Below are positions 1-64,000 of a stretch of 64,000 bases of DNA, in pieces. The stretch comes from Saccharibacillus brassicae (GTDB lineage Bacteria > Bacillota > Bacilli > Paenibacillales > Paenibacillaceae), in the NCBI RefSeq assembly GCF_006542275.1, contig NZ_CP041217.1, positions 3,970,501 through 4,034,500 of the forward strand, given 5' to 3'. A program made the position numbers and the translations under genes. Each line of letters begins with the position of its first letter. Position 1 is the first letter of the stretch. The notes beneath the pieces are model-generated. The model was not told where the DNA came from and made no database searches. It saw only the letters and a list, made by a program, of their open reading frames with translations.

Positions 1-1
1 C

Positions 2-1264
2 AAGCATATTCCGGTCGATCCGCACAAATCGCTGCTCGGCGGCGCGGCGCTTGCCCTGCTGTGGCAGCGCCGCCGCGCGGAAGCGGCAGCGGGGGAGTCG
101 GCCCTTCCGGCTGCGGAGAGCGGCGCCTACAGCCTCGAAGAGGCGTGCGCAGCGCTTCAGGGCGACGCCGAATCGGCCCGGCAGCTGTACGCCCGGCTGC
201 AGGCCGACAAGCTGCCGGTCGGCGAACCGGCGCTGTTTATCGCTTTTGCCGAGACGGCGACCGCGCTCGGGCACGCGATGTACGACTGCTTCGCGGGCGA
301 TACGCGCTTTTTGCATACGACCCGCGAAGCGCTTGTCGACAAGCAGCCCGTATTGAGCTTCGAAGAAGAACATTCGCACGCGACGGCGCATCGCTGTTAT
401 GCGCGCGAGACGTCGTTTTTCGCCGGGGAAGACACGGTCGTGCTCGTCGACGACGAAGTGACGACCGGCAACACCGCGCTGAACATCATTCGCGATTTGC
501 AGGGCAAGCATCCGCGCCGCCGTTACGTCGTCGCCAGCCTGCTGGACTGGCGCGGAGAAGCCGACCGCCGGCGCTTTGCGGAGCTTGAAGCGGAACTGGC
601 CATTTCGATCGAGACGATCTCGCTGATCGAAGGAGAGATCCAGGTGGACGGCGGACCGGTCGAACGGTTGACCCAACCGGCGCAGGCCCCTCGCCCGGAA
701 GGCGGCACGGAGCTTGTCCGGCATGAACTTTCTTCGTTCTTCAGCCACCTGGACGCGGTGTCGGAAGAGACGTCCGGCCGGGCTTCGGACTGTCCGTATC
801 TGGAATGGACCGGACGTTTCGGCATGCGCGAAGCCGACAACGCCGAACTGGAGCGGCAGGTGCGGGACGCCGCCGCTTACTTGCGGAGCCGGCGCACAGG
901 CAGCCGGACGCTCTGCATGGGCACCGGGGAATTCATGTACGTGCCGATGCGCATCGCCGCGGAATTGGGCGACGGCGTGCTGTACCAGTCGAGCACGCGC
1001 AGTCCGATCCACGTCCTCGACGAAGAAGGCTACGCCGTGCGCAGCGCTTTTGCGCATACGTCGCCGGACGATGCCGGCGTGCCGAATTTCTTTTACAATA
1101 TCCCCGAAGGGGCGTACGACGAAATTTTCGTTTTCCTGGAGCGGACGCCGCCCGAAGAGAATCTGAAGCCGCTGCTTGCGGCGCTTGCGCATACCGGCGT
1201 GCCGGTCGTGCATTTGGCGGTCGCGAGCCGGCCCCGCAGCGCGAACCCACAAGGAGGACAATGA
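2..1264 (+). CDS. Phosphoribosyltransferase with C-terminal TRSP domain (5' end outside window)
   Basis: The reading frame is open from the first bases, so the start lies upstream; the visible part is 420 residues. Near the left edge is KHIPVDPHKSLLGG, and at about residue 153 a phosphoribosyl-binding loop of the type VLVDDEVTTGN (acidic pair then TTGN), the hallmark of PRTases. The C-terminal half carries GTGEFMYVPMR and SSTRSPIHVLDE, which contains the TRSP signature. This two-domain architecture (PRTase_2 plus TRSP) is known from Ter/tellurium-associated biosynthetic clusters, where the pair is proposed to help build a nucleoside-like metabolite; no substrate is established. The next gene follows immediately and begins a tight operon (StiP, HAD, ATP-grasp). 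Family assignment is strong; the biochemical role is inference. Confidence 0.88.
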   Translation, partial: KHIPVDPHKSLLGGAALALLWQRRRAEAAAGESALPAAESGAYSLEEACAALQGDAESARQLYARLQADKLPVGEPALFIAFAETATALGHAMYDCFAGDTRFLHTTREALVDKQPVLSFEEEHSHATAHRCYARETSFFAGEDTVVLVDDEVTTGNTALNIIRDLQGKHPRRRYVVASLLDWRGEADRRRFAELEAELAISIETISLIEGEIQVDGGPVERLTQPAQAPRPEGGTELVRHELSSFFSHLDAVSEETSGRASDCPYLEWTGRFGMREADNAELERQVRDAAAYLRSRRTGSRTLCMGTGEFMYVPMRIAAELGDGVLYQSSTRSPIHVLDEEGYAVRSAFAHTSPDDAGVPNFFYNIPEGAYDEIFVFLERTPPEENLKPLLAALAHTGVPVVHLAVASRPRSANPQGGQ

Positions 1265-1266
1265 CC

Positions 1267-2412
1267 ATGTCGAACGATACCGTGAATTCCAAATCGCTGC
1301 CGGTTCCCGAGAAGCTCGGCAGCTACAGCCCGGAAGACGTCGTCTTTTTGCTGAAAGACCTGAGCGACGTTCACCTGGAACGCCCGACCGAAGACCGCGA
1401 AGAAGCGATCCAGGGCGGCACGCATTATTCGGAAATGCTGCCGGTCGAATACCGGCCGACGCCGGAGTATCTGGCGCTGTTCCACGAGACGCTGGAGGAG
1501 ACGGCGCGCGAGGTGTCGCTTGCGGCAGGCATCGTCTCGGAACGCTTGAGAGCCCGTCACGGCACCGACTTCGTGCTCGCTTCGCTGGCCCGCGCGGGCA
1601 CGCCGATCGGCATCCTGATCAAACGGTACTTCCGCGAGGTGTACGGGGCGGAACTGCCGCATTACAGCATCTCGATCATCCGCGGCAAAGGCATCGACGA
1701 AAATGCCGTGCTGTACATGCAGCGGCAGCATCCCGGCCGCCGTATCCAGTTCGTCGACGGATGGACCGGCAAAGGCGCTATCCGCAAAGTGGTGGAAGAA
1801 GCCCGCGAGACGATGGCAGCCAAATACGGCATCGAACTCGACGACGACCTGGCCGTGCTGGCCGATCCGGGCCGCTGCTCGGAAACGTTCGGCACGCGCG
1901 AAGATTTCCTTATTCCGAGCGCCTGCCTGAATTCGACCGTCTCGGGACTGATGAGCCGCACCGTATTGCGCGGCGACCTGATCGGCCCGGACGATTTTCA
2001 CGGGGCAAAGTATTACAAGGAATGGCTGGAAGACGACGTCTCCAACGTGTTCGTCGATCGCGTGAGCAGCTACTACGCAGACATTCAAGCCGAAGCGCGG
2101 CTCGAAGCGGAGAAGCTTGAGAATCTGCCGGAAGCGAACGTATCCAGCTGGCAGGGCATGAAAGACATCGCCCGCATCCAGCACGATTACGGCATTGCCG
2201 ACGTCAATCTGGTCAAGCCGGGCGTCGGTGAGACGACGCGGGTGCTGCTGCGCCGCGTGCCGTGGAAGATTCTCGTCGACCGGCTCGACAACCCGCATCT
2301 GCGCCATATCCTGCTGCTGGCCGAAGACCGCGGCGTTCCGGTGGAAGTGTACCCGGGCCTGACCTATTCCTGCTGCGGCATCATCAAACCGATGAACGGA
2401 GGCACGCCATGA
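1267..2412 (+). CDS. StiP-family (PRTase_1-type) protein of the Ter-associated module
   Basis: A 381-residue protein. Two in-frame ATGs exist at 1261 and 1267; the ribosome binding site AAGGAGG (1251-1257) is 3 nt from the first and 9 nt from the second, so 1267 is preferred. The N-terminus has YSPEDVVFLLKDLSDV, the middle has LARAGTPIGILIKRY and SISIIRGKGIDENA, then FVDGWTGKGAI, a PRTase-like phosphate loop. The family is often labelled cysteine protease StiP but is also classed as a phosphoribosyltransferase; the GWTGKG loop supports the latter. Its stop overlaps the next start (ATGA), so it is translationally coupled to the HAD gene. The likely role is a step in a nucleotide-derived metabolite pathway, inferred from the cluster. 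Confidence 0.85.
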   Translation: MSNDTVNSKSLPVPEKLGSYSPEDVVFLLKDLSDVHLERPTEDREEAIQGGTHYSEMLPVEYRPTPEYLALFHETLEETAREVSLAAGIVSERLRARHGTDFVLASLARAGTPIGILIKRYFREVYGAELPHYSISIIRGKGIDENAVLYMQRQHPGRRIQFVDGWTGKGAIRKVVEEARETMAAKYGIELDDDLAVLADPGRCSETFGTREDFLIPSACLNSTVSGLMSRTVLRGDLIGPDDFHGAKYYKEWLEDDVSNVFVDRVSSYYADIQAEARLEAEKLENLPEANVSSWQGMKDIARIQHDYGIADVNLVKPGVGETTRVLLRRVPWKILVDRLDNPHLRHILLLAEDRGVPVEVYPGLTYSCCGIIKPMNGGTP

Positions 2413-3242
2413 TTTTCGCGAGCGATCTTGACCGTACCCTGATCTATTCCAAAAAAGCGATGGGCCCGAACTTCGAAGCCGCCGACGTCATCCCCGTGGA
2501 GCTGTACCAGGGCGAGCATATCTCGTTCATGTCGCCGGAGACGGCGAGGCTGCTCGTCGAATTGGCGAAAACGACGCTGTTCGTACCTGTCACGACGCGG
2601 ACGATCGAGCAGTACGAGCGCATTTTCTACATTCGGGAAACGTTCAATCCGAAGTACGCCGTGACGAGCAACGGAGGCAATGTGCTCGTCGACGGCGTGC
2701 CGGACCCCGATTGGCAGCGCCACGTGGCGGAAGCGCTATCGCGCAGCGAGCATGCGGACAAAGTGATCGAAGCGTTCGGACGTATCTCTTCGCCGGAATG
2801 GGTCAAGTCGTACCGGCATTCCGACAGCCTGTTCTTTTCGATTATTCTGGACCGGGACAATATGCCGCTGGACGCCGTCGAAGAGTTTCGCGCGGAACTT
2901 GCCGGCATGCGCTGGAATTTGTCGGTGCAGGGCCGCAAAATGTATCTCGTACCCGACGGCGTAAGCAAGGGAGACGGTCTGCTGCATGTCAAAAAATTGT
3001 CCGGCGCGTCCAGGATCGCCGCTTCCGGCGATTCGCTGCTGGACGAAAGCCTGCTGAAAGCGGCCGATTACGCGATCGTGCCGCGGCACGGAGAAATTTA
3101 TGCCGCGCATATGGAATCGGGCGTCTATGCGTTCACCGAACGGGACGGCATGGGAGCGGCGGAAGACCTGATCGCCAAAATCGCCGAATGGTTCGCGCTG
3201 CCCGCTGCGGAGTCCGGATTGGCGTCCGGCGAGAAGCGCTGA
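2409..3242 (+). CDS. HAD-superfamily phosphatase
   Basis: A 277-residue HAD hydrolase. Motif I is at the extreme N-terminus, DLDRTLIYSKK (nucleophile Asp and DxD-type acid), with a motif II threonine near FVPVTTRT, a motif III lysine near VSKGDGLLHV and motif IV around ASGDSLLDESLL. This order matches the Cof/sucrose-phosphate-phosphatase-like C2-cap group. A ribosome binding site GGAGG lies at 2398-2402, 6 nt before ATG, and the start overlaps the StiP stop by 4 nt. In Ter-type modules a HAD enzyme sits with PRTases and an ATP-grasp ligase and is presumed to dephosphorylate the intermediate; the substrate here is not known. Confidence 0.87.
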   Translation: MIFASDLDRTLIYSKKAMGPNFEAADVIPVELYQGEHISFMSPETARLLVELAKTTLFVPVTTRTIEQYERIFYIRETFNPKYAVTSNGGNVLVDGVPDPDWQRHVAEALSRSEHADKVIEAFGRISSPEWVKSYRHSDSLFFSIILDRDNMPLDAVEEFRAELAGMRWNLSVQGRKMYLVPDGVSKGDGLLHVKKLSGASRIAASGDSLLDESLLKAADYAIVPRHGEIYAAHMESGVYAFTERDGMGAAEDLIAKIAEWFALPAAESGLASGEKR

Positions 3243-3328
3243 ACGAAACCGGATCGCCTTGTCCCGCGTACTACCCCGTAATGCCGTTAGACATCGCTGT
3301 GCAAAAATGCAGAAGAGGAAGATGAACG

Positions 3329-4378
3329 ATGAGAAAAATATGGCTGAACCGCTGGTTCTCGGTCGCTTACCATTACGTGAACCTGATCCGCAACAATGAA
3401 GACGGAGAGCGGTTCGAATTTTACGGCACGCATCCGAGCATCGACCACGTTTCGCTGAGCGCCTGCGACGTCAAAGAAACCGAACCCAAAGTCGAAGGCG
3501 AAGCCTATATCGAGTTTTGTCTCGACTTTTGCCGCAGACACGGGATCGACCTGTTCATTCCGCGTCTGCATATGGAACTGATTGCCCGGCATATCGGCCG
3601 ATTCGAAGAGATCGGCACTCGCGTAATGGTCTGCGGCGACATGGAACTGCTGGAGAACATGATGAACAAAGAAAAGTTTTACCGTTCGCTCGAAGGCAAA
3701 GGCATCGTGGACATCCCGAATTACCGGGTCGTCCGCACCGCCGAACAGTTCGCGCAGGCGTACCGGGAGCTGAGGGAAGCCGGCGAGACCGTCTGCTTCA
3801 AGCCGACCGAAGCGGAAGGCGGCATGGGCTTCCGGATCATCAAGGAAGAAGCGGGCGATCCGCTGGAAGAATTGTACGGCTGGGTCACGCTTGAGACGAC
3901 GTACGAAGAAACGTACCGCACGCTGTCGTCGGTCGAGAGCTTCGACGATCTGATGGTGATGGAGATGCTCGAAGGCGACGAATACAGTATCGACTGCCTG
4001 GCCGACGCGGCGGGCCGCCTGCTGACGGCCGTGCCGCGCCTGAAGTCCGAAGGCCGCGTGTACCAGCTCGAATATTCGGAAGAACTGCTTGCCCTGTCGC
4101 GGCGCATCGCGGAAAATTGCCGTATTCCCTATGCTTTTAACGTTCAAGTAAAGTACAATAAAGGTGTTCCCAAACTGCTGGAAATCAATCCGCGCATGTC
4201 CGGCGGTTTGTATATTACCTGTCTCTCGGGCGTCAATTTCCCGTATTTCGCCGTCAAAGCGGCGTTCGGCGAAGAGTGCCGGCCGCCCGAGCCGGAGTTC
4301 GGCATCAAGGCAAGTTACGTGGAGCAGGCCGTCAGGCTGGATAGCGTCCGCGGCGGGTCGGCTGTGTCCGACCACTGA
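3329..4378 (+). CDS. ATP-grasp ligase of the Ter-associated module
   Basis: A 349-residue ATP-grasp protein. Visible elements are the ATP-binding segment ETVCFKPTEAEGGMGFRII (lysine plus glycine-rich loop), MVMEMLEGDEYSIDCLAD, and the metal-binding C-terminus LLEINPRMSGGLYI (the ExNxR type motif). Ribosome binding site AGAGGAAG precedes ATG at 3329; the start sits 86 bp after the HAD stop, the longest gap in this part of the operon. ATP-grasp enzymes ligate a carboxylate to an amine or thiol by an acyl-phosphate; within this cluster the enzyme probably decorates the metabolite made by the PRTase proteins (inference). The next gene, XpaC, follows after 56 bp. Confidence 0.88.
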   Translation: MRKIWLNRWFSVAYHYVNLIRNNEDGERFEFYGTHPSIDHVSLSACDVKETEPKVEGEAYIEFCLDFCRRHGIDLFIPRLHMELIARHIGRFEEIGTRVMVCGDMELLENMMNKEKFYRSLEGKGIVDIPNYRVVRTAEQFAQAYRELREAGETVCFKPTEAEGGMGFRIIKEEAGDPLEELYGWVTLETTYEETYRTLSSVESFDDLMVMEMLEGDEYSIDCLADAAGRLLTAVPRLKSEGRVYQLEYSEELLALSRRIAENCRIPYAFNVQVKYNKGVPKLLEINPRMSGGLYITCLSGVNFPYFAVKAAFGEECRPPEPEFGIKASYVEQAVRLDSVRGGSAVSDH

Positions 4379-4434
4379 CGCGAACGCCGGCCCGGCGGGT
4401 CCATGCTCCGCGATCAAGCTGGAGGTGTTCAAGC

Positions 4435-5250
4435 ATGATCGATTATATCAAACGTTTCGGGCTGCCTTTTACGGCCCTTATCGCGGGTTATGCGGTCGCG
4501 CTCGTCTCGCAGGGGTTCCTGCCGGAGCCGATCTCGATGCTTATTCCCGGCGGCGCGGTGCTGCTCAGTATCGGCGCCTTCAAGCGGCGCAAGCCCAAGC
4601 CGCTGCCGATCGACGTATCGCCGCAGTCCCGGCCGCAGCCGGAAGTGCTGCCGCCGAGCGGAAGACGGACCGGCATTCCGGCCGTCGACGAAGCGGTGCA
4701 GCGCAGGCTGCGCGAGGAAGCGGCCGCGCGCGGCGAGCAGGAGCGCAGACGGTCGGCCTACGATGCCGTTCCGGCGCCTACGCCTTCCGCCGCTCCCGTT
4801 CCCGCTGCGGCCCCGGCCGCCACGCGGACGCAGGCACCCCGGTCGGAAGCCGACGAGATGTGGGACCCCGTGCACGAGTACATTTCGGTGATCGAGGAGA
4901 TGCTTATTTCCGAAGGTCAGAAAAACTCGCTGGACGACGAAATCGTCGAGAAAACGATCTCGCTGCTGGCCCGCATTTCCCGCCTTATTCCGCAGCTCAA
5001 AGAAATCAACGATAGCAAGATCAACCATAATATTCAGCGTCTGGTGTTCAAAGACCTCAACGGCGCGATCAATCCGTTCCTGAAGCTGAGCGGCGAAGCC
5101 AAACGCAAAAATCGCCGCCTGCTGCTCGACGGAATCAAGGATATCAATTCCCGGCTGTCGCTGTACGTGGAGACGATCGAACATCGGGACCTGATCGAAC
5201 TGCAAAGCCGCGTCGATCTGATTCAGCAGCGTTACCGGACTTCGGATTAA
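4435..5250 (+). CDS. XpaC-family membrane protein (5-bromo-4-chloroindolyl phosphate hydrolysis family)
   Basis: A 271-residue protein with two closely spaced N-terminal membrane segments (about residues 9-27 and 32-48), a basic stretch KRRKPKP after them, a Pro/Ala-rich linker (about 60-135) and a mostly helical, charged C-terminal domain. This layout fits XpaC-family proteins, which lie next to TelA in Bacillota. GGAGGTG at 4421-4427 serves ATG 4435. The family name comes from a phenotype on a chromogenic phosphate and does not define an enzyme activity. Pairing with the following TelA gene (27-bp gap) suggests a membrane-associated partner in envelope or tellurite/metal stress. Confidence 0.85.
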   Translation: MIDYIKRFGLPFTALIAGYAVALVSQGFLPEPISMLIPGGAVLLSIGAFKRRKPKPLPIDVSPQSRPQPEVLPPSGRRTGIPAVDEAVQRRLREEAAARGEQERRRSAYDAVPAPTPSAAPVPAAAPAATRTQAPRSEADEMWDPVHEYISVIEEMLISEGQKNSLDDEIVEKTISLLARISRLIPQLKEINDSKINHNIQRLVFKDLNGAINPFLKLSGEAKRKNRRLLLDGIKDINSRLSLYVETIEHRDLIELQSRVDLIQQRYRTSD

Positions 5251-5277
5251 GAGCAAATCGCCAAAGGAGGACTATTC

Positions 5278-6405
5278 ATGTCTATGAACCTTGCGGTCGA
5301 ACTGAAAAAGAACGATATGGACAAAGTCGAGCAGGAAGCGAAGCAGGTCATTCAAAAAGTCGCCAACACCGACAATATGCAGCTCGACGAACTGATGGAC
5401 CAGATCGGACGGATGGGCCAGCGCACGATGGAAAAAGCGGGCCAGTCGCTGGAAATGCTCCAGCGCCCGGTCAATGATATGGTAGCCGGCAAGCGCTCGG
5501 AAGTCGGCAACAACATTTTGCGCCTGCGGACCGAGATCGACTCGCTCAGCAAAAGCAAACAGGTCGGCTTTTTCGACAAGATCCTGCGCAAAACGCCGCT
5601 CAAAAACTACATCTACAAATACCAGTCGGTCAAAACGAACGTCGACGCCATCGTCATGTCGCTGCGCAACGGCAAAGATACGCTGGAAGAAAATATGGCG
5701 TACATGCGCAATCTCAAACGGACGTCGATCGAAGAAGTGTACAATCTGCAAATGCGGATCGCGATGGGCAACCGCCTGAAGGTTCTGTTCGAGGAAGAAA
5801 TCGCTAAGCCGGAAAATGCGGGCCGCAAGCCGACGCTGGAACGCGGACTGCGCAAAGTCGTCACGCGCATCCAATCGTTTACCGAGATGATCATGCTCTA
5901 CCAGCAGGCGATTGCGGGCACGGACATTATCAACGACAATAACGACAAGCTGATCGATTCCGTCGACTCCACGATCGACAAGACGCAGCATCTGATTACG
6001 GTGTCGGCGATGATCGCGATGGCGCTGCAGGATCAGATGGAGACGATCGAAGCGGTCAATACGGCCAATCAGACGCTCCAGAACATGTTCGAGGATAACT
6101 CGCGCATGCTCAAGGAAACGACGCAGAAAACGAACGAACTGCTCGGCAAGCCGGCTATGCAGCTGGAAGCGGTCGAACGCGCGATGGGCGACCTGTTCAC
6201 GGCGATGGACCTGTACGAACAGTCCAACCGGACGATTATCAAATCGGCTACGGAACAGACCGGCCGCATGACGGAGATCAACCAGAAGATGAACGATCGT
6301 CTGGGATTGATGCAGGGCAGCGGCGCGGGCTCCGAACCGACGCAGGTCGCGGCGGCGCAGAGCGAATCGAAGCGCCTCCAGTCTATTTCCAGCTTGCTGG
6401 AATAG
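5278..6405 (+). CDS. TelA/KlaA-family toxic anion resistance protein
   Basis: A 375-residue, almost entirely alpha-helical, highly charged soluble protein typical of the TelA family (PF05816), whose members are linked to tellurite, bacteriocin and envelope stress tolerance. Family-like segments include RLRTEIDSLSKSKQVGFFDKILRKTPLKNYIYKYQS (about residues 83-118) and the QQAIAGTDIINDNNDKLID region (about 211-229). AAAGGAGG (5263-5270) is 7 nt before ATG 5278. It belongs to the operon beginning at the left edge. Exact molecular function of TelA is unsettled; the family call is firm. Confidence 0.9.
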   Translation: MSMNLAVELKKNDMDKVEQEAKQVIQKVANTDNMQLDELMDQIGRMGQRTMEKAGQSLEMLQRPVNDMVAGKRSEVGNNILRLRTEIDSLSKSKQVGFFDKILRKTPLKNYIYKYQSVKTNVDAIVMSLRNGKDTLEENMAYMRNLKRTSIEEVYNLQMRIAMGNRLKVLFEEEIAKPENAGRKPTLERGLRKVVTRIQSFTEMIMLYQQAIAGTDIINDNNDKLIDSVDSTIDKTQHLITVSAMIAMALQDQMETIEAVNTANQTLQNMFEDNSRMLKETTQKTNELLGKPAMQLEAVERAMGDLFTAMDLYEQSNRTIIKSATEQTGRMTEINQKMNDRLGLMQGSGAGSEPTQVAAAQSESKRLQSISSLLE

Positions 6406-6454
6406 CCGCAGCGGGAGTATAAGAAGCAAGAAGATCGAGGAGGACGACCGGAAT

Positions 6455-6736
6455 ATGGACATCAAGATCGTGAATGCCCGCATGGAACGTATGGAAGACA
6501 AAAGCTACAAAGGCAAGGTCGAAGCGGAAGTGACCGGGCACAAAGAGCCTTACGAGCTGACGATCTACAGCAAAAGCGGAGACATGTGGGAATACAGCCT
6601 GCATTTCCTGAAGCAGCCCGGCCCGGAAGAAGAGATTCTCGCGTTCGAGGAGTTTATCGAGAACGACGGGGAAGCGTTCGATACGCTGGTCGACGCGGCT
6701 TGGGATACGATGGAGCCGGCAGGGGACGAAGCGTAA
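6455..6736 (+). CDS. Small acidic protein of unknown function at the end of the TelA operon
   Basis: A 93-residue acidic protein beginning MDIKIVNARMERMED, with a likely beta-rich N-terminal half and an acidic helical C-terminus (EEEILAFEEFIENDGEAFD). GAGGAGGA at 6437-6444 precedes ATG by 10 nt, and the gene lies 49 bp after TelA on the same strand, so it is probably the last gene of the operon; an intrinsic terminator follows. I do not recognise a domain. No signal peptide or membrane segment is apparent. Confidence 0.75.
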   Translation: MDIKIVNARMERMEDKSYKGKVEAEVTGHKEPYELTIYSKSGDMWEYSLHFLKQPGPEEEILAFEEFIENDGEAFDTLVDAAWDTMEPAGDEA

Positions 6737-6752
6737 GCGGACGTGGATGGAC

Positions 6753-6784
6753 GATTATAAGAGGATTATAAGAGGATTATAAAG
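6753..6784. repeat. Three tandem copies of an 11-bp repeat
   Basis: GATTATAAGAG is repeated at 6753-6763 and 6764-6774, with a third copy GATTATAAAG at 6775-6784. It lies between the last gene of the TelA operon and its terminator. It probably arose by slippage and has no visible function. Confidence 0.8.
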
Positions 6785-6827
6785 AAGGCCGCCTTTCCCG
6801 GTGACGGGGGAAGGGCGGCTTTTTTTT
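6785..6827 (+). terminator. Intrinsic terminator of the Ter/TelA operon
   Basis: Arms GCCGCCTTTCCC and GGGGGAAGGGCGGC form a strong stem followed by a run of eight T. It is on the correct strand and distance to end the operon from the left edge to 6736. Confidence 0.88.
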
Positions 6828-6901
6828 GGGGAGTGGGGGATGGAGCCTTTGATTTGCTAAAATCGGGTGTGATGACTTTCAAAATGGATTCGAGGAAGCG
6901 G

Positions 6902-7007
6902 GCTTTGAACCTTTGATTGGAAGACGCTTACGGGAAGACTTTGAACGCGGTTGACCCGTCCGCGTTCAAAGTCCTGAATCAAGGCGCTGATTGGAAAGGT
7001 TCAAAGC
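6902..7007. repeat. Nested palindromic element
   Basis: An inner perfect inverted repeat of 14 bp (6937-6950 with 6960-6973, 9-nt loop) is flanked by an outer perfect 12-bp inverted repeat (6902-6913 with 6996-7007). Both share the same centre near 6955, and all four arms contain TTTGAAC or its complement. No T-run follows on either strand, so it is not a classic terminator. It touches the stop codon of the minus-strand AIM24 gene and could be a REP- or MITE-like element or an RNA-stabilising structure. Confidence 0.75.
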
Positions 7008-7714
7008 TATTTAATAAATACGTTCCCGAAAGGAATAGCTTCTCTCAAAATGCGTTTCACCAAACCGTCGTCTTCCATATGTTCGCGCAGTTCCTGGCTG
7101 CGGGTGCCGCCGGCCTGAAGCAGCACATGGCCGCGGCCGGTCATTTTCCAATGATAATGCATATGCTGGCTGGCGAGGTGGTTGCCGTAGACGGACAAGT
7201 CGAGCCGGGCGTTCTCCGGGTAAGCGAGAATGCTGCCGGCATGGACGAACAGCGGTTCTTTCTCGTGCAGCTCGGCTTGAAAAACGGTGCCCTGGGTCAT
7301 GATGCCGATCTGTCCCTGGCCGGAAAACTTCATCTTGATCGCGTCCTGCGTAATCAGCATATTTTTGAGCTTCAGGAACCGGCTTTTCATATCAATGCCG
7401 TCCGTGTAGAAGAACAGATGGCGGAAGTCGTACAGCATGTCGCTGCCGCCGTTCAGTTCGAGCGTTTGCAGACCGAAGCCGGCCGGCAGCACGGCGGTAA
7501 ACGCGCATTCGCCTTGAAAGTCGGCGCGGATCAGCTTGCGCTTGCGCATCATGCGGCTGATCTCCAGCAGGCGATCGCTGCGTTTTCTCGGGTCGCCCCG
7601 ATACGCGATGACCTGCTGGGGATGCAGCACGTGCGCGACGTCGCTCTCGCCGAGTTCGAACGTATAGGCCTGGGCGCCGAACGAGTCGCCGGATTGTTCG
7701 TGGATAATGTTCAT
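7007..7714 (-). CDS. AIM24-family (TRAP-like fold) protein
   Basis: A 235-residue protein of the AIM24 family (PF01987). Characteristic features are a beta-rich sequence with FQGECAFTAVLPAGFG, LFFYTDGIDMKSRFL, and near the C-terminus FVHAGSILAYPENARLDLSVYGN. Bacterial members form oligomeric beta-barrel rings of unknown cellular function. It is the second gene of a two-gene minus-strand operon with the coiled-coil protein at 7728-8195 (13-bp gap), suggesting the two work together at the membrane. It ends inside the palindromic element. Confidence 0.87.
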   Translation of the reverse strand: MNIIHEQSGDSFGAQAYTFELGESDVAHVLHPQQVIAYRGDPRKRSDRLLEISRMMRKRKLIRADFQGECAFTAVLPAGFGLQTLELNGGSDMLYDFRHLFFYTDGIDMKSRFLKLKNMLITQDAIKMKFSGQGQIGIMTQGTVFQAELHEKEPLFVHAGSILAYPENARLDLSVYGNHLASQHMHYHWKMTGRGHVLLQAGGTRSQELREHMEDDGLVKRILREAIPFGNVFIK

Positions 7715-7727
7715 GACGGTCCTCCGA

Positions 7728-8195
7728 TCATCGTCTGCCCCGCAGGCCGAGGCGCAGCACGCGAATCAGCAGGAAATACCCGACGAACAGGCCGACCAGG
7801 GCGAAGATGACGAACTTCATCGTGCGGGCGCTCCGGTCGCGGTCCTGCTGCGCGGCATTGAGCAGCGCTACCGTATCTTGCAGCTGTTTGTTCTGCTCGT
7901 CCAGCCGTTGATTCTGCTCGCTCAGCTCGGTGATCTGGGAGCGGTACGTATCCATATCGTCGCGGTAAGCCTGAATATCCGCCTGGGCGTCTTCCAACTT
8001 GTCGACGGTCTCGTCGTAGCCCTGCTTGAGTTCGTTGACTTCGCTCGGAAGCTGGCCGAACATTTCCAATCCGTTTACAAAATTATCGAAAGGTTCCCAG
8101 GCATGGGCCGGGCGTCCCGCAGGAAGCAGCAGCAGGCCGAGCAGCAGGGCGGCAGGGACGCTTTTGCGAAGAATCCGGGAAATTCCGTAGTTCAT
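7728..8195 (-). CDS. Secreted/membrane coiled-coil protein of unknown function
   Basis: A 155-residue protein: N-terminal signal peptide (about residues 1-32, positively charged then a leucine-rich core ending AHA), a long coiled coil (about 50-120, repeated Q/D/E/L heptads such as ITELSEQNQRLDEQNKQLQD) and a C-terminal membrane segment (about 126-145) followed by a basic tail RLGLRGRR. This predicts an external coiled coil anchored at its C-terminus. GAGGTG precedes the start at 8195. It is the first gene of the operon with AIM24. The roughly 300-bp region upstream shows no other gene on this strand. No family recognised. Confidence 0.78.
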   Translation of the reverse strand: MNYGISRILRKSVPAALLLGLLLLPAGRPAHAWEPFDNFVNGLEMFGQLPSEVNELKQGYDETVDKLEDAQADIQAYRDDMDTYRSQITELSEQNQRLDEQNKQLQDTVALLNAAQQDRDRSARTMKFVIFALVGLFVGYFLLIRVLRLGLRGRR

Positions 8196-8493
8196 CGTGA
8201 ACAGTCACCTCGATCATGAGAGTGGGATAACAAGACAATCGGTCGTGCGGAACGCCGAGAGGGGCGAATCGAGAAAGCGTTTAACGGGCGTAAGGAACGG
8301 GTATAAATAAAAGGGCGCCCGCAGCGGGCGGCTTATGGATCGAACTTTTAGCCAAACGATCGGCAGTTCGAAAGGTCGCAAAAGATTGTACGTTAACAAG
8401 TGTACCGAAGTTCCTTTTAAAATACCAATCTTTCAGGCCGACTATAACGAATCTCTCATACATTCATAACGAAGCGAACAGGAGTGACTGAAC

Positions 8494-8649
8494 ATGATGC
8501 ATACCGAATCCGAAAACCCGATGAGAATCATGATTACGCTGAACGGAGAGCCTGTAGGCAAAGGCCTGCTGCTCGACAGCGTCACGTATCGCCCGGTGGG
8601 CGAAACCGAGAACGGCAGCGCAAGCGAAGACGTGTCTTCGGAGCTGTAA
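8494..8649 (+). CDS. Small hypothetical protein (51 residues)
   Basis: A short reading frame starting at ATG 8494 with AGGAG (8480-8484) 9 nt upstream and ending TAA 8647-8649. The product begins MMHTESENPMRIMITLNGEP and has a polar acidic tail ending DVSSEL. It is followed on the same strand by a strong terminator at 8738, which makes a transcribed unit plausible. The preceding 8196-8493 shows no other gene. No homologue recognised. Confidence 0.5.
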   Translation: MMHTESENPMRIMITLNGEPVGKGLLLDSVTYRPVGETENGSASEDVSSEL

Positions 8650-8737
8650 CGGCGTTCCTCGGCGGTCGCGGCAAGCCGACGTTTCCCTCGCAAGCGGGAG
8701 GCAGGCACAAATCGACCGGCATAACGTATGACCGTAC

Positions 8738-8774
8738 AAAAAGGCCCTCTCCGGCGACGGAGAGGGCCTTTTTG
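8738..8774. terminator. Bidirectional intrinsic terminator
   Basis: AAGGCCCTCTCC and GGAGAGGGCCTT form a 12-bp perfect stem with A-run on the left and T-run on the right. It sits between the + small gene and the convergent Ig-like gene and can serve both. Confidence 0.88.
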
Positions 8775-8806
8775 CGTGCCTTTTAACGGGCGGGGCAAGA
8801 TATGAT

Positions 8807-11029
8807 TTAATTTTTGACCGTGACGGAGACGGTAACGAGCTTGCCGCCGAACTTGCCGCGGATCATCGTCTTGCCTTCGGCAAGCGTCGTGATCTGTCCG
8901 GCAGCCGATACGGTCGCAACGTTAGGCTTCGAACTGGTCCATGTCGTCTGACCGGACACTTCGGCCGTAGCGCCGGTGTCATAGAGCGCGGTCACGCTGA
9001 TTTTGGCGGTCGCTTTGGGAGCGAGCTTCAGCGTCTTCTCGGCAACGGTCAGCTTGGTCAGCTTCGGCACGACGGTGACTTCCACGCTCAGCGGCATGCC
9101 CTGATACGAGCCGGTCAGCGTCGCTTTGCCTTCGGCAAGGCCTTTGACCGAAGTGGTCGCGATCGAAGCCACGAGCGGATTGGACGAGACCCAACCGACT
9201 TTGCTGCCGAGCGATACTTTGGAGCCGTCCGCGTAGAACGCGGTCGCTTTGATCGATTTGCTGGACTTGATGTTGAGCTGGATCGAAGTCGGATCGACGA
9301 CGATCTTCGTGATCTTCGGTTCGATTTTCACCGGAACGGTAATCGATTTGTTCAGGTACGTGCCTTTGAGCGACACGGAACCTTTGACCAGCGCTTTGAT
9401 CTCCTGGCCTTTGTCGGTCGTCTTGATGACGGCGTTCGTGCCGCTGACGGTCCATTTGACGAGCGCCGAAGCGTCTTTCTCCTGACCGTCTTCCCATACC
9501 GCATTCACGGTCGGCATCGGGGAAGTCTCGCCGACGATCAGATTGAACGCTTCATCCGGTCCCATCAGCAGCAGTACTTTCTCGTTGACGGTCACTTTGA
9601 ACTGGACCGTCTCTTTGCGTACCGATACGTCGCCGGCAGGCGTGACGACGGAAGGGGCTGCCGGCAGAGCGGCAGACAGCGTCGCCGTACCCGACGATTT
9701 GGCGACGATCTTGCCGTTCTCGATCGAGGCGATCGCGTTGTCGCCGGACGTCCATTTGACGTCGCCGCTCAGGTCGAGCTTGGACCCGTCGAGCTTGACC
9801 CCGCTGATCTTCGGCAGGGCTTCCGTCTCGCCGCGGTACAGCTCGGTATCGGCTTTGGGCGCTTCAAGCGATTTGAGCGTCGGATAGACCGTAAGCTTGA
9901 TTTCTTTGGAAATGCCGACGTAATCGGCTTTGATCGTGCTGGTGCCGATCGATTTGGCGCTCACTTTGCCGTTGTCTACCGTTGCCGTCAGCAGGTTGCT
10001 CGACGACCATTTGGAATCCGCCGACACGTCCAGCGAAGAGTTGGCGCGATCGCGCACTTCGGCTTTGACGTCGAGCGTCTCGCCGAGGAACAGAGGCGTC
10101 GGTTCCGAAGGCACGAGCACCAGCGCTTCGTACGGCGAACGCACGTAGACGTCAAGCGAGCCGGTCACGCCGAGATATTGGGCGGTAACCGTTGCTTTGC
10201 CGGCCGTTTTGACCGTAAGCACGCCTTTGTCGACGGATACGACGGCTTCGTTGGACGTGGTCCACGCGGCGTCGGCCGTCAAGTCTTTTTCGGTGCTGCC
10301 TCCGGCAGCCGGCGCGACGGCGGAGAGCTTCAGCTCGTCGCCGACGAGCAGTTCGAGATCGGAAGCCGCTTTGCCAAGATCGCGGATCTCCAGCGACGAA
10401 TACGGAAGATCGACGGTCGCCGTGAACGTACCCGTCTGTCCCGCGTATTTGGCGGTCACGACGGACGTGCCTTTGCCGACGAGCTTCAGCTGTCCGGCTT
10501 CGACGGTCAGCACGGCCGGATTGGAGCTGGTCCAGGTCGCGAGCGACGTCACGTCGGTCACTTTGTCTTTGTCTTCGCCGCCTGTAAGCTTGGCCGCGAT
10601 TTTGAGATCGGATGCGGGATCGCCCAGCTTGTATGTACCGCTTTTGACCGGCTTGAGAGCGAGCTTGGTGTACGGATAGGAGGCCGAGACTTCAACCGTT
10701 GCGACCGCGCCTTCGTAAGTGGCGGTGATGATCGCACTGCCGCTTCCTGCTGCCGACACGAGGCCTTTGGTGACCAGCGCGACGTTGGGGTTCGAAGAAG
10801 TCCAGGCAGCGGTAGCCGTTATGTCTTTTTTGGAAGTGGAGCCTTCGACCGTGGCGTAGACTTTGAGCTGCTTCGCCGCTTGGCCGATGACCAGTTCTTT
10901 TTTGGTGGCGTCGTCGAACGCAATCGAGCTAACGTCTCCCGTGGCGGCAAACGCGTTGGCCGGGAAAGCGATCGCGGCAATCATCAGCAGAAGGGCCAGG
11001 GTACGCATTACTCTTTTTTGTCGGATCAT
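8807..11029 (-). CDS. Secreted protein with eight bacterial Ig-like (Big_2) domains
   Basis: A 740-residue protein with a signal peptide (MIRQKRVMRTLALLLMIAA, cleavage probably after AFA, about residue 28) followed by eight repeats of about 85-90 residues. Each carries a W-[TS]-S-[SG] type core, such as AAWTSSNPNVA, ATWTSSNPAVL, VGWVSSNPLVA and TTWTSSKPNVA, matching Big_2/BID2 Ig-like domains. There is no catalytic domain, LPXTG motif or S-layer homology domain, so it is probably released or held non-covalently at the cell surface. The gene stands alone, divergent from nothing upstream and convergent with a small gene. Confidence 0.88.
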   Translation of the reverse strand: MIRQKRVMRTLALLLMIAAIAFPANAFAATGDVSSIAFDDATKKELVIGQAAKQLKVYATVEGSTSKKDITATAAWTSSNPNVALVTKGLVSAAGSGSAIITATYEGAVATVEVSASYPYTKLALKPVKSGTYKLGDPASDLKIAAKLTGGEDKDKVTDVTSLATWTSSNPAVLTVEAGQLKLVGKGTSVVTAKYAGQTGTFTATVDLPYSSLEIRDLGKAASDLELLVGDELKLSAVAPAAGGSTEKDLTADAAWTTSNEAVVSVDKGVLTVKTAGKATVTAQYLGVTGSLDVYVRSPYEALVLVPSEPTPLFLGETLDVKAEVRDRANSSLDVSADSKWSSSNLLTATVDNGKVSAKSIGTSTIKADYVGISKEIKLTVYPTLKSLEAPKADTELYRGETEALPKISGVKLDGSKLDLSGDVKWTSGDNAIASIENGKIVAKSSGTATLSAALPAAPSVVTPAGDVSVRKETVQFKVTVNEKVLLLMGPDEAFNLIVGETSPMPTVNAVWEDGQEKDASALVKWTVSGTNAVIKTTDKGQEIKALVKGSVSLKGTYLNKSITVPVKIEPKITKIVVDPTSIQLNIKSSKSIKATAFYADGSKVSLGSKVGWVSSNPLVASIATTSVKGLAEGKATLTGSYQGMPLSVEVTVVPKLTKLTVAEKTLKLAPKATAKISVTALYDTGATAEVSGQTTWTSSKPNVATVSAAGQITTLAEGKTMIRGKFGGKLVTVSVTVKN

Positions 11030-11152
11030 GATCTTCTCCTTCGATAAGCAAGTTTGTAAATCGGGTGGCGGACCTTGCAGTCACGGCCGTCTTGTCTATT
11101 ATCGAACAAAAAGCCCTATAAGGTTACACTTCTTTTATAAAAAATTGGAAAT

Positions 11153-11165
11153 GGTCAATTTGACC
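11153..11165. promoter_or_regulatory. Short palindrome upstream of the Ig-like gene
   Basis: GGTCAA-T-TTGACC is a perfect 6-bp inverted repeat 124 bp upstream of the Ig-like protein start, in an AT-rich stretch. It could be an operator; no regulator can be named. Confidence 0.3.
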
Positions 11166-11204
11166 TAGTACCTACTAAAATTCGACACTGGAACGTACGT
11201 TCGG

Positions 11205-11627
11205 TCAATGGGCAAAAAAATAAACGCAATCCGCGGGAATGCCGCTGCGCAGCAAAAAGGTCTCGAACGATTCGCCGGGAATCGGTTCCGTTCCGCTCGT
11301 CAGCAGCAGCATGGCAAACCGGTTGGCCTGCCGCTCCAGCTTGCCCGCGCTGAAAAACGAATGTTCTTCGATAAAAAAGCGGTTGATCCCTTTGTGCAGC
11401 CGGTCGTGGCCCAGCTCGTGCGCGCAGACGAAATTCCGCCATTCCTCCGGCAGCTGCTCGTTAATGACGATAAAGCGCCTGCGCAGTTTGCGGTAATACA
11501 GGCCTTTGGTCGATTTGCCGAGGTCCATGTAGCGAATATGAATGCCGAGCGCTTCCGCCATGGCGAACGGATCGGTCGTGCGGGTCTTGCCTATGAGGCG
11601 GGTCACGAGTTTTTGCATCGGTTCCAC
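11205..11627 (-). CDS. ImmA/IrrE-family metallo-endopeptidase
   Basis: A 140-residue protein with the zinc motif HELGH (in FVCAHELGHDRLHKG) characteristic of ImmA/IrrE peptidases (PF06114). Downstream QANRFAMLLL corresponds to the family's third metal-ligand region. Such proteases cleave a cognate XRE repressor to de-repress mobile elements after DNA damage, as ImmA does for ImmR of ICEBs1. Here the gene directly follows an XRE repressor on the same strand with a 49-bp gap, the same pairing. It probably controls the neighbouring phage-derived locus (inference). Confidence 0.88.
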   Translation of the reverse strand: MEPMQKLVTRLIGKTRTTDPFAMAEALGIHIRYMDLGKSTKGLYYRKLRRRFIVINEQLPEEWRNFVCAHELGHDRLHKGINRFFIEEHSFFSAGKLERQANRFAMLLLTSGTEPIPGESFETFLLRSGIPADCVYFFAH

Positions 11628-11676
11628 CGTCCGTGTCCTCCTTTGGCGGAATATGGGGTACAGCGCGGTCGAAGCT

Positions 11677-12084
11677 TTACGGTTTGCGTTTGTTCATCTG
11701 CTTCGCTTCCCAGAACAGGCCGGTCAGCACGTCCTTGATGCGCTGCTTGTCTTCCTTGTCCAGCGGAATGCCGTCGAACATCAGCTCGCCGTCTTCTTCG
11801 AGCATCTTCTTGAAGTCCCGCTTGTCGCGCGTAGTCGCCCAGTCCGGAGCCGAGCTCTCGTTCAGGTCGTGCAGATAGCCGGCTTCGTTCATCATCTCTT
11901 CGTACGGAACGCCGAGGGCCTGGGCGATCTTGGTAATCGTCTGCGGCTTGGGCACTCCGCGCAGGCCGTGCTCGATCCGGGAAATCTGCGACGTGCTGAC
12001 GCCTGCAGCTCCGGCCAGGCGGTTGATGCTCCAGCCTTTGCGTTCGCGAACCTGTCTCAAATAACTGCCGAACCGCTTTTCCAT
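11677..12084 (-). CDS. XRE-family HTH repressor
   Basis: A 135-residue protein. An upstream in-frame ATG exists, but the start at 12084 (MEKRFGSYLRQ) is chosen because GAGGAAGGG lies just before it and homology begins there. The N-terminal HTH_3 domain reads LRQVRERKGWSINRLAGAAGVSTSQISRIEHGLRGVPKPQTITKIAQALGVP (about residues 8-60); the C-terminal half is helical and charged. Together with the adjacent ImmA gene it forms a repressor/antirepressor-protease unit. Divergent from the ArpU-type gene, whose promoter region it probably controls. Confidence 0.88.
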   Translation of the reverse strand: MEKRFGSYLRQVRERKGWSINRLAGAAGVSTSQISRIEHGLRGVPKPQTITKIAQALGVPYEEMMNEAGYLHDLNESSAPDWATTRDKRDFKKMLEEDGELMFDGIPLDKEDKQRIKDVLTGLFWEAKQMNKRKP

Positions 12085-12390
12085 ATGCGCACCCTTCCTC
12101 GCTTCGTCAATTTGGCCGGTCGCCCTGCGGCGCTCCTTCTCTATTTTAATATACCCAATATCGGCTGCCGGGTAAATGAGCGGATCAAAATATTGCCAAA
12201 AGGCGGAAACCGCGCCCGTAAAGGCTTGTCTCCTACAGGTGGAAAAAAACGCCAAAATGTTTCTTTACGAGTTTGGAAAAGATGTGGTAAGGTTAAAACA
12301 GAGATACGAACAAAATACGAACGCCAGCTTAAAAAAAGAGAGTTGTCCGCCTTGGATATTGCCAAAAGACAACAAAAGGAGACCAAAACA
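12085..12390. promoter_or_regulatory. Divergent control region between XRE and ArpU genes
   Basis: No gene is seen here. On the minus strand TATATT near 12140-12150 could be a -10 for the repressor. A 13-bp exact direct repeat, ATATTGCCAAAAG, occurs at 12190-12202 and 12356-12368, bracketing the region and just upstream of the ArpU ribosome binding site; related GCCAAAA is at 12252. These are candidate operators for the XRE protein (inference). Confidence 0.5.
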
Positions 12391-12894
12391 ATGGATGACG
12401 CATTGGAGCTGCCCCAGCTCGACCGCCGCAAAACGCAGGCCGCCGTCGAAGGGGTCATGGAAAAATACCGCATTTACAAAACGATCACGTTCGAGGAAAG
12501 GGAAGCCCGCCTGACTTCTTCCTATAATGAAGTGCCTTCCGGCTTCACGGGCACGGTCAGCGATTCCACCGCCTCCGTCGCTTTGTACAACGTCGACATG
12601 CCCGCCGCCCGCGCCGCTTACTGCGAACGGATCGAACGGATCGTCGAACGTCTGAACGACCGGGAACGGCTGCTGCTGCGCGAGCGCTACATGAAGCAGG
12701 ACGACGTGTTCGACTACAAAGTGTACAATCACGTATTCGATCCGCCGATCAGCAAAGACACGTACGTCAAAGTGCGCACGGGCGCTTTTTACAAAATGGC
12801 TTTGACGCTGTCCGCGATGGGCATGCTGGATCTTGAAGGCTTGACGGCCAAAAAAGGGGAAAGCGCGCGAAAACGGGCAGGCCGGGAAGAGTGA
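12391..12894 (+). CDS. ArpU-family phage late transcriptional regulator
   Basis: A 167-residue protein starting at ATG 12391 (AAAAGGAGA upstream, 9-nt spacing). The C-terminal half contains LNDRERLLLRERYMKQDDVFDYKVYNH (about residues 90-116) and KDTYVKVRTGAFYKMAL, matching the ArpU/RinA-like sigma-4-type HTH of phage packaging and lysis regulators. Such regulators switch on late genes. No packaging genes are in the window, so the most likely target is the tail/lysis cluster starting at 15.5 kb (inference). Divergent from the XRE/ImmA pair. Confidence 0.75.
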   Translation: MDDALELPQLDRRKTQAAVEGVMEKYRIYKTITFEEREARLTSSYNEVPSGFTGTVSDSTASVALYNVDMPAARAAYCERIERIVERLNDRERLLLRERYMKQDDVFDYKVYNHVFDPPISKDTYVKVRTGAFYKMALTLSAMGMLDLEGLTAKKGESARKRAGREE

Positions 12895-12993
12895 GGAGAG
12901 CCGCGCGGCGGAAAAAGGGTTTTGAACTTTTTTGCGCAAAAAGGGAACGATTCGGCTTCGCCTTTGTCTATAAGGTATAGAAGAGGTGAGAAG

Positions 12994-13530
12994 ATGGACA
13001 AAATGAAGGAACGTTCCGACGGGGAGATGGAAGCGATCGATCCGGATACCGTCGTGCGCACGCATTGGGGCGACGTGTGGAAGTATCTCTTCTTCATGTC
13101 CGGCAGCCGCGTCACCGCCGACGATCTGACGCAGGATACTTTCGTCAAGGCGCTGCGTTCGCTGGATCGCTTCAGGCGGGAATCTTCGCTCAAAACGTGG
13201 CTGATGCGCATCGCGAGAAATACGTACGTCAACCACAAACGTTCGGCGTGGATGCGCCGGGTCGTCCCGTCCGCCGAGATCGAACCGGACCGGATGGCGG
13301 CTTCGGCGGAAAAAGCGTATCTGGCCGAAGCCGGGGAACGCCGGGTGTGGGAGCTCGTGTTCCGGCTGCCGGACAAGCTGCGCGAGACGCTGCTGCTCGA
13401 AGCGCATTACGGCATGACGGCGCGCGAAGGCGCGGAGCTGCTCGGCATTCCGGAAGGCACGTACAAATCGAGGCTGTCGCGGGCCCGAAGCCGGATGGAT
13501 CGCCTGATGGAAGAGGAGGAACGAGCATGA
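12994..13530 (+). CDS. ECF RNA polymerase sigma factor
   Basis: A 178-residue sigma-70-family ECF protein. Region 2 is visible as SRVTADDLTQDTFVKALRSLDRF followed by SSLKTWLMRIARNTYVNHKR; region 4 as LRETLLLEAHYGMTAREGAELLGIPEGTYKSRLSRAR. The start at 12994 (MDKMKERSDGEME) has AGAGGTGAG just upstream; a longer frame to 12922 lacks a good site. It overlaps the following gene by 4 nt (ATGA), the usual arrangement with a cognate anti-sigma factor. Confidence 0.9.
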   Translation: MDKMKERSDGEMEAIDPDTVVRTHWGDVWKYLFFMSGSRVTADDLTQDTFVKALRSLDRFRRESSLKTWLMRIARNTYVNHKRSAWMRRVVPSAEIEPDRMAASAEKAYLAEAGERRVWELVFRLPDKLRETLLLEAHYGMTAREGAELLGIPEGTYKSRLSRARSRMDRLMEEEERA

Positions 13531-14414
13531 GCCGATTCAACGAGCCGGAACCGAGACGAGCCCGCGAAGAACATCGGGGCGAACGGCCGAATTGGTATTC
13601 GGCGCTGGAACGCGAGCCGGGTCCGATCCCGACAGAACCCACGCTCGCGCAAATGAGCAGGATCAAGGAGGAGACGAACATGGAACATACACAGACAACG
13701 GTAAAACGCAGAGGCAAATTCGTCGGAGGCGCGGTGCTGGCGGCCGGAGTGCTGCTTGGCGGCATCTGGGGCGCAAATTCGGCGGGCTGGCTGGATCAGG
13801 CGCAGGCGCCGAACGTCGCGCAGACGCAGGTCAATCCCGGATCGGGCCAGAGCGGTCCGAACGCGGGCGGCGTTCTCGGCGGCACGCCGGCGGAGCAGCA
13901 GGCGGCAGCCGAAGCCGAGGCGCGGGAAGCGGCGGCGGACTTCAAGCGCGAAGATCTCACCGTCACGCCGGATAAGCTGGATGTGTTCAAACAAGAATTC
14001 CGGCAGGGCGAACAAAGTATGATCGACTGGATCGAACGACGGCACGGCGAGCTGTCGCCGTATGCGGAAAGCGAGTTTTTGTCGGTATATTTCACCAATC
14101 AGGCGGCCAACGTACCTTATGAAGCGGCGATCCATACCGATTCCGAACTGAGCGTCGAGCAGATCGACATGACGACGAGAAGCGTGGACCTGGAGCAGGA
14201 GCAGGTGACGTTCGATTACACGCTGAACCTCGTATTTTCCGGCGGACGCGATCCGCTGCCGATGAAAGGCTCGATCCGCATGCAAAAAGGCGAGGACGGC
14301 TGGAAAGTGCAGAAAGACGCGCCGGATAAACAAAGTTTCCTGGAACTGTACAAGCTGGCGCGGCCGGAAGTGTCGGGGGCGGAAGAACCGGCAGCGGACG
14401 CTCCCGCGGAATAA
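13527..14414 (+). CDS. Membrane-anchored anti-sigma factor for the upstream ECF sigma
   Basis: A 295-residue protein: short cytoplasmic N-terminus (about 1-63), one membrane segment (about 65-85, GKFVGGAVLAAGVLLGGIWG), an Ala/Gln/Glu-rich linker, and an extracytoplasmic C-terminal domain of about 160 residues with mixed alpha/beta character. Its start overlaps the sigma stop (ATGA) and has AAGAGGAGGA at 13511-13520. Position and topology indicate an anti-sigma that senses an envelope signal. No zinc-binding ZAS motif (HxxxCxxC) is present. Call is by context and topology. Confidence 0.72.
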   Translation: MSRFNEPEPRRAREEHRGERPNWYSALEREPGPIPTEPTLAQMSRIKEETNMEHTQTTVKRRGKFVGGAVLAAGVLLGGIWGANSAGWLDQAQAPNVAQTQVNPGSGQSGPNAGGVLGGTPAEQQAAAEAEAREAAADFKREDLTVTPDKLDVFKQEFRQGEQSMIDWIERRHGELSPYAESEFLSVYFTNQAANVPYEAAIHTDSELSVEQIDMTTRSVDLEQEQVTFDYTLNLVFSGGRDPLPMKGSIRMQKGEDGWKVQKDAPDKQSFLELYKLARPEVSGAEEPAADAPAE

Positions 14415-14523
14415 GGGCGGAGAGGGAGCTTCTTTTTGAAAAGAAGGCCGGAGTCGAATAGAGCCGCAACTTTGAACAGAGTAAGGGGAGCAGAGTCCCG
14501 AAAGAGACATAAAGTCAAAACCG

Positions 14524-14564
14524 AAAAAAGCCGCGATGCCCGTAAAAGGGCGTCGCGGCTTTTT
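14524..14564. terminator. Bidirectional intrinsic terminator
   Basis: GCCGCGATGCCC and GGGCGTCGCGGC pair across a short AT loop, with A-run before and T-run after. It lies between the + anti-sigma gene and the minus-strand L31 gene and can end both. Confidence 0.87.
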
Positions 14565-14656
14565 GACGGCTGCCGGGAAGCGGCAAAACCGCAAAAAAAA
14601 CAGGCGTCGGAAAAATCCGCTGCCTGGTCGTAGAAGTCCGCTTAGCGGACTTGAGC

Positions 14657-14899
14657 TTACATGTTGTATTTCTTTTTGAAGCGTTCAACTTGACCGCCGG
14701 CATCCAGAATTTTCTGTTTGCCAGTGAAGAATGGGTGCGAATCGGAGCTCACTTCCACTTTGATCAGCGGGTAAGTGTTGCCGTCTTCCCAAGCTACGGT
14801 TTCGTTGGATTTACGAGTCGAGGCGCTCAGGAACTGGTGCCCTGTGCTCGTGTCCATGAATACGACGGGTTGGAAGTCCGGGTGGATTCCTTGTTTCAT
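14657..14899 (-). CDS. rpmE2: 50S ribosomal protein L31 type B
   Basis: An 80-residue protein starting [16 protein letters not shown] and containing [28 protein letters not shown], standard for L31. It has no cysteine at all, so it is the zinc-independent C-minus form (type B, RpmE2/YtiA). In Bacillota this paralogue is usually made under zinc shortage through Zur; I could not identify a clear Zur box upstream. A good sigma-A promoter is visible on the minus strand. Confidence 0.95.
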
Positions 14900-14945
14900 T
14901 TATTTTCAACTCCTTCTTAAAATAATCAATAATCACATACACTAT

Positions 14946-14974
14946 ATAGTAGCATAGGGCAAGCGTATTGACAA
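14946..14974 (-). promoter_or_regulatory. Sigma-A type promoter of rpmE2
   Basis: On the minus strand TTGTCA (14969-14974) and TACTAT (14946-14951) are separated by 17 bp, 47 bp upstream of the rpmE2 start codon. Confidence 0.65.
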
Positions 14975-15527
14975 TAAACAATTATAAGAGAAATCTCGAT
15001 CCCGCACAAGAGCGAAGGCGCGGATGCCTCGGAACAGGCTGCGGGCGGCTTCGATCTCCGCTCCGTATCCATTATATATTCGCTATATAGATGAAGAAAC
15101 GAATTCGGAACGCGGCGGGGCAGGGCTCGAATATAAGGGTATGCCGCTCCGGAAAAAGAGCGCAAACCGCGGTGCTGCGGGGTTTGCCGCGTCACTCGCC
15201 TTTTTTTCGTCCAAGCCTCGTCTTTTTGTCTCCGTTTATCGGACGAAAACCGGACGCTTCGCCGCCTTCGTTTGGCGCGAAAGGCGGTAAGATTATATCA
15301 TCGGGAAGTTGAGCAAGAGGCCGGGCGCCGAAAGCTCGAAGAAGCCAAATCACGCAGCACGGACGGATGCGGCCCCATGGGGCCAGGCAGCCGTCTTTGT
15401 CATGCGCCTCGCGGCGAGAGCCGGTCCTTGCGAGACTCCCGAAGCTTTGAACGCGGCAGTGCGGCAGGCGCGATAAGCGCTGTAAGAATCGTAAGAGCCG
15501 TAAGCGCAATAAGCGACAAGGCGAAGG
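14975..15527. other. Intergenic region before the tail cluster
   Basis: No convincing gene. It contains a GC-rich imperfect hairpin near 15161-15185 followed by a T-run about 12 nt later, a perfect palindrome GGCCCCATGGGGCC (15371-15384), and short GTAAG-containing repeats near 15481-15515. No terminase, portal or capsid remnant and no clear LexA box are seen, although the promoter for the tail operon should lie here. Confidence 0.45.
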
Positions 15528-16457
15528 TTGGATAGGAAAAGAAAGGGAAATGCGGAAAGGGAGGAGGGGATTGCGATTCGGAAGGCGATCAAAAAAAGGC
15601 TGGAAGAACAGGTGGCCGGATTGAACGGCCGCGTGCATGACCTGCCCGGGGTCGGATCGGCCCTTGGCGGATTCGGCGCCGTCGTGACGTTCGGCGAAGA
15701 GATTCGCAAAAACGACTGGATCGGCTACCGGCGGATCGTCAAGGTCTGGCCGTATGCCGATGCGGCGTCGGGCGGCTTCGACAAGATCGAAGAACTGGCC
15801 GGCCGTATCGAAGCCGCGCTGCATGAAGCGGTTCTGCACAGCGAACCGGAAGCCGGAGCCGTAGGCGAAGCGCAAAGTTTCGCCTGTGTCTACGTCGGCT
15901 CTGCCGACGGGGACCGGGCGGACGCTCTGCTTGGCGGCCTGACGCGGGGCCTGCGCTTCGCCGTCTACCGGCAGCCGGCCGGTGTGCCGGCCGATGCGGG
16001 CCCGGCGGGCGCGGAACTGACCGCGCTTGCCAAGCTGTCGTCCGAGCTGCTCGGCTCGGACTGGCACGTGGCGGCCGATCGCTGGCCGAACGCCGTCAAG
16101 CGCCCGTGCGTGTTGTGGCGGCTCTCGGGCAGCCGCAAAGTGACGGCCAAGCCGTCGGCCTTCGACGTGCGGCGAACGTATGCCGCGCATGTGCTTGGCC
16201 GCGGGCCGGCGGAAGAGCGCGCAGCGCTCGAACGCTTGACGCAGCGCCTCAGCGGCGCGCAGCGCCTTGAGGCGTCCGCGCCGGGAACGCGCGGAGCGAC
16301 GATCGCGGACGTGGTCGCGGATCTGGAAGCGGACGGCTTCGTCAAAGGCCAACTGCGGCTTGACGTGCTGGAGCGCGCCGCCGCGGCGCCCGTTCGGCCG
16401 GGAGAGCCCGATCCGCCCGTTCGGATCGGGTACGTCGGCTTCAAGCAGGCGGACTGA
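15528..16457 (+). CDS. Tail terminator/completion-like protein, apparently two fused domains
   Basis: About 309 residues if started at TTG 15528. A strong purine-rich ribosome binding site lies at 15556-15569, after that TTG; the only downstream in-frame candidates are ATT codons at 15570 and 15576, so the real start is uncertain. The first half (IRKAIKKRLEEQVAGL ... FGEEIRKNDWIGYRRIVKVWPYAD) resembles short phage tail completion proteins. The second half (SSELLGSDWHVAADRWPNAVKRPCVLWRLSG) resembles tail terminator proteins, with the typical P-x-x-KRPC segment. It is the first gene of the tail cluster, in the place of PBSX XkdI/XkdJ. Family call is moderate. Confidence 0.6.
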   Translation: MDRKRKGNAEREEGIAIRKAIKKRLEEQVAGLNGRVHDLPGVGSALGGFGAVVTFGEEIRKNDWIGYRRIVKVWPYADAASGGFDKIEELAGRIEAALHEAVLHSEPEAGAVGEAQSFACVYVGSADGDRADALLGGLTRGLRFAVYRQPAGVPADAGPAGAELTALAKLSSELLGSDWHVAADRWPNAVKRPCVLWRLSGSRKVTAKPSAFDVRRTYAAHVLGRGPAEERAALERLTQRLSGAQRLEASAPGTRGATIADVVADLEADGFVKGQLRLDVLERAAAAPVRPGEPDPPVRIGYVGFKQAD

Positions 16458-16499
16458 AGGCCGCGCGGCGGGACACACTTGGATAAAGGCGGGATCGAC

Positions 16500-16733
16500 A
16501 TGCAGGAGACCCAACCCGGGACAAAGAGCCCGACACCGGCGGAAGCCGCAAGTGGCGGCAGCCGGCAGCCGGCCGAATATACGGCCGGCGAACTGGCGGA
16601 GCACGCGAACGAACTGTTCGGCGTGCGGGAAGAAGTGCTGCACGGCGCGCTGTGCCTGGACCCGGCGGAACGTTTTACCGTCGAGCAGGCCGCGCGGAAG
16701 ATCAAACAATTTATGAAAGCGAAGGTGAAGTAA
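16500..16733 (+). CDS. Small phage-tail-cluster protein upstream of the sheath gene
   Basis: A 77-residue protein starting at ATG 16500 (AAGGCGGG upstream); an upstream TTG at 16479 is possible but lacks a site. After a polar N-terminus it reads YTAGELAEHANELFGVREEVLHGAL then FTVEQAARKIKQFMKAKVK, a compact helical domain often found just upstream of the sheath gene in PBSX-like Paenibacillus elements. Its stop is 1 nt before the sheath start. Function unknown; probably a tail assembly accessory. Confidence 0.65.
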   Translation: MQETQPGTKSPTPAEAASGGSRQPAEYTAGELAEHANELFGVREEVLHGALCLDPAERFTVEQAARKIKQFMKAKVK

Positions 16734-16734
16734 T

Positions 16735-18192
16735 ATGGCAGGCGGAACTTGGAGTATGACGGAAAAACCGGTCCTTCCCGGATTGTATATGAATTTTCAG
16801 GCGGCGGCCGCTTCGGCGGTTCAGCCGGGCAGCCGCGGCACGGTCGCGGTTCTGGTCAAAAGCGACTGGGGCCCGGAACGCCAATTCGTCGAGATCGGCA
16901 GCGAGGCGGCGATCGACCGCATGTATTCGAACGACGGCACGAACGGTTCGACGGCCCGCGATTCGCTCTATCTGGCTCTGCTGGGCGGTCCGAAAAAACT
17001 GCTCGCTTACCGCATCGCCGACGATACGGCGGCAGCGGCTTCCCTGACGCTCAAGTCCGGCGAGAATGACGCGCTGCGCCTGACGGCCGTCCATACCGGC
17101 AGCCGGGCCAACGGATTCCGCGCAGCGGTGCAGCCGCGCGTCACCGACGGGAATACGCTCGAACTTCGCTTGTACGAAGGAGCCAAGCTGCTGCGCACGT
17201 TCGTGGCAGCGGACGGCAAAGCGTCGACGTTTGCGGCGGCGGTCAACGCGGACACCGGCAATCCCTGGATCAAAGCCGAAGCCGCGGCTCCGGAAGCGGT
17301 GCTGTCGGCCGTATCCGGTTCGGCCTTCGCCGGCGGCGCAAGCGGCAGCGGCGAGCTGAGCAACGCCGATTACGTCTCGGCGCAGTCGGCGCTCGAAGGG
17401 ACGGATTTCGATGTGCTGGCGCTCGATTTCGCTCCTGATGCGGCCCTGCTTCAAAGCTTCGCCGCGTTTATCAAACGTCTTCGCGGCGAAGGGCGCGGCG
17501 TGACGCTGGTGATCGGCGGCACGCAGGCGGAAGATACGGCCGCCAAAGCGCCGGAGATTGCGTCTGCCCGTTCGGCAGCCTTGAACCACGAAGGCATCGT
17601 CAATGTCGGCACGGGCGTCAAGCTCGGCAGCGCGGCGTACAGCTCGGCGCAGACGAGCGCTTACGTGGCCGGTCTGATTGCGGGCCAACGCCTGAACGAA
17701 TCGACGACGTACCATGCGGCGCCGTTTGATGACGTGACCCGCCGCTGGAGCCGTTCCGAACAGGAAACGGCGGTCAAGAACGGCGTGTTCCTGCTGTTCC
17801 ATGACGGCCGCCAGGTCAAAACGCTGCGCGGTATCAACACGCTGGTCGCGCCGGATGCGGGCCAGAACAACGCCTGGAAAAAAATCCGTTCCGTTCGCGT
17901 CATGGACGCGATCCGCAGCGACCTTCAGCGTACGGCCGAAGATTCGTACATCGGCAAAGTGAACAACACCGAAGAAGGGCGCCTGGCGCTGATCGGCGCG
18001 ATGAAAGAATATTTGGCGCTGCTCGCCCAAAGCGGCGTGATCGAAGCGGACGGCTTCGACGTCGTGCAGGACCCGGCTTACTACGGCGATGCGCCGCTGA
18101 TCAAGCCGGAAGCCGACCAGGTCTTCCTGCAGTGGAACGTGAAACTGTCCGACGTGATGGAGCAGCTGTTCGGCACGTTTTACGTGCAATAA
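16735..18192 (+). CDS. xkdK: Contractile tail sheath protein (XkdK-like)
   Basis: A 485-residue tail sheath protein. The N-terminus MAGGTWSMTEKPVLPGLYMNF matches PBSX XkdK (GTW at the start, P-G-x-Y-x-NF). The C-terminal part holds the conserved sheath assembly segment: TLVAPDAGQNNAWKKIRSVR and YIGKVNNTEEGRLALIGAMKEYL. The length is in the normal range for the family (about 440-490). It polymerises around the tube and contracts on receptor binding. GAAGGTGAAG is the ribosome binding site. The tube gene follows after 73 bp. Confidence 0.95.
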   Translation: MAGGTWSMTEKPVLPGLYMNFQAAAASAVQPGSRGTVAVLVKSDWGPERQFVEIGSEAAIDRMYSNDGTNGSTARDSLYLALLGGPKKLLAYRIADDTAAAASLTLKSGENDALRLTAVHTGSRANGFRAAVQPRVTDGNTLELRLYEGAKLLRTFVAADGKASTFAAAVNADTGNPWIKAEAAAPEAVLSAVSGSAFAGGASGSGELSNADYVSAQSALEGTDFDVLALDFAPDAALLQSFAAFIKRLRGEGRGVTLVIGGTQAEDTAAKAPEIASARSAALNHEGIVNVGTGVKLGSAAYSSAQTSAYVAGLIAGQRLNESTTYHAAPFDDVTRRWSRSEQETAVKNGVFLLFHDGRQVKTLRGINTLVAPDAGQNNAWKKIRSVRVMDAIRSDLQRTAEDSYIGKVNNTEEGRLALIGAMKEYLALLAQSGVIEADGFDVVQDPAYYGDAPLIKPEADQVFLQWNVKLSDVMEQLFGTFYVQ

Positions 18193-18265
18193 AGATTTTC
18201 CTATCGTCCGCCAAACAACCGACCGATCAAACTAAACGATTCAAGATCCCAAGGAGGAACAATCT

Positions 18266-18673
18266 ATGTTGGATGCTTCGAAAGTCATTCTCGGTACGTA
18301 CGGCCAACTGCACATCGACGGGGTGTGGCAGTCCCATATCAATAAGCTGGAAGCCAGCGTGGAGATCGAAAAGCGCGAACTCAACCTGACCGGCACCGAT
18401 TGGAAAGTCCACAAAAACGGGGCCAAAAAAGGCACCGGCACGATGAGCGGCTACAAAGTGACGTCGGACATGATCCGCCGCGGTTTCCGCAAGTTCGATA
18501 TCATCTCCAAGCTCGACGATCCGGAATCGTACGGCCATGAACGCGTGCGCCTGATCCGCTGCATGCCCGACAAGATCCAGCTTGCGAACTGGAATGCCGG
18601 CGAGGAAGTCGCGGAAGAAACAACGTTCACGTTCGAAGGCTACGAGCTGCTCGACCCAATTCGCGCGAACTGA
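18266..18673 (+). CDS. xkdM: Tail tube protein (XkdM-like)
   Basis: A 135-residue tube protein starting MLDASKVILGTYGQLHIDGVWQ and ending EVAEETTFTFEGYELLDPIRAN, characteristic of PBSX XkdM (DUF2001). It forms the inner rigid tube that the sheath drives through the target envelope. AAGGAGG at 18251-18257 gives a strong start. It sits directly after the sheath and before an intrinsic terminator, as expected for the most highly expressed pair. Confidence 0.94.
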   Translation: MLDASKVILGTYGQLHIDGVWQSHINKLEASVEIEKRELNLTGTDWKVHKNGAKKGTGTMSGYKVTSDMIRRGFRKFDIISKLDDPESYGHERVRLIRCMPDKIQLANWNAGEEVAEETTFTFEGYELLDPIRAN

Positions 18674-18704
18674 TTCTCATATCCGTTTTTCTGTATCGAA
18701 CACA

Positions 18705-18739
18705 GCCGCGGCACCGAAATCGGGCCGCGGCCGTTTTTT
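18705..18739 (+). terminator. Intrinsic terminator inside the tail operon
   Basis: GCCGCGGC (18705-18712) and GCCGCGGC (18724-18731) form an 8-bp GC-only stem with an 11-nt loop, followed by CG and six T. It lies between the tube gene and the chaperone gene, so it should lower expression of everything downstream. Confidence 0.75.
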
Positions 18740-18789
18740 GACCTTCTTTTAACCGTTTAACCATTCAATCATTCAAGGAGGAATTAGCA

Positions 18790-19224
18790 ATGAGCATCAA
18801 CGAAAACCTGTCCGAAGAACAAATCCTGGACGTGCTGTTCGAAGCCGCCGACAAACTGCCCGAAGAAACGGTGGCGATTCGCCGGCTCGATCTGCGCATG
18901 ACGCTGCGCGGCCTGACGTCGAGCAAAGTGGACGGCATTCGCGAGCGCTGCATGGTCCGCAAAACGGTCAAAGGCCGCACGGAGGAAAAAGTCGACAGCG
19001 AGACGTTCAATGCGCTGTTGATCTCGGAAGCGACGGCCAAGCTCGAAGTCAAAGGGCTGGAGCTGAACGGATGGGGCGATCCGCGGATCATCAGCCGCTT
19101 GAAGCTGTCCGGCGGAGAGCAGGCCGTGCGCCGGATGCTGCTGGCAGGCGAACTCGACGCGGTCGGCGACAAGGTCCTGGAGCTGTCCGGCTTCGGCGTG
19201 GAGCTCGCTGACGTAAAAAACTGA
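18790..19224 (+). CDS. xkdN: Tail assembly chaperone (XkdN-like, zero-frame product)
   Basis: A 144-residue protein, MSINENLSEEQILDVLFEAADKLPEETVAIRRLDLRMTLRGLTSSKV..., matching XkdN-type phage tail assembly chaperones (the gpG-like partner of the tape measure). AAGGAGG (18775-18781) precedes ATG 18790. It lies between tube and tape measure, the canonical position. Its last codons, GTA AAA AAC TGA, contain a perfect -1 slippery heptamer, so a longer fusion product is predicted. Confidence 0.9.
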   Translation: MSINENLSEEQILDVLFEAADKLPEETVAIRRLDLRMTLRGLTSSKVDGIRERCMVRKTVKGRTEEKVDSETFNALLISEATAKLEVKGLELNGWGDPRIISRLKLSGGEQAVRRMLLAGELDAVGDKVLELSGFGVELADVKN

Positions 19225-19237
19225 TCCGCTCCGGCGG
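19200..19237 (+). promoter_or_regulatory. Programmed -1 frameshift signal
   Basis: The heptamer A AAA AAC (19215-19221) is in the correct phase (GTA AAA AAC) directly before the XkdN stop. A Shine-Dalgarno-like GGAG (19200-19203) ends 11 nt upstream, the spacing of known bacterial -1 stimulators. CCGC (19226-19229) and GCGG (19234-19237) can form a GC stem with a UCCG tetraloop starting 4 nt after the heptamer. All three parts of a bacterial -1 signal are thus present. Confidence 0.85.
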
Positions 19238-19376
19238 GGTGACGACGATGATGTACCACATGTGGGTGCGCCATCATCTCCGTCCCGGAGAATTTTGGAA
19301 GCTGCCGCGCGGAGAACGCCTGCTGCTGCTGGCTTTTTCGGAAGAAGAGCTGGAAGCGCTGAGCAGCCGCGCGTAG
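19215..19376 (+). CDS. Frameshift extension of the tail assembly chaperone (GT-like)
   Basis: After a -1 shift at 19215-19221 the frame reads on for 51 residues (LIRSGGVTTMMYHMWVRHHL then RPGEFWKLPRGERLLLLAFSEEELEALSSRA) to TAG 19374-19376, 30 bp before the tape measure start. The sequence has the look of gpT-type domains (aromatic WxLPRGERLLLLAF, then acidic). It would make an XkdN fusion of about 194 residues at low frequency. In lambda-like and many other long-tailed phages the G/GT pair binds the tape measure during tail assembly. An independent start at ATG 19248 or 19251 is possible but has no ribosome binding site. Confidence 0.8.
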   Translation, partial: KKLIRSGGVTTMMYHMWVRHHLRPGEFWKLPRGERLLLLAFSEEELEALSSRA

Positions 19377-19406
19377 AGCTGCCTACAGATAAGAGGAGGT
19401 GAACCT

Positions 19407-21404
19407 ATGGCAGATCCGAACGGGTTTGCGATGAATGCCGGCGAACTCAAAGCAACCGCGCGCTACTTCGACCAGATCCAACGGGCCTCCGACCGGCTCG
19501 GCCGGACCCGGTACCAGAACATCGTCAAGTTGAATAACGAACTCAAATTTACGGCACGCTATTTCGACCAGATCTACCGAACCGCGCTCAAGCTGTCGAG
19601 GTTGAAGCTGATGCCCAAGGTAACGCTTGACGACAAAGCTTCCAGAGACATCGACCGGCTGCTGGCAAAACTCGGGCAGATTCGCTCGAAGCGCATTCAG
19701 GTGTCGGCGGATATGAAGATGCCCGCGGTTCCGGCCATGCCGAAAGTGCGGCAGAAGGTCGAAGCGCTGCCCCGGATTGCCCAAGCGGCTCCGGCCGTGC
19801 CGAAAGTGCCTCAGCGGGTCGAGCCGCTGCCGCCGATCGCTACAGGGGCTTCGAAAATAATCAAGGACAAGCCTATCGCGCCCAAACCCGATCTTGCGGC
19901 GCAAAAGCCGTCGATCGTGCAGCAGCAGCAAAGTCTGAAGCTTTCCATTATCAATCCCGCCCCGAGCTTTCCGCCGATCGATTTTCAGCCGCTGGTCACG
20001 GCGCTGACGATCAACACCGATGCGCTCGTGCAGTTGACGAGCAAGCTTGGGAACTTGCAGGTTGGTGCGGCTCCCGCGGCGGAGGAAAAGAAAAAAGGCG
20101 CGATTTCGATGCTTGTGGATGGTCTTAAAGCCGGTAAAACGTTAAACGATGGACGCCTGGACGTGCATAACGCCAGAGCTAAAAGCAGGGAAATTGCGGA
20201 TGAGGACAATAAAAGGCTTCAGGTGAATTCCGATCGGGCTTTGGACGATATGGCGAATCCTTCGCGAACGGCACAGGAAACAGCCGTTTTGGAAAGAGAA
20301 AGGAGAGAGGAAGACGAAGCCTATCGTATAAAAAGAAACACATTGAAAGCCGAAAGAACAGGGCACCGTCTTGGTGCCGGTATCAATCTCATAGAAGGCG
20401 GGACTGCGTCTGCCGATTTTTTAAAAGATTTTTACGGCGCTCTAACCGGTTCCGGAGGAGGAGAAGCTAAATCCAGTCCTGCCGAGGCGGCTTCCCAACT
20501 CATTCAAGGTGTCAATGACTCCGGTATTTTGGACACTTTCGGCAAAGGAGTAGCCAAAAAGATTTTCGGCCCGCTCGGTACGCTGTTGGAAGTCGGAGAT
20601 GCCATACGTACGACCGATGATCGGGCGAGATTCGAAATGTTGGGAGGCGCTGCCGGAGGAGCCATCGGCGGGAGCGCCGGTGCAGCGATCGGAACGGCTG
20701 TTTTACCCGGGCTGGGCACCGCCGTCGGCGGTTATCTGGGCGGAATGGCCGGAGATTTTGTCGGCGAAAAAGTGGGCGGCCTGGTCTACGAATATGGCGG
20801 TAAAGCTGCCGAATTCATGGATAGTACGATGGATAAGTTATCAAGCAAAATGGACGAACTGTTCAGTTGGGGCAAAAAAGAACAAGAAAAGCCCGCGCCG
20901 AAACCGTCTGCGCCGCTTTCTCCCACGCTTGCCCAGGCGGCCGGCATTCCGTCTCCGGCGATGTACGGTCCCATGCGCGATCCTGCGCCTCCGCGTTTTG
21001 CCGATCCGATGGATCCGATCGCGATGATGAACCAGCGGCTCATCAGTCAGGCTGCGCCTAAGGTTCTGCCTCCGGCCGTACCGCCGCAGCCGGCTGCGCC
21101 GCCTGCGGGCATCGCCGGCGCCAACGCCGCCGGAAGCGGCAGTCAGATCAGCGTCGAGATGAGCCAGACGCAGATGGGCGCCCTCTCCGGCATGATCCAG
21201 GAAGCGAAGACCGAAGTGACCAACCAGGTCTCGATCAATATCTCGCCGGGCACCGTGCAGTTGGATATTCACGAAGAGATCGACTACGCGGAGATCGAAG
21301 GCAAGATCGGCGCCGCGATCGTCGCGAAAGTGCGGCAGGCGTTCAATAACTACAAACCGACGGGCGGCGGTTCGGGCGGACCTTCGACGGCGATGGCGAC
21401 GTAA
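19407..21404 (+). CDS. Short tail tape measure protein (XkdO-like)
   Basis: A 665-residue protein with AAGAGGAGGTG upstream of ATG 19407. N-terminal region (about 1-150) is helical and basic; a Pro/Ala-rich part follows; about 330-460 contains Gly/Ala-rich hydrophobic helices (GGAAGGAIGGSAGAAIGTAVLPGLGTAVGG, then GYLGGMAGDFVGEKVGG), typical of tape measure membrane-active segments. The C-terminus (about 560-665) is an oligomerisation-like region. PBSX XkdO is roughly twice this length, so the tail should be short. A middle stretch near 20.1-20.55 kb is visibly more AT-rich than the rest. Confidence 0.85.
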   Translation: MADPNGFAMNAGELKATARYFDQIQRASDRLGRTRYQNIVKLNNELKFTARYFDQIYRTALKLSRLKLMPKVTLDDKASRDIDRLLAKLGQIRSKRIQVSADMKMPAVPAMPKVRQKVEALPRIAQAAPAVPKVPQRVEPLPPIATGASKIIKDKPIAPKPDLAAQKPSIVQQQQSLKLSIINPAPSFPPIDFQPLVTALTINTDALVQLTSKLGNLQVGAAPAAEEKKKGAISMLVDGLKAGKTLNDGRLDVHNARAKSREIADEDNKRLQVNSDRALDDMANPSRTAQETAVLERERREEDEAYRIKRNTLKAERTGHRLGAGINLIEGGTASADFLKDFYGALTGSGGGEAKSSPAEAASQLIQGVNDSGILDTFGKGVAKKIFGPLGTLLEVGDAIRTTDDRARFEMLGGAAGGAIGGSAGAAIGTAVLPGLGTAVGGYLGGMAGDFVGEKVGGLVYEYGGKAAEFMDSTMDKLSSKMDELFSWGKKEQEKPAPKPSAPLSPTLAQAAGIPSPAMYGPMRDPAPPRFADPMDPIAMMNQRLISQAAPKVLPPAVPPQPAAPPAGIAGANAAGSGSQISVEMSQTQMGALSGMIQEAKTEVTNQVSINISPGTVQLDIHEEIDYAEIEGKIGAAIVAKVRQAFNNYKPTGGGSGGPSTAMAT

Positions 21405-21436
21405 CGATTCAAGCAGGCCCGGAAAGGAGGAAAGCC

Positions 21437-22063
21437 GTGGATATTTATTTGTTTTACGGATACAAAAAAAATTTTCGTTTTCCCGTCAATCCCGAAGAGA
21501 TCCATTTCTCGCGCTCCAAAGGTTACGAAACGGTTAATATGCTTCAGCATGGGGAATTCGATTTTGCGCAGGGAGACAAGATCAAGGAGATCACGTTTTC
21601 GTCTTTTTTTCCGAAAAAATACGATCCTTCCTACTGCCGATTCAGCAAAATCCCCGACCCGATGGCCGCAGTGAACGTGCTGAACCGGTTTCTCGTCTCG
21701 GCCGAACCGGTCCGCCTGGTCATCTCGCATACCGGCATCAACGTGCCTGTGTACCTGATCTCGTATAACAGTTCGTTCCGGGGCGGCGAGCCGGGCGATA
21801 TTTATTTCGAGCTGACGTTCCGCACGTGGCGGGATGCCAAGCTTCAGGGCGAAGGCGGCACGGCGATAAAAGCGAGCCGAAGCGATCTCCGAACCGCCAG
21901 CAAAACCTATACCGTCAAAAGCGGCGATTCGCTGCACAAAATTGCCAAGCTGGAGCTCGGTTCCGGCGAAAAATGGCAGCTGATCTACGCGGCCAACAAA
22001 AGCGTGATCGGCAGCAATCCGAATGTGATCAAGCCGGGCCAGAGGTTGGTGATGCCGTCGTGA
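21437..22063 (+). CDS. xkdP: Baseplate hub-associated LysM protein (XkdP-like)
   Basis: A 208-residue protein started by GTG 21437 with AAAGGAGG 7 nt upstream. The N-terminal domain includes FRFPVNPEEIHFSRSKGYETVNML and GEFDFAQGDKIKEITFSSFFPK, typical of XkdP. The C-terminal LysM domain (about 160-208) reads TYTVKSGDSLHKIAKLELG...NPNVIKPGQRLVMPS. LysM binds peptidoglycan and in contractile tails joins the tape measure to the hub. The stop overlaps the next start (GTGA). Confidence 0.93.
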   Translation: MDIYLFYGYKKNFRFPVNPEEIHFSRSKGYETVNMLQHGEFDFAQGDKIKEITFSSFFPKKYDPSYCRFSKIPDPMAAVNVLNRFLVSAEPVRLVISHTGINVPVYLISYNSSFRGGEPGDIYFELTFRTWRDAKLQGEGGTAIKASRSDLRTASKTYTVKSGDSLHKIAKLELGSGEKWQLIYAANKSVIGSNPNVIKPGQRLVMPS

Positions 22064-23043
22064 GCTATCACGTCATTGTGGGCGGCAGCGCCGATCTGAC
22101 GCCGATGGTCGAAAGCATCAGCATGCGCGACGCGCTCGATCAAATCGCTTACCAAGCCCATATTCGTCTGGCGGTCTCGAATGCGCGGCAGCTGCCGGAC
22201 TTGACGCCCGGAACGGCTATTCGCGTCAGCGGCGTGCCTTATGGCAAAGAGGAGAGTGTGCCGCTGCTGAATCCCGGCGTCATCTGGGACGCGGAAAGCA
22301 CCAACAGCGGCACCAAACGCATTTCGCTCACCGTGTACGACCGGATGATCTATCTGGAGAAATCCGAAGACGAATATCTGTTTCTCAAAGACCAGACGGC
22401 GACGCAGCGCTTGAGCAAATACGCCAAAGACTGGAAGATCAAGCTGGCTGACGAGACGGACACCGAAATCAAGTTGGGCAAAGCGGTATACCGGGCGCAG
22501 ACGATCTTTTCGATGCTGTTCGCGGATCTCAAAGAAACGGCCAAATCCGGCGGCGCGATGTACCATCCCCGAATGACGGGCCGCGGGCTGGAGCTGTTCA
22601 AGCTTGGCAGCAACGCGCAGGTGCATGAGCTGGATCGCCTGATCGACGTGGCCCAGATGCGTACGCTGGAAGGTGCGGTGACCAAAGTCAAAGTGCTGGC
22701 CGCCGCGGACTCTTCCAACGGAAAAGAAGTGAAGTCCAAAATTCTGACCGTCGACGAAAAAGGCACGGACAAACTGGGAACGCTGCAAAAAGTCGTCTCG
22801 GACGATCAGGTCAAAACGGCAAAAGCGGCCAAAAAGCTTGCGGCCAGTTATCTCACCGGCATTCAGGAGACGTTTACGGTGACCGCGCCCGACGTGAACA
22901 CGATTCGGGCCGGAGACGCGGTCACGTTGAGCGGCATGAAGCTGTTGGTCACGTCGGCCGGTCACGATCTCGGGAATCCGGGCACGATGACGCTGGAGCT
23001 GGCGACCGAAGCGGCCGTAAAAAGGAGGTATTACCTTGACTAA
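22060..23043 (+). CDS. xkdQ: Baseplate hub protein (XkdQ-like)
   Basis: A 327-residue protein, the same length class as PBSX XkdQ. Start at GTG 22060 (VSYHVIVGG) overlaps the XkdP stop; a longer frame upstream is not supported. Visible family features are ISLTVYDRMIYLEKSEDEYLF and YHPRMTGRGLELFKLG, then a C-terminal part with KAAKKLAASYLTGIQETFTVTAPDVN and IRAGDAVTLSGMKLLVTSAGHDL. The fold class is that of gpD/gp27-type hub proteins on which the spike and baseplate assemble. Confidence 0.92.
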   Translation: MSYHVIVGGSADLTPMVESISMRDALDQIAYQAHIRLAVSNARQLPDLTPGTAIRVSGVPYGKEESVPLLNPGVIWDAESTNSGTKRISLTVYDRMIYLEKSEDEYLFLKDQTATQRLSKYAKDWKIKLADETDTEIKLGKAVYRAQTIFSMLFADLKETAKSGGAMYHPRMTGRGLELFKLGSNAQVHELDRLIDVAQMRTLEGAVTKVKVLAAADSSNGKEVKSKILTVDEKGTDKLGTLQKVVSDDQVKTAKAAKKLAASYLTGIQETFTVTAPDVNTIRAGDAVTLSGMKLLVTSAGHDLGNPGTMTLELATEAAVKRRYYLD

Positions 23044-23305
23044 AGATCCGTATGGACAATTCGCCGATATGATGAGTTCCGCAATGAAAGGACATACCCG
23101 GCAGATGGCGAGCGGACTCGGCGGCGTGCTGGGCACGGTCACTTCTTCGGGTCTCAAACTGGACGATTTCAAGCATGAGATCCGCGATTACATGACGGCG
23201 GAACTGCCGGTCGGGCTGCTGCCCGGCGACCGCGTGCTGGCGATCCGGATCAACGGCGGCAGCGACATCGTCGTGCTCTGCAAGGTGGTGGGCGCGGATG
23301 GCTAA
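23036..23305 (+). CDS. xkdR: Baseplate/spike small protein (XkdR, DUF2577-like)
   Basis: An 89-residue protein begun by TTG 23036, 6 nt after AAAGGAGGT (23021-23029). The sequence ends ELPVGLLPGDRVLAIRINGGSDIVVLCKVV, the small beta-domain of DUF2577 (XkdR). It overlaps XkdQ by 8 bp and XkdS by 8 bp, showing tight coupling of baseplate genes. Likely associated with the central spike or hub. Confidence 0.88.
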   Translation: MTKDPYGQFADMMSSAMKGHTRQMASGLGGVLGTVTSSGLKLDDFKHEIRDYMTAELPVGLLPGDRVLAIRINGGSDIVVLCKVVGADG

Positions 23306-23765
23306 TCTTTTTCCGGAACATGACGGCTTCTTCTGGGGAGACGAAACGGCGGCGGCCGAAGCGGAAACGGCTGCGATCGCGTTCGGCCGGGGCTGGAAAT
23401 TCGATTACGGCGCAGGCGAATTTGTCGTGACGCCCGGCGGCCGGATCGCGTCAGCCGACGCGCGCGAAGCCTGGGTGCAGTGGTGCGAAAAAGCGATCCG
23501 GACTCCGCGCTACCGCCACGTCATCTATTCGAGCGATTATGGAAGCGAGTTGGAAGACCTGATCGGCAGCGGATACGCGCACGCCGTTGTAGAGAGCGAA
23601 ATCGAACGCATGGTGACGGAAGCGCTGCTGGCGGATCGTCGCACCGGCTCCGTAGACCGGTTTTCTTTTGCCTGGGACGGGGACCGCTGCACGCTGACCT
23701 GTTACGTCACCAGCGTACAGGAAGACGTCGAAATTTTGGAAAGCGAGGTGATGGGCATTGGCTGA
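23298..23765 (+). CDS. xkdS: Baseplate wedge / sheath initiator (XkdS, DUF2634, gp25-like)
   Basis: A 155-residue protein with a W-x-FDYGAGEFVVTPGGRI segment and AWVQWCEKAIRTPRYRHVIYSSDYGSELEDLIG, the signature of the DUF2634/gp25-like group that starts sheath polymerisation on the baseplate. ATG 23298 has AAGGTGG upstream. It overlaps both neighbours by 8 bp. Confidence 0.92.
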   Translation: MANLFPEHDGFFWGDETAAAEAETAAIAFGRGWKFDYGAGEFVVTPGGRIASADAREAWVQWCEKAIRTPRYRHVIYSSDYGSELEDLIGSGYAHAVVESEIERMVTEALLADRRTGSVDRFSFAWDGDRCTLTCYVTSVQEDVEILESEVMGIG

Positions 23766-24897
23766 TTTTCCTTATTATTTGCAAGGACAGACGGAAGAAG
23801 CGATCCGGCGGCGCATGCTGGATCGGCTGCCTGCGGATCTGGATAAATCGGAAGGGTCTTTTCTGTGGGATACGCAGGCCCCGGCGGCTTTTATGCTGTC
23901 GGAAGCGGCTTCGTGGGCCCAGGAGCTGCTGCGGCGCGGGTTCGTCAGCACGGCGGCCAGTACGGACGACAATTTTCGCTCGGACGAACTGGACCTGCGC
24001 GCGGCGGAACACGGCGTGACGCGTCGCGGCGCGACTTTTGCGGAAGGTACGGCCACGTTTACGGGCGAACCGGGCCGACTCGTGCCGGCCGGCACGACGG
24101 TCTCGTCGCTCTCGGACGACGGTTCCGGCGAAGCTGCCAAAGAATACGAAACGTTGGCTGCGGTCACGCTGAGCGAAAGCGGCAAAGGCTCCGCGCCGAT
24201 CCGTGCCCTGCTTGCGGGCAAAGCGGGCAATATCCCGCCGGGCGCGATTACGCTGCTGTCCGATTCGGTTGCCGGCGTGACGGGAGTTACGAATGCGGCG
24301 GCTGCGACCGGAGGAAGCAATATCGAATCGGACGTTTCGCTGCTGGAACGCTTTTACGCCAAAGTTCGCAATCAGGGCACCAGCGGCAACAAATCGCAGT
24401 ACATGCAGTGGGCCGGCGAGATTCCGGGCGTGGGCGCAAGCCGGGTTCTTCCGCTGTGGAAAGGGCCCGGCACGGTGGCCGTCTATTTGCTCGACAACGA
24501 CAAGCGGGCCGCCGGCGCCTCGATCGTATCGAAAGTGCAGGATTATATCGATCCGACGCAGGACGGGCAGGGCGAAGGGATGGCTCCGGCCGGGCCGGTC
24601 GTCACGGTTATGCCGGCGGAGGAAGTGCCGATTCATATCGAAGTGACGCCGACGCTCGCAAGCGGAGCGTCCGCGGCGGACGTCAAAGCGCAGATTCAGG
24701 CCGGCGTCGCGTCTTACCTCAAACAGCTTGCTTTTCGCGATCCGCTTGTCCGGTACACCCGCATTGCGGCGATCCTGCTCGATATTCCGCCGCTGATCGA
24801 TTACGCGCAGCTGACGGTAAACGGTACGAGCGAGCGCAATATCGAGATCAAAGAGCATCAGGTGGCGGTTCCGGGGACGGTGACGGTGCATGGATAA
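23758..24897 (+). CDS. xkdT: Baseplate J-like protein (XkdT)
   Basis: A 379-residue baseplate J (gp6-like) wedge protein. TTG 23758 start (MADFPYYLQGQTEEAIRRRMLDRLP) with GAGGTG upstream. Family features are EGSFLWDTQAPAAFMLSEAA, a beta-rich middle, GTSGNKSQYMQWAGEIPGVGASRVLPLWKGPGTVAVYLLD (about 202-240), and a C-terminus with YTRIAAILLDIPPLIDYAQLTVNG. It overlaps XkdU by 8 bp. Confidence 0.94.
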   Translation: MADFPYYLQGQTEEAIRRRMLDRLPADLDKSEGSFLWDTQAPAAFMLSEAASWAQELLRRGFVSTAASTDDNFRSDELDLRAAEHGVTRRGATFAEGTATFTGEPGRLVPAGTTVSSLSDDGSGEAAKEYETLAAVTLSESGKGSAPIRALLAGKAGNIPPGAITLLSDSVAGVTGVTNAAAATGGSNIESDVSLLERFYAKVRNQGTSGNKSQYMQWAGEIPGVGASRVLPLWKGPGTVAVYLLDNDKRAAGASIVSKVQDYIDPTQDGQGEGMAPAGPVVTVMPAEEVPIHIEVTPTLASGASAADVKAQIQAGVASYLKQLAFRDPLVRYTRIAAILLDIPPLIDYAQLTVNGTSERNIEIKEHQVAVPGTVTVHG

Positions 24898-25519
24898 TGC
24901 CGTAAACGAAGCTTCGGGCAGCTTGGCTGCGCAGGCCGCCGCTCGGGATCAAGAGCTTCCCCTTTCCTCGAAAGGGCGGGAGCTTTTTTCCTATTTGCCT
25001 CATTATTACGAGACTTCGCGCATCATGCGGGCGGACGCCGAGACAAAAGGTCGCGAGATGGATCTGCTCTACGCCGCGCTGAACGAGACGCTGGATCAAT
25101 TTTTCGTGCGGACGGCGACCTGGGGACTGGATATTTGGGAACGGGAGCTGGACATCGCGTTCGACCCGGACAAGCCGCTCGATCAGCGCCGTTCGGTCGT
25201 GGAGTCGAAGCTGCGTGGCGGCGGCGTGTTCTCCGGGAGCATGGTACGGAACGTGGCGGCGGCGTACGACCAGGGCGAAGTCTCGGTCCGCTTCAAGCCC
25301 GAACAGTGGTCGTTTACGATCACTTTCGTCGGAACGCGCGGTCTGCCTCCGAACCTGGACGACCTGAAAGCGGCGATCGAAGCGATCAAGCCAGCGCATC
25401 TGGCGGTGGAGTATGCGTTTACGTATCTGCGGTGGGACGAACTCGATGCGAAAAATATCACTTGGGATCGATTCGACACGCTTCAAAAAAATTGGGATGA
25501 ACTGGAGGTCTGGAAATAA
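24890..25519 (+). CDS. xkdU: Tail baseplate protein (XkdU, DUF2313, gpI-like)
   Basis: A 209-residue protein of the DUF2313/YmfQ group. Typical parts are LFSYLPHYYETSRIMRADAETKGREMDLL, ATWGLDIWERELDIAFDPDKPLDQRRSVVESKLRGGG and FVGTRGLPPNLDDLKAAIEAIKPAHLAVEYAFTYLRW. It links the baseplate wedge to the tail fibres. Its stop overlaps the fibre gene start (TAATG). Confidence 0.93.
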   Translation: MDNAVNEASGSLAAQAAARDQELPLSSKGRELFSYLPHYYETSRIMRADAETKGREMDLLYAALNETLDQFFVRTATWGLDIWERELDIAFDPDKPLDQRRSVVESKLRGGGVFSGSMVRNVAAAYDQGEVSVRFKPEQWSFTITFVGTRGLPPNLDDLKAAIEAIKPAHLAVEYAFTYLRWDELDAKNITWDRFDTLQKNWDELEVWK

Positions 25520-27132
25520 TGCCGGAACAAACAACGAATTTGAACCTGCCGATTCCGCTTGGAAACGAGAATGTGAATCGGCAGTTTTTTCTCGACCTGA
25601 TTCAGGCGGTCGACAAGGGCGCGGTCTCGGAGCGACAGCTGACAGAAGCGATCGGCAAGGTCGCGATTGCTTTGACGCAGGATTATGCCAGCACGGATCA
25701 AGCGACGGCCATTTCCGCCGACGCGGTTCGGCGCGGCCTGGAGACGAAACAGAATACCGTTCGTCTGGCCGACAATTACTTGGCGGCTTCGGCTTTGATC
25801 AATGCGGCGCCGGACGCGCAGAACCGGGCCTACCCGGACAGTTTCTCGTTCTTCAAAGTCAGCAGCGCCGCGGGCGGCTGGCCGACCTCGAACGGCTACG
25901 TCATGACGATGCGCGCCGGCAGCGGCGGCGTCCAGCTGTATTTCGAGATGTACATGGGCAATGTACAGAGCGAGAAGACGGCCCGGATCTGGACGCGTTC
26001 GAAGCGGGATGCGAACGGGTTTTGGCAGGAGTGGAATCGGACATTGACGGAAGCGGATCGGGCGCTGCTTACGACGTGGTCGAACAGCGTGGCGGACACG
26101 CGTATGACGAATGCCGCACCGAATACGTATGCGCAGGGCGTGACAAGAGAATTTAAAGTCGGGTCTGCAATCGGCTTGCCGGGCGAAGCGTGGGTGCTGC
26201 TCACTACAGAAAAGCCATGGGTAGATGTAGCTGGAGGATTGCCTTTCCAATTTGCCAACGGCGGCACAACGGGGCTTCTCTACTACCGTACGTCTAATGG
26301 GACGACGGAGAGTGCCGGATGGGCGTCGTGGATTGATTTAGTGGCAGATGTGAGATTGGAAAAGATCTCGTCAATCGAACTCCGGCGACAAGTACCGGGA
26401 GATGGTCCTGCTTTTATTGATTTCCACACGTCGGCTGAAGGAGTTGATTTTAACGCGAGAATTATTGCTGAAAATACTTCTACGAAAGGGAACGGGCAGG
26501 GAAGGTTAACGTTAAGCGCACAGGGTGGGATCTACGCCGATGGTCCGCTTTTCGTGCAAGGTACAGACCTAAAAAAATCTGTCAGTGATGGCAAAGCCGC
26601 CGTCCGCGCTGCGATCACTGGAAAAGGCGGCACGGTAGCGGACGCGGACGGAGACGGTGTTCCTACGCACGTAGAACTTGCGGCGGGCGTAAATAGCATT
26701 GTTCGAAGCATGGCAGGAGTTGTTCGGGTAGTCGGTAACACCTCAAGTTTAGCCTCGACTTTGGGTGCTGAAATGGCGGTAGCGAGTTTCCCTGCTGGAT
26801 TACAGTCACATATTTCCTTCTTCCCTACAAGGTTAGATTCGGGAAACGGCAGCTACGCCATGCAGTATGACCCGTCGCAAGTCGATTTAAGAATAACCGA
26901 TGGCGTTAATGTGATTCATATCGCTGCTCCTCCTGGGTATGGCGGCTTCATAACTATTGCCTTTGACTTCGGTTTAGGTGTGGCCACTATCGTTTCTGAC
27001 CAAAATAACAAAATAAGAACCGGAATCGGCGTTTTGAACCGGAATCTTCCGCTTCGCATCTACCTATACCGAAAAGCAACTAACGGCACCACAGTGTACT
27101 GCGGATTATGGACTGACATATTCTACGGATAA
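25519..27132 (+). CDS. Tail fibre with pyocin-knob domains (receptor-binding candidate)
   Basis: A 537-residue protein. N-terminal attachment region (about 1-80) starts MPEQTTNLNLPIPLGNENVNRQF. Two knob-like units follow: about 85-180 (SFSFFKVSSAAGGWPTSNGY ... ARIWTRSKRDANGFWQEWNR) and about 195-275 (REFKVGSAIGLPGEAWVLLTTEK ... GWASWIDL). These match the pyocin knob domain of R- and F-type bacteriocin and phage fibres. The C-terminal half (about 290-537) is beta-rich and unrecognised, with an aromatic end TVYCGLWTDIFYG. From about 26.16 kb onward base composition turns more AT-rich, consistent with a swapped receptor-binding tip. Confidence 0.85.
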   Translation: MPEQTTNLNLPIPLGNENVNRQFFLDLIQAVDKGAVSERQLTEAIGKVAIALTQDYASTDQATAISADAVRRGLETKQNTVRLADNYLAASALINAAPDAQNRAYPDSFSFFKVSSAAGGWPTSNGYVMTMRAGSGGVQLYFEMYMGNVQSEKTARIWTRSKRDANGFWQEWNRTLTEADRALLTTWSNSVADTRMTNAAPNTYAQGVTREFKVGSAIGLPGEAWVLLTTEKPWVDVAGGLPFQFANGGTTGLLYYRTSNGTTESAGWASWIDLVADVRLEKISSIELRRQVPGDGPAFIDFHTSAEGVDFNARIIAENTSTKGNGQGRLTLSAQGGIYADGPLFVQGTDLKKSVSDGKAAVRAAITGKGGTVADADGDGVPTHVELAAGVNSIVRSMAGVVRVVGNTSSLASTLGAEMAVASFPAGLQSHISFFPTRLDSGNGSYAMQYDPSQVDLRITDGVNVIHIAAPPGYGGFITIAFDFGLGVATIVSDQNNKIRTGIGVLNRNLPLRIYLYRKATNGTTVYCGLWTDIFYG

Positions 27133-27146
27133 CGGGGGAACGACTT

Positions 27147-27512
27147 ATGAGCGTTTATCTGACTTACGGACAAAGAAACAATGAACGCGCTAAAATTACT
27201 AATCGGTATATGAATCCGTTTGGCGGACTCAAAGAAATGGAGCCGGACGGATTCCATGTTGAGAGAGTGCCAGAGCCGGAGACACCGGAGGGACTTGATC
27301 CGGTTCTGATGGTCAAGTTCCCAGCAGAGGGAAGCACGGCGGAACCAGAACTCTATTACGATTACGTCGCGATCCCGGAGCCGGAAGAGACGCAGCTCGC
27401 AAAGCTCCAACAACAGCTTGATACGTTAACTGCGAAAGCTTCGGCGCTCTCAAGCGGACAAGAAATACAGGAAGACGTTATTACGGAGATTGTGATGCAC
27501 GTCTACAAATAG
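27147..27512 (+). CDS. Fibre-associated small protein, candidate chaperone
   Basis: A 121-residue acidic protein directly after the fibre gene (14-bp gap): MSVYLTYGQRNNERAKITNR..., with a Pro/Glu-rich middle (VPEPETPEG), a QLAKLQQQLDTLTAKASALS coiled-coil segment near 88-107 and a C-terminus ending IVMHVYK. The position is that of fibre assembly chaperones in phages and tailocins; the sequence itself is not recognised. It shares the AT-richer composition of the fibre tip, suggesting they moved together. Ribosome binding site is weak (GGGGGAA). Confidence 0.62.
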   Translation: MSVYLTYGQRNNERAKITNRYMNPFGGLKEMEPDGFHVERVPEPETPEGLDPVLMVKFPAEGSTAEPELYYDYVAIPEPEETQLAKLQQQLDTLTAKASALSSGQEIQEDVITEIVMHVYK

Positions 27513-27565
27513 TTCTCGCGTCCTGCTTGGGTTTTGTATTTGATGCAGGGGGAGGTGGACAAGAG

Positions 27566-27697
27566 ATGTTGGCTGTGATGCTCGCAAACCGCATTATTAT
27601 CGGCAAACTGGAATACAAGACTGTTCCGGAATCGCTGAAACTGTCGGTCAAAGAACAATTGGAAAACGCAGGCGCAGGCTTCCTCGCCGCCGACTAA
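27566..27697 (+). CDS. XkdX/CD1375-like small phage protein (43 residues)
   Basis: ATG 27566 is preceded by GGAGGTGG with about 8-nt spacing and the frame ends TAA 27695-27697. The product MLAVMLANRIIIGKLEYKTV ends SVKEQLENAGAGFLAAD. Small proteins of this pattern (hydrophobic start, x-x-G-K-x-x-x-E/D-x-VP, short helix) sit between fibre and holin genes in PBSX-like elements. Function unknown. Confidence 0.7.
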   Translation: MLAVMLANRIIIGKLEYKTVPESLKLSVKEQLENAGAGFLAAD

Positions 27698-27751
27698 ACC
27701 GCTCCGCCTCGGGAGCGGTTATTTCTACGCCCCCGGAACCGATCCGGGGGC
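27697..27751 (+). terminator. Tandem hairpins between fibre and lysis modules
   Basis: Two perfect 9-bp stems lie end to end: AACCGCTCC/GGAGCGGTT (27697-27720, loop 6) and GCCCCCGGA/TCCGGGGGC (27729-27751, loop 5). T-tracts after them are weak, so termination is probably partial; they may also stabilise the upstream mRNA. Confidence 0.65.
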
Positions 27752-27789
27752 TCATTTCAAATTCATTTTGTACAAACGGGAGCATGCCT

Positions 27790-28296
27790 ATGGGGAATAT
27801 GGGGGAGCACATCATAAAGGGAACGGCCGCGGCCGTGGGGGCCGTGGTCGGCTGCCTATTGGGAGGGTTGAACGTGATGGTCACATTGCTGCTGGTACTT
27901 ATCATCGTGGATTGGGCAACAGGATTGGCGGCGGCGTGGGTGCGCGGGGAACTGCGCAGCCGGGTGGGGTATTTCGGGATCGTCCGCAAGGCCGCGATCT
28001 TCGTCGTGGTGGCCGTGGCGCATCTGGTCGACCAGGCTCTCGGCGATCTGCATATGTTTCGCGATGCGGTGATCTTTTTCTATCTGGCCAATGAATTGTT
28101 GAGCGTCATCGAAAACGTCGGCAAAATGGGCGTGCCGATGCCGCCGATTCTGCGCGATGCCGTCCGCATCTTCGAGAGCCGGACCAAGCCGGAAGAAAAT
28201 CCGCAGCTGATCCCGGAAGCCCAGCCGGAAATCGTCAAAGCCGACAAAGCCGAAGAGAACGCCGCGGCCGAAGCCGAAGAGAACAAAACGGCCTGA
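27790..28296 (+). CDS. Phage holin (TcdE/Phage_holin_4-type)
   Basis: About 168 residues. In-frame ATGs lie at 27784, 27790 and 27799; GGGAG at 27778-27782 fits 27790 best (7-nt spacing). Hydrophobic segments at about residues 10-50 and 70-90 include GTAAAVGAVVGCLLGGLNVMVTLLLVLIIVDWATGL and RKAAIFVVVAVAHLVDQAL, the IIVDWATG and RKAAIF motifs being typical of the toxin-secretion/phage-lysis holin family. The last 50 residues are an acidic Ala/Glu-rich cytoplasmic tail. It precedes the amidase, forming the lysis cassette that would free assembled particles. Confidence 0.88.
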   Translation: MGNMGEHIIKGTAAAVGAVVGCLLGGLNVMVTLLLVLIIVDWATGLAAAWVRGELRSRVGYFGIVRKAAIFVVVAVAHLVDQALGDLHMFRDAVIFFYLANELLSVIENVGKMGVPMPPILRDAVRIFESRTKPEENPQLIPEAQPEIVKADKAEENAAAEAEENKTA

Positions 28297-28335
28297 CCGA
28301 CAGCGGATACAAATCGAACGCAAGGAGGGAATGTT

Positions 28336-29394
28336 TTGCAAGCGAATAAATATCCGATCGAGCGCCGCTACATCGCCAAGCGTTCGAACACGAGACCCGG
28401 CCTCCGGCTGACTACCGGAACGCCGGCTTTTTTTGTTGCGCACGACACGGGCAATCCGGGCGCGGGCGCGGAGAGCCATTACCGTTACTTCAACGCGCTG
28501 ACGGACCGTTCCGCTTCGGCGCATACGTTTATCGACGACACAAAGATTCTCGAGATCATCCCCGCCGGAACGGACACAGACCCTGCCGAAAAAGCGTGGC
28601 ATGTCCTCTACAACGTCAAAGCGGACAACGAACGTTTCGGTTACGATGCCAACGATGCCGCGCTGGGCGTGGAACTATGCTACGGAGGGCGCATCGATTT
28701 CGAAGAAGCGTACAAGCGTTTCGTCTGGTACCTGGCATTCTGCTGCAAAAAATGGAACAAAGACCCGCGCCTGTTCATTCCGAGCCATAAACAGCTGGAC
28801 CCGGCGCGGAAAATCGACTGCGACAACGCGCTGAGGTCCGGCGGCCGAACGCTCAAAGAGCTGATTGCCGACGTGACGGCGGAACTTGCGCAGCCCGCGA
28901 ACCGACCGCCGGGCGGGCAGGGCGCGGACGCATCGGCGGGAGCCGGAGCCGCGGGCGGCGCTTATGTTCCGCCCGCTCCTTCCGGCGCGAACGGCGGTTC
29001 TTCGCCGAGTCCTCCCGGCGCGGACGGCTCCGTTTCGAAGCCGGCTCGGCCGGCCCCGGACTTCGCTCCGCTGGACGCCGATCTTGCGCAGGCGCTGATC
29101 GCCGATTACGTCCGTCCCGCCTGGGCCGCCGCGCGCGCCGCGCAGCAGGTGCCGGAAGCGGAACATTTTCACCGGCTGGCCGAGAACCTGCGTGCTGCCG
29201 CGGGCATCGACGAGCGGGGCGCGAAGCTGCCGCAGGCAGTCAAGCTGCACAAGTCCAATGTGCAGGAACTGGTCTTCCGCTGGCTGTCGCCTGCCTGGTA
29301 CCGGGCCAAAGCGACAGGCGATTCCGCTTCGGCGTCCGCCGCTCACGAACAAGCCAACGCCCTGCGCCTGGCCGCGGGGCTTCCGAAGCAGTAA
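28336..29394 (+). CDS. N-acetylmuramoyl-L-alanine amidase (endolysin)
   Basis: A 352-residue protein begun by TTG 28336, 6 nt after AAGGAGGG. The amidase_2/PGRP-like catalytic domain spans about 20-185: FFVAHDTGNPGAGAESHYRYF supplies the first zinc His, SASAHTFIDDTKILEIIP the core strand, and IPSHKQLDPARKIDCDN the later His and Cys/Asp ligands. A Pro/Gly/Ala-rich linker (about 190-235) joins an unrecognised helical C-terminal domain (about 240-352). It would cleave the cell wall so that holin-dependent lysis can occur. Followed by an intrinsic terminator closing the cluster. Confidence 0.9.
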   Translation: MQANKYPIERRYIAKRSNTRPGLRLTTGTPAFFVAHDTGNPGAGAESHYRYFNALTDRSASAHTFIDDTKILEIIPAGTDTDPAEKAWHVLYNVKADNERFGYDANDAALGVELCYGGRIDFEEAYKRFVWYLAFCCKKWNKDPRLFIPSHKQLDPARKIDCDNALRSGGRTLKELIADVTAELAQPANRPPGGQGADASAGAGAAGGAYVPPAPSGANGGSSPSPPGADGSVSKPARPAPDFAPLDADLAQALIADYVRPAWAAARAAQQVPEAEHFHRLAENLRAAAGIDERGAKLPQAVKLHKSNVQELVFRWLSPAWYRAKATGDSASASAAHEQANALRLAAGLPKQ

Positions 29395-29442
29395 ACGGTT
29401 CTCCAGGCGCAAAAAGAGCGGCTTCCACGATACGTACCGAAC

Positions 29443-29483
29443 GCCGGCATGTCTTCCGATTGCGGAGGCATGCCGGTTTTTTT
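29443..29483 (+). terminator. Terminator of the tail/lysis cluster
   Basis: GCCGGCATG and CATGCCGG pair around an inner imperfect stem, followed by seven T. It lies 49 bp after the amidase stop. Confidence 0.85.
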
Positions 29484-29683
29484 GCGTGGATTTGTGTGAA
29501 ACTGCGTAAAAGGGGAGGTTTTTTGATCCAATCCGGCGTTTGCCGCGAATATACTTACGTTGGCCGCCGGACTTTTTCCGGGAGCCGACGATCGGCCCCG
29601 CCTTTTTTTACACTGACCGCACAAGCGTTCCCGGATTCAAACGGATGCCTCTGGTATAATGAATAACGGACGCCCGAACCTCT

Positions 29684-29711
29684 TTTACACGCGGGCAAAA
29701 ACAGGTATAAT
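29684..29711 (+). promoter_or_regulatory. Sigma-A promoter of the dNTPase gene
   Basis: TTTACA (29684-29689) and TATAAT (29706-29711) are 16 bp apart, about 46 bp before the chosen start codon. A second TATAAT is at 29655-29660 but has no matching -35. Confidence 0.65.
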
Positions 29712-29757
29712 CGACTCCAACTGATGGATGAGGCAGAGAGGGCGGGGCTTGAGAGAC

Positions 29758-31164
29758 ATGAGTTTGACGAGCAAAAGAGAACACCGGCAGCACGCCGAAG
29801 ACAAACACGAAGCGTCGAGATCCTCGTTCGAACGGGATTATTCGAGGCTGATCCATTCCCCGACGTTCCGCCGGCTGCAGGGCAAGTCGCAGGTATTCGG
29901 CGCGGGCACGGGAGATTACTACCGCACGCGGCTCACGCACTCGCTCGAAGTGGCGCAGATTGCGCGGCAGGCGGCCAAAAACCTCGTGTTCCAGTATCCG
30001 GAGATCACGCTGGAACGCGCCGACAGCCCGGGACTGGTGCTGGACCCGGAAGTCGTCGAATGCGCGTCGATCGCGCACGATTTCGGCCATCCTCCGTTCG
30101 GGCACAAAGGCGAGGAAGTGCTGGCCGACATTCTGGACAAGCTGATCGAGGAGCGAACGCGCAAAGCGCTTCGGGGCAAAAAGGAATCCAATGAGCAAAA
30201 AAGGGAAAAACATAGCGAAATGCGCTATCGTTACGAACATTTCGAGGGCAACGCGCACAATTTTCGGTTAATGATGTTTTTGGAGAAAAGAGAAAACCTT
30301 GACGGGCTCAATTTGTCCGACGCGGTTCTGCTGGGCGTCAACAAATATCCGTTCTCCGGACTTGAAAATAAAAAGGGTATGTACCGCAACGAATGGAGTT
30401 ATATTTCCGCTATCCGCAAAGAGTGGGGGATACCGGAACGCCGGACGACGCTCGAAGCGCAGCTGATGGACCTGTGCGACGATATCGCGTATTCCGCGCA
30501 CGATCTGGAAGACGGCATCAAAGCGGGCAAAATCGAAGTCCACGAGCATTTCATGCACGACGAAGGCACGCACCAGCTTATTTTGGACAAAATCCAGACG
30601 CTGGAAGACCGGGTATGGCAGGGGATGGACCGCGAAGCGATCAGCATGAAAGTCAGCGCGGTGCTGGATGATTATCTTCAGGCGTGGAATTCCAAATGGC
30701 CGGTATGCGACCGCGATTTCTCGAGGACGCGCCGCGAAGTGAAAGCGTATTGGGTCAATCAGTTCGTCAGCAGTCTTGGCGTGATCGACGACGGCGGCTG
30801 GAAAAAAGTCACGTTCGTTAGAGACGGCGCGGAAAACGACGACATGCTGCGAACGGTGAGCGTGCTCAAAAGCTTTGCGTGGGTGACGATGATTCGCGAT
30901 CTGCGTGTCCAGCGCTTGCAAAAACGCAGCGAATGGATCATTCGGCGGCTGTGGGACGCGTTCGTCGATCCGGCGACCGCGACTTCGATCATTCCGAGCG
31001 ACTGGATTCAACGTTTCGAACGCGACCAGCGCCAAGCCGTGCCCGTCTGGACATGGGAGCGGATGGTCGTCGATTATATTGCGGGCATGACGGACATGTT
31101 TGCCGAAAAAATCTATAACGAGCTCTACGGTCTGAAAGTCGGTTCCATCTACGATATCGACTGA
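29758..31164 (+). CDS. dgt: dNTP triphosphohydrolase (dGTPase-like HD protein)
   Basis: A 468-residue HD-domain enzyme that hydrolyses dNTPs to nucleoside plus triphosphate, controlling dNTP pools. Metal-ligand motifs are RLTHSLEVAQIARQ and the HD pair in IAHDFGHPPFGHKGEE; LCDDIAYSAHDLEDGI gives the later Asp. FRRLQGKSQVF near the start is also typical. In-frame starts are ATG 29728, TTG 29749 and ATG 29758; 29728 is only about 10 nt past the likely transcription start, so 29758 is chosen with reserve. A single-gene unit after the tail cluster. Confidence 0.92.
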   Translation: MSLTSKREHRQHAEDKHEASRSSFERDYSRLIHSPTFRRLQGKSQVFGAGTGDYYRTRLTHSLEVAQIARQAAKNLVFQYPEITLERADSPGLVLDPEVVECASIAHDFGHPPFGHKGEEVLADILDKLIEERTRKALRGKKESNEQKREKHSEMRYRYEHFEGNAHNFRLMMFLEKRENLDGLNLSDAVLLGVNKYPFSGLENKKGMYRNEWSYISAIRKEWGIPERRTTLEAQLMDLCDDIAYSAHDLEDGIKAGKIEVHEHFMHDEGTHQLILDKIQTLEDRVWQGMDREAISMKVSAVLDDYLQAWNSKWPVCDRDFSRTRREVKAYWVNQFVSSLGVIDDGGWKKVTFVRDGAENDDMLRTVSVLKSFAWVTMIRDLRVQRLQKRSEWIIRRLWDAFVDPATATSIIPSDWIQRFERDQRQAVPVWTWERMVVDYIAGMTDMFAEKIYNELYGLKVGSIYDID

Positions 31165-31249
31165 TTCGCCGCGGCGGGTCATCCGATCGACAAAGAGAGC
31201 ACGGCGGCGGACCGGGAAGATCCGGCCGCCAGGGAAGGGGAAAGGCATC

Positions 31250-32209
31250 ATGACGAAATTGGCTTTGGGAATCCTGGATATGTCGCCGCGGCTCGGCGAA
31301 GCTTCGGACGAGCAAGCGCTAGGCCAATCGGCGCGGCTTGCGGCCAACGCGGAAGAATGGGGATACGGCCGGTATTGGCTGTCCGAGCATCACGGCATGG
31401 ACGCGCTGGCCTGCACGGCGCCGGAAGTGCTGCTGGCGCATATCGGCGCGCGCACGAGCCGGATTCGGATCGGCGCGGGCGCGGTGCTGCTGCCGCATTA
31501 CAGTCCGCTCAAAGTGGCGGAATGCTTCAATCTGCTGGCGGCGCTGTATCCGGGGCGGATCGATCTCGGTATCGGCCGCGCGCCGGGCGGGGATGCGCAC
31601 ACGACGATGGCGCTGAGCGGCAACTTCCTCGCGCATGTGGGCGACATGCCGGAGAAGGTGGAGCAGCTCTGCGCGCTGATCGGCGGCAGCTATCGCTACG
31701 ACGGCGAGCCCGTGCGCGCGCGTCCGACGCCGGCGCAGCCGCCGGAGCTGTGGATGCTCGGCACGAATACGAAAAGCGCCAAGCTGGCCGCTTCCTGCGG
31801 CGCGTATTACGCGTTCGGGCAGTTCATGAGTTCGAGCGACGGCCCCGAGATCGTCCGGGCTTACCGGGACACGTTCGTGCCGTCGCCGGAACGCGCCAAT
31901 CCCCACGTCATCGTCGCGGTGAACGCGATCTGCGCGGAAAGTGACGGAGCGGCCCTTACGCTGGCCGACCAATTCCGGTCGCGGTTCCCGGAATCGCCGG
32001 TCGGCCGTTCGGAACTCAAAGGCAACGACGACCGGATGGCACTGATCGTCGGCGATCCGCAGCGGGTACGCGAGCGCCTGCTGGAGCTGCGGGATCTGTA
32101 TCAAGCCGACGAGATCATGATCGTCTGCCCGGGCATCGAATACGAGGCGCGGATGGAATCGTTCCGCCTGATCGCCGAAGCCGCGGAGCTTGGCGGGTTG
32201 GATAGTTAA
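31250..32209 (+). CDS. LLM-class flavin-dependent oxidoreductase (MsnO8-like)
   Basis: A 319-residue bacterial-luciferase-like protein. Visible features are the N-terminal strand LALGILDMSP, AANAEEWGYGRYWLSEHHGMDALACTAPEVLLAHIGARTSRIRIGAGAVLLPHYSPLKVAE, and YPGRIDLGIGRAPGG, which match the MsnO8/YhbW-like group of FMN/F420 oxidoreductases. Substrate not predictable. AAGGGAAAGG precedes ATG 31250; the gap to the dNTPase is 85 bp. A terminator with a long stem lies at 32433. Confidence 0.9.
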   Translation: MTKLALGILDMSPRLGEASDEQALGQSARLAANAEEWGYGRYWLSEHHGMDALACTAPEVLLAHIGARTSRIRIGAGAVLLPHYSPLKVAECFNLLAALYPGRIDLGIGRAPGGDAHTTMALSGNFLAHVGDMPEKVEQLCALIGGSYRYDGEPVRARPTPAQPPELWMLGTNTKSAKLAASCGAYYAFGQFMSSSDGPEIVRAYRDTFVPSPERANPHVIVAVNAICAESDGAALTLADQFRSRFPESPVGRSELKGNDDRMALIVGDPQRVRERLLELRDLYQADEIMIVCPGIEYEARMESFRLIAEAAELGGLDS

Positions 32210-32243
32210 GCGGCGGAGGGAAGCGGTGTAGAGTGCGCCGGAG

Positions 32244-32394
32244 CGGTTGGAGCTGCGGGGGTGCGAGATCGCGGCGGCTCGAGACTGGAGCATTCAAGGC
32301 CGCACCGTTGGAGACTGGAACGTTGGAAGTCGCGGTGTTGGACATCGCAGCCTTGCAGATCGCAGCGCGCGAGAACGGAACGTTCGAATTCGGT
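32244..32394. repeat. Degenerate 15-bp tandem repeats (possible pentapeptide-repeat relic)
   Basis: Seven contiguous 15-bp units run from 32290 to 32394 (for example CCGTTGGAGACTGGA, ACGTTGGAAGTCGCG, GTGTTGGACATCGCA, GCCTTGCAGATCGCA); two or three weaker units extend left to 32244. On the + strand the period reads as five-residue units xxLxx (GAFKA, APLET, GTLEV, AVLDI, AALQI), and on the minus strand as CDLQG, CDVQH, RDFQR, SSLQR. No ribosome binding site or intact gene frames it. Confidence 0.65.
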
Positions 32395-32432
32395 CGGCCG
32401 ACCGGCCGTTTCGCATTCGAGGATCGAAAGAC

Positions 32433-32484
32433 AAAAGCCTGCCCAAGCGAAGGAGTCCATCCTTTGCTTGGAGCAGGCTTTTTC
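32433..32484 (+). terminator. Intrinsic terminator
   Basis: AAGCCTGC, CCAAGC and AAGGA pair in turn with TCCTT, GCTTGG and GCAGGCTT, followed by five T. It probably ends the oxidoreductase transcript, about 220 bp past its stop. Confidence 0.87.
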
Positions 32485-32583
32485 ATGCGCGTGAGTAACG
32501 CGGCTGCGTTCTCTTGCCCTGCTGCCTGTATCCGGCAGTCTTGACGTTTGCTTGAACGACGAGTCCGTGCGGCATCTCGCGAC

Positions 32584-32787
32584 GCCAACGAATCCGCGAT
32601 GCCAACGAATCCTGAGATCGCTATTTGCCCATATTCGGCCGTTTGAAGAAACTAACGAACCCACGTATTCTTATTGGGCGTTACACGGCCGATTTCGATC
32701 GATTTGGCCCGAATAGCGTGATTACGATTCGTTAGAAATGAGAAAAACGGTCCGAAGCCGATATAGCGTGCTGAGGATTCGTTGGAG
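32584..32787. repeat. Family of five ~28-bp dispersed repeats in both orientations
   Basis: A shared unit with core ATAGCG-TG-x-GAGGATTCGTTGG occurs on the + strand at about 32708-32735 and 32758-32787, and on the minus strand at about 32584-32600 (partial), 32601-32630 and 32651-32679. Left copies face right copies, so the block as a whole is an inverted repeat. No gene lies here. Confidence 0.65.
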
Positions 32788-32819
32788 TCGCCGGGGTGCA
32801 TGCATTCTCCGGGCAGACC

Positions 32820-32846
32820 AAAGTCCGGGCCAAAAGCCCGGACTTT
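32820..32846 (-). terminator. Hairpin downstream of the MocR-type gene
   Basis: AAAGTCCGGGC and GCCCGGACTTT form an 11-bp perfect stem with a 5-nt loop, 67 bp past the minus-strand MocR-like stop. The following T-tract is short, so termination strength is uncertain. Confidence 0.65.
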
Positions 32847-32912
32847 ATCGTCTGAATAGGATGGAATTCGGTCGGACCGGATCGGCTAGAATCCCTCTAT
32901 TGAATGATCCGC

Positions 32913-34718
32913 TTATTTCCCGAGCTGCCGATCGGCGTAGCCCCGCAGCAGGGCGATACCCTGCGCGATGCGCCGTTCGTCCATCTGCGAATAGCTGAGC
33001 CGGATATGGCGATCCGGCCGCCCGGCCGGGTCGAAGAACGAACCCGGCACGAACGAGACCGTGTCGCCGCCCGGATCGCCTTTGCCGGAGACGAGGCTGA
33101 CGACCGGGCGAGAAGCTGCCGCGGCCGCCGACTTCGCCGACGTTCTCACCGTCTTCACCGCTTGCGACTTCGCCGCCGACTTCACCGTCGTCACCGCTTG
33201 CGGATTCGCCGCGTCCGGTGAGCCGCCCGAAGCGAACCCGCCGGCCGAGGCGGCCAACGCCGCAAGCTTACCGCTTCGACCGCGGCTGTCGCCGGCAGCT
33301 TCTGCGACCAGCCCGGCGGCCTGGCCGTCCAGCGCGTCGGCGAGCAGACGCTCCGGGTCGACGCCTTCCGGCAGTTCGACCCACAGGTTCAGCCCGCCCG
33401 CGGGCGAATGCCACGTCCAGCCCGAGTCTTCCAGCGCATTCTCCATTGCTTCTTTGCGCAGCTGAAGCGCGGTGCGCAGCTTGTGCAGATGGCGGCGCGA
33501 GCGTTCCGACTGGAAATGATGCGCGAACACTTTCTGGTTCAGCAGCGGCGTACCGCCGACGCTGCGCGCTTTGGCGGTGAGCAGGCGCCGCATGAGGTCC
33601 GAACGGGCCGCCAGGCAGCCGATTCGCAGGCCCGGGAAAATATATTTGCTGAAGCTGCGTACGTAAATCGTATTGCCGGCCGTGTCGTAGCTGTACACGG
33701 GCGGCGGGGGCGGGTCCCCGAAATAAACGTCGCGGAACGCATCGTCTTCGACGAGTATGCAGCCGTACGTTTCCGCAAGGTCCGCGAGCTGTTTGCGCTG
33801 TTCGGCGGGTACGCAGCGCCCGGTCGGGTTATGGAAAGTCGGGTTCAGGTAGAACAGGACGGGCCGGTGGCGGCGCATCAGTTCTTCCAGTTCGTCCAGC
33901 CGGTAGCCGTCCGGGTGAATCTCGATCGGCAGCAGCCGCGCGTTGCGGTGCTTGAAGATCTCGATCGCGACGCTGTAGCTCGGCTGTTCCACGAGCACCG
34001 CGTCGCCGGGGCGGACGAGCGCTTCGCAAGTCAGGTGGATCGCTTCCTGCGCGCCGCCCGTGACGAGCAGCTCCTGCCCTTCGGGCACGAATCCGCACGT
34101 CTCGGACAGATAGCGGCGCAGCACGTTCAGCAGCTCGGCGTCTCCGCGCAGCGGCGCATAGGTGCCGAGCACGCGCGGATACAGGTCGAATACGCGCTTG
34201 GCTTCTTCGGCCAGATACGTATTGGGCAGCAGCAGCGGATCGATCAGCGCCTGCGAGAAGTGGTAGCTGCAATCGACGCTGTGCAGCTCGCCGAGCAGCG
34301 TCGGCAGCGGAGGGTCTTCGTTTTCGTCGTCCGAAGCGGCCTCTTCGCCGCTCCGGCGGCGAAAGCCGTCCAGGCTGCCGAAGCCCGCGTCCACGGGCCG
34401 GCGGGACACGGTCAGGTAATAGCCGGACTTCTCGCGCGATTCGAGCAGTCCTTCTTCCTTGAGCAGCCCGTAGGCTTTGTATACGGTCAGCCGGTGAAGG
34501 CCGGTCTCTTCCGAGATGCGGCGTACCGAAGGCAGCTTCTCGCCTTCGATCCAGTCGCCGCGCGCGATACGAATCCGCAGTTCGGCGGCGAGTTCCAGCG
34601 AAGTGGCGAGCGGCAGCGGAAATCCGGGCGACGTGCCGGGCGGCCTGCGGCCTGCCGCGCCGACGGCTTGATCGATCCGGCGCGGTCCGTTCGGGTGAAA
34701 GGAATGATGTTGGGCCAT
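32913..34718 (-). CDS. MocR/GntR-family regulator with aminotransferase domain (PLP-dependent)
   Basis: A 601-residue regulator: GntR winged helix at about 38-105 (LAAELRIRIARGDWIEGEKLPSVRRISEETGLHRLTVYKAYGLLKEEGLL), then a fold-type I aminotransferase domain with TGGAQEAIHLTCEAL, YLNPTFHNPTG and the PLP lysine in YVRSFSKYIFPGLRIG. Family members are usually about 450-490 residues. The extra length is a low-complexity Ala/Ser/Lys-rich insert of about 85 residues (around 475-560, including KSAAKSQAVKTVRTSAKSAAAA) before VSFVPGSFF. It is divergent from an EamA transporter, the classic MocR target arrangement. Confidence 0.92.
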   Translation of the reverse strand: MAQHHSFHPNGPRRIDQAVGAAGRRPPGTSPGFPLPLATSLELAAELRIRIARGDWIEGEKLPSVRRISEETGLHRLTVYKAYGLLKEEGLLESREKSGYYLTVSRRPVDAGFGSLDGFRRRSGEEAASDDENEDPPLPTLLGELHSVDCSYHFSQALIDPLLLPNTYLAEEAKRVFDLYPRVLGTYAPLRGDAELLNVLRRYLSETCGFVPEGQELLVTGGAQEAIHLTCEALVRPGDAVLVEQPSYSVAIEIFKHRNARLLPIEIHPDGYRLDELEELMRRHRPVLFYLNPTFHNPTGRCVPAEQRKQLADLAETYGCILVEDDAFRDVYFGDPPPPPVYSYDTAGNTIYVRSFSKYIFPGLRIGCLAARSDLMRRLLTAKARSVGGTPLLNQKVFAHHFQSERSRRHLHKLRTALQLRKEAMENALEDSGWTWHSPAGGLNLWVELPEGVDPERLLADALDGQAAGLVAEAAGDSRGRSGKLAALAASAGGFASGGSPDAANPQAVTTVKSAAKSQAVKTVRTSAKSAAAAASRPVVSLVSGKGDPGGDTVSFVPGSFFDPAGRPDRHIRLSYSQMDERRIAQGIALLRGYADRQLGK

Positions 34719-34859
34719 GGTCGACTCCTCCTGCTCCGTCTGTGTGATATCGCTATCATAACCGATTCTTTCCTGTTAGGGAACGGAAACTGTTCTGCGC
34801 GAAGCCATCTGTTCTATAGACAGGCTTCTACAATGGAACAAACGGAGGAGGAAGAACAA
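34719..34859. promoter_or_regulatory. MocR/EamA divergent control region
   Basis: CTGTTCT occurs at 34790-34796 and 34809-34815 (19 bp apart), with a related CCTGTTA at 34772-34778. Direct repeats are the usual operator form for MocR regulators. TACAAT (34829-34834) could be the -10 for EamA. Confidence 0.5.
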
Positions 34860-35786
34860 ATGATCATACTCGGCTACTTGACCATGTGCCTGATTTTCGG
34901 GACGACTTTTCTGGCGATCAAGCTTGGCGTCGAAGCCGGCCTCCCGCCTTTTCTCGGAGCGGGCGTGCGCTTTTTTGCCGCCGGCCTGCTGATGATGTTG
35001 TGGATGGCGTTCAGGCGCCGGCTCAGTTTTTCGCTGCTGCTGCGCAAAGAAACGCTGTTGACCGGCTTCGGTCTGACCTTCTGCACGTTCGCGGCGCTGT
35101 ACTGGGCGGAGCAGTACGTCTCTTCGGGGCTCGCGTCGGTGCTGTCGGCGACCGGACCGGCGTTTATTCTGCTGCTGCAGGCCGGCGTGTATCGGATACG
35201 GATTCCGAAGCTTGCGCTTGCCGGCACGCTGATCGGGACGGCCGGCGTGGCGCTGCTGCTGCTGCCGAATTCGGGCGGAGGCGGAGGCCGGATGTGGCTG
35301 ATCGCCGGGCTCGTTATCGTGGCCGGCGAGATCGGCTATGCGAGCGGTGCGCTGCTGGCCAAGCATGCGAGCGCCAAGCTGCCGCAGGCTTCGCCGGTAG
35401 CGCTTAACGCGGCCCAGATGATGCACGGCGGCTGGATGCTGCTCCTGCTGTCGCTGGCCGCGGAGCGCGGTTCCGCCGGCATCTCCGATCTCGCGCCGGC
35501 GCTGCTATCGCTGCTCTATCTGATGCTGGTCGGCTCGATGGCCGGGCATACGCTGTTCTACTGGCTCGTGTCGCGGACACATCCCGTGTTCCCGACGACC
35601 TGGCTGTACGTGTCGCCGTTTATCGCGCTTGCGCTCGGCGCCTGGCTGAACGGCGAACCGCTGCACGCGAATGCGGCGGCCGGCTCGGTCGTCGTGCTGG
35701 CCGGCGTGCTGCTCACGAACATCGAGCCCATTCGCCTCATGCTGCGCACCCGCAAAGCCGCAGCCGGCAAAGGAAGCGGCGGCTAA
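34860..35786 (+). CDS. EamA/DMT-family transporter
   Basis: A 308-residue membrane protein with about ten hydrophobic segments in two EamA repeats (for example IILGYLTMCLIFGTTFLAIKLG at the start and WLYVSPFIALALGAWLNGEPL near the end). ATG 34860 has ACGGAGGAGGAAG upstream; a further upstream in-frame ATG at 34833 lies within the probable promoter. Members export amino acids or other metabolites; the substrate cannot be read from sequence. The adjacent divergent MocR-type gene is likely its regulator. Confidence 0.9.
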   Translation: MIILGYLTMCLIFGTTFLAIKLGVEAGLPPFLGAGVRFFAAGLLMMLWMAFRRRLSFSLLLRKETLLTGFGLTFCTFAALYWAEQYVSSGLASVLSATGPAFILLLQAGVYRIRIPKLALAGTLIGTAGVALLLLPNSGGGGGRMWLIAGLVIVAGEIGYASGALLAKHASAKLPQASPVALNAAQMMHGGWMLLLLSLAAERGSAGISDLAPALLSLLYLMLVGSMAGHTLFYWLVSRTHPVFPTTWLYVSPFIALALGAWLNGEPLHANAAAGSVVVLAGVLLTNIEPIRLMLRTRKAAAGKGSGG

Positions 35787-35816
35787 CCCGGTCCTGCTTG
35801 CCTGCTGAACGCCTGC

Positions 35817-35868
35817 CAAAAAGCACGGACTTTCGGACGATATCGTCCGCGAGCCCGTGCTTTTTGCG
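35817..35868 (+). terminator. Intrinsic terminator after the EamA gene
   Basis: AAAAAGCACGG pairs with CCGTGCTTTTT, enclosing a perfect 16-bp palindrome CGGACGATATCGTCCG. T-run follows directly; can act in both directions. Confidence 0.87.
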
Positions 35869-35973
35869 TTCTTTTTCTACTATAGAACAATCAGGAGAAC
35901 AACTGGCAGCACAACTCGGGAACAAGGAGGAGGCAGCGGCGAATCGACAGCCTGCGCTCCGGATTTTTTGCGC

Positions 35974-36924
35974 TCAGTATTTTTTGGAATAGTCGACCAG
36001 ATTGCGCGGCAGCGTCTCGCCCTGCACGAACGCCCGCAGGTTGTCGAGGAAAATGTCGGCGGCGCGTGCGTCGTAATGGTCCGTGTTGCCCGCGACGTGC
36101 GGCGTAATCACGACGTCTTCGCGCGTCCACAGCGGATGATCTTCCGGCAGCGGCTCCTGTTCGAACACGTCGAGCGCGGCGCCGGACAGGATGCCGGTCT
36201 CAAGCGCTTCGATCAACGCTTCGGTGTCGACGCTTTGGCCGCGGCCCACGTTGACGAACCGCGCTCCTTTTTTCATATAGCCGAAGCTTTCCCGATCGAA
36301 GAAATGGCGCGTCTCGTCGGTCAGCGGCAAAATGTTCACAATCACGTCGCCTTGGGCAAACGCTTCGCGAATACCGTCCGTTGTATACATCTCGTCGATA
36401 TGCTCTTCCGGCCGGCCCGAATGCCGAACGCCGACCGTGCGCATGCCGAACGCTTTGGCGAGCCTTGCCGTGGCCCGTCCGATATGGCCGGTGCCCACGA
36501 TGACCATCGTCAAGCCGGAAATTTCGCCGTACGAGCCGCTTTTCTCCCACTTGCCCCGGGCCTGGCTGCGAATATTGCCGTGCAGATTGCGCGACATGGC
36601 CAGCAGAACGGCGAAGATATGCTCGGAGATCGGAATCGCGTGCACCCCGCCGGCGTTGGTCAGCTGCACATTTTTCTCGGCAAAACGGTCCATCGGGAAA
36701 TAATCGACGCCGGCGGACCACGCCTGCACCCATTTCAGGTTGTCGCTTTCCAGCGCCGCCTGTTCCATTTTGCGATTCCAGCCGACCAGAATATCCGCTT
36801 CGCGGATCTGTTCGGGCGTGACTTCTTTGATCGGAACGCTTTTCAGTTCGTAATCCGGCGCGATCTCGCGGATCTGCCGCACCTGCTCTTCGGGGAATTC
36901 GTATTGGGTCAAAATGATCGGCAT
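35974..36924 (-). CDS. D-2-hydroxyacid dehydrogenase
   Basis: A 316-residue NAD(P)-dependent dehydrogenase. The Rossmann nucleotide-binding site is MVIVGTGHIGRATARLAKAFGM (about 140-161); the catalytic Arg is in FVNVGRGQSVDTEAL, the Glu in LDVFEQEPLPEDHPLW and the His in VVITPHVAGN. It reduces 2-oxoacids to D-2-hydroxyacids or the reverse; which acid is not predictable. Ribosome binding site AGAAGGAGG precedes the start. Single gene, flanked by EamA and YihY genes. Confidence 0.92.
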   Translation of the reverse strand: MPIILTQYEFPEEQVRQIREIAPDYELKSVPIKEVTPEQIREADILVGWNRKMEQAALESDNLKWVQAWSAGVDYFPMDRFAEKNVQLTNAGGVHAIPISEHIFAVLLAMSRNLHGNIRSQARGKWEKSGSYGEISGLTMVIVGTGHIGRATARLAKAFGMRTVGVRHSGRPEEHIDEMYTTDGIREAFAQGDVIVNILPLTDETRHFFDRESFGYMKKGARFVNVGRGQSVDTEALIEALETGILSGAALDVFEQEPLPEDHPLWTREDVVITPHVAGNTDHYDARAADIFLDNLRAFVQGETLPRNLVDYSKKY

Positions 36925-37125
36925 TTCGGGATTCCTCCTTCTGGGTTTGCAAAATCTACCTGTTCATCTTAACAAAGTTTGAACTGGAAATCTTCTTGCT
37001 GCCCGCGAAGGGCGAAGGCCGGGGGAAGAAAACGGGTATAATACGAGTAGGCAAGGAAGCGCGGGGGGAGAAGGCAGGAAAACTTCCCGCGGAAGTTCCG
37101 GCCGAATAACGTTTAAGGAGCACTC

Positions 37126-37989
37126 ATGATCGGAAAATACGCAATGTACGCTTTCGATTTCGGTTACCGTCTGTTTATCCGGATGCGCGACGACGAGGTG
37201 AGCGGGATCGGCGCGCAGCTCGCTTATTATTTGCTGCTGTCTTTTTTCCCGTTTCTGATCTTTCTCGTCACGCTGGTCGGCTACGTCGACTTGTCGATCG
37301 AAGAAATGATGCGCTTGGCGCGCGAAATGGTACCGGGCGCGGCGATGGATACGGTCGAAAGCATTTTGAGCGAAGTGACCCAGGGCGGCGGCGCGCTGCT
37401 GTCGATCGGGATGATCGCGACGCTGTGGACGGCTTCAAGAGGCATCAATGCCGTGATCAAAGGTCTGAACAAAGCTTACGACGTCGAGGAAAACCGCAAA
37501 TTTTGGCAGATTCGCCTCGTCTCGCTGCTGTCCACGCTCGTGCTGGGCGCGGTGCTGCTCGTCAGCGTGCTGCTGCTCGTGTTCGGACGCTGGATCGGCA
37601 CGCAGCTCAACCAACTGCTGAACAATCCGCCGGGATTCGAACGCATGTGGAGCCTGGTGCAGTACAGCATTCCGCTGATCGTGCTGATCGCGGTGTTCAC
37701 GGCGCTGTACTGGATCGCGCCGAACCGGCAGATCCGGCTGCGCGAAGCGATTCCCGGCGCGGTGTTCGCTACGCTCGGCTGGATCGTCACTTCGCTGGCG
37801 TTCTCGTTTTACGTGAACAACTTCGGTAACTTTACCAAAACGTACGGCAGTCTCGGCGGGATTATCATCTTGCTGACGTGGCTGTACCTCAGCTCGATCA
37901 TCATTATGGTCGGAGGCGAAGTGAACGCGACGCTCAAAGCGGGCAAAAGCGATAAGCGGCGCGTGCGGCATACGACGAAAAGGGCGTAA
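37126..37989 (+). CDS. YihY/UPF0761 family inner membrane protein
   Basis: A 287-residue protein with six membrane segments, beginning with a basic N-terminus then IGAQLAYYLLLSFFPFLIFLVTLVGY. RGINAVIKGLNKAYDVEENRKFWQIRLVSL and YGSLGGIIILLTWLYLSSIIIMVGGEVNA are family-specific (PF03631, historically mislabelled BrkB/ribonuclease BN). Function unknown. AAGGAG precedes ATG 37126. ThpR follows 23 bp downstream and may be co-transcribed. Confidence 0.9.
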   Translation: MIGKYAMYAFDFGYRLFIRMRDDEVSGIGAQLAYYLLLSFFPFLIFLVTLVGYVDLSIEEMMRLAREMVPGAAMDTVESILSEVTQGGGALLSIGMIATLWTASRGINAVIKGLNKAYDVEENRKFWQIRLVSLLSTLVLGAVLLVSVLLLVFGRWIGTQLNQLLNNPPGFERMWSLVQYSIPLIVLIAVFTALYWIAPNRQIRLREAIPGAVFATLGWIVTSLAFSFYVNNFGNFTKTYGSLGGIIILLTWLYLSSIIIMVGGEVNATLKAGKSDKRRVRHTTKRA

Positions 37990-38012
37990 CGGCGGGAGGG
38001 GAGGAGGCCGAC

Positions 38013-38738
38013 ATGGAGAACGAACGTGATCTGTTGGAAAAAAGCCCTGTCCGCCCGGGCGACGCATCGGGCGAACCGGGCGAAGAAGGCGAAAAGATCG
38101 AAAAGATCGAAAAGATCGAAAAGATTGAACAGGCCAAAGAGAGCGAATCGGGCGAAGAGGCCGAAACGATCGAAGAAAGCCGGCCGCGGATCTTCGTCGC
38201 GGTCCCGATCGGGGAGCCCGCGGCGGAGACCCTTTTCGACTGGGCGGTTTCGACTTACGGCGCGGGCAGGTTCCGCCGCTGGACGGACGTCCGCGATTAT
38301 CACCTGACGCTGAAGTTTCTCGGCGACGTGGAGAGCGGGAACATCGCGGCGATCGAAGCCGCGCTGCGGGAAGGCTTCGCGCGCGAGACGCCGTTCGCGC
38401 TGCATCTGCAAGGCGCGGGCACCTTCGGCCTGCCCGAAGCGCCGCGCGTGCTGTTCGCCGAGCCGACCGAAGGCTCGGGCGCGCTGGGCCGCCTGGCCGC
38501 GGCGGCGGAAGCGGCGCTTGCGCCGCTCGGCTTCGCGCCGGAGAAGCGCAGCTTCCGCGCGCATTTGACCCTGGCCCGCAAATATGCGCCGGGCCAGGAC
38601 AACTTCGAGCCGTCGCGGCTGCGGACGGCTCCGGCGGTGCCGGCCGGTACGGTGGACCGGGCCGTGCTGTACCGGACGCGGATGCACCGGCGTCCGATGT
38701 ACGAGCGGATCGCGGAATTTCCGCTCGGCGGCCGCTGA
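38013..38738 (+). CDS. thpR: RNA 2',3'-cyclic phosphodiesterase with acidic N-terminal extension
   Basis: A 241-residue 2H phosphoesterase. The two catalytic H-x-T motifs are in YHLTLKFLGDVES (about 96-108) and AHLTLARKYAPG (about 183-194). ThpR opens 2',3'-cyclic phosphates on RNA. The catalytic core begins near residue 58 (RPRIFVAVPIG). The preceding 57 residues are an unusual Glu/Lys-rich tail with four KIE units encoded by a 9-bp tandem repeat. GGGAGGAGG supports ATG 38013; no later start has a comparable site. Confidence 0.88.
   Translation: MENERDLLEKSPVRPGDASGEPGEEGEKIEKIEKIEKIEQAKESESGEEAETIEESRPRIFVAVPIGEPAAETLFDWAVSTYGAGRFRRWTDVRDYHLTLKFLGDVESGNIAAIEAALREGFARETPFALHLQGAGTFGLPEAPRVLFAEPTEGSGALGRLAAAAEAALAPLGFAPEKRSFRAHLTLARKYAPGQDNFEPSRLRTAPAVPAGTVDRAVLYRTRMHRRPMYERIAEFPLGGR
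38091..38126 (+). repeat. 9-bp tandem repeat inside thpR (4 copies)
   Basis: GAAAAGATC is repeated at 38091, 38100 and 38109, with GAAAAGATT at 38118. It encodes EKI/KIE units in the N-terminal extension. Copy changes keep frame. Confidence 0.95.
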
Positions 38739-38768
38739 AGCGCCGGCCGCGCAAAGCGTTCAAACCAA

Positions 38769-38814
38769 AAAGCCCCTGATCGCCTCCGACATAACGGAGG
38801 CAATCAGGGGCTTT
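38769..38814. terminator. Bidirectional terminator between thpR and the anti-sigma gene
   Basis: AAAGCCCCTGAT and GCCTCCG pair with CGGAGGC and ATCAGGGGCTTT (one mismatch) around a 6-nt loop, with A-run left and T-run right. It separates the convergent thpR and RskA genes. Confidence 0.87.
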
Positions 38815-38866
38815 CGTCAAGCATCTATAGGATAGGGCCGCAAATTCCGCGGCCCGTTCGTCGGCG

Positions 38867-39970
38867 TTACCCGTTCAACGCTCCGGTTAACACCATCTGT
38901 CCGCGGGGCTGCTGCCCTTCGGCATCCGGTTCCAGCGTAATGGCGACCATATCGTACTCGTCCGGCTGCATCTTGTACGTCAAAGCGCCGCTGCCGCTGC
39001 CGGACTGGAACGTGCCGGCATTGATCGGCTGTCCGTCTTTGATCAGCCACACCTGATACGCTTCGCTGCCGCTGAGCGCGGGCAGGTCTTCGGCCTGAAC
39101 GACCAGCTGCATCCCGCTCTGGTCTTCGACCATCGCGGCCATGCCGGTTGCGTTCGGGCTGTCTTCGCTTCCGACCAGCGCGACCGTGCGGGCCACCTGC
39201 GCGCCTACGGCCGGCTGCGTGCCGGCGGCGAGCTGCTGCTCCATATCGGCCGTCTGCTGCTGCATGGCCGTCATGTCCGAGCGCATATCGTTCATTTCCC
39301 CGCGCAGCTGGGAAGAGTAGATGCCGAGCAGCACGGCTGCCGCGGCCATGACCGAAGCCACTCCGGCCCATAGTCCCCGTCCCGCGCGGGCACGGGACGC
39401 GCCGATGCGCGTTTCCGCCGGAGCGTCGGCTTCGCTCCTGATCCGCGCGGCCGTCTGTTCCCGCCGCGCATGGCGAGATTCGCCGCGCACGGCCGGCTTG
39501 AGCGCCTGGCCGTCTTCCGGACGCTGCGCGTCCGCCGCGTTCCGGCTGCCGGAACGCTCGTTTCCGGTTGCGGCGCCCAAGACGCCCGCACCGCCATTTC
39601 CGTCGATTCCCCCGAGCTGCTGCGCCTCGCGGCGGGTCTCGTCGACTTCAATGTTCTGCCGCGCCTGTTCAAGCAGGCGCTGCGTTTCGCGTTCGGCCGC
39701 CGCTTTGTCGCCTGCGGCGGACAATCCGCCGCGAGGCGCTTCGCTGCCCAGCACGTTCCCCAGAATTCTTTTCTTCATTCCGGTCGGGGGAGCTGCAGGC
39801 TTTACGGCCAGAGCCAGCATACCGACCGTATCTTTCAGTTCGGCCGTACGCCGTCGTTCGTCGACATCATCGTGCAAAAAGGCTTCGAATTCCGCCATTT
39901 CCGCTTCGTCCAGTCCGCCTAGCGCATAGGCTTCGGCCCAGTCTGTCATGGATTCCTTACGTTCATTCAT
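38867..39970 (-). CDS. RskA-type anti-sigma factor
   Basis: A 367-residue protein: N-terminal anti-sigma-like domain (about 1-60, TDWAEAYALGGLDEAEMAEFEAFLHDD), a long Arg/Glu/Ala-rich linker, one membrane segment (about 196-216, GLWAGVASVMAAAAVLLGIYSSQL) and an extracytoplasmic RskA domain (about 255-367) with AYQVWLIKDGQPINAGTFQSGSGSGALTYKM. Start overlaps the sigma stop (ATGA). It should hold the cognate sigma at the membrane until a signal leads to proteolysis. The linker is longer than usual. Confidence 0.9.
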   Translation of the reverse strand: MNERKESMTDWAEAYALGGLDEAEMAEFEAFLHDDVDERRRTAELKDTVGMLALAVKPAAPPTGMKKRILGNVLGSEAPRGGLSAAGDKAAAERETQRLLEQARQNIEVDETRREAQQLGGIDGNGGAGVLGAATGNERSGSRNAADAQRPEDGQALKPAVRGESRHARREQTAARIRSEADAPAETRIGASRARAGRGLWAGVASVMAAAAVLLGIYSSQLRGEMNDMRSDMTAMQQQTADMEQQLAAGTQPAVGAQVARTVALVGSEDSPNATGMAAMVEDQSGMQLVVQAEDLPALSGSEAYQVWLIKDGQPINAGTFQSGSGSGALTYKMQPDEYDMVAITLEPDAEGQQPRGQMVLTGALNG

Positions 39971-40545
39971 ACTCGCGATTCCCCCCTTTCCGTTTCCGAC
40001 AGCCGCTTATGCAGCTGCTTGAGTGCCAATCTGACCCGGCTTTTGACCGTCCCGAGCGGGATGGAGCAGCGATCGGAGACTTCCTGCTGCGTCAATCCCT
40101 TGTAATAAATCAATTCGATTACCTGCTGCTGTTCGCTGCCGAGCTCGCCGAGGGCGGCCCTGACCGACTCGCCCTGCAGCGTTTGTTCCACGGCAAGCTC
40201 CGTATCGGAGGCCGTATCCACGATTGCGTTCAAATACTCGTCTTCCACGGGAACCGATGCCGCACGCGCGTTACGCCTCCGGAGCATATCGATCGAAATG
40301 TTGCGCGTGAGCGCGAACATCCACGTCGAGAGCTTTCCGTAAGAAGAGTCGTAGCGCTCCGCATTGTTCCAAATTCGAAGGAACAATTCCTGTACCGCTT
40401 CTTCCGCCGCCATCGCATCGTTCAACAGGCGATACGCAAGAGCATACAGGGGCCTTTCGTAGGCATCGTACAATTGTTCGAGCGCTTCCGCATCTTTTCC
40501 GGCGATTTGCCGGATCAGCTGCAGGTCTTCCGATTGTTCATTCAT
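39967..40545 (-). CDS. ECF sigma factor (SigK/RpoE-like) paired with RskA
   Basis: A 192-residue ECF sigma factor; start at 40545 (MNEQSEDLQLIRQIAG) chosen because AAAGGAG lies just upstream; the longer frame to 40704 has no site. Region 2: EEAVQELFLRIWNNAERYDSSYGKLSTWMFALTRNISIDMLRRR. Region 4: LGSEQQQVIELIYYKGLTQQEVSDRCSIPLGTVKSRVRLALKQL. Operon with RskA downstream. A TATAAT -10 is seen on the minus strand at 40576-40581. Confidence 0.92.
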   Translation of the reverse strand: MNEQSEDLQLIRQIAGKDAEALEQLYDAYERPLYALAYRLLNDAMAAEEAVQELFLRIWNNAERYDSSYGKLSTWMFALTRNISIDMLRRRNARAASVPVEDEYLNAIVDTASDTELAVEQTLQGESVRAALGELGSEQQQVIELIYYKGLTQQEVSDRCSIPLGTVKSRVRLALKQLHKRLSETERGESRV

Positions 40546-40575
40546 CCAGGAGCTCCTTTCGATATTCATGCTCCT

Positions 40576-40581
40576 ATTATA
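40576..40581 (-). promoter_or_regulatory. Candidate -10 of the sigma/RskA operon
   Basis: TATAAT on the minus strand, 31 bp upstream of the sigma start codon. No convincing -35 hexamer is seen at standard spacing. Confidence 0.4.
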
Positions 40582-41141
40582 ACGTTCGCAAAATCTTTTG
40601 CTATGGATTACTTGAAAAGCCAATAAATCGGTTACATGCAAAATAAATTTTTTTGGCGTCTTGTCTTTTTTTAAAAAAATCATTTCCATATAAGCCCATA
40701 ACATGAAGCATGGACGAGACGGGAATCGGAACAGGAAGACGAGAGAGCTGGATCAATCTGGGAAAAACCACTCGGCAAACGTGTCGGAAACGTAAAAAGC
40801 CCCTCCCTTTATTTTTGACGTCTACCAGCGGAAATCCTTTTTTTCAGAGACAGACCCAAAACCGCACAGCAGAGCCGAAAAGAGAACCGAAAAAAGAAAC
40901 GGAAAGCAAAAAAGCCCTGGGTTGGGCCCAACCCAAAAATGCCACGAAATGACCCGTTTTATGAAAAAAGATGAAAAGTTGCGTCATTTGCGGTATAATT
41001 GCGTTTGTGCATTTTTTAGTTTTGCCTTTCCTACTATGAATATTACCAAAAAAAGCGAACATGCTTTCGGCAAAAGGCGGATTCAAACCGCATTTGAACG
41101 GTTACATAGGAAGGGAGTATGCCGAGAGCTAGGAGGACATT
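40582..41141. other. AT-rich intergenic region with a 16-bp palindrome
   Basis: No gene is supported in this stretch between the divergent sigma and SleB-like genes. GGGTTGGGCCCAACCC (40919-40934) is a perfect palindrome flanked by A-runs. TATAAT at 40994-40999 may be the -10 for the hydrolase gene downstream, giving a leader of about 140 nt. A-rich short repeats precede it. Confidence 0.5.
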
Positions 41142-42236
41142 ATGGAACTACTTAAAAACAATCGTTGGGTCGTGCTGCTGGTCGGCGTGATCTTGATTTT
41201 CATTTGTGCGGCCACGGTATGGGCATCGAACGGAGTGCGCCCATCCTACGCCGAAGCGGCAAGCGCCGGCATGGGGGCCTGCGAACTGACCGATGTCGTC
41301 TTCGACGACGTTCTTCATCCCGAATTTATAGCAAGGACCGCTGCTTGGACGCAAACAGAAGGCGAAAAGTCCGCTTCTTTGGCGAACAAGCTGTCCAGCG
41401 AGACGTCGTCCGACGCAAAGGCCAAGCAAGAGCGGGCCGACAAACAAGCCGCCAAGAAAAAGGCCGAGCAGAAGCTCGCCAACCAAAAACTTGCGGCCAA
41501 AAAACTCGCCGAACAAAAATCGGCCGAGAAAAAAGCGGCACAGATCGCCGCTGCGCAGACCGTTTCCGGCCAAAAGTCCGAAACGGCAGCCCTTTCTTCG
41601 AACAAGACCCGCAGCGCGGCTTCTTCGAACGACTCCGAATCAACCAAGAGCGACAAGCAGACGGCTGTGTCCACGACCGTTTCCGCTCACAAGTCCGCAG
41701 CAGCGGCCCAAGCCGACCTCAAGTCCGATTCGTCGGTTCAATCCGCCAAAGCAGTCCCGGCAGCAGCCGAGGCCGCGGCAGCATCCCAAACTCCCCCAAC
41801 CCAACTGCTCTTCAGCAAAACGGCTCTGCTTCATCCGGATCAAGCCTCCGAGGCGACCTGGACTTACGCCGTTTCCGACGAAGAACTTCTCCTGCTTCAG
41901 CGCATCGTGATGGCCGAAGCCGAAGGCGAACCGTACGCAGGCAAAGTGGCTGTCGCCAACGTTGTCCTGAATCGTCTCCGTTCCGCCAACTATCCCGATA
42001 CCATTCGAGACGTCATCTATCAGAGATACCAATTTTCGCCCGTGCTCAACGGACGTTTTGACCGCGTCGTACCTTCCGAGGATTCCGTGAAAGCCGCCGC
42101 CGAAGCTTTGAACGGCCGCAAGGAAGTTCCGGACGATACGTACTTTTTCGTGTCCCTGGAACTTGCGACTGACATGACGGTTCCGAACACGCGCACCCCG
42201 GTCAAGAAGATCGGACACCATACGTTTTTCAAATAA
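41142..42236 (+). CDS. SleB-like cell wall hydrolase with Lys/Ala-rich linker
   Basis: A 364-residue exported protein: signal/anchor segment at about 9-29 (WVVLLVGVILIFICAATVWA), a very long Ala/Lys/Ser-rich low-complexity region (about 75-225, repeats of the type KKAEQKLANQKLAAKKLAEQK), and a C-terminal Hydrolase_2 domain (about 245-364) with LLQRIVMAEAEGEPYAGKVAVANVVLNRL and YQFSPVLNGR. That domain is found in SleB/CwlJ lytic enzymes acting on spore cortex or cell wall. No LysM or other wall-binding domain; the charged linker may replace it. AGGAGG is 5 nt before ATG. Confidence 0.88.
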   Translation: MELLKNNRWVVLLVGVILIFICAATVWASNGVRPSYAEAASAGMGACELTDVVFDDVLHPEFIARTAAWTQTEGEKSASLANKLSSETSSDAKAKQERADKQAAKKKAEQKLANQKLAAKKLAEQKSAEKKAAQIAAAQTVSGQKSETAALSSNKTRSAASSNDSESTKSDKQTAVSTTVSAHKSAAAAQADLKSDSSVQSAKAVPAAAEAAAASQTPPTQLLFSKTALLHPDQASEATWTYAVSDEELLLLQRIVMAEAEGEPYAGKVAVANVVLNRLRSANYPDTIRDVIYQRYQFSPVLNGRFDRVVPSEDSVKAAAEALNGRKEVPDDTYFFVSLELATDMTVPNTRTPVKKIGHHTFFK

Positions 42237-42329
42237 GCTTACGCACATAAGCCTTTTCGGGAAACAATAATCAGACATACTCGCAGGACATACTCGATTT
42301 ACAAAAGCTTCAGCGAAGCGATCGCGAAT

Positions 42330-42358
42330 TTGGTATACCCTTTTTGACGCGGTATAAT
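42330..42358 (+). promoter_or_regulatory. Sigma-A promoter of the UPF0173 gene
   Basis: TTGGTA (42330-42335) and TATAAT (42353-42358) with 17-bp spacing, about 100 bp before the start codon. Confidence 0.65.
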
Positions 42359-42458
42359 AAAGCGAAAGCCGTATTCAACATTCGGTCTCGGCACGGGCAG
42401 GCAGGTCCAATGACTTCCCGATGCAGGCCTATTCGAACGCGAGAGGAGCTTTTCGTTT

Positions 42459-43142
42459 ATGAAAATCACGTATCTCGGACACTCCGCCTTGTTGGTGGAA
42501 AGCGAAGGCAAATCCGTTATCATCGATCCGTTCCTGACCGGCAACCCGAATTCGGGCGTCAAGCCGGCCGACATCAAAGTCGACGCCGTCCTGCTGACCC
42601 ATGCGCACAACGACCACTTCGGCGATACGATCGGTATCGCCAAAGCGAACGACTGCCCGGTCGTCGCTCCGGTGGAACTGGCGAATTATTGCGTGGAGCA
42701 GGGCGTGACCGCGGTCGGCATGAACATCGGCGGCTCGCATCAGTTCGACGGATTCAAGGTCAAGTATACGCTTGCGTTCCACAGTTCTTCGCTGACACTG
42801 GATGACCGCGTCGTGTACGGAGGCGAACCGGCCGGCATCCTGCTGACGATGGGCGGCAAGACGCTGTACCACGCCGGCGATACCGCGCTGTTCGGCGACA
42901 TGAAGATCATCGGCGAACTGAACCGGATCGATATCGCGGCGCTGCCGATCGGCGATTTCTTCACGATGGGACCGGAAGACGCCCGTATCGCCGCCCAATG
43001 GATCGGCGCACCGAAGGTGCTGCCGCTGCATTACGACACGTTCCCGGCGATCGAGCAGGATGTCGAAGCGTTCTGCGCCGCGCTCAAGGAAGACGGTATC
43101 GAAGGCATTGCCCTGGGCAACCGGGACAGTCTCGAAGTCTAG
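42459..43142 (+). CDS. UPF0173 metal-dependent hydrolase (YtkL-like)
   Basis: A 227-residue metallo-beta-lactamase-fold hydrolase. The metal motif is LLTHAHNDHFGDTIG (HxHxDH), preceded by KITYLGHSALLVES and IIDPFLTGNPNS, the standard start of UPF0173/YtkL. Later ligands are in YHAGDTALFGDMKIIG and VLPLHYDTFPAIEQD. Substrate unknown. Monocistronic: own promoter at 42330 and terminator at 43175. Confidence 0.92.
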   Translation: MKITYLGHSALLVESEGKSVIIDPFLTGNPNSGVKPADIKVDAVLLTHAHNDHFGDTIGIAKANDCPVVAPVELANYCVEQGVTAVGMNIGGSHQFDGFKVKYTLAFHSSSLTLDDRVVYGGEPAGILLTMGGKTLYHAGDTALFGDMKIIGELNRIDIAALPIGDFFTMGPEDARIAAQWIGAPKVLPLHYDTFPAIEQDVEAFCAALKEDGIEGIALGNRDSLEV

Positions 43143-43174
43143 CCTCCACTTCCGCGGCACGTCCGTATGCAGCA

Positions 43175-43208
43175 GATCCTTTCCGCCGCGGCGGAAAGGA
43201 TCTTTTTT
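43175..43208 (+). terminator. Terminator of the UPF0173 gene
   Basis: GATCCTTTCCGCC and GGCGGAAAGGATC make a 13-bp perfect stem followed by six T. Confidence 0.92.
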
Positions 43209-43339
43209 GATGTCAGGCCCGCCCGGAAGCGCCGCTGCGCGAAACGTCTTGTCATTTGAAACGCCGTATGCTAAATTGAACTTCATTGAATGACCGTTTT
43301 TTGAATATAGTCAATCCATAGAGATAGAGGAGGGGGACC

Positions 43340-43921
43340 ATGGCTGTCGTCGACCGCCGCGAACAGGTGCTGCATGCGGCTGCCCAGTCGTTCTCGCTGT
43401 TCGGGTACAAAGCGACCACGATGGATCAGGTGGCCAAGATCGCCAACGTGGGCAAGGGAACCATCTACACGTTTTTCGAAAACAAGGAAGAGCTGTTCGA
43501 CGAAATTTTGCTGGACGCGATCCGCGAGCTGCGGCGCAGAGCCGAAGCGGAGATCCATGCGGAACGCCCGTTTTACGAAAATGTCTATCAGGCGCTGGAC
43601 GCGATTCTGGAGTTCCGCGAAGAACACGAGCTGTTTATCAAGCTGTCGCAGGAACTGCGGGATATCGGAACGCCGCAGGCCAGAGCCGCGCTGTTCAAAG
43701 TGGAAAGCGTCGTGCTGGAGTTCCTGGAACGCATCATCCGCGAATCGATGGACAAAGGCGCGATTCGAAGCGGCAGCGTCGAGGTGATCGCTTTCGGCAT
43801 GCTCAAGCTGTTTATCGCGCTGACCGGCGAATGGGAGATGCACCACGAGCCGATGACCAAGGAAGAGTTGAAGCGGCATATGTTCACGTTCCTGACCGAA
43901 GGATTTACCGCCGCGCCTTGA
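43340..43921 (+). CDS. TetR/AcrR-family regulator
   Basis: A 193-residue regulator. HTH at about 8-52: EQVLHAAAQSFSLFGYKATTMDQVAKIANVGKGTIYTFFENKEELFDEIL. The C-terminal ligand domain is helical, resembling FadR/YfiR-type TetR proteins. AGAGGAGGGG precedes ATG 43340. It is not adjacent to an obvious divergent target; both neighbours are on the same strand, so its regulon is unknown. Confidence 0.9.
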   Translation: MAVVDRREQVLHAAAQSFSLFGYKATTMDQVAKIANVGKGTIYTFFENKEELFDEILLDAIRELRRRAEAEIHAERPFYENVYQALDAILEFREEHELFIKLSQELRDIGTPQARAALFKVESVVLEFLERIIRESMDKGAIRSGSVEVIAFGMLKLFIALTGEWEMHHEPMTKEELKRHMFTFLTEGFTAAP

Positions 43922-44354
43922 GACTTACAGGCCGGGAGAGCCCGCCTGTCGGCGCGCGGCTTCCATGCGGCTTCCCTTTCTATACGGCTTCTATAATGTA
44001 GGGACGCGATATCGTTAACCGGTGTCGCGCACGGGAGCCGGAACGGCCGCCTGAGGGCGAACCCCGTTTTTTTCGGTCGCCTTTTTCACTCGCCTTTTCC
44101 GGCCTGTTCACGGCCCGTCCACGGATCGCGTATCCGCGGGCGGGCCGTTTTTCGGCTTTTGCACATTTTGCATCATTGCTTGGACAAATTGCCGCATCCA
44201 TAGGCAAAGCGTAAATTTTGTCGTATAATGACTCAAAATCATGCCGTCTCCTGCCGGGCATCCGTTCCGGTCGGGAGACCGTTTCATTCGACACATCAGT
44301 GCGCTAATGCTTCTCCGCACAAGGAAATTTTATCGGGCGGATAAAAGATTTAAA
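43922..44354. other. Intergenic region upstream of the gltB promoter
   Basis: No gene. Besides the terminator at 44110, TATAAT at 44224-44229 is a candidate -10 without a convincing -35. Confidence 0.45.
44110..44152 (+). terminator. Intrinsic terminator
   Basis: ACGGCCCG and CGGGCCGT form the outer stem, with an inner GGAT/ATCC stem, followed by TTTTT. It lies about 190 bp past the TetR stop. Confidence 0.8.
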
Positions 44355-44665
44355 TTGCACGGCGTGGAAACTGAATGTTACAATGGGGAAACTAAAAATC
44401 CAACTGCGAGACCGCTTATCGCGGGATGTGGAAGACTGCTTTTTGACCCCCAGCGGAGCGCCCCGCCGGGTGCGAAAAGGAGTCTGTTCTCTTATATCCG
44501 AGGCTTTTTACTTTCGGGGTTTACGATTCGAGGTTGTTCCGATTTCGGGATTGTCAGAATTCGAGTTTCTACTTATTCGAGGTTTTTCGGTGGCCTGCCG
44601 CGAGCGAGCGCCTTTATCTCCCGTCGGGATGAATGAATTTCATTATAGAAAGGTTGTTTGATGAA
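44355..44665 (+). promoter_or_regulatory. gltB promoter and long untranslated leader
   Basis: TTGCAC (44355-44360) and TACAAT (44379-44384) with 18-bp spacing form a promoter about 280 bp before gltB. The leader contains three copies of ATTCGAG(G/T)TT at 44526-44535, 44559-44568 and 44575-44584. A 92-codon frame at 44383-44661 exists in it, but its ATG overlaps the -10, so it is unlikely to be translated. The long leader could hold an attenuator; none is recognised. Confidence 0.5.
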
Positions 44666-47600
44666 ATGACTGGATTACCTCCGAAACAGGGTCTTTACGA
44701 TCCCCAATTCGAAAAAGATGCCTGCGGCATGGGCTTTATCGCCAATATTAAGGGAGCGCCCGCGCACGATATCGTCAGCCGCGCGCTGACTATGCTCGAG
44801 AACATGGAACACCGCGGCGGCCAGGGCGCCGAGCCGAACTCCGGCGACGGAGCCGGCATCATGCTGCAAATCCCGCACGAATTTTTCGCTTCCCAGGAGC
44901 TTGGCTTCACGCTGCCTGCGTCCGGCGACTACGGGGTCGGCATGCTGTTCCTGTCGACCGACGACAAGATTCGGGCCCGCCACGAATACCTGCTCGGCGA
45001 AATCATCCAGGCCGAAGGGCAGAAGCTGCTCGGCTTCCGCACCGTTCCGACCGACGACAGCACCCTCGGATTTTCCGCCAAAGCCGCCAAGCCTTGCGTG
45101 CGCCAGGTGTTTATCGGGCGCGGCGAAGTAAACGGCACGGGCGATTTGGCTTTTGAGCGCAAACTGTACGTGATTCGCCGCCTCGCCGAGATGTCGATCC
45201 GCTACGCGGAAGGCGAAGAAGGCGCGGAATCGTTCTACATCCCGAGCTTGTCGAGCCGCAAGATTGTCTACAAAGGCATGCTTACGACGGCACAGGTCGG
45301 CTTGTTCTATCCGGACCTGCGCGACGAGAAGCTGAGTTCGGCGATCGCGCTGATCCACTCGCGCTTTAGCACGAACACGTTCCCGAGCTGGGACCGTGCC
45401 CACCCTTACCGGTTCATGATCCACAACGGCGAGATCAACACGATGCGGGGCAACGTCAACTGGATGCATGCCCGCCAGGCGCTGTTCGAGAGCGAAGTGT
45501 TCGGTCCCGACCTCGACAAGGTCAAGCCGGTCATTAACCCGGACGGTTCCGATACGGCCATGTTCGACAACACGTTCGAATTCCTCTACCTGAGCGGACG
45601 TTCGCTGCCGCACGTGGCGATGATGATGGTACCGGAACCGTGGAGCAAGCACGAGACGATGGACGATACCAAGAAAGCGTTCTACGAATACCACAGCTGC
45701 CTGATGGAGCCGTGGGACGGACCGGCCGCGATGGCGTTCACCGACGGCGTGCAGATCGGCGCCATCCTCGACCGCAACGGACTGCGTCCGGCGCGCTACT
45801 ACGTGACGAAGGACGACACGATCATTCTGTCTTCCGAAGCGGGCGTGCTCGATATCGCGCCGGAAGATATTTTGTACAAAGACCGCCTGCGTCCGGGCCG
45901 GATGCTGCTGATCGACACGAAGGAAGGCCGCATCATTTCCGACGAGGAAGTGAAGCAGCAGATTTCGTCCGAGCTTCCTTACCGCGACTGGCTGGACGAG
46001 CATATGATCAACCTCGACGAACTGCCGGAAGCCCAGGAACCGCCGGCTCCCAAGCACGAGAACGTGACGCAGCTGCAGCTGTCGTTCGGCTACACCTTCG
46101 AAGAACTGCGCAAAGTGTTCGAACCGATCGCTTCGACGGGCATCGAAGCGACGGGCTCGATGGGCTACGACGCGCCGTTGGCCGTCCTGTCCGACAAGCC
46201 GCAGCGCCTCTACAACTATTTCAAGCAGATGTTCGCGCAGGTGACCAACCCGCCGATCGACGCAATCCGCGAAGAAATCGTCACGTCGGCTTCGACGGCG
46301 ATCGGAGCCGAGCGCAATCTGCTGCTGCCCGAACCGGAGAGCTGCCGGATGATCTCGCTCGATACGCCGGTGCTGTCGAACGAAGACTTCGCGAAGATCC
46401 GCCACGTGCATCGCCACCGCCCGGGCTTCCGCGCGATGACGATTCCGATCTTCTTCGAAGCGGCAAGCGGCGCCGACGGCCTGCGCGGCGCGCTGGACGC
46501 CATGTGCAAAGCGGCCGACCGCGTGATCAAGAAAGGCCATAACATCCTCATCCTGTCCGACAAAGGCGTGAACCGGGACAATGCGGCCATTCCGGCGCTG
46601 CTGGCCGTCTCGACGATGCATCACCATCTGATTCGCCAGGGCACGCGCACCAAAGTGACGCTGCTGCTCGAATCCGGCGAGCCGCGCGACGTGCACCATT
46701 TCGCGCTCCTGCTCGGCTACGGCATCAGCGCCGTGAACCCGTACCTCGCGTTCGAGACGTTGGACGACATGATCGCTCAGGGTCTGCTGCGCGGCGTCTC
46801 GCACGACAAAGCGGTCAAGAACTATATCAAGGGCATGACGAAGGGCGTCGTGAAGATTTTGTCCAAAATGGGCATCTCCACGATCCAGTCGTACCGCGGC
46901 GCGCAAATTTTCGAAGCGGTCGGCTTGAAGCCGGAATTCGTGGATCGCTACTTCACCTGGACGCCGACCCGCATCGGCGGCATCGGGCTCGAAGAAGTCG
47001 CTTTCGACGCGCTGCTTCAGCATAACCGGGCGTTCTCCGACAAAGACGGCATCGACAAGGTGCTGGATTCCGGCGGCGATTACCAATGGCGCAGCGACGG
47101 CGAGGAGCATCTGTTCAATCCGCAGACGATTCACCTGCTCCAGCACGCCGTGCGCACGGGCGATTACGAGACGTACAAAAAATACGCGCGCCTCGTCGAA
47201 GGCGAGTCCAAGAAGCATCTGACGCTGCGCGCGCTGCTCAACCTCAAGCCGGTAGGCCAACCGATTCCGCTCGACGAAGTCGAACCGGCGGCCGCCATCA
47301 TGAGACGCTTCAAGACCGGCGCGATGTCGTTCGGTTCGATCAGCAAGGAAGCGCATGAATCGCTTGCGATCGGCATGAACCGCGTAGGCGGCAAAAGCAA
47401 TACGGGCGAAGGCGGCGAAGATCCGGCGCGCTTCATTCCGGACGCGAACGGCGATTCCCGCCGCAGCGCGATCAAGCAGGTTGCGTCGGGACGCTTCGGC
47501 GTCACGTCGAACTACCTCGTCAACGCCGACGAGATCCAGATCAAGATGGCGCAGGGCGCCAAACCGGGCGAAGGCGGACAGCTGCCGGGCCGCAAGGTGT

Positions 47601-49261
47601 ATCCGTGGGTCGCGGAAGTCCGGGGCTCCACGCCGGGCGTCGGCCTGATCTCGCCTCCGCCGCACCATGACATCTATTCGATCGAAGATTTGGCGGAATT
47701 GATCTACGATTTGAAAAATGCCAATCCGCGCGCCGACATCAACGTCAAGCTGGTGTCGGAAGTGGGCGTCGGCACGATCGCGGCCGGCGTCGCCAAAGGC
47801 CGCGCCGACATCATTCTCGTCAGCGGCTACGACGGCGGAACCGGCGCGTCGCCGCAAGGTTCGATCCGCCACGCGGGCATGCCGTGGGAACTCGGTCTGG
47901 CCGAGACGCACCAGACGCTGATCCTGAACAATCTGCGCGACCGCGTCGTCCTGGAGACGGACGGCAAAATGCTGTCGGGCCGCGACCTGGCCGTCGCCGC
48001 GCTGCTCGGAGCCGAAGAATACGGCTTCTCGACCGCGCCTCTCGTCGCCGTCGGCTGCATCATGATGCGGGTCTGCCAGCTGGACACCTGTCCGGTCGGC
48101 GTCGCGACCCAGAACCCGGAACTGCGCAAAAACTTCATGGGCGATCCGGAACACGTCGTGAACTTCATGAAGTTCGTGGCGGAAGATCTGCGCGAGATCA
48201 TGGCCGAACTCGGCTTCCGCACGATTCAGGAGATGGTCGGACGCACCGACTGCCTCGACGCGGTCGACGCTTCGCACCACTGGAAGAAGAAAGGGCTCGA
48301 CCTCACGCCGCTGCTGCACGTGCCGACTCTTCCGGAAGGCAGCACGCCGTTCCGTTCGCAGACCCAGAACCACGGTCTGGAGCATACGCTCGACATGCGC
48401 GAACTGCTGACGGCCGCCGCTCCGGCGCTGGAACGCGGAGAGAAAGTCGAAGCGCACTTCAAGATCACGAACGTCGATCGCGCGGCCGGCACTATTCTCG
48501 GCAGCGAAGTGACCCGCAAGTACGGCGCGGCCGGGCTGCCGGAAGACACGATCAAGCTGCACTTCACCGGCTCGGCCGGCCAGAGCTTCGGCGCGTTCGT
48601 GCCGAAAGGCATCACGCTCGAAGTGTCGGGCGATTCCAACGACTACGTCGGCAAAGGGCTGTCGGGCGGCAAACTGATCGTCAAGCCCGATCCGAAAGCG
48701 ACGTTCAAGTCGGAAGAGAATATCATTATCGGTAACACGGCGCTGTATGGCGCGACCGGCGGCGAAGCTTATATTAGCGGCATCGCCGGCGAACGCTTCG
48801 CGGTCCGCAACTCGGGCGCGAAGATCGTCGTCGAAGGCACGGGCGACCACGGCTGCGAATACATGACCGGCGGACGCGTCGTCGTGCTCGGCACGACGGG
48901 CCGCAACTTCGCGGCCGGCATGTCGGGCGGCGTCGCGTACATCTACGACGGCGCGGGCGACTTCGTCGACCGCTGCAACCTGGAGATGGTGCTGCTGGAG
49001 ACGCTCGAAGATCCGGCGGAGAAGGAAGAAGTGCGCGAACTGATTCAGCGTCACGCCGACCTGACCGGAAGCGGCGTAGCCAAGCTCATTCTCGACGGCT
49101 GGGAACAGACATCGAGCCGCTTCGTCCGCGTCATTCCGAAAGACTACAAGCGCATGCTGGAACAGATCGAAAAAGCCGAATCGACCGGCTTGACCGGCGA
49201 TGCCGCGCTGTTGGCCGCTTTTGAAGCCAATATGCGCGAACTGGCCCGCGCGGGCGGCTGA
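44666..49261 (+). CDS. gltB: Glutamate synthase large subunit
   Basis: A 1531-residue protein, full length for the family. Start at ATG 44666 gives [24 protein letters not shown]; the catalytic nucleophile is Cys20 after propeptide removal (class II glutamine amidotransferase). The central and FMN synthase domains follow; the 3Fe-4S cysteines are C1131, C1137 and C1142 in [16 protein letters not shown]. The C-terminal GXGXG beta-helix domain includes [18 protein letters not shown] and [13 protein letters not shown]. It converts glutamine plus 2-oxoglutarate to two glutamates. No gltD lies next to it, so the small subunit must be elsewhere or a ferredoxin may donate electrons. Confidence 0.97.
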
Positions 49262-49310
49262 TGCCGCACGGCTGGCCGGCGTAGGACCTATTGATCCTGA
49301 CTTAGCGCAG

Positions 49311-49351
49311 GCCCGTTCGTTTCTCGCAGGAGAAGCGAACGGGCTTTTTTT
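49311..49351 (+). terminator. gltB terminator
   Basis: GCCCGTTCG and CGAACGGGC pair (with further TT/AA pairs) around a loop, followed by seven T, 50 bp after the gltB stop. Confidence 0.92.
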
Positions 49352-49460
49352 GCCGGAAAAAGGTCTGCCCCGGCGTTCGTCTATGTTACATTGGTACAAG
49401 CAGTGTGCGTTTGCCGTTCGGCCTATCGAAGAACCACGAACAAGGAGGACACCGAAACCC

Positions 49461-50420
49461 ATGGAAACCATCAGTGACAAGATGCCTGTTCCGGGCGCTT
49501 CGAGCGCAAGGACCGGCGAGCCGATCGTCCGTTTCGACAACGTGGTCAAACGAATCGGCCGCAAGACGATCATCGAAGGATTGACGCTCGACGTGCCGCC
49601 GGGACAAGTATTCGGCTTTCTCGGACCGAACGGTTCGGGCAAGACGACGACGATCCGCATGATGACCGGATTGATGGCGCCGAGCGCGGGAGACATTCTG
49701 ATCGACGGCCGCAGTATCACGCGGAATTTCGAACAGGCCATCTCGCAGGTCGGCGCGATCGTGGAGAATCCCGAGATGTACGGTTATCTCAGCGGGTATC
49801 GCAACTTGCTCCAATATGCGCGCATGCGCGCCGACGTGCCCAAGGAGCGGATCGACGAAGTCGTGCGCTTTATGGGGCTGGAGCGCCGTATTCACGAGAA
49901 AGTCTCGACCTACTCGCTCGGCATGCGCCAGCGGCTCGGCGTCGCGCAGGCCATTCTGCATCGCCCCAAGCTGCTGATCCTCGACGAGCCGACGAACGGA
50001 CTCGATCCGCAGGGCATCCGCGAGCTGCGCGATTATTTGCGCGAGCTGACGCGCGTCGACGGCACGACCGTATTCGTATCGAGCCATCTGCTCAGCGAAA
50101 TGGAGCTGATGTGCGATACGGTGGCGATCATTCAGGCCGGACGGCTGATCGACGTGCACGGGCTGCACGGCGAGGCGGACGCCGACGCGACGCTCGAAAC
50201 GATGTTCGATGTCGGCGAACGGATCGAAGAAGCGCTGTCGCTGCTCGGCGGCGGCGAGATCCGCGACAGGCAGCTGGTCGTGCGCACGAACCGGCAGGGC
50301 ATCGCGGAGATCAATCTTCGCTTCGTACAGGCGGGCATACCGGTCTACGGCATTCGCGCGCTGACCCGTACGCTGGAAGATCAATTCCTGGAGATGACGG
50401 GAGGCGGACCGATTGTCTAA
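49461..50420 (+). CDS. ABC transporter ATP-binding protein
   Basis: A 319-residue ATPase. Start at ATG 49461 with AAGGAGGA upstream; a longer frame back to 49200 crosses gltB and its terminator. Walker A GPNGSGKTT (about 53-61), signature YSLGMRQRLGVAQ, Walker B LLILDEPTNGLD and the H-loop VFVSSHLL are all intact. The C-terminal about 90 residues form the domain common to drug/bacitracin-type exporters. It overlaps the permease gene by 8 bp. Confidence 0.93.
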   Translation: METISDKMPVPGASSARTGEPIVRFDNVVKRIGRKTIIEGLTLDVPPGQVFGFLGPNGSGKTTTIRMMTGLMAPSAGDILIDGRSITRNFEQAISQVGAIVENPEMYGYLSGYRNLLQYARMRADVPKERIDEVVRFMGLERRIHEKVSTYSLGMRQRLGVAQAILHRPKLLILDEPTNGLDPQGIRELRDYLRELTRVDGTTVFVSSHLLSEMELMCDTVAIIQAGRLIDVHGLHGEADADATLETMFDVGERIEEALSLLGGGEIRDRQLVVRTNRQGIAEINLRFVQAGIPVYGIRALTRTLEDQFLEMTGGGPIV

Positions 50421-51195
50421 CTTTTTCAAGCTGGTACATAACGAAAATATTAAAATCCACGCGAGGACGCGGACCTGGATCATGCTCGGCGTCATCGGGC
50501 TGGTCGGCCTGCTGATGCCGGTGCTGTTTCGGTACGTCAGCGAAAATATCGGATTGTGGAGTTCGATGAACGCGCTGCTGCAGTTCTGGTTCCTGCCGAC
50601 GGTGTTCACGATCGCCGTGGCCGCGGATACGGTCGCCGGCGAATTTTCGCGCGGCACGATCAAGCTGCTGCTGATTCGCCCGTGGAGCCGCGTCAAGATT
50701 CTGCTGTCCAAATACGTCGCGGTGCTGCTGTTCATGCTTACCTTGTACGCGCTGCTGTTCGGGCTCGGACTCGGGATGTCGGCGCTGCTGTTCGGCACTT
50801 CGACCGGCACGACGGACGTGCTGGGCGAACTGATGGGCAGTATATCCGACTACTTCTGGTGGGCGCTGCTGTACCGGATCGTCGACTGCCTGATCTATGT
50901 CACGATGGCATTCATGTTCTCGGCCGTGTTCCGCAGCAATTCGCTGTCGGTGGCGCTGACGATCATCCTGCTGTTCATGGGCGGGCTGATCACGCTGCTG
51001 ATCGATCCGGCCAAATACGAGATCGGCCGCTATCTGCTGTTCGCGAACCTCAATCTGAGTCAGTACATCAGTGCGGAGACCGGCGCTTACGGCGTGTCGT
51101 CGCTCGGATTTTCGCTGGCGGTGCTGGCCGTCTATTACGTCGTCTTCCTGGCGTTGACCTTCTGGATTTTCCGCAAAAGGGACGTCGCGGCGTAA
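50413..51195 (+). CDS. ABC transporter permease (ABC-2 type)
   Basis: A 260-residue membrane protein starting at TTG 50413, with GGAGG about 8 nt upstream and overlapping the ATPase stop. Six hydrophobic segments, first at about 22-40 (TWIMLGVIGLVGLLMPVLF) and last at about 230-252. DTVAGEFSRGTIKLLLIRPWSR is the typical ABC-2 cytoplasmic signature. With the upstream ATPase it forms a likely exporter for a peptide, antibiotic or lipid; substrate unknown. Confidence 0.9.
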   Translation: MSNFFKLVHNENIKIHARTRTWIMLGVIGLVGLLMPVLFRYVSENIGLWSSMNALLQFWFLPTVFTIAVAADTVAGEFSRGTIKLLLIRPWSRVKILLSKYVAVLLFMLTLYALLFGLGLGMSALLFGTSTGTTDVLGELMGSISDYFWWALLYRIVDCLIYVTMAFMFSAVFRSNSLSVALTIILLFMGGLITLLIDPAKYEIGRYLLFANLNLSQYISAETGAYGVSSLGFSLAVLAVYYVVFLALTFWIFRKRDVAA

Positions 51196-51255
51196 CCGGC
51201 GGCGCTTCGGCGCCTGAACGGGAGCCGGCAGTCCCTCAGGCACTCGGCCCGTTTT

Positions 51256-51290
51256 CGTTTCCGCTTCGGCGGGGCCGGAAACGGGTTTTG
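51256..51290 (+). terminator. Terminator after the ABC exporter
   Basis: CGTTTCCG (51256-51263) and CGGAAACG (51276-51283) form a stem, then GGTTTTGATTTG. Moderate strength. Confidence 0.65.
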
Positions 51291-51398
51291 ATTTGCCCGG
51301 ATTCGGGAAGCGGCAGGGTGCCCTCGGCGAAACATTTGCGTTATAATGGAGAGATCAACGAACCGGACCGCTCGCGGGAGCTTCGTGCCGGTGAGGAA

Positions 51399-51905
51399 AT
51401 GAAGGTGGAACGAAGCGTGGAGGCATACGAAACATACAGCAGGACATGGATCTCGCGCGGCGAAGCCGATACGGCGCGGTTGGCCGGCTATTTTGCCGCG
51501 CTGGCGCAGCCCGGAACGGTCATTGCGCTGGACGGCGATCTGGGAGCGGGCAAAACGAAGTTTTCGCAGGGGTTTGCCGCTGCGCTTGGCGTGCGGGGCA
51601 TCGTGAACAGTCCGACGTTTACGCTGATCAAGGAGTACGAAGGCCGGCTGCCGCTATACCATATGGACGTCTACCGGATTACGCAAGATGAAGCCGAAGA
51701 CCTGGGGCTGGACGAATATTTCGAAGGCCGCGGCGTATCGCTCGTGGAATGGGCTTCGATCATTCCTGACCTGCTTCCGGCGGGCCGGCTGAATCTGCAT
51801 ATCGAACATGCGGGCGGAGAAGGCCGCCTCGTGACATGCGAAGGCATCGGCGCGCCGTATGCGGCATGGGTCGAGAACCTGCCGGAACCGGGCGTGCTCG
51901 AATAG
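51399..51905 (+). CDS. tsaE: tRNA t6A synthesis ATPase TsaE
   Basis: A 168-residue protein with P-loop [16 protein letters not shown] (about 44-59) and the TsaE segments [13 protein letters not shown] and YHMDVYRI, plus [12 protein letters not shown]. TsaE is the ATPase that resets the TsaB-TsaD complex in making threonylcarbamoyl-adenosine at tRNA position 37. Start is uncertain: ATG 51399 is only 1-2 nt after AGGAA, while GTG 51405 has better spacing. TATAAT at 51342-51347 may be the operon -10. First gene of tsaE-tsaB-rimI-tsaD. Confidence 0.93.
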
Positions 51906-51966
51906 TCGAACAATTCCGAATGACCGAATAAGCCTGAATAATCGAACAGGGATGGAGATATTGCAG

Positions 51967-52773
51967 ATGGAAAACAATAACGGGGCGCAGGGCCGGGTGT
52001 TGGCGCTCGATACGTCGAGCGCTTCCCAGGCCGTTGCGGTACTCGAAGGACAAGACATACGGTTCGAAAGCAGCAGCCTGGCCGAACGCAACCATTCGGT
52101 CAATCTGCTGCCGAAGATCGAACGCGCGCTGCGGGAGTCCGGCACGGACAAGCGGGCGCTTGCGGGTATCGCCGTCGGCATCGGACCGGGCTCGTATACG
52201 GGCGTGCGGATCGCCGTCACGACGGCGAAGACGCTGGCGTGGGCGCTGAAGCTGCCGGTCGCGGCCGTATCAAGCCTGGAAGCACAGGCTTGCTCCGGAC
52301 TGGAAGCCGCCGCTCCGCAGGGGCGGAGCTGGATCGTGCCGCTCGTCGATGCGCGGCGCGGCCAGGCGTATACGGCGCTGTTCGAAGCGGCCGGCCCGAT
52401 CGGCGCGGCGCCAGAAGGGCAAGAGGCGCAGCCGCTGACCCGGCTGGCCGACGACGCCATATTGATGGTGGACGACTGGACGGCGCGGTTGGCCGAACGA
52501 TGGAATGCGCTGCCGATCGGCGAACGCCCGGAATACGTGCTGTTCACCGGCGAAACGGACAAGCACGGTGAGACGGTGCGCAGCCTGGCCGGGTTGACCG
52601 GCCTGGCAGCGGAGCGGGTGCTGCTGCAGGATTGCACGGCCGAAGCCCGCTGGATCGGGCGGATCGGCACGCGCAAGCTGGAGAGCGGCGACACGGTAGA
52701 CGCGCATGCGCTGCTGCCGAATTACACGCAGGTCACGGAAGCGGAAGCGAATCTGCTGCGCAGCCGACCATAA
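51967..52773 (+). CDS. tsaB: tRNA t6A synthesis protein TsaB
   Basis: A 268-residue ASKHA-fold protein. ATG 51967 is preferred over ATG 51952 because GGAG (51954-51957) lies 9 nt before it. VLALDTSSASQAVAVLEG is the N-terminal strand-loop; GIAVGIGPGSYTGVRIAVTTAKTLAWALKLPV is the diagnostic TsaB stretch. TsaB is a catalytically inactive paralogue of TsaD that scaffolds the complex. Confidence 0.95.
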   Translation: MENNNGAQGRVLALDTSSASQAVAVLEGQDIRFESSSLAERNHSVNLLPKIERALRESGTDKRALAGIAVGIGPGSYTGVRIAVTTAKTLAWALKLPVAAVSSLEAQACSGLEAAAPQGRSWIVPLVDARRGQAYTALFEAAGPIGAAPEGQEAQPLTRLADDAILMVDDWTARLAERWNALPIGERPEYVLFTGETDKHGETVRSLAGLTGLAAERVLLQDCTAEARWIGRIGTRKLESGDTVDAHALLPNYTQVTEAEANLLRSRP

Positions 52774-52812
52774 CGCAGGCCGAATGGAACAGAGAAAGGG
52801 GACCCGCGCAGC

Positions 52813-53340
52813 ATGCAGCATAGAGAAATCGAATCTTCGTCGTCTTCGAACGAGCCGTCCGTACATTTTCGGACGATGCGGCTCGAAGACATCCCGGACG
52901 TGATGGTGATCGAACATGAATCTTTTTCGCTGCCGTGGACGGAACAGGCGTTTCGCAGCGAGATGACGCTCAATCATTTTGCCCGCTACCTGATCATGGA
53001 AGTGGACGGCGAAGCGGCCGGTTACGCCGGCATGTGGACGGTTATGGATGAGGCGCATATTACGAATATCGCGGTGCGCACGGCGTACCGCGGACGCAAG
53101 TTGGGCGAGCGGCTGCTGGACGAACTGCTCGGCATGGCCGAGTCGCTCGGTCTGGAGCGGGCGACGCTCGAAGTGCGGGTCAGCAACGACGTGGCCCGCA
53201 AACTGTACGTCAAAACGGGGTTCCGCGAAGTCGGAATCCGCAAAGGGTATTATTCCGACAACAACGAAGACGCCGTCATCATGTGGATCGGCCTGCAGGG
53301 GCGCTCCGGCGCGGCAGGGCATACGGAAGGAAGCGTGTAA
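52813..53340 (+). CDS. rimI: Ribosomal protein bS18 N-acetyltransferase RimI
   Basis: A 175-residue GNAT acetyltransferase. The acetyl-CoA loop is IAVRTAYRGRKLGERLLDELL (about 86-106) and the C-terminal motif is VSNDVARKLYVKTGFREVGIRKGYYSDNNEDAVIMW, typical of RimI. A polar N-terminal extension (about 16 residues, Ser/Glu-rich) precedes the domain. Its location between tsaB and tsaD is the common Bacillota order. Confidence 0.93.
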   Translation: MQHREIESSSSSNEPSVHFRTMRLEDIPDVMVIEHESFSLPWTEQAFRSEMTLNHFARYLIMEVDGEAAGYAGMWTVMDEAHITNIAVRTAYRGRKLGERLLDELLGMAESLGLERATLEVRVSNDVARKLYVKTGFREVGIRKGYYSDNNEDAVIMWIGLQGRSGAAGHTEGSV

Positions 53341-53345
53341 CAGGC

Positions 53346-54401
53346 ATGGATAACGTAGCAGAACAGCAAACAGGGCGGGCAGGCACGTACATTCTCGCGG
53401 TCGAGACAAGCTGCGACGAGACGTCGGTCGCCATCGTCAGGGACGGCCGCGACGTGCTGGTCAATCTCGTGGCCAGCCAGATCGAGACGCACAAAGCGTT
53501 CGGCGGCGTCGTGCCCGAAGTGGCTTCGCGCCAGCATGTGGAATGCATCACGCGGCTGATGGAGCAGGCGATCGCGGAGTCCGGGCTTGAGCCGGACGAA
53601 TTGTCGGCGATCGCCGTTACGGAAGGGCCGGGACTCGTCGGCGCGCTGCTCGTCGGCATCATGGCGGCCAAAGCGCTGGCGTTCGCGCTGGACAAGCCGC
53701 TGATCGGCACGCACCATATCGCGGGGCATATCTATGCCAACCGGTTGACGGACGAGATTCAATATCCGGCGATCGCGTTGGTCGTCTCGGGCGGGCATAC
53801 CGAGATCGTCCGCATGGAGAGCGAAGGCCGGTTCGAAGTGGTCGGGCAGACGCGCGACGACGCGGTGGGCGAAGCGTACGACAAAGTCGCGCGTTCGCTC
53901 GGATTTCCGTATCCGGGCGGACCGCACGTCGACCGGGCGGCGCAGGCTTCGGACACGGCAGCCGCGCTGCCGCGCGTCTGGCTGGAAGAAGGCTCGTACG
54001 ATTTCAGCCTCAGCGGATTGAAGTCCGCCGTGCTGAACCTGGTCAACCAGAGCCGGATGAAAGGCGAGGAGATCGATCAAGGCGCAATCGCGCGCGGGTT
54101 CCAGGAATCCGTCGTCGAAGTGCTCGTCGCCAAAGCGGTGCGCGCCGCGCACCAATTCGGCGCGAAGCAGCTGCTGCTGTGCGGCGGCGTTGCCGCGAAC
54201 GGCGGCCTGCGCCGCGAGCTGACGGCGCGCTGCGAGGCGGAAGGGATTCCGCTCGCGATTCCGCCGATGCGATACTGCACCGACAACGCCGCGATGATCG
54301 GAGCCGCCGCTTACGTGAAGTGGACCCGCGGCGAACTGAGCGATTTGTTCATCAAAGGCGAACCCGGCATGTCACTGGAACAATGGTCGGTCACGGAGTA
54401 A
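53346..54401 (+). CDS. tsaD: tRNA N6-adenosine threonylcarbamoyltransferase TsaD
   Basis: A 351-residue ASKHA metalloprotein (older name Gcp). ILAVETSCDETSVAIV starts the fold; H124 and H128 in THHIAGHIYAN bind the metal; LCGGVAANGGLR and YCTDNAAMIG are conserved substrate segments. It transfers threonylcarbamoyl to A37 of ANN-decoding tRNAs. Start at ATG 53346, 6 nt after the rimI stop. Last gene of the operon. Confidence 0.97.
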   Translation: MDNVAEQQTGRAGTYILAVETSCDETSVAIVRDGRDVLVNLVASQIETHKAFGGVVPEVASRQHVECITRLMEQAIAESGLEPDELSAIAVTEGPGLVGALLVGIMAAKALAFALDKPLIGTHHIAGHIYANRLTDEIQYPAIALVVSGGHTEIVRMESEGRFEVVGQTRDDAVGEAYDKVARSLGFPYPGGPHVDRAAQASDTAAALPRVWLEEGSYDFSLSGLKSAVLNLVNQSRMKGEEIDQGAIARGFQESVVEVLVAKAVRAAHQFGAKQLLLCGGVAANGGLRRELTARCEAEGIPLAIPPMRYCTDNAAMIGAAAYVKWTRGELSDLFIKGEPGMSLEQWSVTE

Positions 54402-54454
54402 TCCGTTTGCCGGCCGCCACGAAGCGGAGGCTTGCCCGCTTCGCCTCCCAATCA

Positions 54455-54486
54455 AGGTCTCTTCCCCGGCGGAAGAGGCCTTTTTG
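54455..54486 (+). terminator. tsa operon terminator
   Basis: AGGTCTCTTCC and GGAAGAGGCCT pair around CCGGC, followed by five T, about 55 bp past the tsaD stop. Confidence 0.85.
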
Positions 54487-54570
54487 TGTAAACGGTCATC
54501 GTCATTCGCAAGTGTGCCGTATCCGCCGTTAACACAGGCTTTACTCCCCGTTGTCAATCCCTGCATAAAC

Positions 54571-54817
54571 TTATCCACATATCCCCTTCCGTTTGTGGGT
54601 AAGTGCTGCAATCCCGCGCCAAATGCCTGCTTCGATTTTTATGCAAAAGGGGATATGTTTTTCAAAACGGAAGGTCGTAATCTGTGGATAATGTGGACGA
54701 AAAAGTGGATAAAATTGGTTTGGAGCGAAAATAGGCGGTATAAAAGCAAAAAACCGACCCTGAGGGCCGGTTCAATTCGTAATTCATACCTGTTTCTGTG
54801 GATAACACGGTGGATAA
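54571..54817. promoter_or_regulatory. DnaA-box cluster between tsaD and the ABC-F gene
   Basis: Three perfect DnaA boxes (TTATCCACA or its complement) lie at 54571-54579, 54683-54691 and 54797-54805. One-mismatch boxes lie at 54594-54602, 54704-54712 and 54809-54817. Six sites in 247 bp of otherwise non-coding sequence is far above chance. No dnaA, AT-rich unwinding element or replication gene is next to it, so a DnaA-binding control or titration site is more likely than an origin. Confidence 0.8.
54746..54774 (-). terminator. ABC-F gene terminator
   Basis: On the minus strand AACCGGCCCT and AGGGTCGGTT pair (one mismatch) around a short loop, followed by T-run; it lies 78 bp past the ABC-F stop and inside the DnaA-box region. 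Confidence 0.75.
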
Positions 54818-54851
54818 CAGGGATAAGCGAAAAATCGTATTGACAAAAAAA

Positions 54852-56807
54852 TTATTCCGCCGCGAGCGTTTCCCATTCTTCGTAAGCGGCAGCGAGCTGC
54901 GTTTTGTGGGTATCGATCTGCGTCTGACGTTCTTGAATAGCCATGTAATCTTCGTAAATTTCTGGAAGTGTCAACTCCAGTTCAAGGGCGGCTACGGCGC
55001 TCTCCAGTTCCGCGATCAGCGTCTCCAGCTGTTCCATGCGGCGCTGCCGGGCACGTTCTTCGCGCTTGGCCTGCTTGCTCTCCTCGAACACGGCCTGCGT
55101 GTTTTTGGACTCGTCGGCTTCGCTGGCCTGGGCGGCCGCGGACTTGCTTTTCCCGCCGAACAGCGCCGCTTCCTGGGCAATCTCTTCGAGCTCCTGCTTT
55201 TTGTCGACATAGTCGTCGTAGTTGCCGAGGTAGCTGGTCACGCCGTTTGCGCTCAGTTCGATCACGCGTTCGGCCATCTTATTCAGGAAGTAACGGTCGT
55301 GCGAGATGAACAACAGCGTGCCGTCAAAATCGATCAGGGCGGACTCCAGCACTTCTTTGCTGTACAGGTCCAAATGGTTGGTCGGTTCGTCGAGTACGAG
55401 CGTGTTCGCTTCGAGCAGCATCAGCTTGGCCAGCGAGACGCGCGCTTTTTCCCCGCCGCTGAGCGCCGAGATACGCTTGAGCACGTCTTCGCCGCTGAAC
55501 AGGAAACTGCCGAGCACGGTGCGAATCCGCGCTTCTTCCATATGCGGATACGTGCCCCACAGTTCTTCGAGCACCGTATTTTGCGGATTGAGCGTGTCCT
55601 GCTCCTGGTCGTAGTAGCCGATCTGGACTTTGGCGCCCCACGTAATCCGGCCTTCGTCCGGCTTGAGCCGGCCGATCAGCGCTTTGAGCAGGGTCGACTT
55701 GCCGACGCCGTTCGGCCCGATCAGCGCGACCGTCTCGCCGCGGCTGAGCGCGAACGACGTCTGCCGGAACAGCTTGTCGCCGTCGTCATAGGACGCGGAC
55801 AAGCCGTCCACGTGCAGCACGTCCTTGCCGGACGAATATGCCGATTGGAACGAGAAGTTGGCGCGTTTGAGATCGCCGGCCGGCCGGTCGAGCCGATCCA
55901 TTTTTTCCAGCGCTTTGCGCCGGCTCTGGGCCCGCTTCGTCGTGGAAGCGCGGACGATGTTTTGCTGAATGAAAGTTTCCATCTTCGCGATCTCGCCCTG
56001 CTGCTTCTCGAACTGCTTGAGGTCCGCTTCGTACTCGGCCGCTTTGAGCTCGGTATACCGGCTGTAGTTGCCCGTATAGCGGCGCGCCCGGTGGCGTTCG
56101 ATCTCCACGATCGCCGTGACCGTCTTGTCGAGGAAATAGCGGTCGTGGGATACGATCAGCAGGCCGCCGTCGTACCCGCGCAAATAATCTTCGAGCCAGG
56201 TGAGCGTCTCGATGTCCAAATGGTTGGTCGGTTCGTCGAGCATGAGCAGGTCGGGTCCGCGCAGCAGCATTTTCGCCAGCGCGAGCCGGGTCCGCTGTCC
56301 GCCGCTGAGCGTCGAGACGATCGTCGAAGGATCGAAATCGCCGAAGCCCATCCCGTGCAGCACGCTGCGGATCTTCGTGCCGATCTCGTAGCCGCCGTGG
56401 TCGCGGAACCAGTCCGAACGCATGGCGTAGCGGTTCAGCAGATCCTGGTACGCTTTGTCCTGCTCGGAGTGCGAAGAGCCTTCGGTGATCGCAAGCTCCA
56501 TCTCGCGGATTTCCCGCTCGGCTTCCAGCAGGTCGGCGAACACGTCCAGCATCTCTTCCTGGATCGTGCGATCCGACTGCAGCCCGCTGTTCTGGGCCAG
56601 GTAGCCGATGGTTGTTTCTTTGTTTTTGAAAATCTGGCCTTCTTCATGAGACATTTCGCCCGCCAAAATTTTGAGCAGCGTCGATTTGCCCGCGCCGTTG
56701 ACACCGACGAGGCCGATGCGCTCGCGCTCCAGTATTTGAAACGTAATGCCTTCCAGAATGCTCTGGACGCCGTATCTTTTTGCGATTCCCGTTGCTTGCA
56801 GCAGCAT
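54852..56807 (-). CDS. ABC-F family ATPase (YdiF-like)
   Basis: A 651-residue soluble protein with two ABC domains and no membrane part. Walker A motifs GVNGAGKSTLL and GPNGVGKSTLL, signatures LSGGQRTRLALAK and LSGGEKARVSLAK, and Walker B LLMLDEPTNHLD and TLVLDEPTNHLD are all present. The interdomain P-site tRNA-interaction linker (about 245-310) and a C-terminal coiled coil (about 570-640) fit the YdiF/Uup-like group. ABC-F proteins act on the ribosome. Convergent with tsaD, as in Bacillus subtilis gcp-ydiF. Confidence 0.93.
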   Translation of the reverse strand: MLLQATGIAKRYGVQSILEGITFQILERERIGLVGVNGAGKSTLLKILAGEMSHEEGQIFKNKETTIGYLAQNSGLQSDRTIQEEMLDVFADLLEAEREIREMELAITEGSSHSEQDKAYQDLLNRYAMRSDWFRDHGGYEIGTKIRSVLHGMGFGDFDPSTIVSTLSGGQRTRLALAKMLLRGPDLLMLDEPTNHLDIETLTWLEDYLRGYDGGLLIVSHDRYFLDKTVTAIVEIERHRARRYTGNYSRYTELKAAEYEADLKQFEKQQGEIAKMETFIQQNIVRASTTKRAQSRRKALEKMDRLDRPAGDLKRANFSFQSAYSSGKDVLHVDGLSASYDDGDKLFRQTSFALSRGETVALIGPNGVGKSTLLKALIGRLKPDEGRITWGAKVQIGYYDQEQDTLNPQNTVLEELWGTYPHMEEARIRTVLGSFLFSGEDVLKRISALSGGEKARVSLAKLMLLEANTLVLDEPTNHLDLYSKEVLESALIDFDGTLLFISHDRYFLNKMAERVIELSANGVTSYLGNYDDYVDKKQELEEIAQEAALFGGKSKSAAAQASEADESKNTQAVFEESKQAKREERARQRRMEQLETLIAELESAVAALELELTLPEIYEDYMAIQERQTQIDTHKTQLAAAYEEWETLAAE

Positions 56808-57080
56808 AATTCGAAGTCCTCCGCGCTTATCAAATTGGTCTTTTGTGATTTCATTTTACCGTAGAAAGGTGAAAAAACCAAAGAGGACATGCGCAAACGG
56901 TTCGCGGGCGCGGCGCGGCCGGAAAATTGGCGGCGATCGGGGCGCGAAAGTTTTTTGGGGAAAAAGCCTCCGGGGGCTTCGCAGAGCCTCTACAGCGGTG
57001 GTTATTTGCGCAAAACAATGATAAACTTGAGCATGTGAGAACAAAAAAGAGAACAGAAGAGAATACGGGAGGCGAGCGGC

Positions 57081-57701
57081 ATCGAACCTTTACCGGACAA
57101 GACGGAGCTGCGGCTTCGAATGGAACGGGTGAGAGCGGAGCTGCCCGAATCGCTGCGCCTTGAGGCTTCTTCCGTCGTTTGCGAATATGCCGCCGATCGG
57201 CTGGACGCCCTGCGCGAGCGCAAAGGGGCTCCTCTGGTCGTGCTCGGCTACCTGCCTTACCGCGGAGAACTGGATATCCGTCCGCTGCTGGAGACATGCC
57301 GCGGATGCGGGGATACGGTGCTTGCGCCGCGCATCGAGCGGGGAACGCGCCGCATGCGGCTGCTGGAACTCAAGAGCGCGGCAGACGAGGCGTCCGGCAG
57401 CTGGGGCATTCCCGAGCCGAAGGAGCATCTGCCCGAATGGCCGGAAGACCGGCTCGGCAGCATCGACGTGATGTTTGTGCCGGGCTTGGCTTTTGACTTC
57501 AAGGGCGGGCGCGTCGGTTACGGAGGCGGGTTTTACGACCGGCTGATGGAGCGTTTCGAAGCCTGCGGCGCAAGCCCGGGCATTTGGGCGCTGTCTTTTG
57601 CCGAGCAGACGGTGGAGGAAGTGCCGATGGAACCGCACGATTTCCGGATAGAACTTCTGATCGTGCCGTCGGGCATGAACAGTACGCAGGACCTGGTCTG
57701 A
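57081..57701 (+). CDS. 5-formyltetrahydrofolate cyclo-ligase (start codon unusual)
   Basis: The enzyme turns 5-formyl-THF to 5,10-methenyl-THF with ATP. Conserved parts are LGYLPYRGELDIRPLL, FVPGLAFDFKGGRVGYGGGFYDRLM (substrate loop) and PMEPHDFRIELLIVPSG. The first ATG is at 57120, but the conserved N-terminal ATP-binding segment KTELRLRMERVRAEL begins before it in the same frame. The only candidate with a ribosome binding site is ATC 57081, 9 nt after GGGAGG (57067-57072). I therefore extend the gene to 57081; the gene call is firm, the start is inference. Confidence 0.85.
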   Translation: MEPLPDKTELRLRMERVRAELPESLRLEASSVVCEYAADRLDALRERKGAPLVVLGYLPYRGELDIRPLLETCRGCGDTVLAPRIERGTRRMRLLELKSAADEASGSWGIPEPKEHLPEWPEDRLGSIDVMFVPGLAFDFKGGRVGYGGGFYDRLMERFEACGASPGIWALSFAEQTVEEVPMEPHDFRIELLIVPSGMNSTQDLV

Positions 57702-57770
57702 CGGCAGCGGCTTCGGTCGTATAGATAGGAACGGACGCAAGAAGAGCGATGGATGAGAAGAGGTGACCCC

Positions 57771-58256
57771 ATGCTGTGGAAAGTGGCAATTTTGACGGCC
57801 AGCGATAAGGGAGCACGAGGCGAGCGTGAGGACACGAGCGCGCAGGTGATCCGGGAGTTGGTGGAGGAAGAAGTAGGCGGCGAAATTATCGAATACCGGA
57901 TCGTGCCGGACGAGTCGGACGAGATCGTGGCGGCATTGATCGAAATGACGGACTATTTCCAGGCGGATCTCGTGCTGACGACCGGAGGCACCGAGCTTGC
58001 GAACCGCGACGTGACGCCGGAGGCGACGAAGCGGGTCATCGAGCGGGAAGTGCCGGGCATGGCCGAAGCGATGCGGATGAACGTGATGCACAAGAACCGG
58101 GCGGCGATGCTGTTCCGCGGCATCTGCGGCATTCGCGGCCGTTCGCTGATCGTCAATCTGCCCGGCACGCCAAAAGGCGTGCACGAGAACCTGGCGGCCA
58201 TCATGGACCAACTGCCGGAAGCGCTGCTGATGGTGACGGGGCAGTACCGGCAGTAA
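57771..58256 (+). CDS. MogA/MoaB family molybdenum cofactor protein
   Basis: A 161-residue protein with VAILTASDKGARGEREDTS at the N-terminus, LVLTTGGTELANRDVTPEAT (molybdopterin-binding GGT loop), RGICGIRGRSLIVNLPGTPKGVHENL. These define the MoaB/Mog fold that adenylates molybdopterin. ATG 57771 is chosen over 57753 because AGGTG lies directly upstream of it. It lies between the folate gene and groESL. Confidence 0.93.
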   Translation: MLWKVAILTASDKGARGEREDTSAQVIRELVEEEVGGEIIEYRIVPDESDEIVAALIEMTDYFQADLVLTTGGTELANRDVTPEATKRVIEREVPGMAEAMRMNVMHKNRAAMLFRGICGIRGRSLIVNLPGTPKGVHENLAAIMDQLPEALLMVTGQYRQ

Positions 58257-58322
58257 TCCCGGGCACGCAACAAGAAGGACGGCCCCAGGCATGCGGGGTG
58301 TCTTTTTTTGTGCGGGGGGGAC

Positions 58323-58351
58323 TTGAAATTTTGCGGCGAGACTAGTAATAT
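58323..58351 (+). promoter_or_regulatory. groESL promoter
   Basis: TTGAAA (58323-58328) and TAATAT (58346-58351) with 17-bp spacing; the CIRCE operator begins 12 bp after the -10. Confidence 0.8.
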
Positions 58352-58363
58352 AAGACTTGGCTG

Positions 58364-58390
58364 TTAGCACTAGGCGTTGTCGAGTGCTAA
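58364..58390 (+). promoter_or_regulatory. CIRCE operator (HrcA site)
   Basis: TTAGCACTA-N9-GAGTGCTAA matches the CIRCE consensus TTAGCACTC-N9-GAGTGCTAA with one change in the left arm (C to A at its last base). Binding of HrcA here represses groESL in the absence of heat stress. Confidence 0.93.
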
Positions 58391-58439
58391 CGAAGAAGAT
58401 TCAACACTTCAATTAACCTTTACAAGGAGGCTATTTTTC

Positions 58440-58721
58440 ATGATCAAACCGTTAGGTGAACGCGTACTCGTAGAAGCGATCCAGCAGGAGGAAACGACTT
58501 CGTTCGGTATCGTGCTTCCGGATGCTTCGAAAGAAAAGCCGCAGGAAGGTAAAGTCGTTGCCGTAGGCAGCGGAACCCTCAAAGACGGCGTTCGTACTCC
58601 GCTCGAAGTGAAAGAAGGCGACGTGGTACTGTTCTCCAAATATGCCGGCACCGAAGTGAAATACGAAGGCAAAGAATACCTGATTATGAAAGAAAGCGAC
58701 ATCCACGCCATCCTGGCGTAA
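58440..58721 (+). CDS. groES: Co-chaperonin GroES
   Basis: A 93-residue protein, [20 protein letters not shown]..., with the mobile loop [25 protein letters not shown] and conserved [37 protein letters not shown] precedes ATG 58440. It caps GroEL for folding. First gene of the HrcA-controlled operon. Confidence 0.98.
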
Positions 58722-58776
58722 ATGTCCCCTTACACATACGTTTTTTGAACGAAAGTGATTGAATGCAGCGTCTTGA

Positions 58777-60447
<1,671 letters not shown>

Positions 60448-60489
60448 CAGGTTCGCCCGGAACCTTGCTTGACCTTGCTCCACCTTGGT

Positions 60490-60699
60490 TTAAAGGCTCC
60501 TTCGGGAGCCTTTTTCCTTTTTTTTAGCTTTCCTTTTTTGGAGTATATACACAAAAAGATAACCCAAAGCGACGACCCCGGCAGCCAGCAGGGAAACGAG
60601 TACGGAAGCGAGCGTCAAAGTTCGTCCTAGCACATAAGCGATCAAAAGACTGGTTAAAAACGTTAAAATCAGATTGCTGATCATGGCATTCCGTTTCAT
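60490..60699 (-). CDS. Small two-helix membrane protein
   Basis: A 69-residue protein from ATG 60699 (AAGAGGG upstream on the minus strand): MKRNAMISNLILTFLTSLLI..., with two membrane segments (about 7-23 and 28-51) and a strongly basic tail QKRKAKKKEKGSRRSL. No family recognised. Its last codons overlap the groESL terminator. Confidence 0.6.
   Translation of the reverse strand: MKRNAMISNLILTFLTSLLIAYVLGRTLTLASVLVSLLAAGVVALGYLFVYILQKRKAKKKEKGSRRSL
60492..60516 (+). terminator. groESL terminator
   Basis: AAGGCTCC-TTCG-GGAGCCTT, 8-bp stem with the stable UUCG tetraloop, followed by a T-run. It overlaps the 3' end of the minus-strand small membrane gene. Confidence 0.93.
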
Positions 60700-60779
60700 G
60701 GCATCCCTCTTTTCTTGGTATGAATATAGCATAAGAAACAGGATTAAAATTGAAATTAATAAATCGCCGCCTAAGCGAA

Positions 60780-60819
60780 AGCCTGCTCGGGTTCCAGCCC
60801 GCAGCAGGCTTTTTTTTTT
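60780..60819 (+). terminator. Intrinsic terminator upstream of the hydrolase gene
   Basis: AGCCTGCT plus GGG pair with CCC and AGCAGGCT (one bulge), followed by ten T. It rules out a hydrolase start at the upstream ATG 60750. Confidence 0.85.
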
Positions 60820-60869
60820 GCTATGTTAGTACCTTTAATGGAATAAAGGGTAATAGCGATAGAGAACAA

Positions 60870-61799
60870 ATGTTGGCCACGATCGACGTTGAAGTTCAAA
60901 CCGTACAAAGCGAGGTAATGCTAGTGTTGACCCTTATGGCGGCCAGGTGCCTTCGTCTCCTGCCCAATCAGGCGAAGAGGACGCCGATGCTCCCGAGTGA
61001 GCCCGTACAAGACAAAAAAGAGATGCAGGTCGAAACTTCTGTCAAAACCGCGGATATTTCCTTCTATTATCCCTCGAATACCGAGTCGCACAGTCTTCCG
61101 GTGTACGTTAATTTTCACGGCGGAGCGTTCATTATGCACGACAAAGAGATGGACGATCCGTACTGCCGCTACCTGGCCAACCGGACCGGCTGCGTGATCG
61201 CGAACGTGGAGTACGCCAAAGCGCCGGAGTACCCTTTTCCCGGCCCGGTCGAGCAGGTGTATGAAGTGTTCCGCTGGATCAAGAAGAACGCCGGCGAATT
61301 GAATATCGATGCGGACAAAATGATGGTCGGCGGACAAAGTTCGGGGGCTAACCTGGCCGCGGCGCTTTGTCTGTATCTGGAACAAAAAGAAGAACAGCAG
61401 CCGCTGCTCCAGATGCTGTCCTGCCCGATGCTCGATTTCGCCACTCCTTTTTCGCATAAACCGGAACCGAATCTGTGGCGTGCGCGGTATCCCCAAGCCG
61501 CCCATTTTTTGAACCTGTGCTACGTGCCGCGCAAAGGCCAGGCGGAGCATCCGCTCGCTTCCCCGGTTCGGGCTGTCGTCAGCGACCGATTGGCGTCCGC
61601 TTTTATCGTTATCGCGGAATTCGACGCCTTCCGGCCGGAAGCGGAACATTATGCGAAGAAATTACGGGAAGCCGGCGTATCTGTCGAGCAAAAGCTGTTC
61701 AAAGACTGCAAACACGCGTTTACCCATCTGGGTCCGAGACAAAAAGCGGAAGAAGCGTGGGAGTTGATCGCCCGCAAAATTAGGGAGACGGCCCAATAA
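60870..61799 (+). CDS. Alpha/beta hydrolase (HSL/acetyl-esterase-like)
   Basis: About 309 residues if started at ATG 60870; ATG 60918 and GTG 60924 are alternatives, the latter with a GAGGT site 7 nt upstream. Oxyanion-hole motif NFHGGAFI, nucleophile elbow GGQSSGAN, acid in VIAEFDAFRPEAEHYAK and His in DCKHAFTH complete the catalytic set of the hormone-sensitive-lipase group. It precedes the carotenoid desaturase by 87 bp on the same strand; an esterase role in carotenoid ester or precursor metabolism is conceivable but unproven. Confidence 0.85.
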   Translation: MLATIDVEVQTVQSEVMLVLTLMAARCLRLLPNQAKRTPMLPSEPVQDKKEMQVETSVKTADISFYYPSNTESHSLPVYVNFHGGAFIMHDKEMDDPYCRYLANRTGCVIANVEYAKAPEYPFPGPVEQVYEVFRWIKKNAGELNIDADKMMVGGQSSGANLAAALCLYLEQKEEQQPLLQMLSCPMLDFATPFSHKPEPNLWRARYPQAAHFLNLCYVPRKGQAEHPLASPVRAVVSDRLASAFIVIAEFDAFRPEAEHYAKKLREAGVSVEQKLFKDCKHAFTHLGPRQKAEEAWELIARKIRETAQ

Positions 61800-61886
61800 A
61801 CGGCGTGTAGAATAACGTAAGGTGCAAGCCTGCTTGGCGCAGCAACGAACCCCATTTTCGATTTACCGGAAGGAGAAACCCGACAA

Positions 61887-63395
61887 GTGAAAACGACAAA
61901 CAAAAACGTACTGGTTATCGGAGGCGGACTTGGAGGACTTTCGGCCGCGATTTCGCTGGCACAAGCCGGATACGGCGTCTCTTTGTACGAGAAAAACGAT
62001 CATATCGGAGGCAAGCTGAACCGGCTGGATCAGGACGGTTTCGGCTTTGATCTGGGCCCGTCCATTTTGACCATGCCCCGGGTGTTCGAAGATTTGTTCA
62101 CGGCCAGCGGCAAATCAATGCAGGATTATGTGCGGACCGAAAAGCTGGATCATCAATGGCGTTCGTTTTTCCCGGACGGCAATATTATCGATCTGTACGA
62201 AGATTTGCGGGAAATGCAGGAGAAGAACACCGTGCTGAGCGAAAAAGACATGCGCGAGTATCAGGATCTGCTGAACTATTCCAAAAAGCTGTACGACATG
62301 ACGGATAAAACGTATTTCAAGCATGGCGTCGATTCGACGAGAGAGATCATGAAACATACGACGCTGCTCGGCGCTTTGCGTAATTTCGATCTGTTCTCGA
62401 CCGTGCGCGGAGCGATCGACAAACGGATCAGCAACAAGCAGTTCAGCGATATGCTGTCCTACTTTATCAAATATGTCGGTTCGTCGCCTTACGACGCGCC
62501 GGCCGTGTTGAACATGATGATCTATATGCAGCATGATCAGGGCGTCTGGTACGTACCCGGCGGGTTGAACAAACTGGCGGACGGTCTGGTGAAGTTGGCC
62601 GAAGAAGTCGGCGTCCAGTTCCATCTCGGAACCCCGATCGCCAAGCTGGAGAAGAAGAACGGCGAGATTACGGGAGCGGTGCTGCCGGACGGCACGAAGC
62701 TGACCGCGGACTATTACGTTTCCAATATGGAAGTCATTCCGGTGTACGAACGGCTGCTGGAAGAAGACAAAGATTTTGTCGGCAAATTGAAGAAAAAATT
62801 CGAACCGGCCAGTTCCGGCCTCGTTATGCATTTGGGCGTCAAGAAGAGTTATCCGCAGCTTCGCCACCACAACTTCTTTTTCGCGGAAAACATGAAGCAG
62901 CAGATGCAGTCGATTTTCCATCAGCATAGACTGCCGGACGATCCGGTCATTTATTTGGTCAACGTCAACAAGACGGATCCGTCGCAAGCTCCCGAAGGAC
63001 ACGAGAATATCAAAGTGCTGCCGCATATTCCTTATATTCAAGACGAGAAACCGATTACCGAACAGGAATACGAGCAGTTTGCCGAGCGTACGCTGATGAA
63101 GCTGGAGAGAATGGGTCTGGACGATCTGCGGGCCAACATCGTGACCAAAGACGTCTGGACGCCGGACAAGATCAGACAGATGTACGGCTCGGATCGGGGC
63201 GCTATCTATGGAACGTTGTCCGACCGCAAAAAAAATAAAGGCTTCAAACATCCGAAACAAAGCGAACGGTACAACAACCTGTACTTCGTCGGCGGAACGG
63301 TGAACCCGGGAGGCGGCATGCCGATGGTGACGTTGAGCGGCCAGCTGGTCAGCAAAAAAATCGTGCAAAGAGATTCCGGCCATGCCGGACAATGA
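61887..63395 (+). CDS. Carotenoid desaturase/oxygenase (CrtN/CrtP-like)
   Basis: A 502-residue FAD-dependent amine-oxidase-fold protein of the phytoene desaturase family. GTG 61887 has AAGGAG 11 nt upstream. FAD motif VLVIGGGLGGLSAAISLAQAGYGVSLYEKNDHIGGKLN at the start, FDLGPSILTMPRVFEDLF, and the C-terminal FAD segment LYFVGGTVNPGGGMPMVTLSGQLVSKKIV are diagnostic. In Bacillota such enzymes make C30 carotenoids: CrtN desaturates and CrtP (CrtNb) oxidises end groups to aldehydes. The aldehyde dehydrogenase that overlaps its end favours the CrtP-like end-group oxidation role. Confidence 0.88.
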   Translation: MKTTNKNVLVIGGGLGGLSAAISLAQAGYGVSLYEKNDHIGGKLNRLDQDGFGFDLGPSILTMPRVFEDLFTASGKSMQDYVRTEKLDHQWRSFFPDGNIIDLYEDLREMQEKNTVLSEKDMREYQDLLNYSKKLYDMTDKTYFKHGVDSTREIMKHTTLLGALRNFDLFSTVRGAIDKRISNKQFSDMLSYFIKYVGSSPYDAPAVLNMMIYMQHDQGVWYVPGGLNKLADGLVKLAEEVGVQFHLGTPIAKLEKKNGEITGAVLPDGTKLTADYYVSNMEVIPVYERLLEEDKDFVGKLKKKFEPASSGLVMHLGVKKSYPQLRHHNFFFAENMKQQMQSIFHQHRLPDDPVIYLVNVNKTDPSQAPEGHENIKVLPHIPYIQDEKPITEQEYEQFAERTLMKLERMGLDDLRANIVTKDVWTPDKIRQMYGSDRGAIYGTLSDRKKNKGFKHPKQSERYNNLYFVGGTVNPGGGMPMVTLSGQLVSKKIVQRDSGHAGQ

Positions 63396-64000
63396 ACACC
63401 GCCTTCTGGAGACTTTACCGGACAGACAGCGGGCCGAACTTTTGTCCAAAGGAGTTCCTTCGAGCGAGCAGCGCAAAAAACGGCTGATCCAGCTGAAAAA
63501 TATGCTGGTCGAGCACGAAAAAGCGTGGACCGATGCGCTGCATGCCGATTTGGGCAAACCGGCGTTTGAATCTTTTTCATCCGAGCTCGCCGTTCTGTTG
63601 AACGAAATCGATTACGTCTGCAAGCATATCGACAAATGGAATCGGCCCCGGAGATCCCGGCATCTCAAGCTGGGCTATATCCAATCGCTTCACAAAAAAA
63701 GACATCCGCACGGAAGCGTACTTGTGATCGGATCGTGGAATTATCCGGTCCAGCTGACGTTGATGCCGGTCATCGGAGCGATTGCCGGCGGCAACGCCTG
63801 CGTCATCAAACCGTCCGAATCCGCGCCGGCTTCGGCCGAACTGCTCAAACGGCTGATCAATCAACAGTTTCCGCCGGAGCAGCTGTACGTCGTGACCGGA
63901 GATGCGCAGACCGCCAAGCAGCTGACTTCGGCTCCGTTCGACCTGATCTTCTTCACCGGCAGCGGCGGAACGGGCAAAGCGGTAGCCGATCAGGCCGCCA
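63382..64000 (+). CDS. Aldehyde dehydrogenase, class 3-like (3' end outside window)
   Basis: The frame from ATG 63382 is open to the window end, 206 residues visible. It overlaps the desaturase by 14 bp. Features are SSEQRKKRLIQLKNMLVEHEKAWTDALHADLGKP, VLVIGSWNYPVQLTLMPVIGAIAGGNACVIKPSE (cofactor-binding WNYP and KPSE) and FFTGSGGTGKAVADQAA. This N-terminus is typical of class 3 ALDHs such as the staphyloxanthin-pathway AldH. The catalytic Cys lies beyond the window. Likely oxidises the carotenoid aldehyde to the acid. Confidence 0.9.
   Translation, partial: MPDNEHRLLETLPDRQRAELLSKGVPSSEQRKKRLIQLKNMLVEHEKAWTDALHADLGKPAFESFSSELAVLLNEIDYVCKHIDKWNRPRRSRHLKLGYIQSLHKKRHPHGSVLVIGSWNYPVQLTLMPVIGAIAGGNACVIKPSESAPASAELLKRLINQQFPPEQLYVVTGDAQTAKQLTSAPFDLIFFTGSGGTGKAVADQAA

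What the first reader, a model, noticed from the sequence alone, without database searches (positions are those of the whole stretch)
15528..29394. A complete contractile tail and lysis module without head genes: candidate R-type tailocin
Seen: terminator, sheath, tube, chaperone, tape measure, XkdP-XkdU baseplate, pyocin-knob fibre, holin and amidase in PBSX order, closed by a terminator. Not seen anywhere in 64 kb: terminase, portal, protease, capsid or integrase. Known: PBSX still encodes head genes, whereas R-type tailocins consist only of tail plus lysis genes. Inference: this is a chromosomally fixed phage-tail-like bacteriocin used against related bacteria. The 665-residue tape measure, at the usual about 0.15 nm per residue, predicts a tail near 100 nm.
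Basis: partly seen in the sequence, partly recalled or inferred. Interest (0 to 1): 0.85.

Follow-up and report, generated by a model that had tools for sequence, protein, structure and literature searches.

The report
Headless phage-tail weapon in Paenibacillus relatives
A soil and plant bacterium carries, at a chromosome site shared by its genus, a complete spring-loaded phage tail with lysis genes and its own switch but no phage head, most likely a weapon against other bacteria; close relatives hold this tail, a different one, or only the lysis part.

Summary
Window 15528-29394 encodes a complete contractile tail, terminator to fibre, plus holin and amidase, with no head gene beside it. The chromosome matches Saccharibacillus brassicae ATSA2T in length.

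Relatives in Saccharibacillus, Paenibacillus, Fontibacillus and Cohnella keep the same tail order. At the genus site, 8 of 16 genomes carry this tail (A), 3 another contractile tail (B), 5 none; those five keep holin, four of them amidase, and the switch is present in the four read that far. G002, and weakly G007, retain the start of the A terminator gene. Of 80 named loci, 21 also hold a B sheath.

Best reading: a domesticated PBSX-derived R-type tailocin with interchangeable, dispensable tails. Induction, particles and killing are inferred. Against simplicity, the chromosome also has a separate head-bearing island without this promoter. The 'pyocin knob' was not confirmed.

The parts
11205..11618 (-). 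immA: ImmA/IrrE-type metallopeptidase with HELGH motif, predicted anti-repressor
   Evidence: Pfam PF06114 1.7e-20; found in all 14 other genus genomes read to this point
11677..12084 (-). immR: HTH (Cro/CI-type) repressor
   Evidence: Pfam PF13560 3.8e-17, PF01381 8.6e-15; 75-94% identity in the same 14 genomes
12085..12390 (.). divergent control region: TTGCC-N4-GGCAA-like palindromes, some imperfect (candidate ImmR operators), and direct repeat GAAC-N7-GAAC at 12304-12322
   Evidence: alignment of 15 genomes; the direct repeat, up to 1 mismatch allowed, occurs once per genome in 16 of 16 genus genomes; reversed pattern once in 2 of 16
12391..12894 (+). arpU: ArpU-family sigma-like late activator (Xpf-like role)
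15287..15304 (+). late promoter motif GTAAGATTATATCATCGG
15361..15396 (+). terminator-like hairpin followed by a T-rich tract in the 5' leader of the tail operon
   Evidence: folding of the leaders of 11 type A or tail-less genomes, no shuffle control run
15528..16457 (+). tail terminator (gp53-like); start codon uncertain
   Evidence: PDB 9gb5_H E 1.1e-12; phrog_2146 3e-32
16479..16733 (+). small tail-operon protein of unknown role (84 aa)
   Evidence: phrog_1939 1.5e-15; found in most loci
16735..18192 (+). contractile sheath (XkdK)
   Evidence: PF04984, PF17482; PDB matches
18266..18673 (+). tail tube (XkdM)
   Evidence: PF09393 3.1e-47
18790..19224 (+). tail assembly chaperone (XkdN)
   Evidence: PF08890 2.3e-22
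19407..21404 (+). tape measure, 665 aa
   Evidence: position; PHROGs tape-measure family 1.2e-10 among others; fast-evolving
21437..22063 (+). LysM baseplate/tail protein (XkdP)
   Evidence: PF01476 7.6e-7; phrog_380 2.3e-65
22054..23043 (+). baseplate hub protein (XkdQ/YqbQ)
   Evidence: PF24032 5.9e-25; phrog_400 4.1e-52
23036..23305 (+). XkdR-position protein
   Evidence: phrog_2403 5.4e-21
23298..23765 (+). sheath initiator (XkdS, gp25-like)
   Evidence: PF10934 1.4e-36
23758..24897 (+). baseplate J (XkdT)
   Evidence: PF04865 1.4e-62
24890..25519 (+). Mu gp48-like baseplate wedge (XkdU)
   Evidence: PF10076 2.9e-31
25519..27132 (+). tail fibre, N-terminal anchor shared with some relatives and exchangeable C-terminal modules
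   Evidence: alignment A3 of 9; 33% identity to G015 where tube is 98%
27147..27512 (+). fibre-associated small protein
   Evidence: phrog_3834 3.8e-5
27527..27697 (+). CD1375-like small protein
   Evidence: PF23792 6.4e-5, below its cut-off
27784..28296 (+). holin
   Evidence: PF05105 4.3e-38
28336..29394 (+). endolysin, N-acetylmuramoyl-L-alanine amidase
   Evidence: PF01510 2.9e-11
29443..29477 (+). intrinsic terminator closing the operon
   Evidence: 14-pair hairpin and T run

Best explanation
The locus is a domesticated, PBSX-derived R-type tailocin. In resting cells ImmR represses arpU. After DNA damage the metallopeptidase ImmA is expected to inactivate ImmR (inferred from ImmR/ImmA elements, recalled). 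ArpU, a sigma-region-4-like activator, then switches on one late promoter at 15287-15304. That promoter drives terminator, sheath, tube, tape measure, baseplate and fibre, and finally holin and amidase, so the cell makes headless contractile tails and bursts. The tails bind related Gram-positive cells through the variable fibre, contract and depolarise them (inferred). The tail block is an exchangeable and dispensable cassette between a constant promoter and a constant holin end.
For: Complete tail and lysis set. The operon starts at the tail terminator. In the 23 named loci with a close ArpU, the ArpU match ends 391-1,481 nt before it. Core order holds in 79 of 80 named loci for the genes found; the exception is two hits fused in one frame; 67 of 80 carry all 11 core genes scored. 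Purifying selection, with dS in the range of flanking genes except a higher terminator value (G000 against G015). Tube 98% and chaperone 99% identical but fibre 33% in that pair. One promoter motif per genome in 15 of 16 genus genomes; in 49 of 295 family genomes, one or two each. Motif within 2 mismatches in 21 of 23 loci with close ArpU, 0 of 6 with distant ArpU, 31 of 49 with no ArpU match in the flank; reverse-strand control 0 of 78. ImmA/ImmR matches.
Against: No particle, induction or killing is shown. Tails are missing in the nearest relatives (G008, G002) and replaced in others, so the trait is not needed everywhere. A head-bearing island exists in the same chromosome. The ImmA/ImmR step rests on family resemblance. 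LexA-type palindromes: 11 in the window against 6.0 expected (4 of 100 shuffles reach 11); two lie near immA/immR (11190, 11775) but none in the arpU-immR interval. In Saccharibacillus proper a sigma gene, an anti-sigma-position gene and rpmE lie between arpU and the tail operon, and about 10 kb of host-like genes in G021 of the P. amylolyticus group, so the link is in trans. The sigma-fold match is middling. Against G013 the omega values are weaker: terminator 0.32, small gene 0.72, xkdP-xkdS saturated.
Confidence: 0.82

Rival explanations
1. A decayed prophage: PBSX-like phage that lost its head genes and is now drifting.
For: Tails absent in 5 of 16 genus genomes, with a remnant of the terminator gene in G002 and a weak 58-bp match in G007; several relatives have split or short frames, for example L037, L042, L057, L063, L065, L073.
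Against: In the window all core genes are open, and between tail-bearing genomes they are conserved (omega 0.02-0.20 for ten genes, G000 against G015); the head block is missing in all 23 loci with a close ArpU in view, which recent decay would not give.
Confidence: 0.07
2. A tail module that serves a head made elsewhere, for example by the head-bearing island at 0.53-0.55 Mb of this chromosome (satellite-like division of labour).
For: Island with portal, terminase, SU10-like capsid, weakly scaffold-like protein and integrases, no tail match among 11 ORFs scanned.
Against: PF05133 portal found in G000 only of 16 genus genomes while 8 have the same tails; 6 of those 8 match none of the six head families searched; the late promoter has one match in the genome, at the tail locus; capsid type unlike PBSX (recalled).
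Confidence: 0.03
3. An extracellular contractile injection system delivering a protein cargo rather than a pore-forming tailocin.
For: Headless contractile tail, chromosomal, variable fibre.
Against: No AAA ATPase or cargo-like match among the operon ORFs scanned; lysis cassette, LysM protein and phage-type control genes.
Confidence: 0.03
4. The selected function is programmed lysis (release of vesicles, enzymes or DNA, or altruistic death) and the tails are an optional load.
For: In the 5 tail-less genomes holin is kept in 5, amidase in 4, the promoter in 4 (not G012), and immA, immR, arpU in the 4 read that far; these genes show omega 0.03-0.18 in the two tail-less/tail-bearing pairs tested, G000-G008 and G015-G005.
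Against: Half the genus and the 80 named relatives keep tails (these were found by a tail gene, so the sample is biased); G012 is losing promoter and amidase too, so tail loss may be the first step of decay.
Confidence: 0.05

Closest known systems
Diffocins of Clostridioides difficile
   Same: R-type tail of a Gram-positive host, 25-gene cluster, SOS-formed, released by lysis (PMC6088184, passages); sheath relation to CD1363, E 2.4e-23; CD1375-like small protein (sub-threshold)
   Different: Sheath longer (485 against 354 aa); ArpU/ImmR switch and the A/B/none exchange described here; no killing shown here
PBSX of Bacillus subtilis
   Same: Tail families and order XkdK to XkdU, then holin and amidase (order recalled); a sigma-like factor Xpf (PMC4243946, passages); repressor and ImmA-like gene recalled
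   Different: PBSX packages about 13 kb of host DNA (PMC4243946, passages) and has head genes; here none is in the locus
R/F pyocins of Pseudomonas aeruginosa (recalled)
   Same: Fixed site, shared regulation and lysis cassette, tail types kept singly or in tandem
   Different: Unrelated regulators; here both tail types are contractile
PBSX-like tail particles of Brevibacillus laterosporus (PMC9406221, abstract and outline seen)
   Same: XkdK-type sheath particle with antibacterial activity in a Gram-positive spore former
   Different: Compared there with defective prophages; the abstract describes no family-wide headless locus or promoter
R-type tailocin prophages of solventogenic clostridia (PMC10538166, passages)
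   Same: Gram-positive R-type tailocins; the review mentions loci that keep only induced lysis
   Different: Those keep the full structural gene set and integrases; the review sees capsid retention as a Gram-positive trait

Membership tests
R-type tailocin | Complete contractile tail: terminator, sheath, tube, tape measure, baseplate, fibre | tested here: met
   tape measure and fibre by position and weak or variable matches
R-type tailocin | No head, packaging or integration genes in the locus | tested here: met
   plausible ORFs of 15.5-31.2 kb and of 11.2-14.9 kb scanned; ArpU-to-terminator gap 391-1,481 nt in 23 named loci
R-type tailocin | No co-regulated head genes elsewhere in the genome | tested here: inconclusive
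   late promoter motif occurs once, but a head-bearing island exists in G000 and its expression is unknown
R-type tailocin | Lysis cassette in the operon | tested here: met
   holin and amidase
R-type tailocin | Variable receptor-binding fibre on a conserved core | tested here: met
   fibre 33% against tube 98%; modular alignment
R-type tailocin | SOS-type induction, headless particles, killing of related strains | not testable with these tools
   needs the bench
PBSX-like defective prophage | Head and packaging genes that package host DNA | tested here: not met
   none in the locus; PF04466 in 0 of 16 genus genomes while the control B. subtilis rings
Diffocin | Sequence relation of sheath to CD1363 | tested here: met
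   E 2.4e-23 over residues 282-441: distant relation only
eCIS (Afp/PVC-like) | AAA ATPase and cargo genes in the cluster | tested here: not met
   no such match among the operon ORFs scanned
R-pyocin fibre | Knob domain in the fibre | tested here: inconclusive
   no sequence match, model too poor to search
ArpU/Xpf-type late activators | Sigma-like DNA-binding fold and cognate promoter | tested here: inconclusive

The most novel reading that the evidence does not exclude
The unit kept by selection is an inducible lysis switch (ImmR/ImmA, ArpU, one promoter, holin, lysin) into which two distantly related contractile tails are loaded singly, in tandem or not at all. The ancestor of Saccharibacillus and its Paenibacillus relatives carried both tails, and lineages repeatedly dropped A, B or both, leaving working suicide cassettes in tail-less strains.
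Probability: 0.3. Interest if true: 0.75.

Novelty: new variant of a known kind. Interest (0 to 1): 0.6.

Why it matters
A 2023 review (PMC10538166, passages seen) names diffocins as the only widely recognised Gram-positive R-type tailocins and treats retained capsid genes as an emerging Gram-positive trait. This locus is a headless counter-case with relatives over several genera of soil and plant bacteria. Its single late promoter gives a testable regulon, and the A, B, A+B and tail-less versions make it possible to ask what selection keeps: the weapon or the lysis.

Tried and rejected
Pyocin-knob claim: fibre against Pfam, NCBIfam and PDB, then as alignment A3, gave nothing convincing; its AlphaFold model had mean pLDDT 35.9 and I ran no fold search with it.

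LexA box: palindromic pattern in the window gave 11 against 6.0 expected, 4 of 100 shuffles reaching it, none in the arpU-immR interval. The conserved site there is a direct repeat instead; I do not know what binds it.

Promoter scan of 14-31 kb: 7 found, 5.9 expected; terminator scan 21 against 23.8. Single sites from it count only with conservation.

Head genes: PF03354, PF04466 and PF05065 matched 0 of 16 genus genomes, yet G000 does have a terminase of another family. A negative family search is therefore not proof. I did not search the SU10-capsid family over the genus.

Flanks: for 49 of the 78 named loci scored no ArpU match was in the fetched flank, so there the absence of head genes further upstream was not read. 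In G062, G021, G149 and G180 the extra upstream DNA showed host-like genes by eye; for G039 only family matches were printed.

Tail-less genomes: I did not test whether they carry non-contractile (F-type) tails. G002 is split between contigs there, so its tail-less state rests (no baseplate match).

HD-gene tree: labels A/B/none need at least 6 changes; 49 of 200 shuffles need as few, so the labels show little clustering by descent. Differential loss and horizontal replacement cannot be separated with these data.

Literature: 10 searches of open PMC papers. In the rows listed (not all rows were shown) I saw no title or abstract start reporting a Paenibacillus or Saccharibacillus tailocin locus of this kind. 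Subscription papers and bioRxiv are not covered.
Full report
WHAT IS THERE. The window is bases 3970501-4034500 of a single 5,619,468-bp contig. That length is exactly the chromosome length published for Saccharibacillus brassicae ATSA2T (PMC9867790, passages seen). The passages found there do not mention this locus. Between 15528 and 29394 lie the genes of a contractile phage tail in PBSX order followed by holin and amidase, each with a family match or a conserved position. The first gene is the tail terminator, by its match to phiCD508 gp53. In phiCD508 the neck runs gp50 adaptor, gp51 valve, gp53 terminator (PMC11948020, passages), so this operon begins on the tail side of the head-tail joint. 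The sheath family has one match in the chromosome.

On the minus strand lie ImmA (11205-11618) and ImmR (11677-12084), with Pfam Peptidase_M78 and HTH matches. Facing them is a 167-aa ArpU-family gene (12391-12894; TIGR01637). The interval between them holds palindromes of the form TTGCC-N4-GGCAA, some imperfect, and a direct repeat at 12304-12322, seen in all 15 genomes aligned. The direct repeat, with up to one mismatch, occurs exactly once per genome in 16 of 16 genus genomes; the reversed pattern occurs once in 2 of 16.

ONE PROMOTER. Comparing the DNA before the tail operon in relatives showed a strong common motif. GTAAGATTRTATYATCGG with up to one mismatch occurs once in 15 of 16 genus genomes, always at this locus as read, and not in G012; the reversed pattern hits once, in G004. 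Without mismatch it occurs in 49 of 295 family genomes, 15 of them the genus, one or two copies each; the reversed pattern hits in 3 of 295. In the 80 named loci a related pattern, plus strand, gave 46 hits, and all 46 lie 144-460 nt before the terminator start (46 of the 76 loci with a terminator match). Allowing two mismatches, 21 of 23 loci with a close ArpU (55% or more) have it, 0 of 6 with a distant one, and 31 of 49 with no ArpU match in the flank; 78 of 80 loci were scored, and the reverse-strand control was 0. Promoter and ArpU type thus go together, which points to ArpU as the factor that reads it, although shared descent alone could also give this. The ArpU model resembles sigma region 4, at a middling Z. 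In 11 type A or tail-less leaders a terminator-like hairpin follows the promoter; type B leaders showed no matching one.

RELATIVES, HEADLESS. A genome scan found 108 relatives of the baseplate J protein; I hold the best 80, from Saccharibacillus, Paenibacillus, Fontibacillus and Cohnella. Among the genes found, core order is kept in 79 of 80, the exception being two hits fused in one frame. 67 of 80 have all 11 core genes scored (tape measure, fibre and lysis genes not counted), 9 lack only the small 84-aa gene by this search, L044, L079 and L098 are cut by contig ends, and L096 shows neither terminator nor small gene. Several loci have split or short frames (for example L037, L042, L057, L063, L065, L073). 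The ArpU match ends 391-1,481 nt before the terminator in all 23 loci with a close ArpU, so the head block that PBSX has there (recalled) is missing. In the window the gap is 2.6 kb, filled by an ECF sigma gene, a membrane protein and rpmE. The tails evolve under constraint: G000 against G015 gives omega 0.03 for tube, 0.02 for chaperone, 0.09 for sheath, 0.11 for baseplate J, 0.37 for the small gene; fibre and tape measure are saturated. Against G013 the terminator gives 0.32, the small gene 0.72, and xkdP-xkdS are saturated.

SAME SITE, CHANGING LOAD. I read the site in 15 genus relatives. With the window, 8 of 16 carry type A, 3 (G003, G006, G011) carry a different contractile tail B (sheath 28-29% identical), and 5 (G002, G005, G007, G008, G012) have no tail match there. 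The 14 read to that point keep immA, immR and arpU; holin is in all 16; amidase of the window type is in 9 of 16; G003 and G062 have another ORF there that looks lysozyme-like by eye, not scanned. G008, G005 and G007 keep promoter and leader upstream of holin, with 0.6-1.5 kb of other DNA or small ORFs between rpmE and holin; G012 keeps only a degenerate promoter. G002 retains promoter, leader and about 48 codons of the A terminator gene, and G007 a weak 58-bp match to it (75.9%, E 3.7e-5), so tail loss came by deletion in G002 and probably G007. On a tree of the downstream HD gene, A and B are sisters twice (G004/G006, G009/G003), and A is sister to tail-less genomes twice (G015/G005, G000/G002+G008), each at 100 ultrafast bootstrap; at least 6 changes are needed. 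Of the 80 named loci, 21 also hold a type B sheath (over 50% identical to G003) in the same locus, as do 35 of 80 IMG/VR stretches. G062 shows one promoter-motif match, A, B and one holin match, and G275 and G304 have A followed by B as far as fetched. An ancestor with both tails, pared down differently, is the simplest reading, but replacement by recombination is not excluded.

HEAD GENES ELSEWHERE. The chromosome has an island at about 530-549 kb with integrases, portal, large terminase, SU10-like capsid and a weakly scaffold-like protein, and no tail-specific match among the 11 ORFs scanned, which are not all its ORFs. By coordinates it is 3.45 Mb away (2.2 Mb the other way round the circle). 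Its portal family is found in G000 only of 16, and the late promoter's single match in the genome is at the tail locus. Across six head families, G000, G001 and G011 match at least one; 6 of the 8 type A genomes match none. G011's terminase lies about 15 kb from a second, distinct baseplate gene on the same contig, as expected of an ordinary prophage.

HOW IT LIKELY WORKS. Shown by sequence: gene content, order, site, conservation, promoter motif. Inferred from families: ImmA relieves ImmR after DNA damage, ArpU activates the promoter, tails assemble without heads, holin and amidase burst the cell. Inferred from R-type tailocins in general: fibre binding, contraction, membrane depolarisation. 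The target range is unknown.

WHAT IS NEW. R-type tailocins are known, and lysis-only remnants and PBSX-like particles have been mentioned (PMC10538166 passages; PMC9406221 abstract). I saw no report of this headless Paenibacillaceae locus in the rows of the ten searches named under Tried and rejected. New here are the widespread headless locus, its promoter motif tracking the ArpU type, and the A, B, A+B or none exchange.

Noticed in passing
G000:C1:529953-548952 (outside the window; loci L248, L249): Head-bearing island: integrases, portal, large terminase, SU10-like capsid, weakly scaffold-like protein and, by eye only, a transposase; no tail match among 11 ORFs scanned; could be a capsid-forming satellite or a prophage remnant.
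   Followed up: partly
12304-12322: Direct repeat GAAC-N7-GAAC just after the likely arpU promoter, once per genome in 16 of 16 genus genomes; binder unknown, not the usual Gram-positive SOS palindrome (recalled).
   Followed up: partly
12994-14899: An ECF sigma gene, a membrane protein in anti-sigma position and rpmE (L31, minus strand) sit between arpU and the tail operon in Saccharibacillus proper, but were not matched there in the six genomes of the G001/G004/G009 and G003/G006/G011 group.
   Followed up: partly
L261 (G021), L262 (G149), L263 (G180): In the P. amylolyticus group a second copy of the late promoter lies directly before a host-like gene of about 600 aa (MKTVLYVPLDDRPANLDD...), 2-4 kb upstream of the tails; possibly a co-regulated host gene.
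   Followed up: no
15361-15396: Terminator-like hairpin in the leader of the tail operon, seen in 11 type A or tail-less genomes, no matching one in 3 type B genomes (no shuffle control); attenuation or antitermination is possible.
   Followed up: partly
G013 region (L222, L223): Baseplate genes xkdP-xkdS are only 48-62% identical to the window while sheath, tube and chaperone are 84-99%: the baseplate block looks exchanged.
   Followed up: no
IMG/VR loci L112-L191: IMG/VR lists such tail loci as viral contigs: 220 stretches encode a relative of the baseplate protein, best 80 held; I did not check those contigs for head genes.
   Followed up: no
G012 region (L228): Most decayed form: tail genes gone, ECF sigma matched only in pieces, no amidase match, promoter beyond one mismatch.
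   Followed up: no
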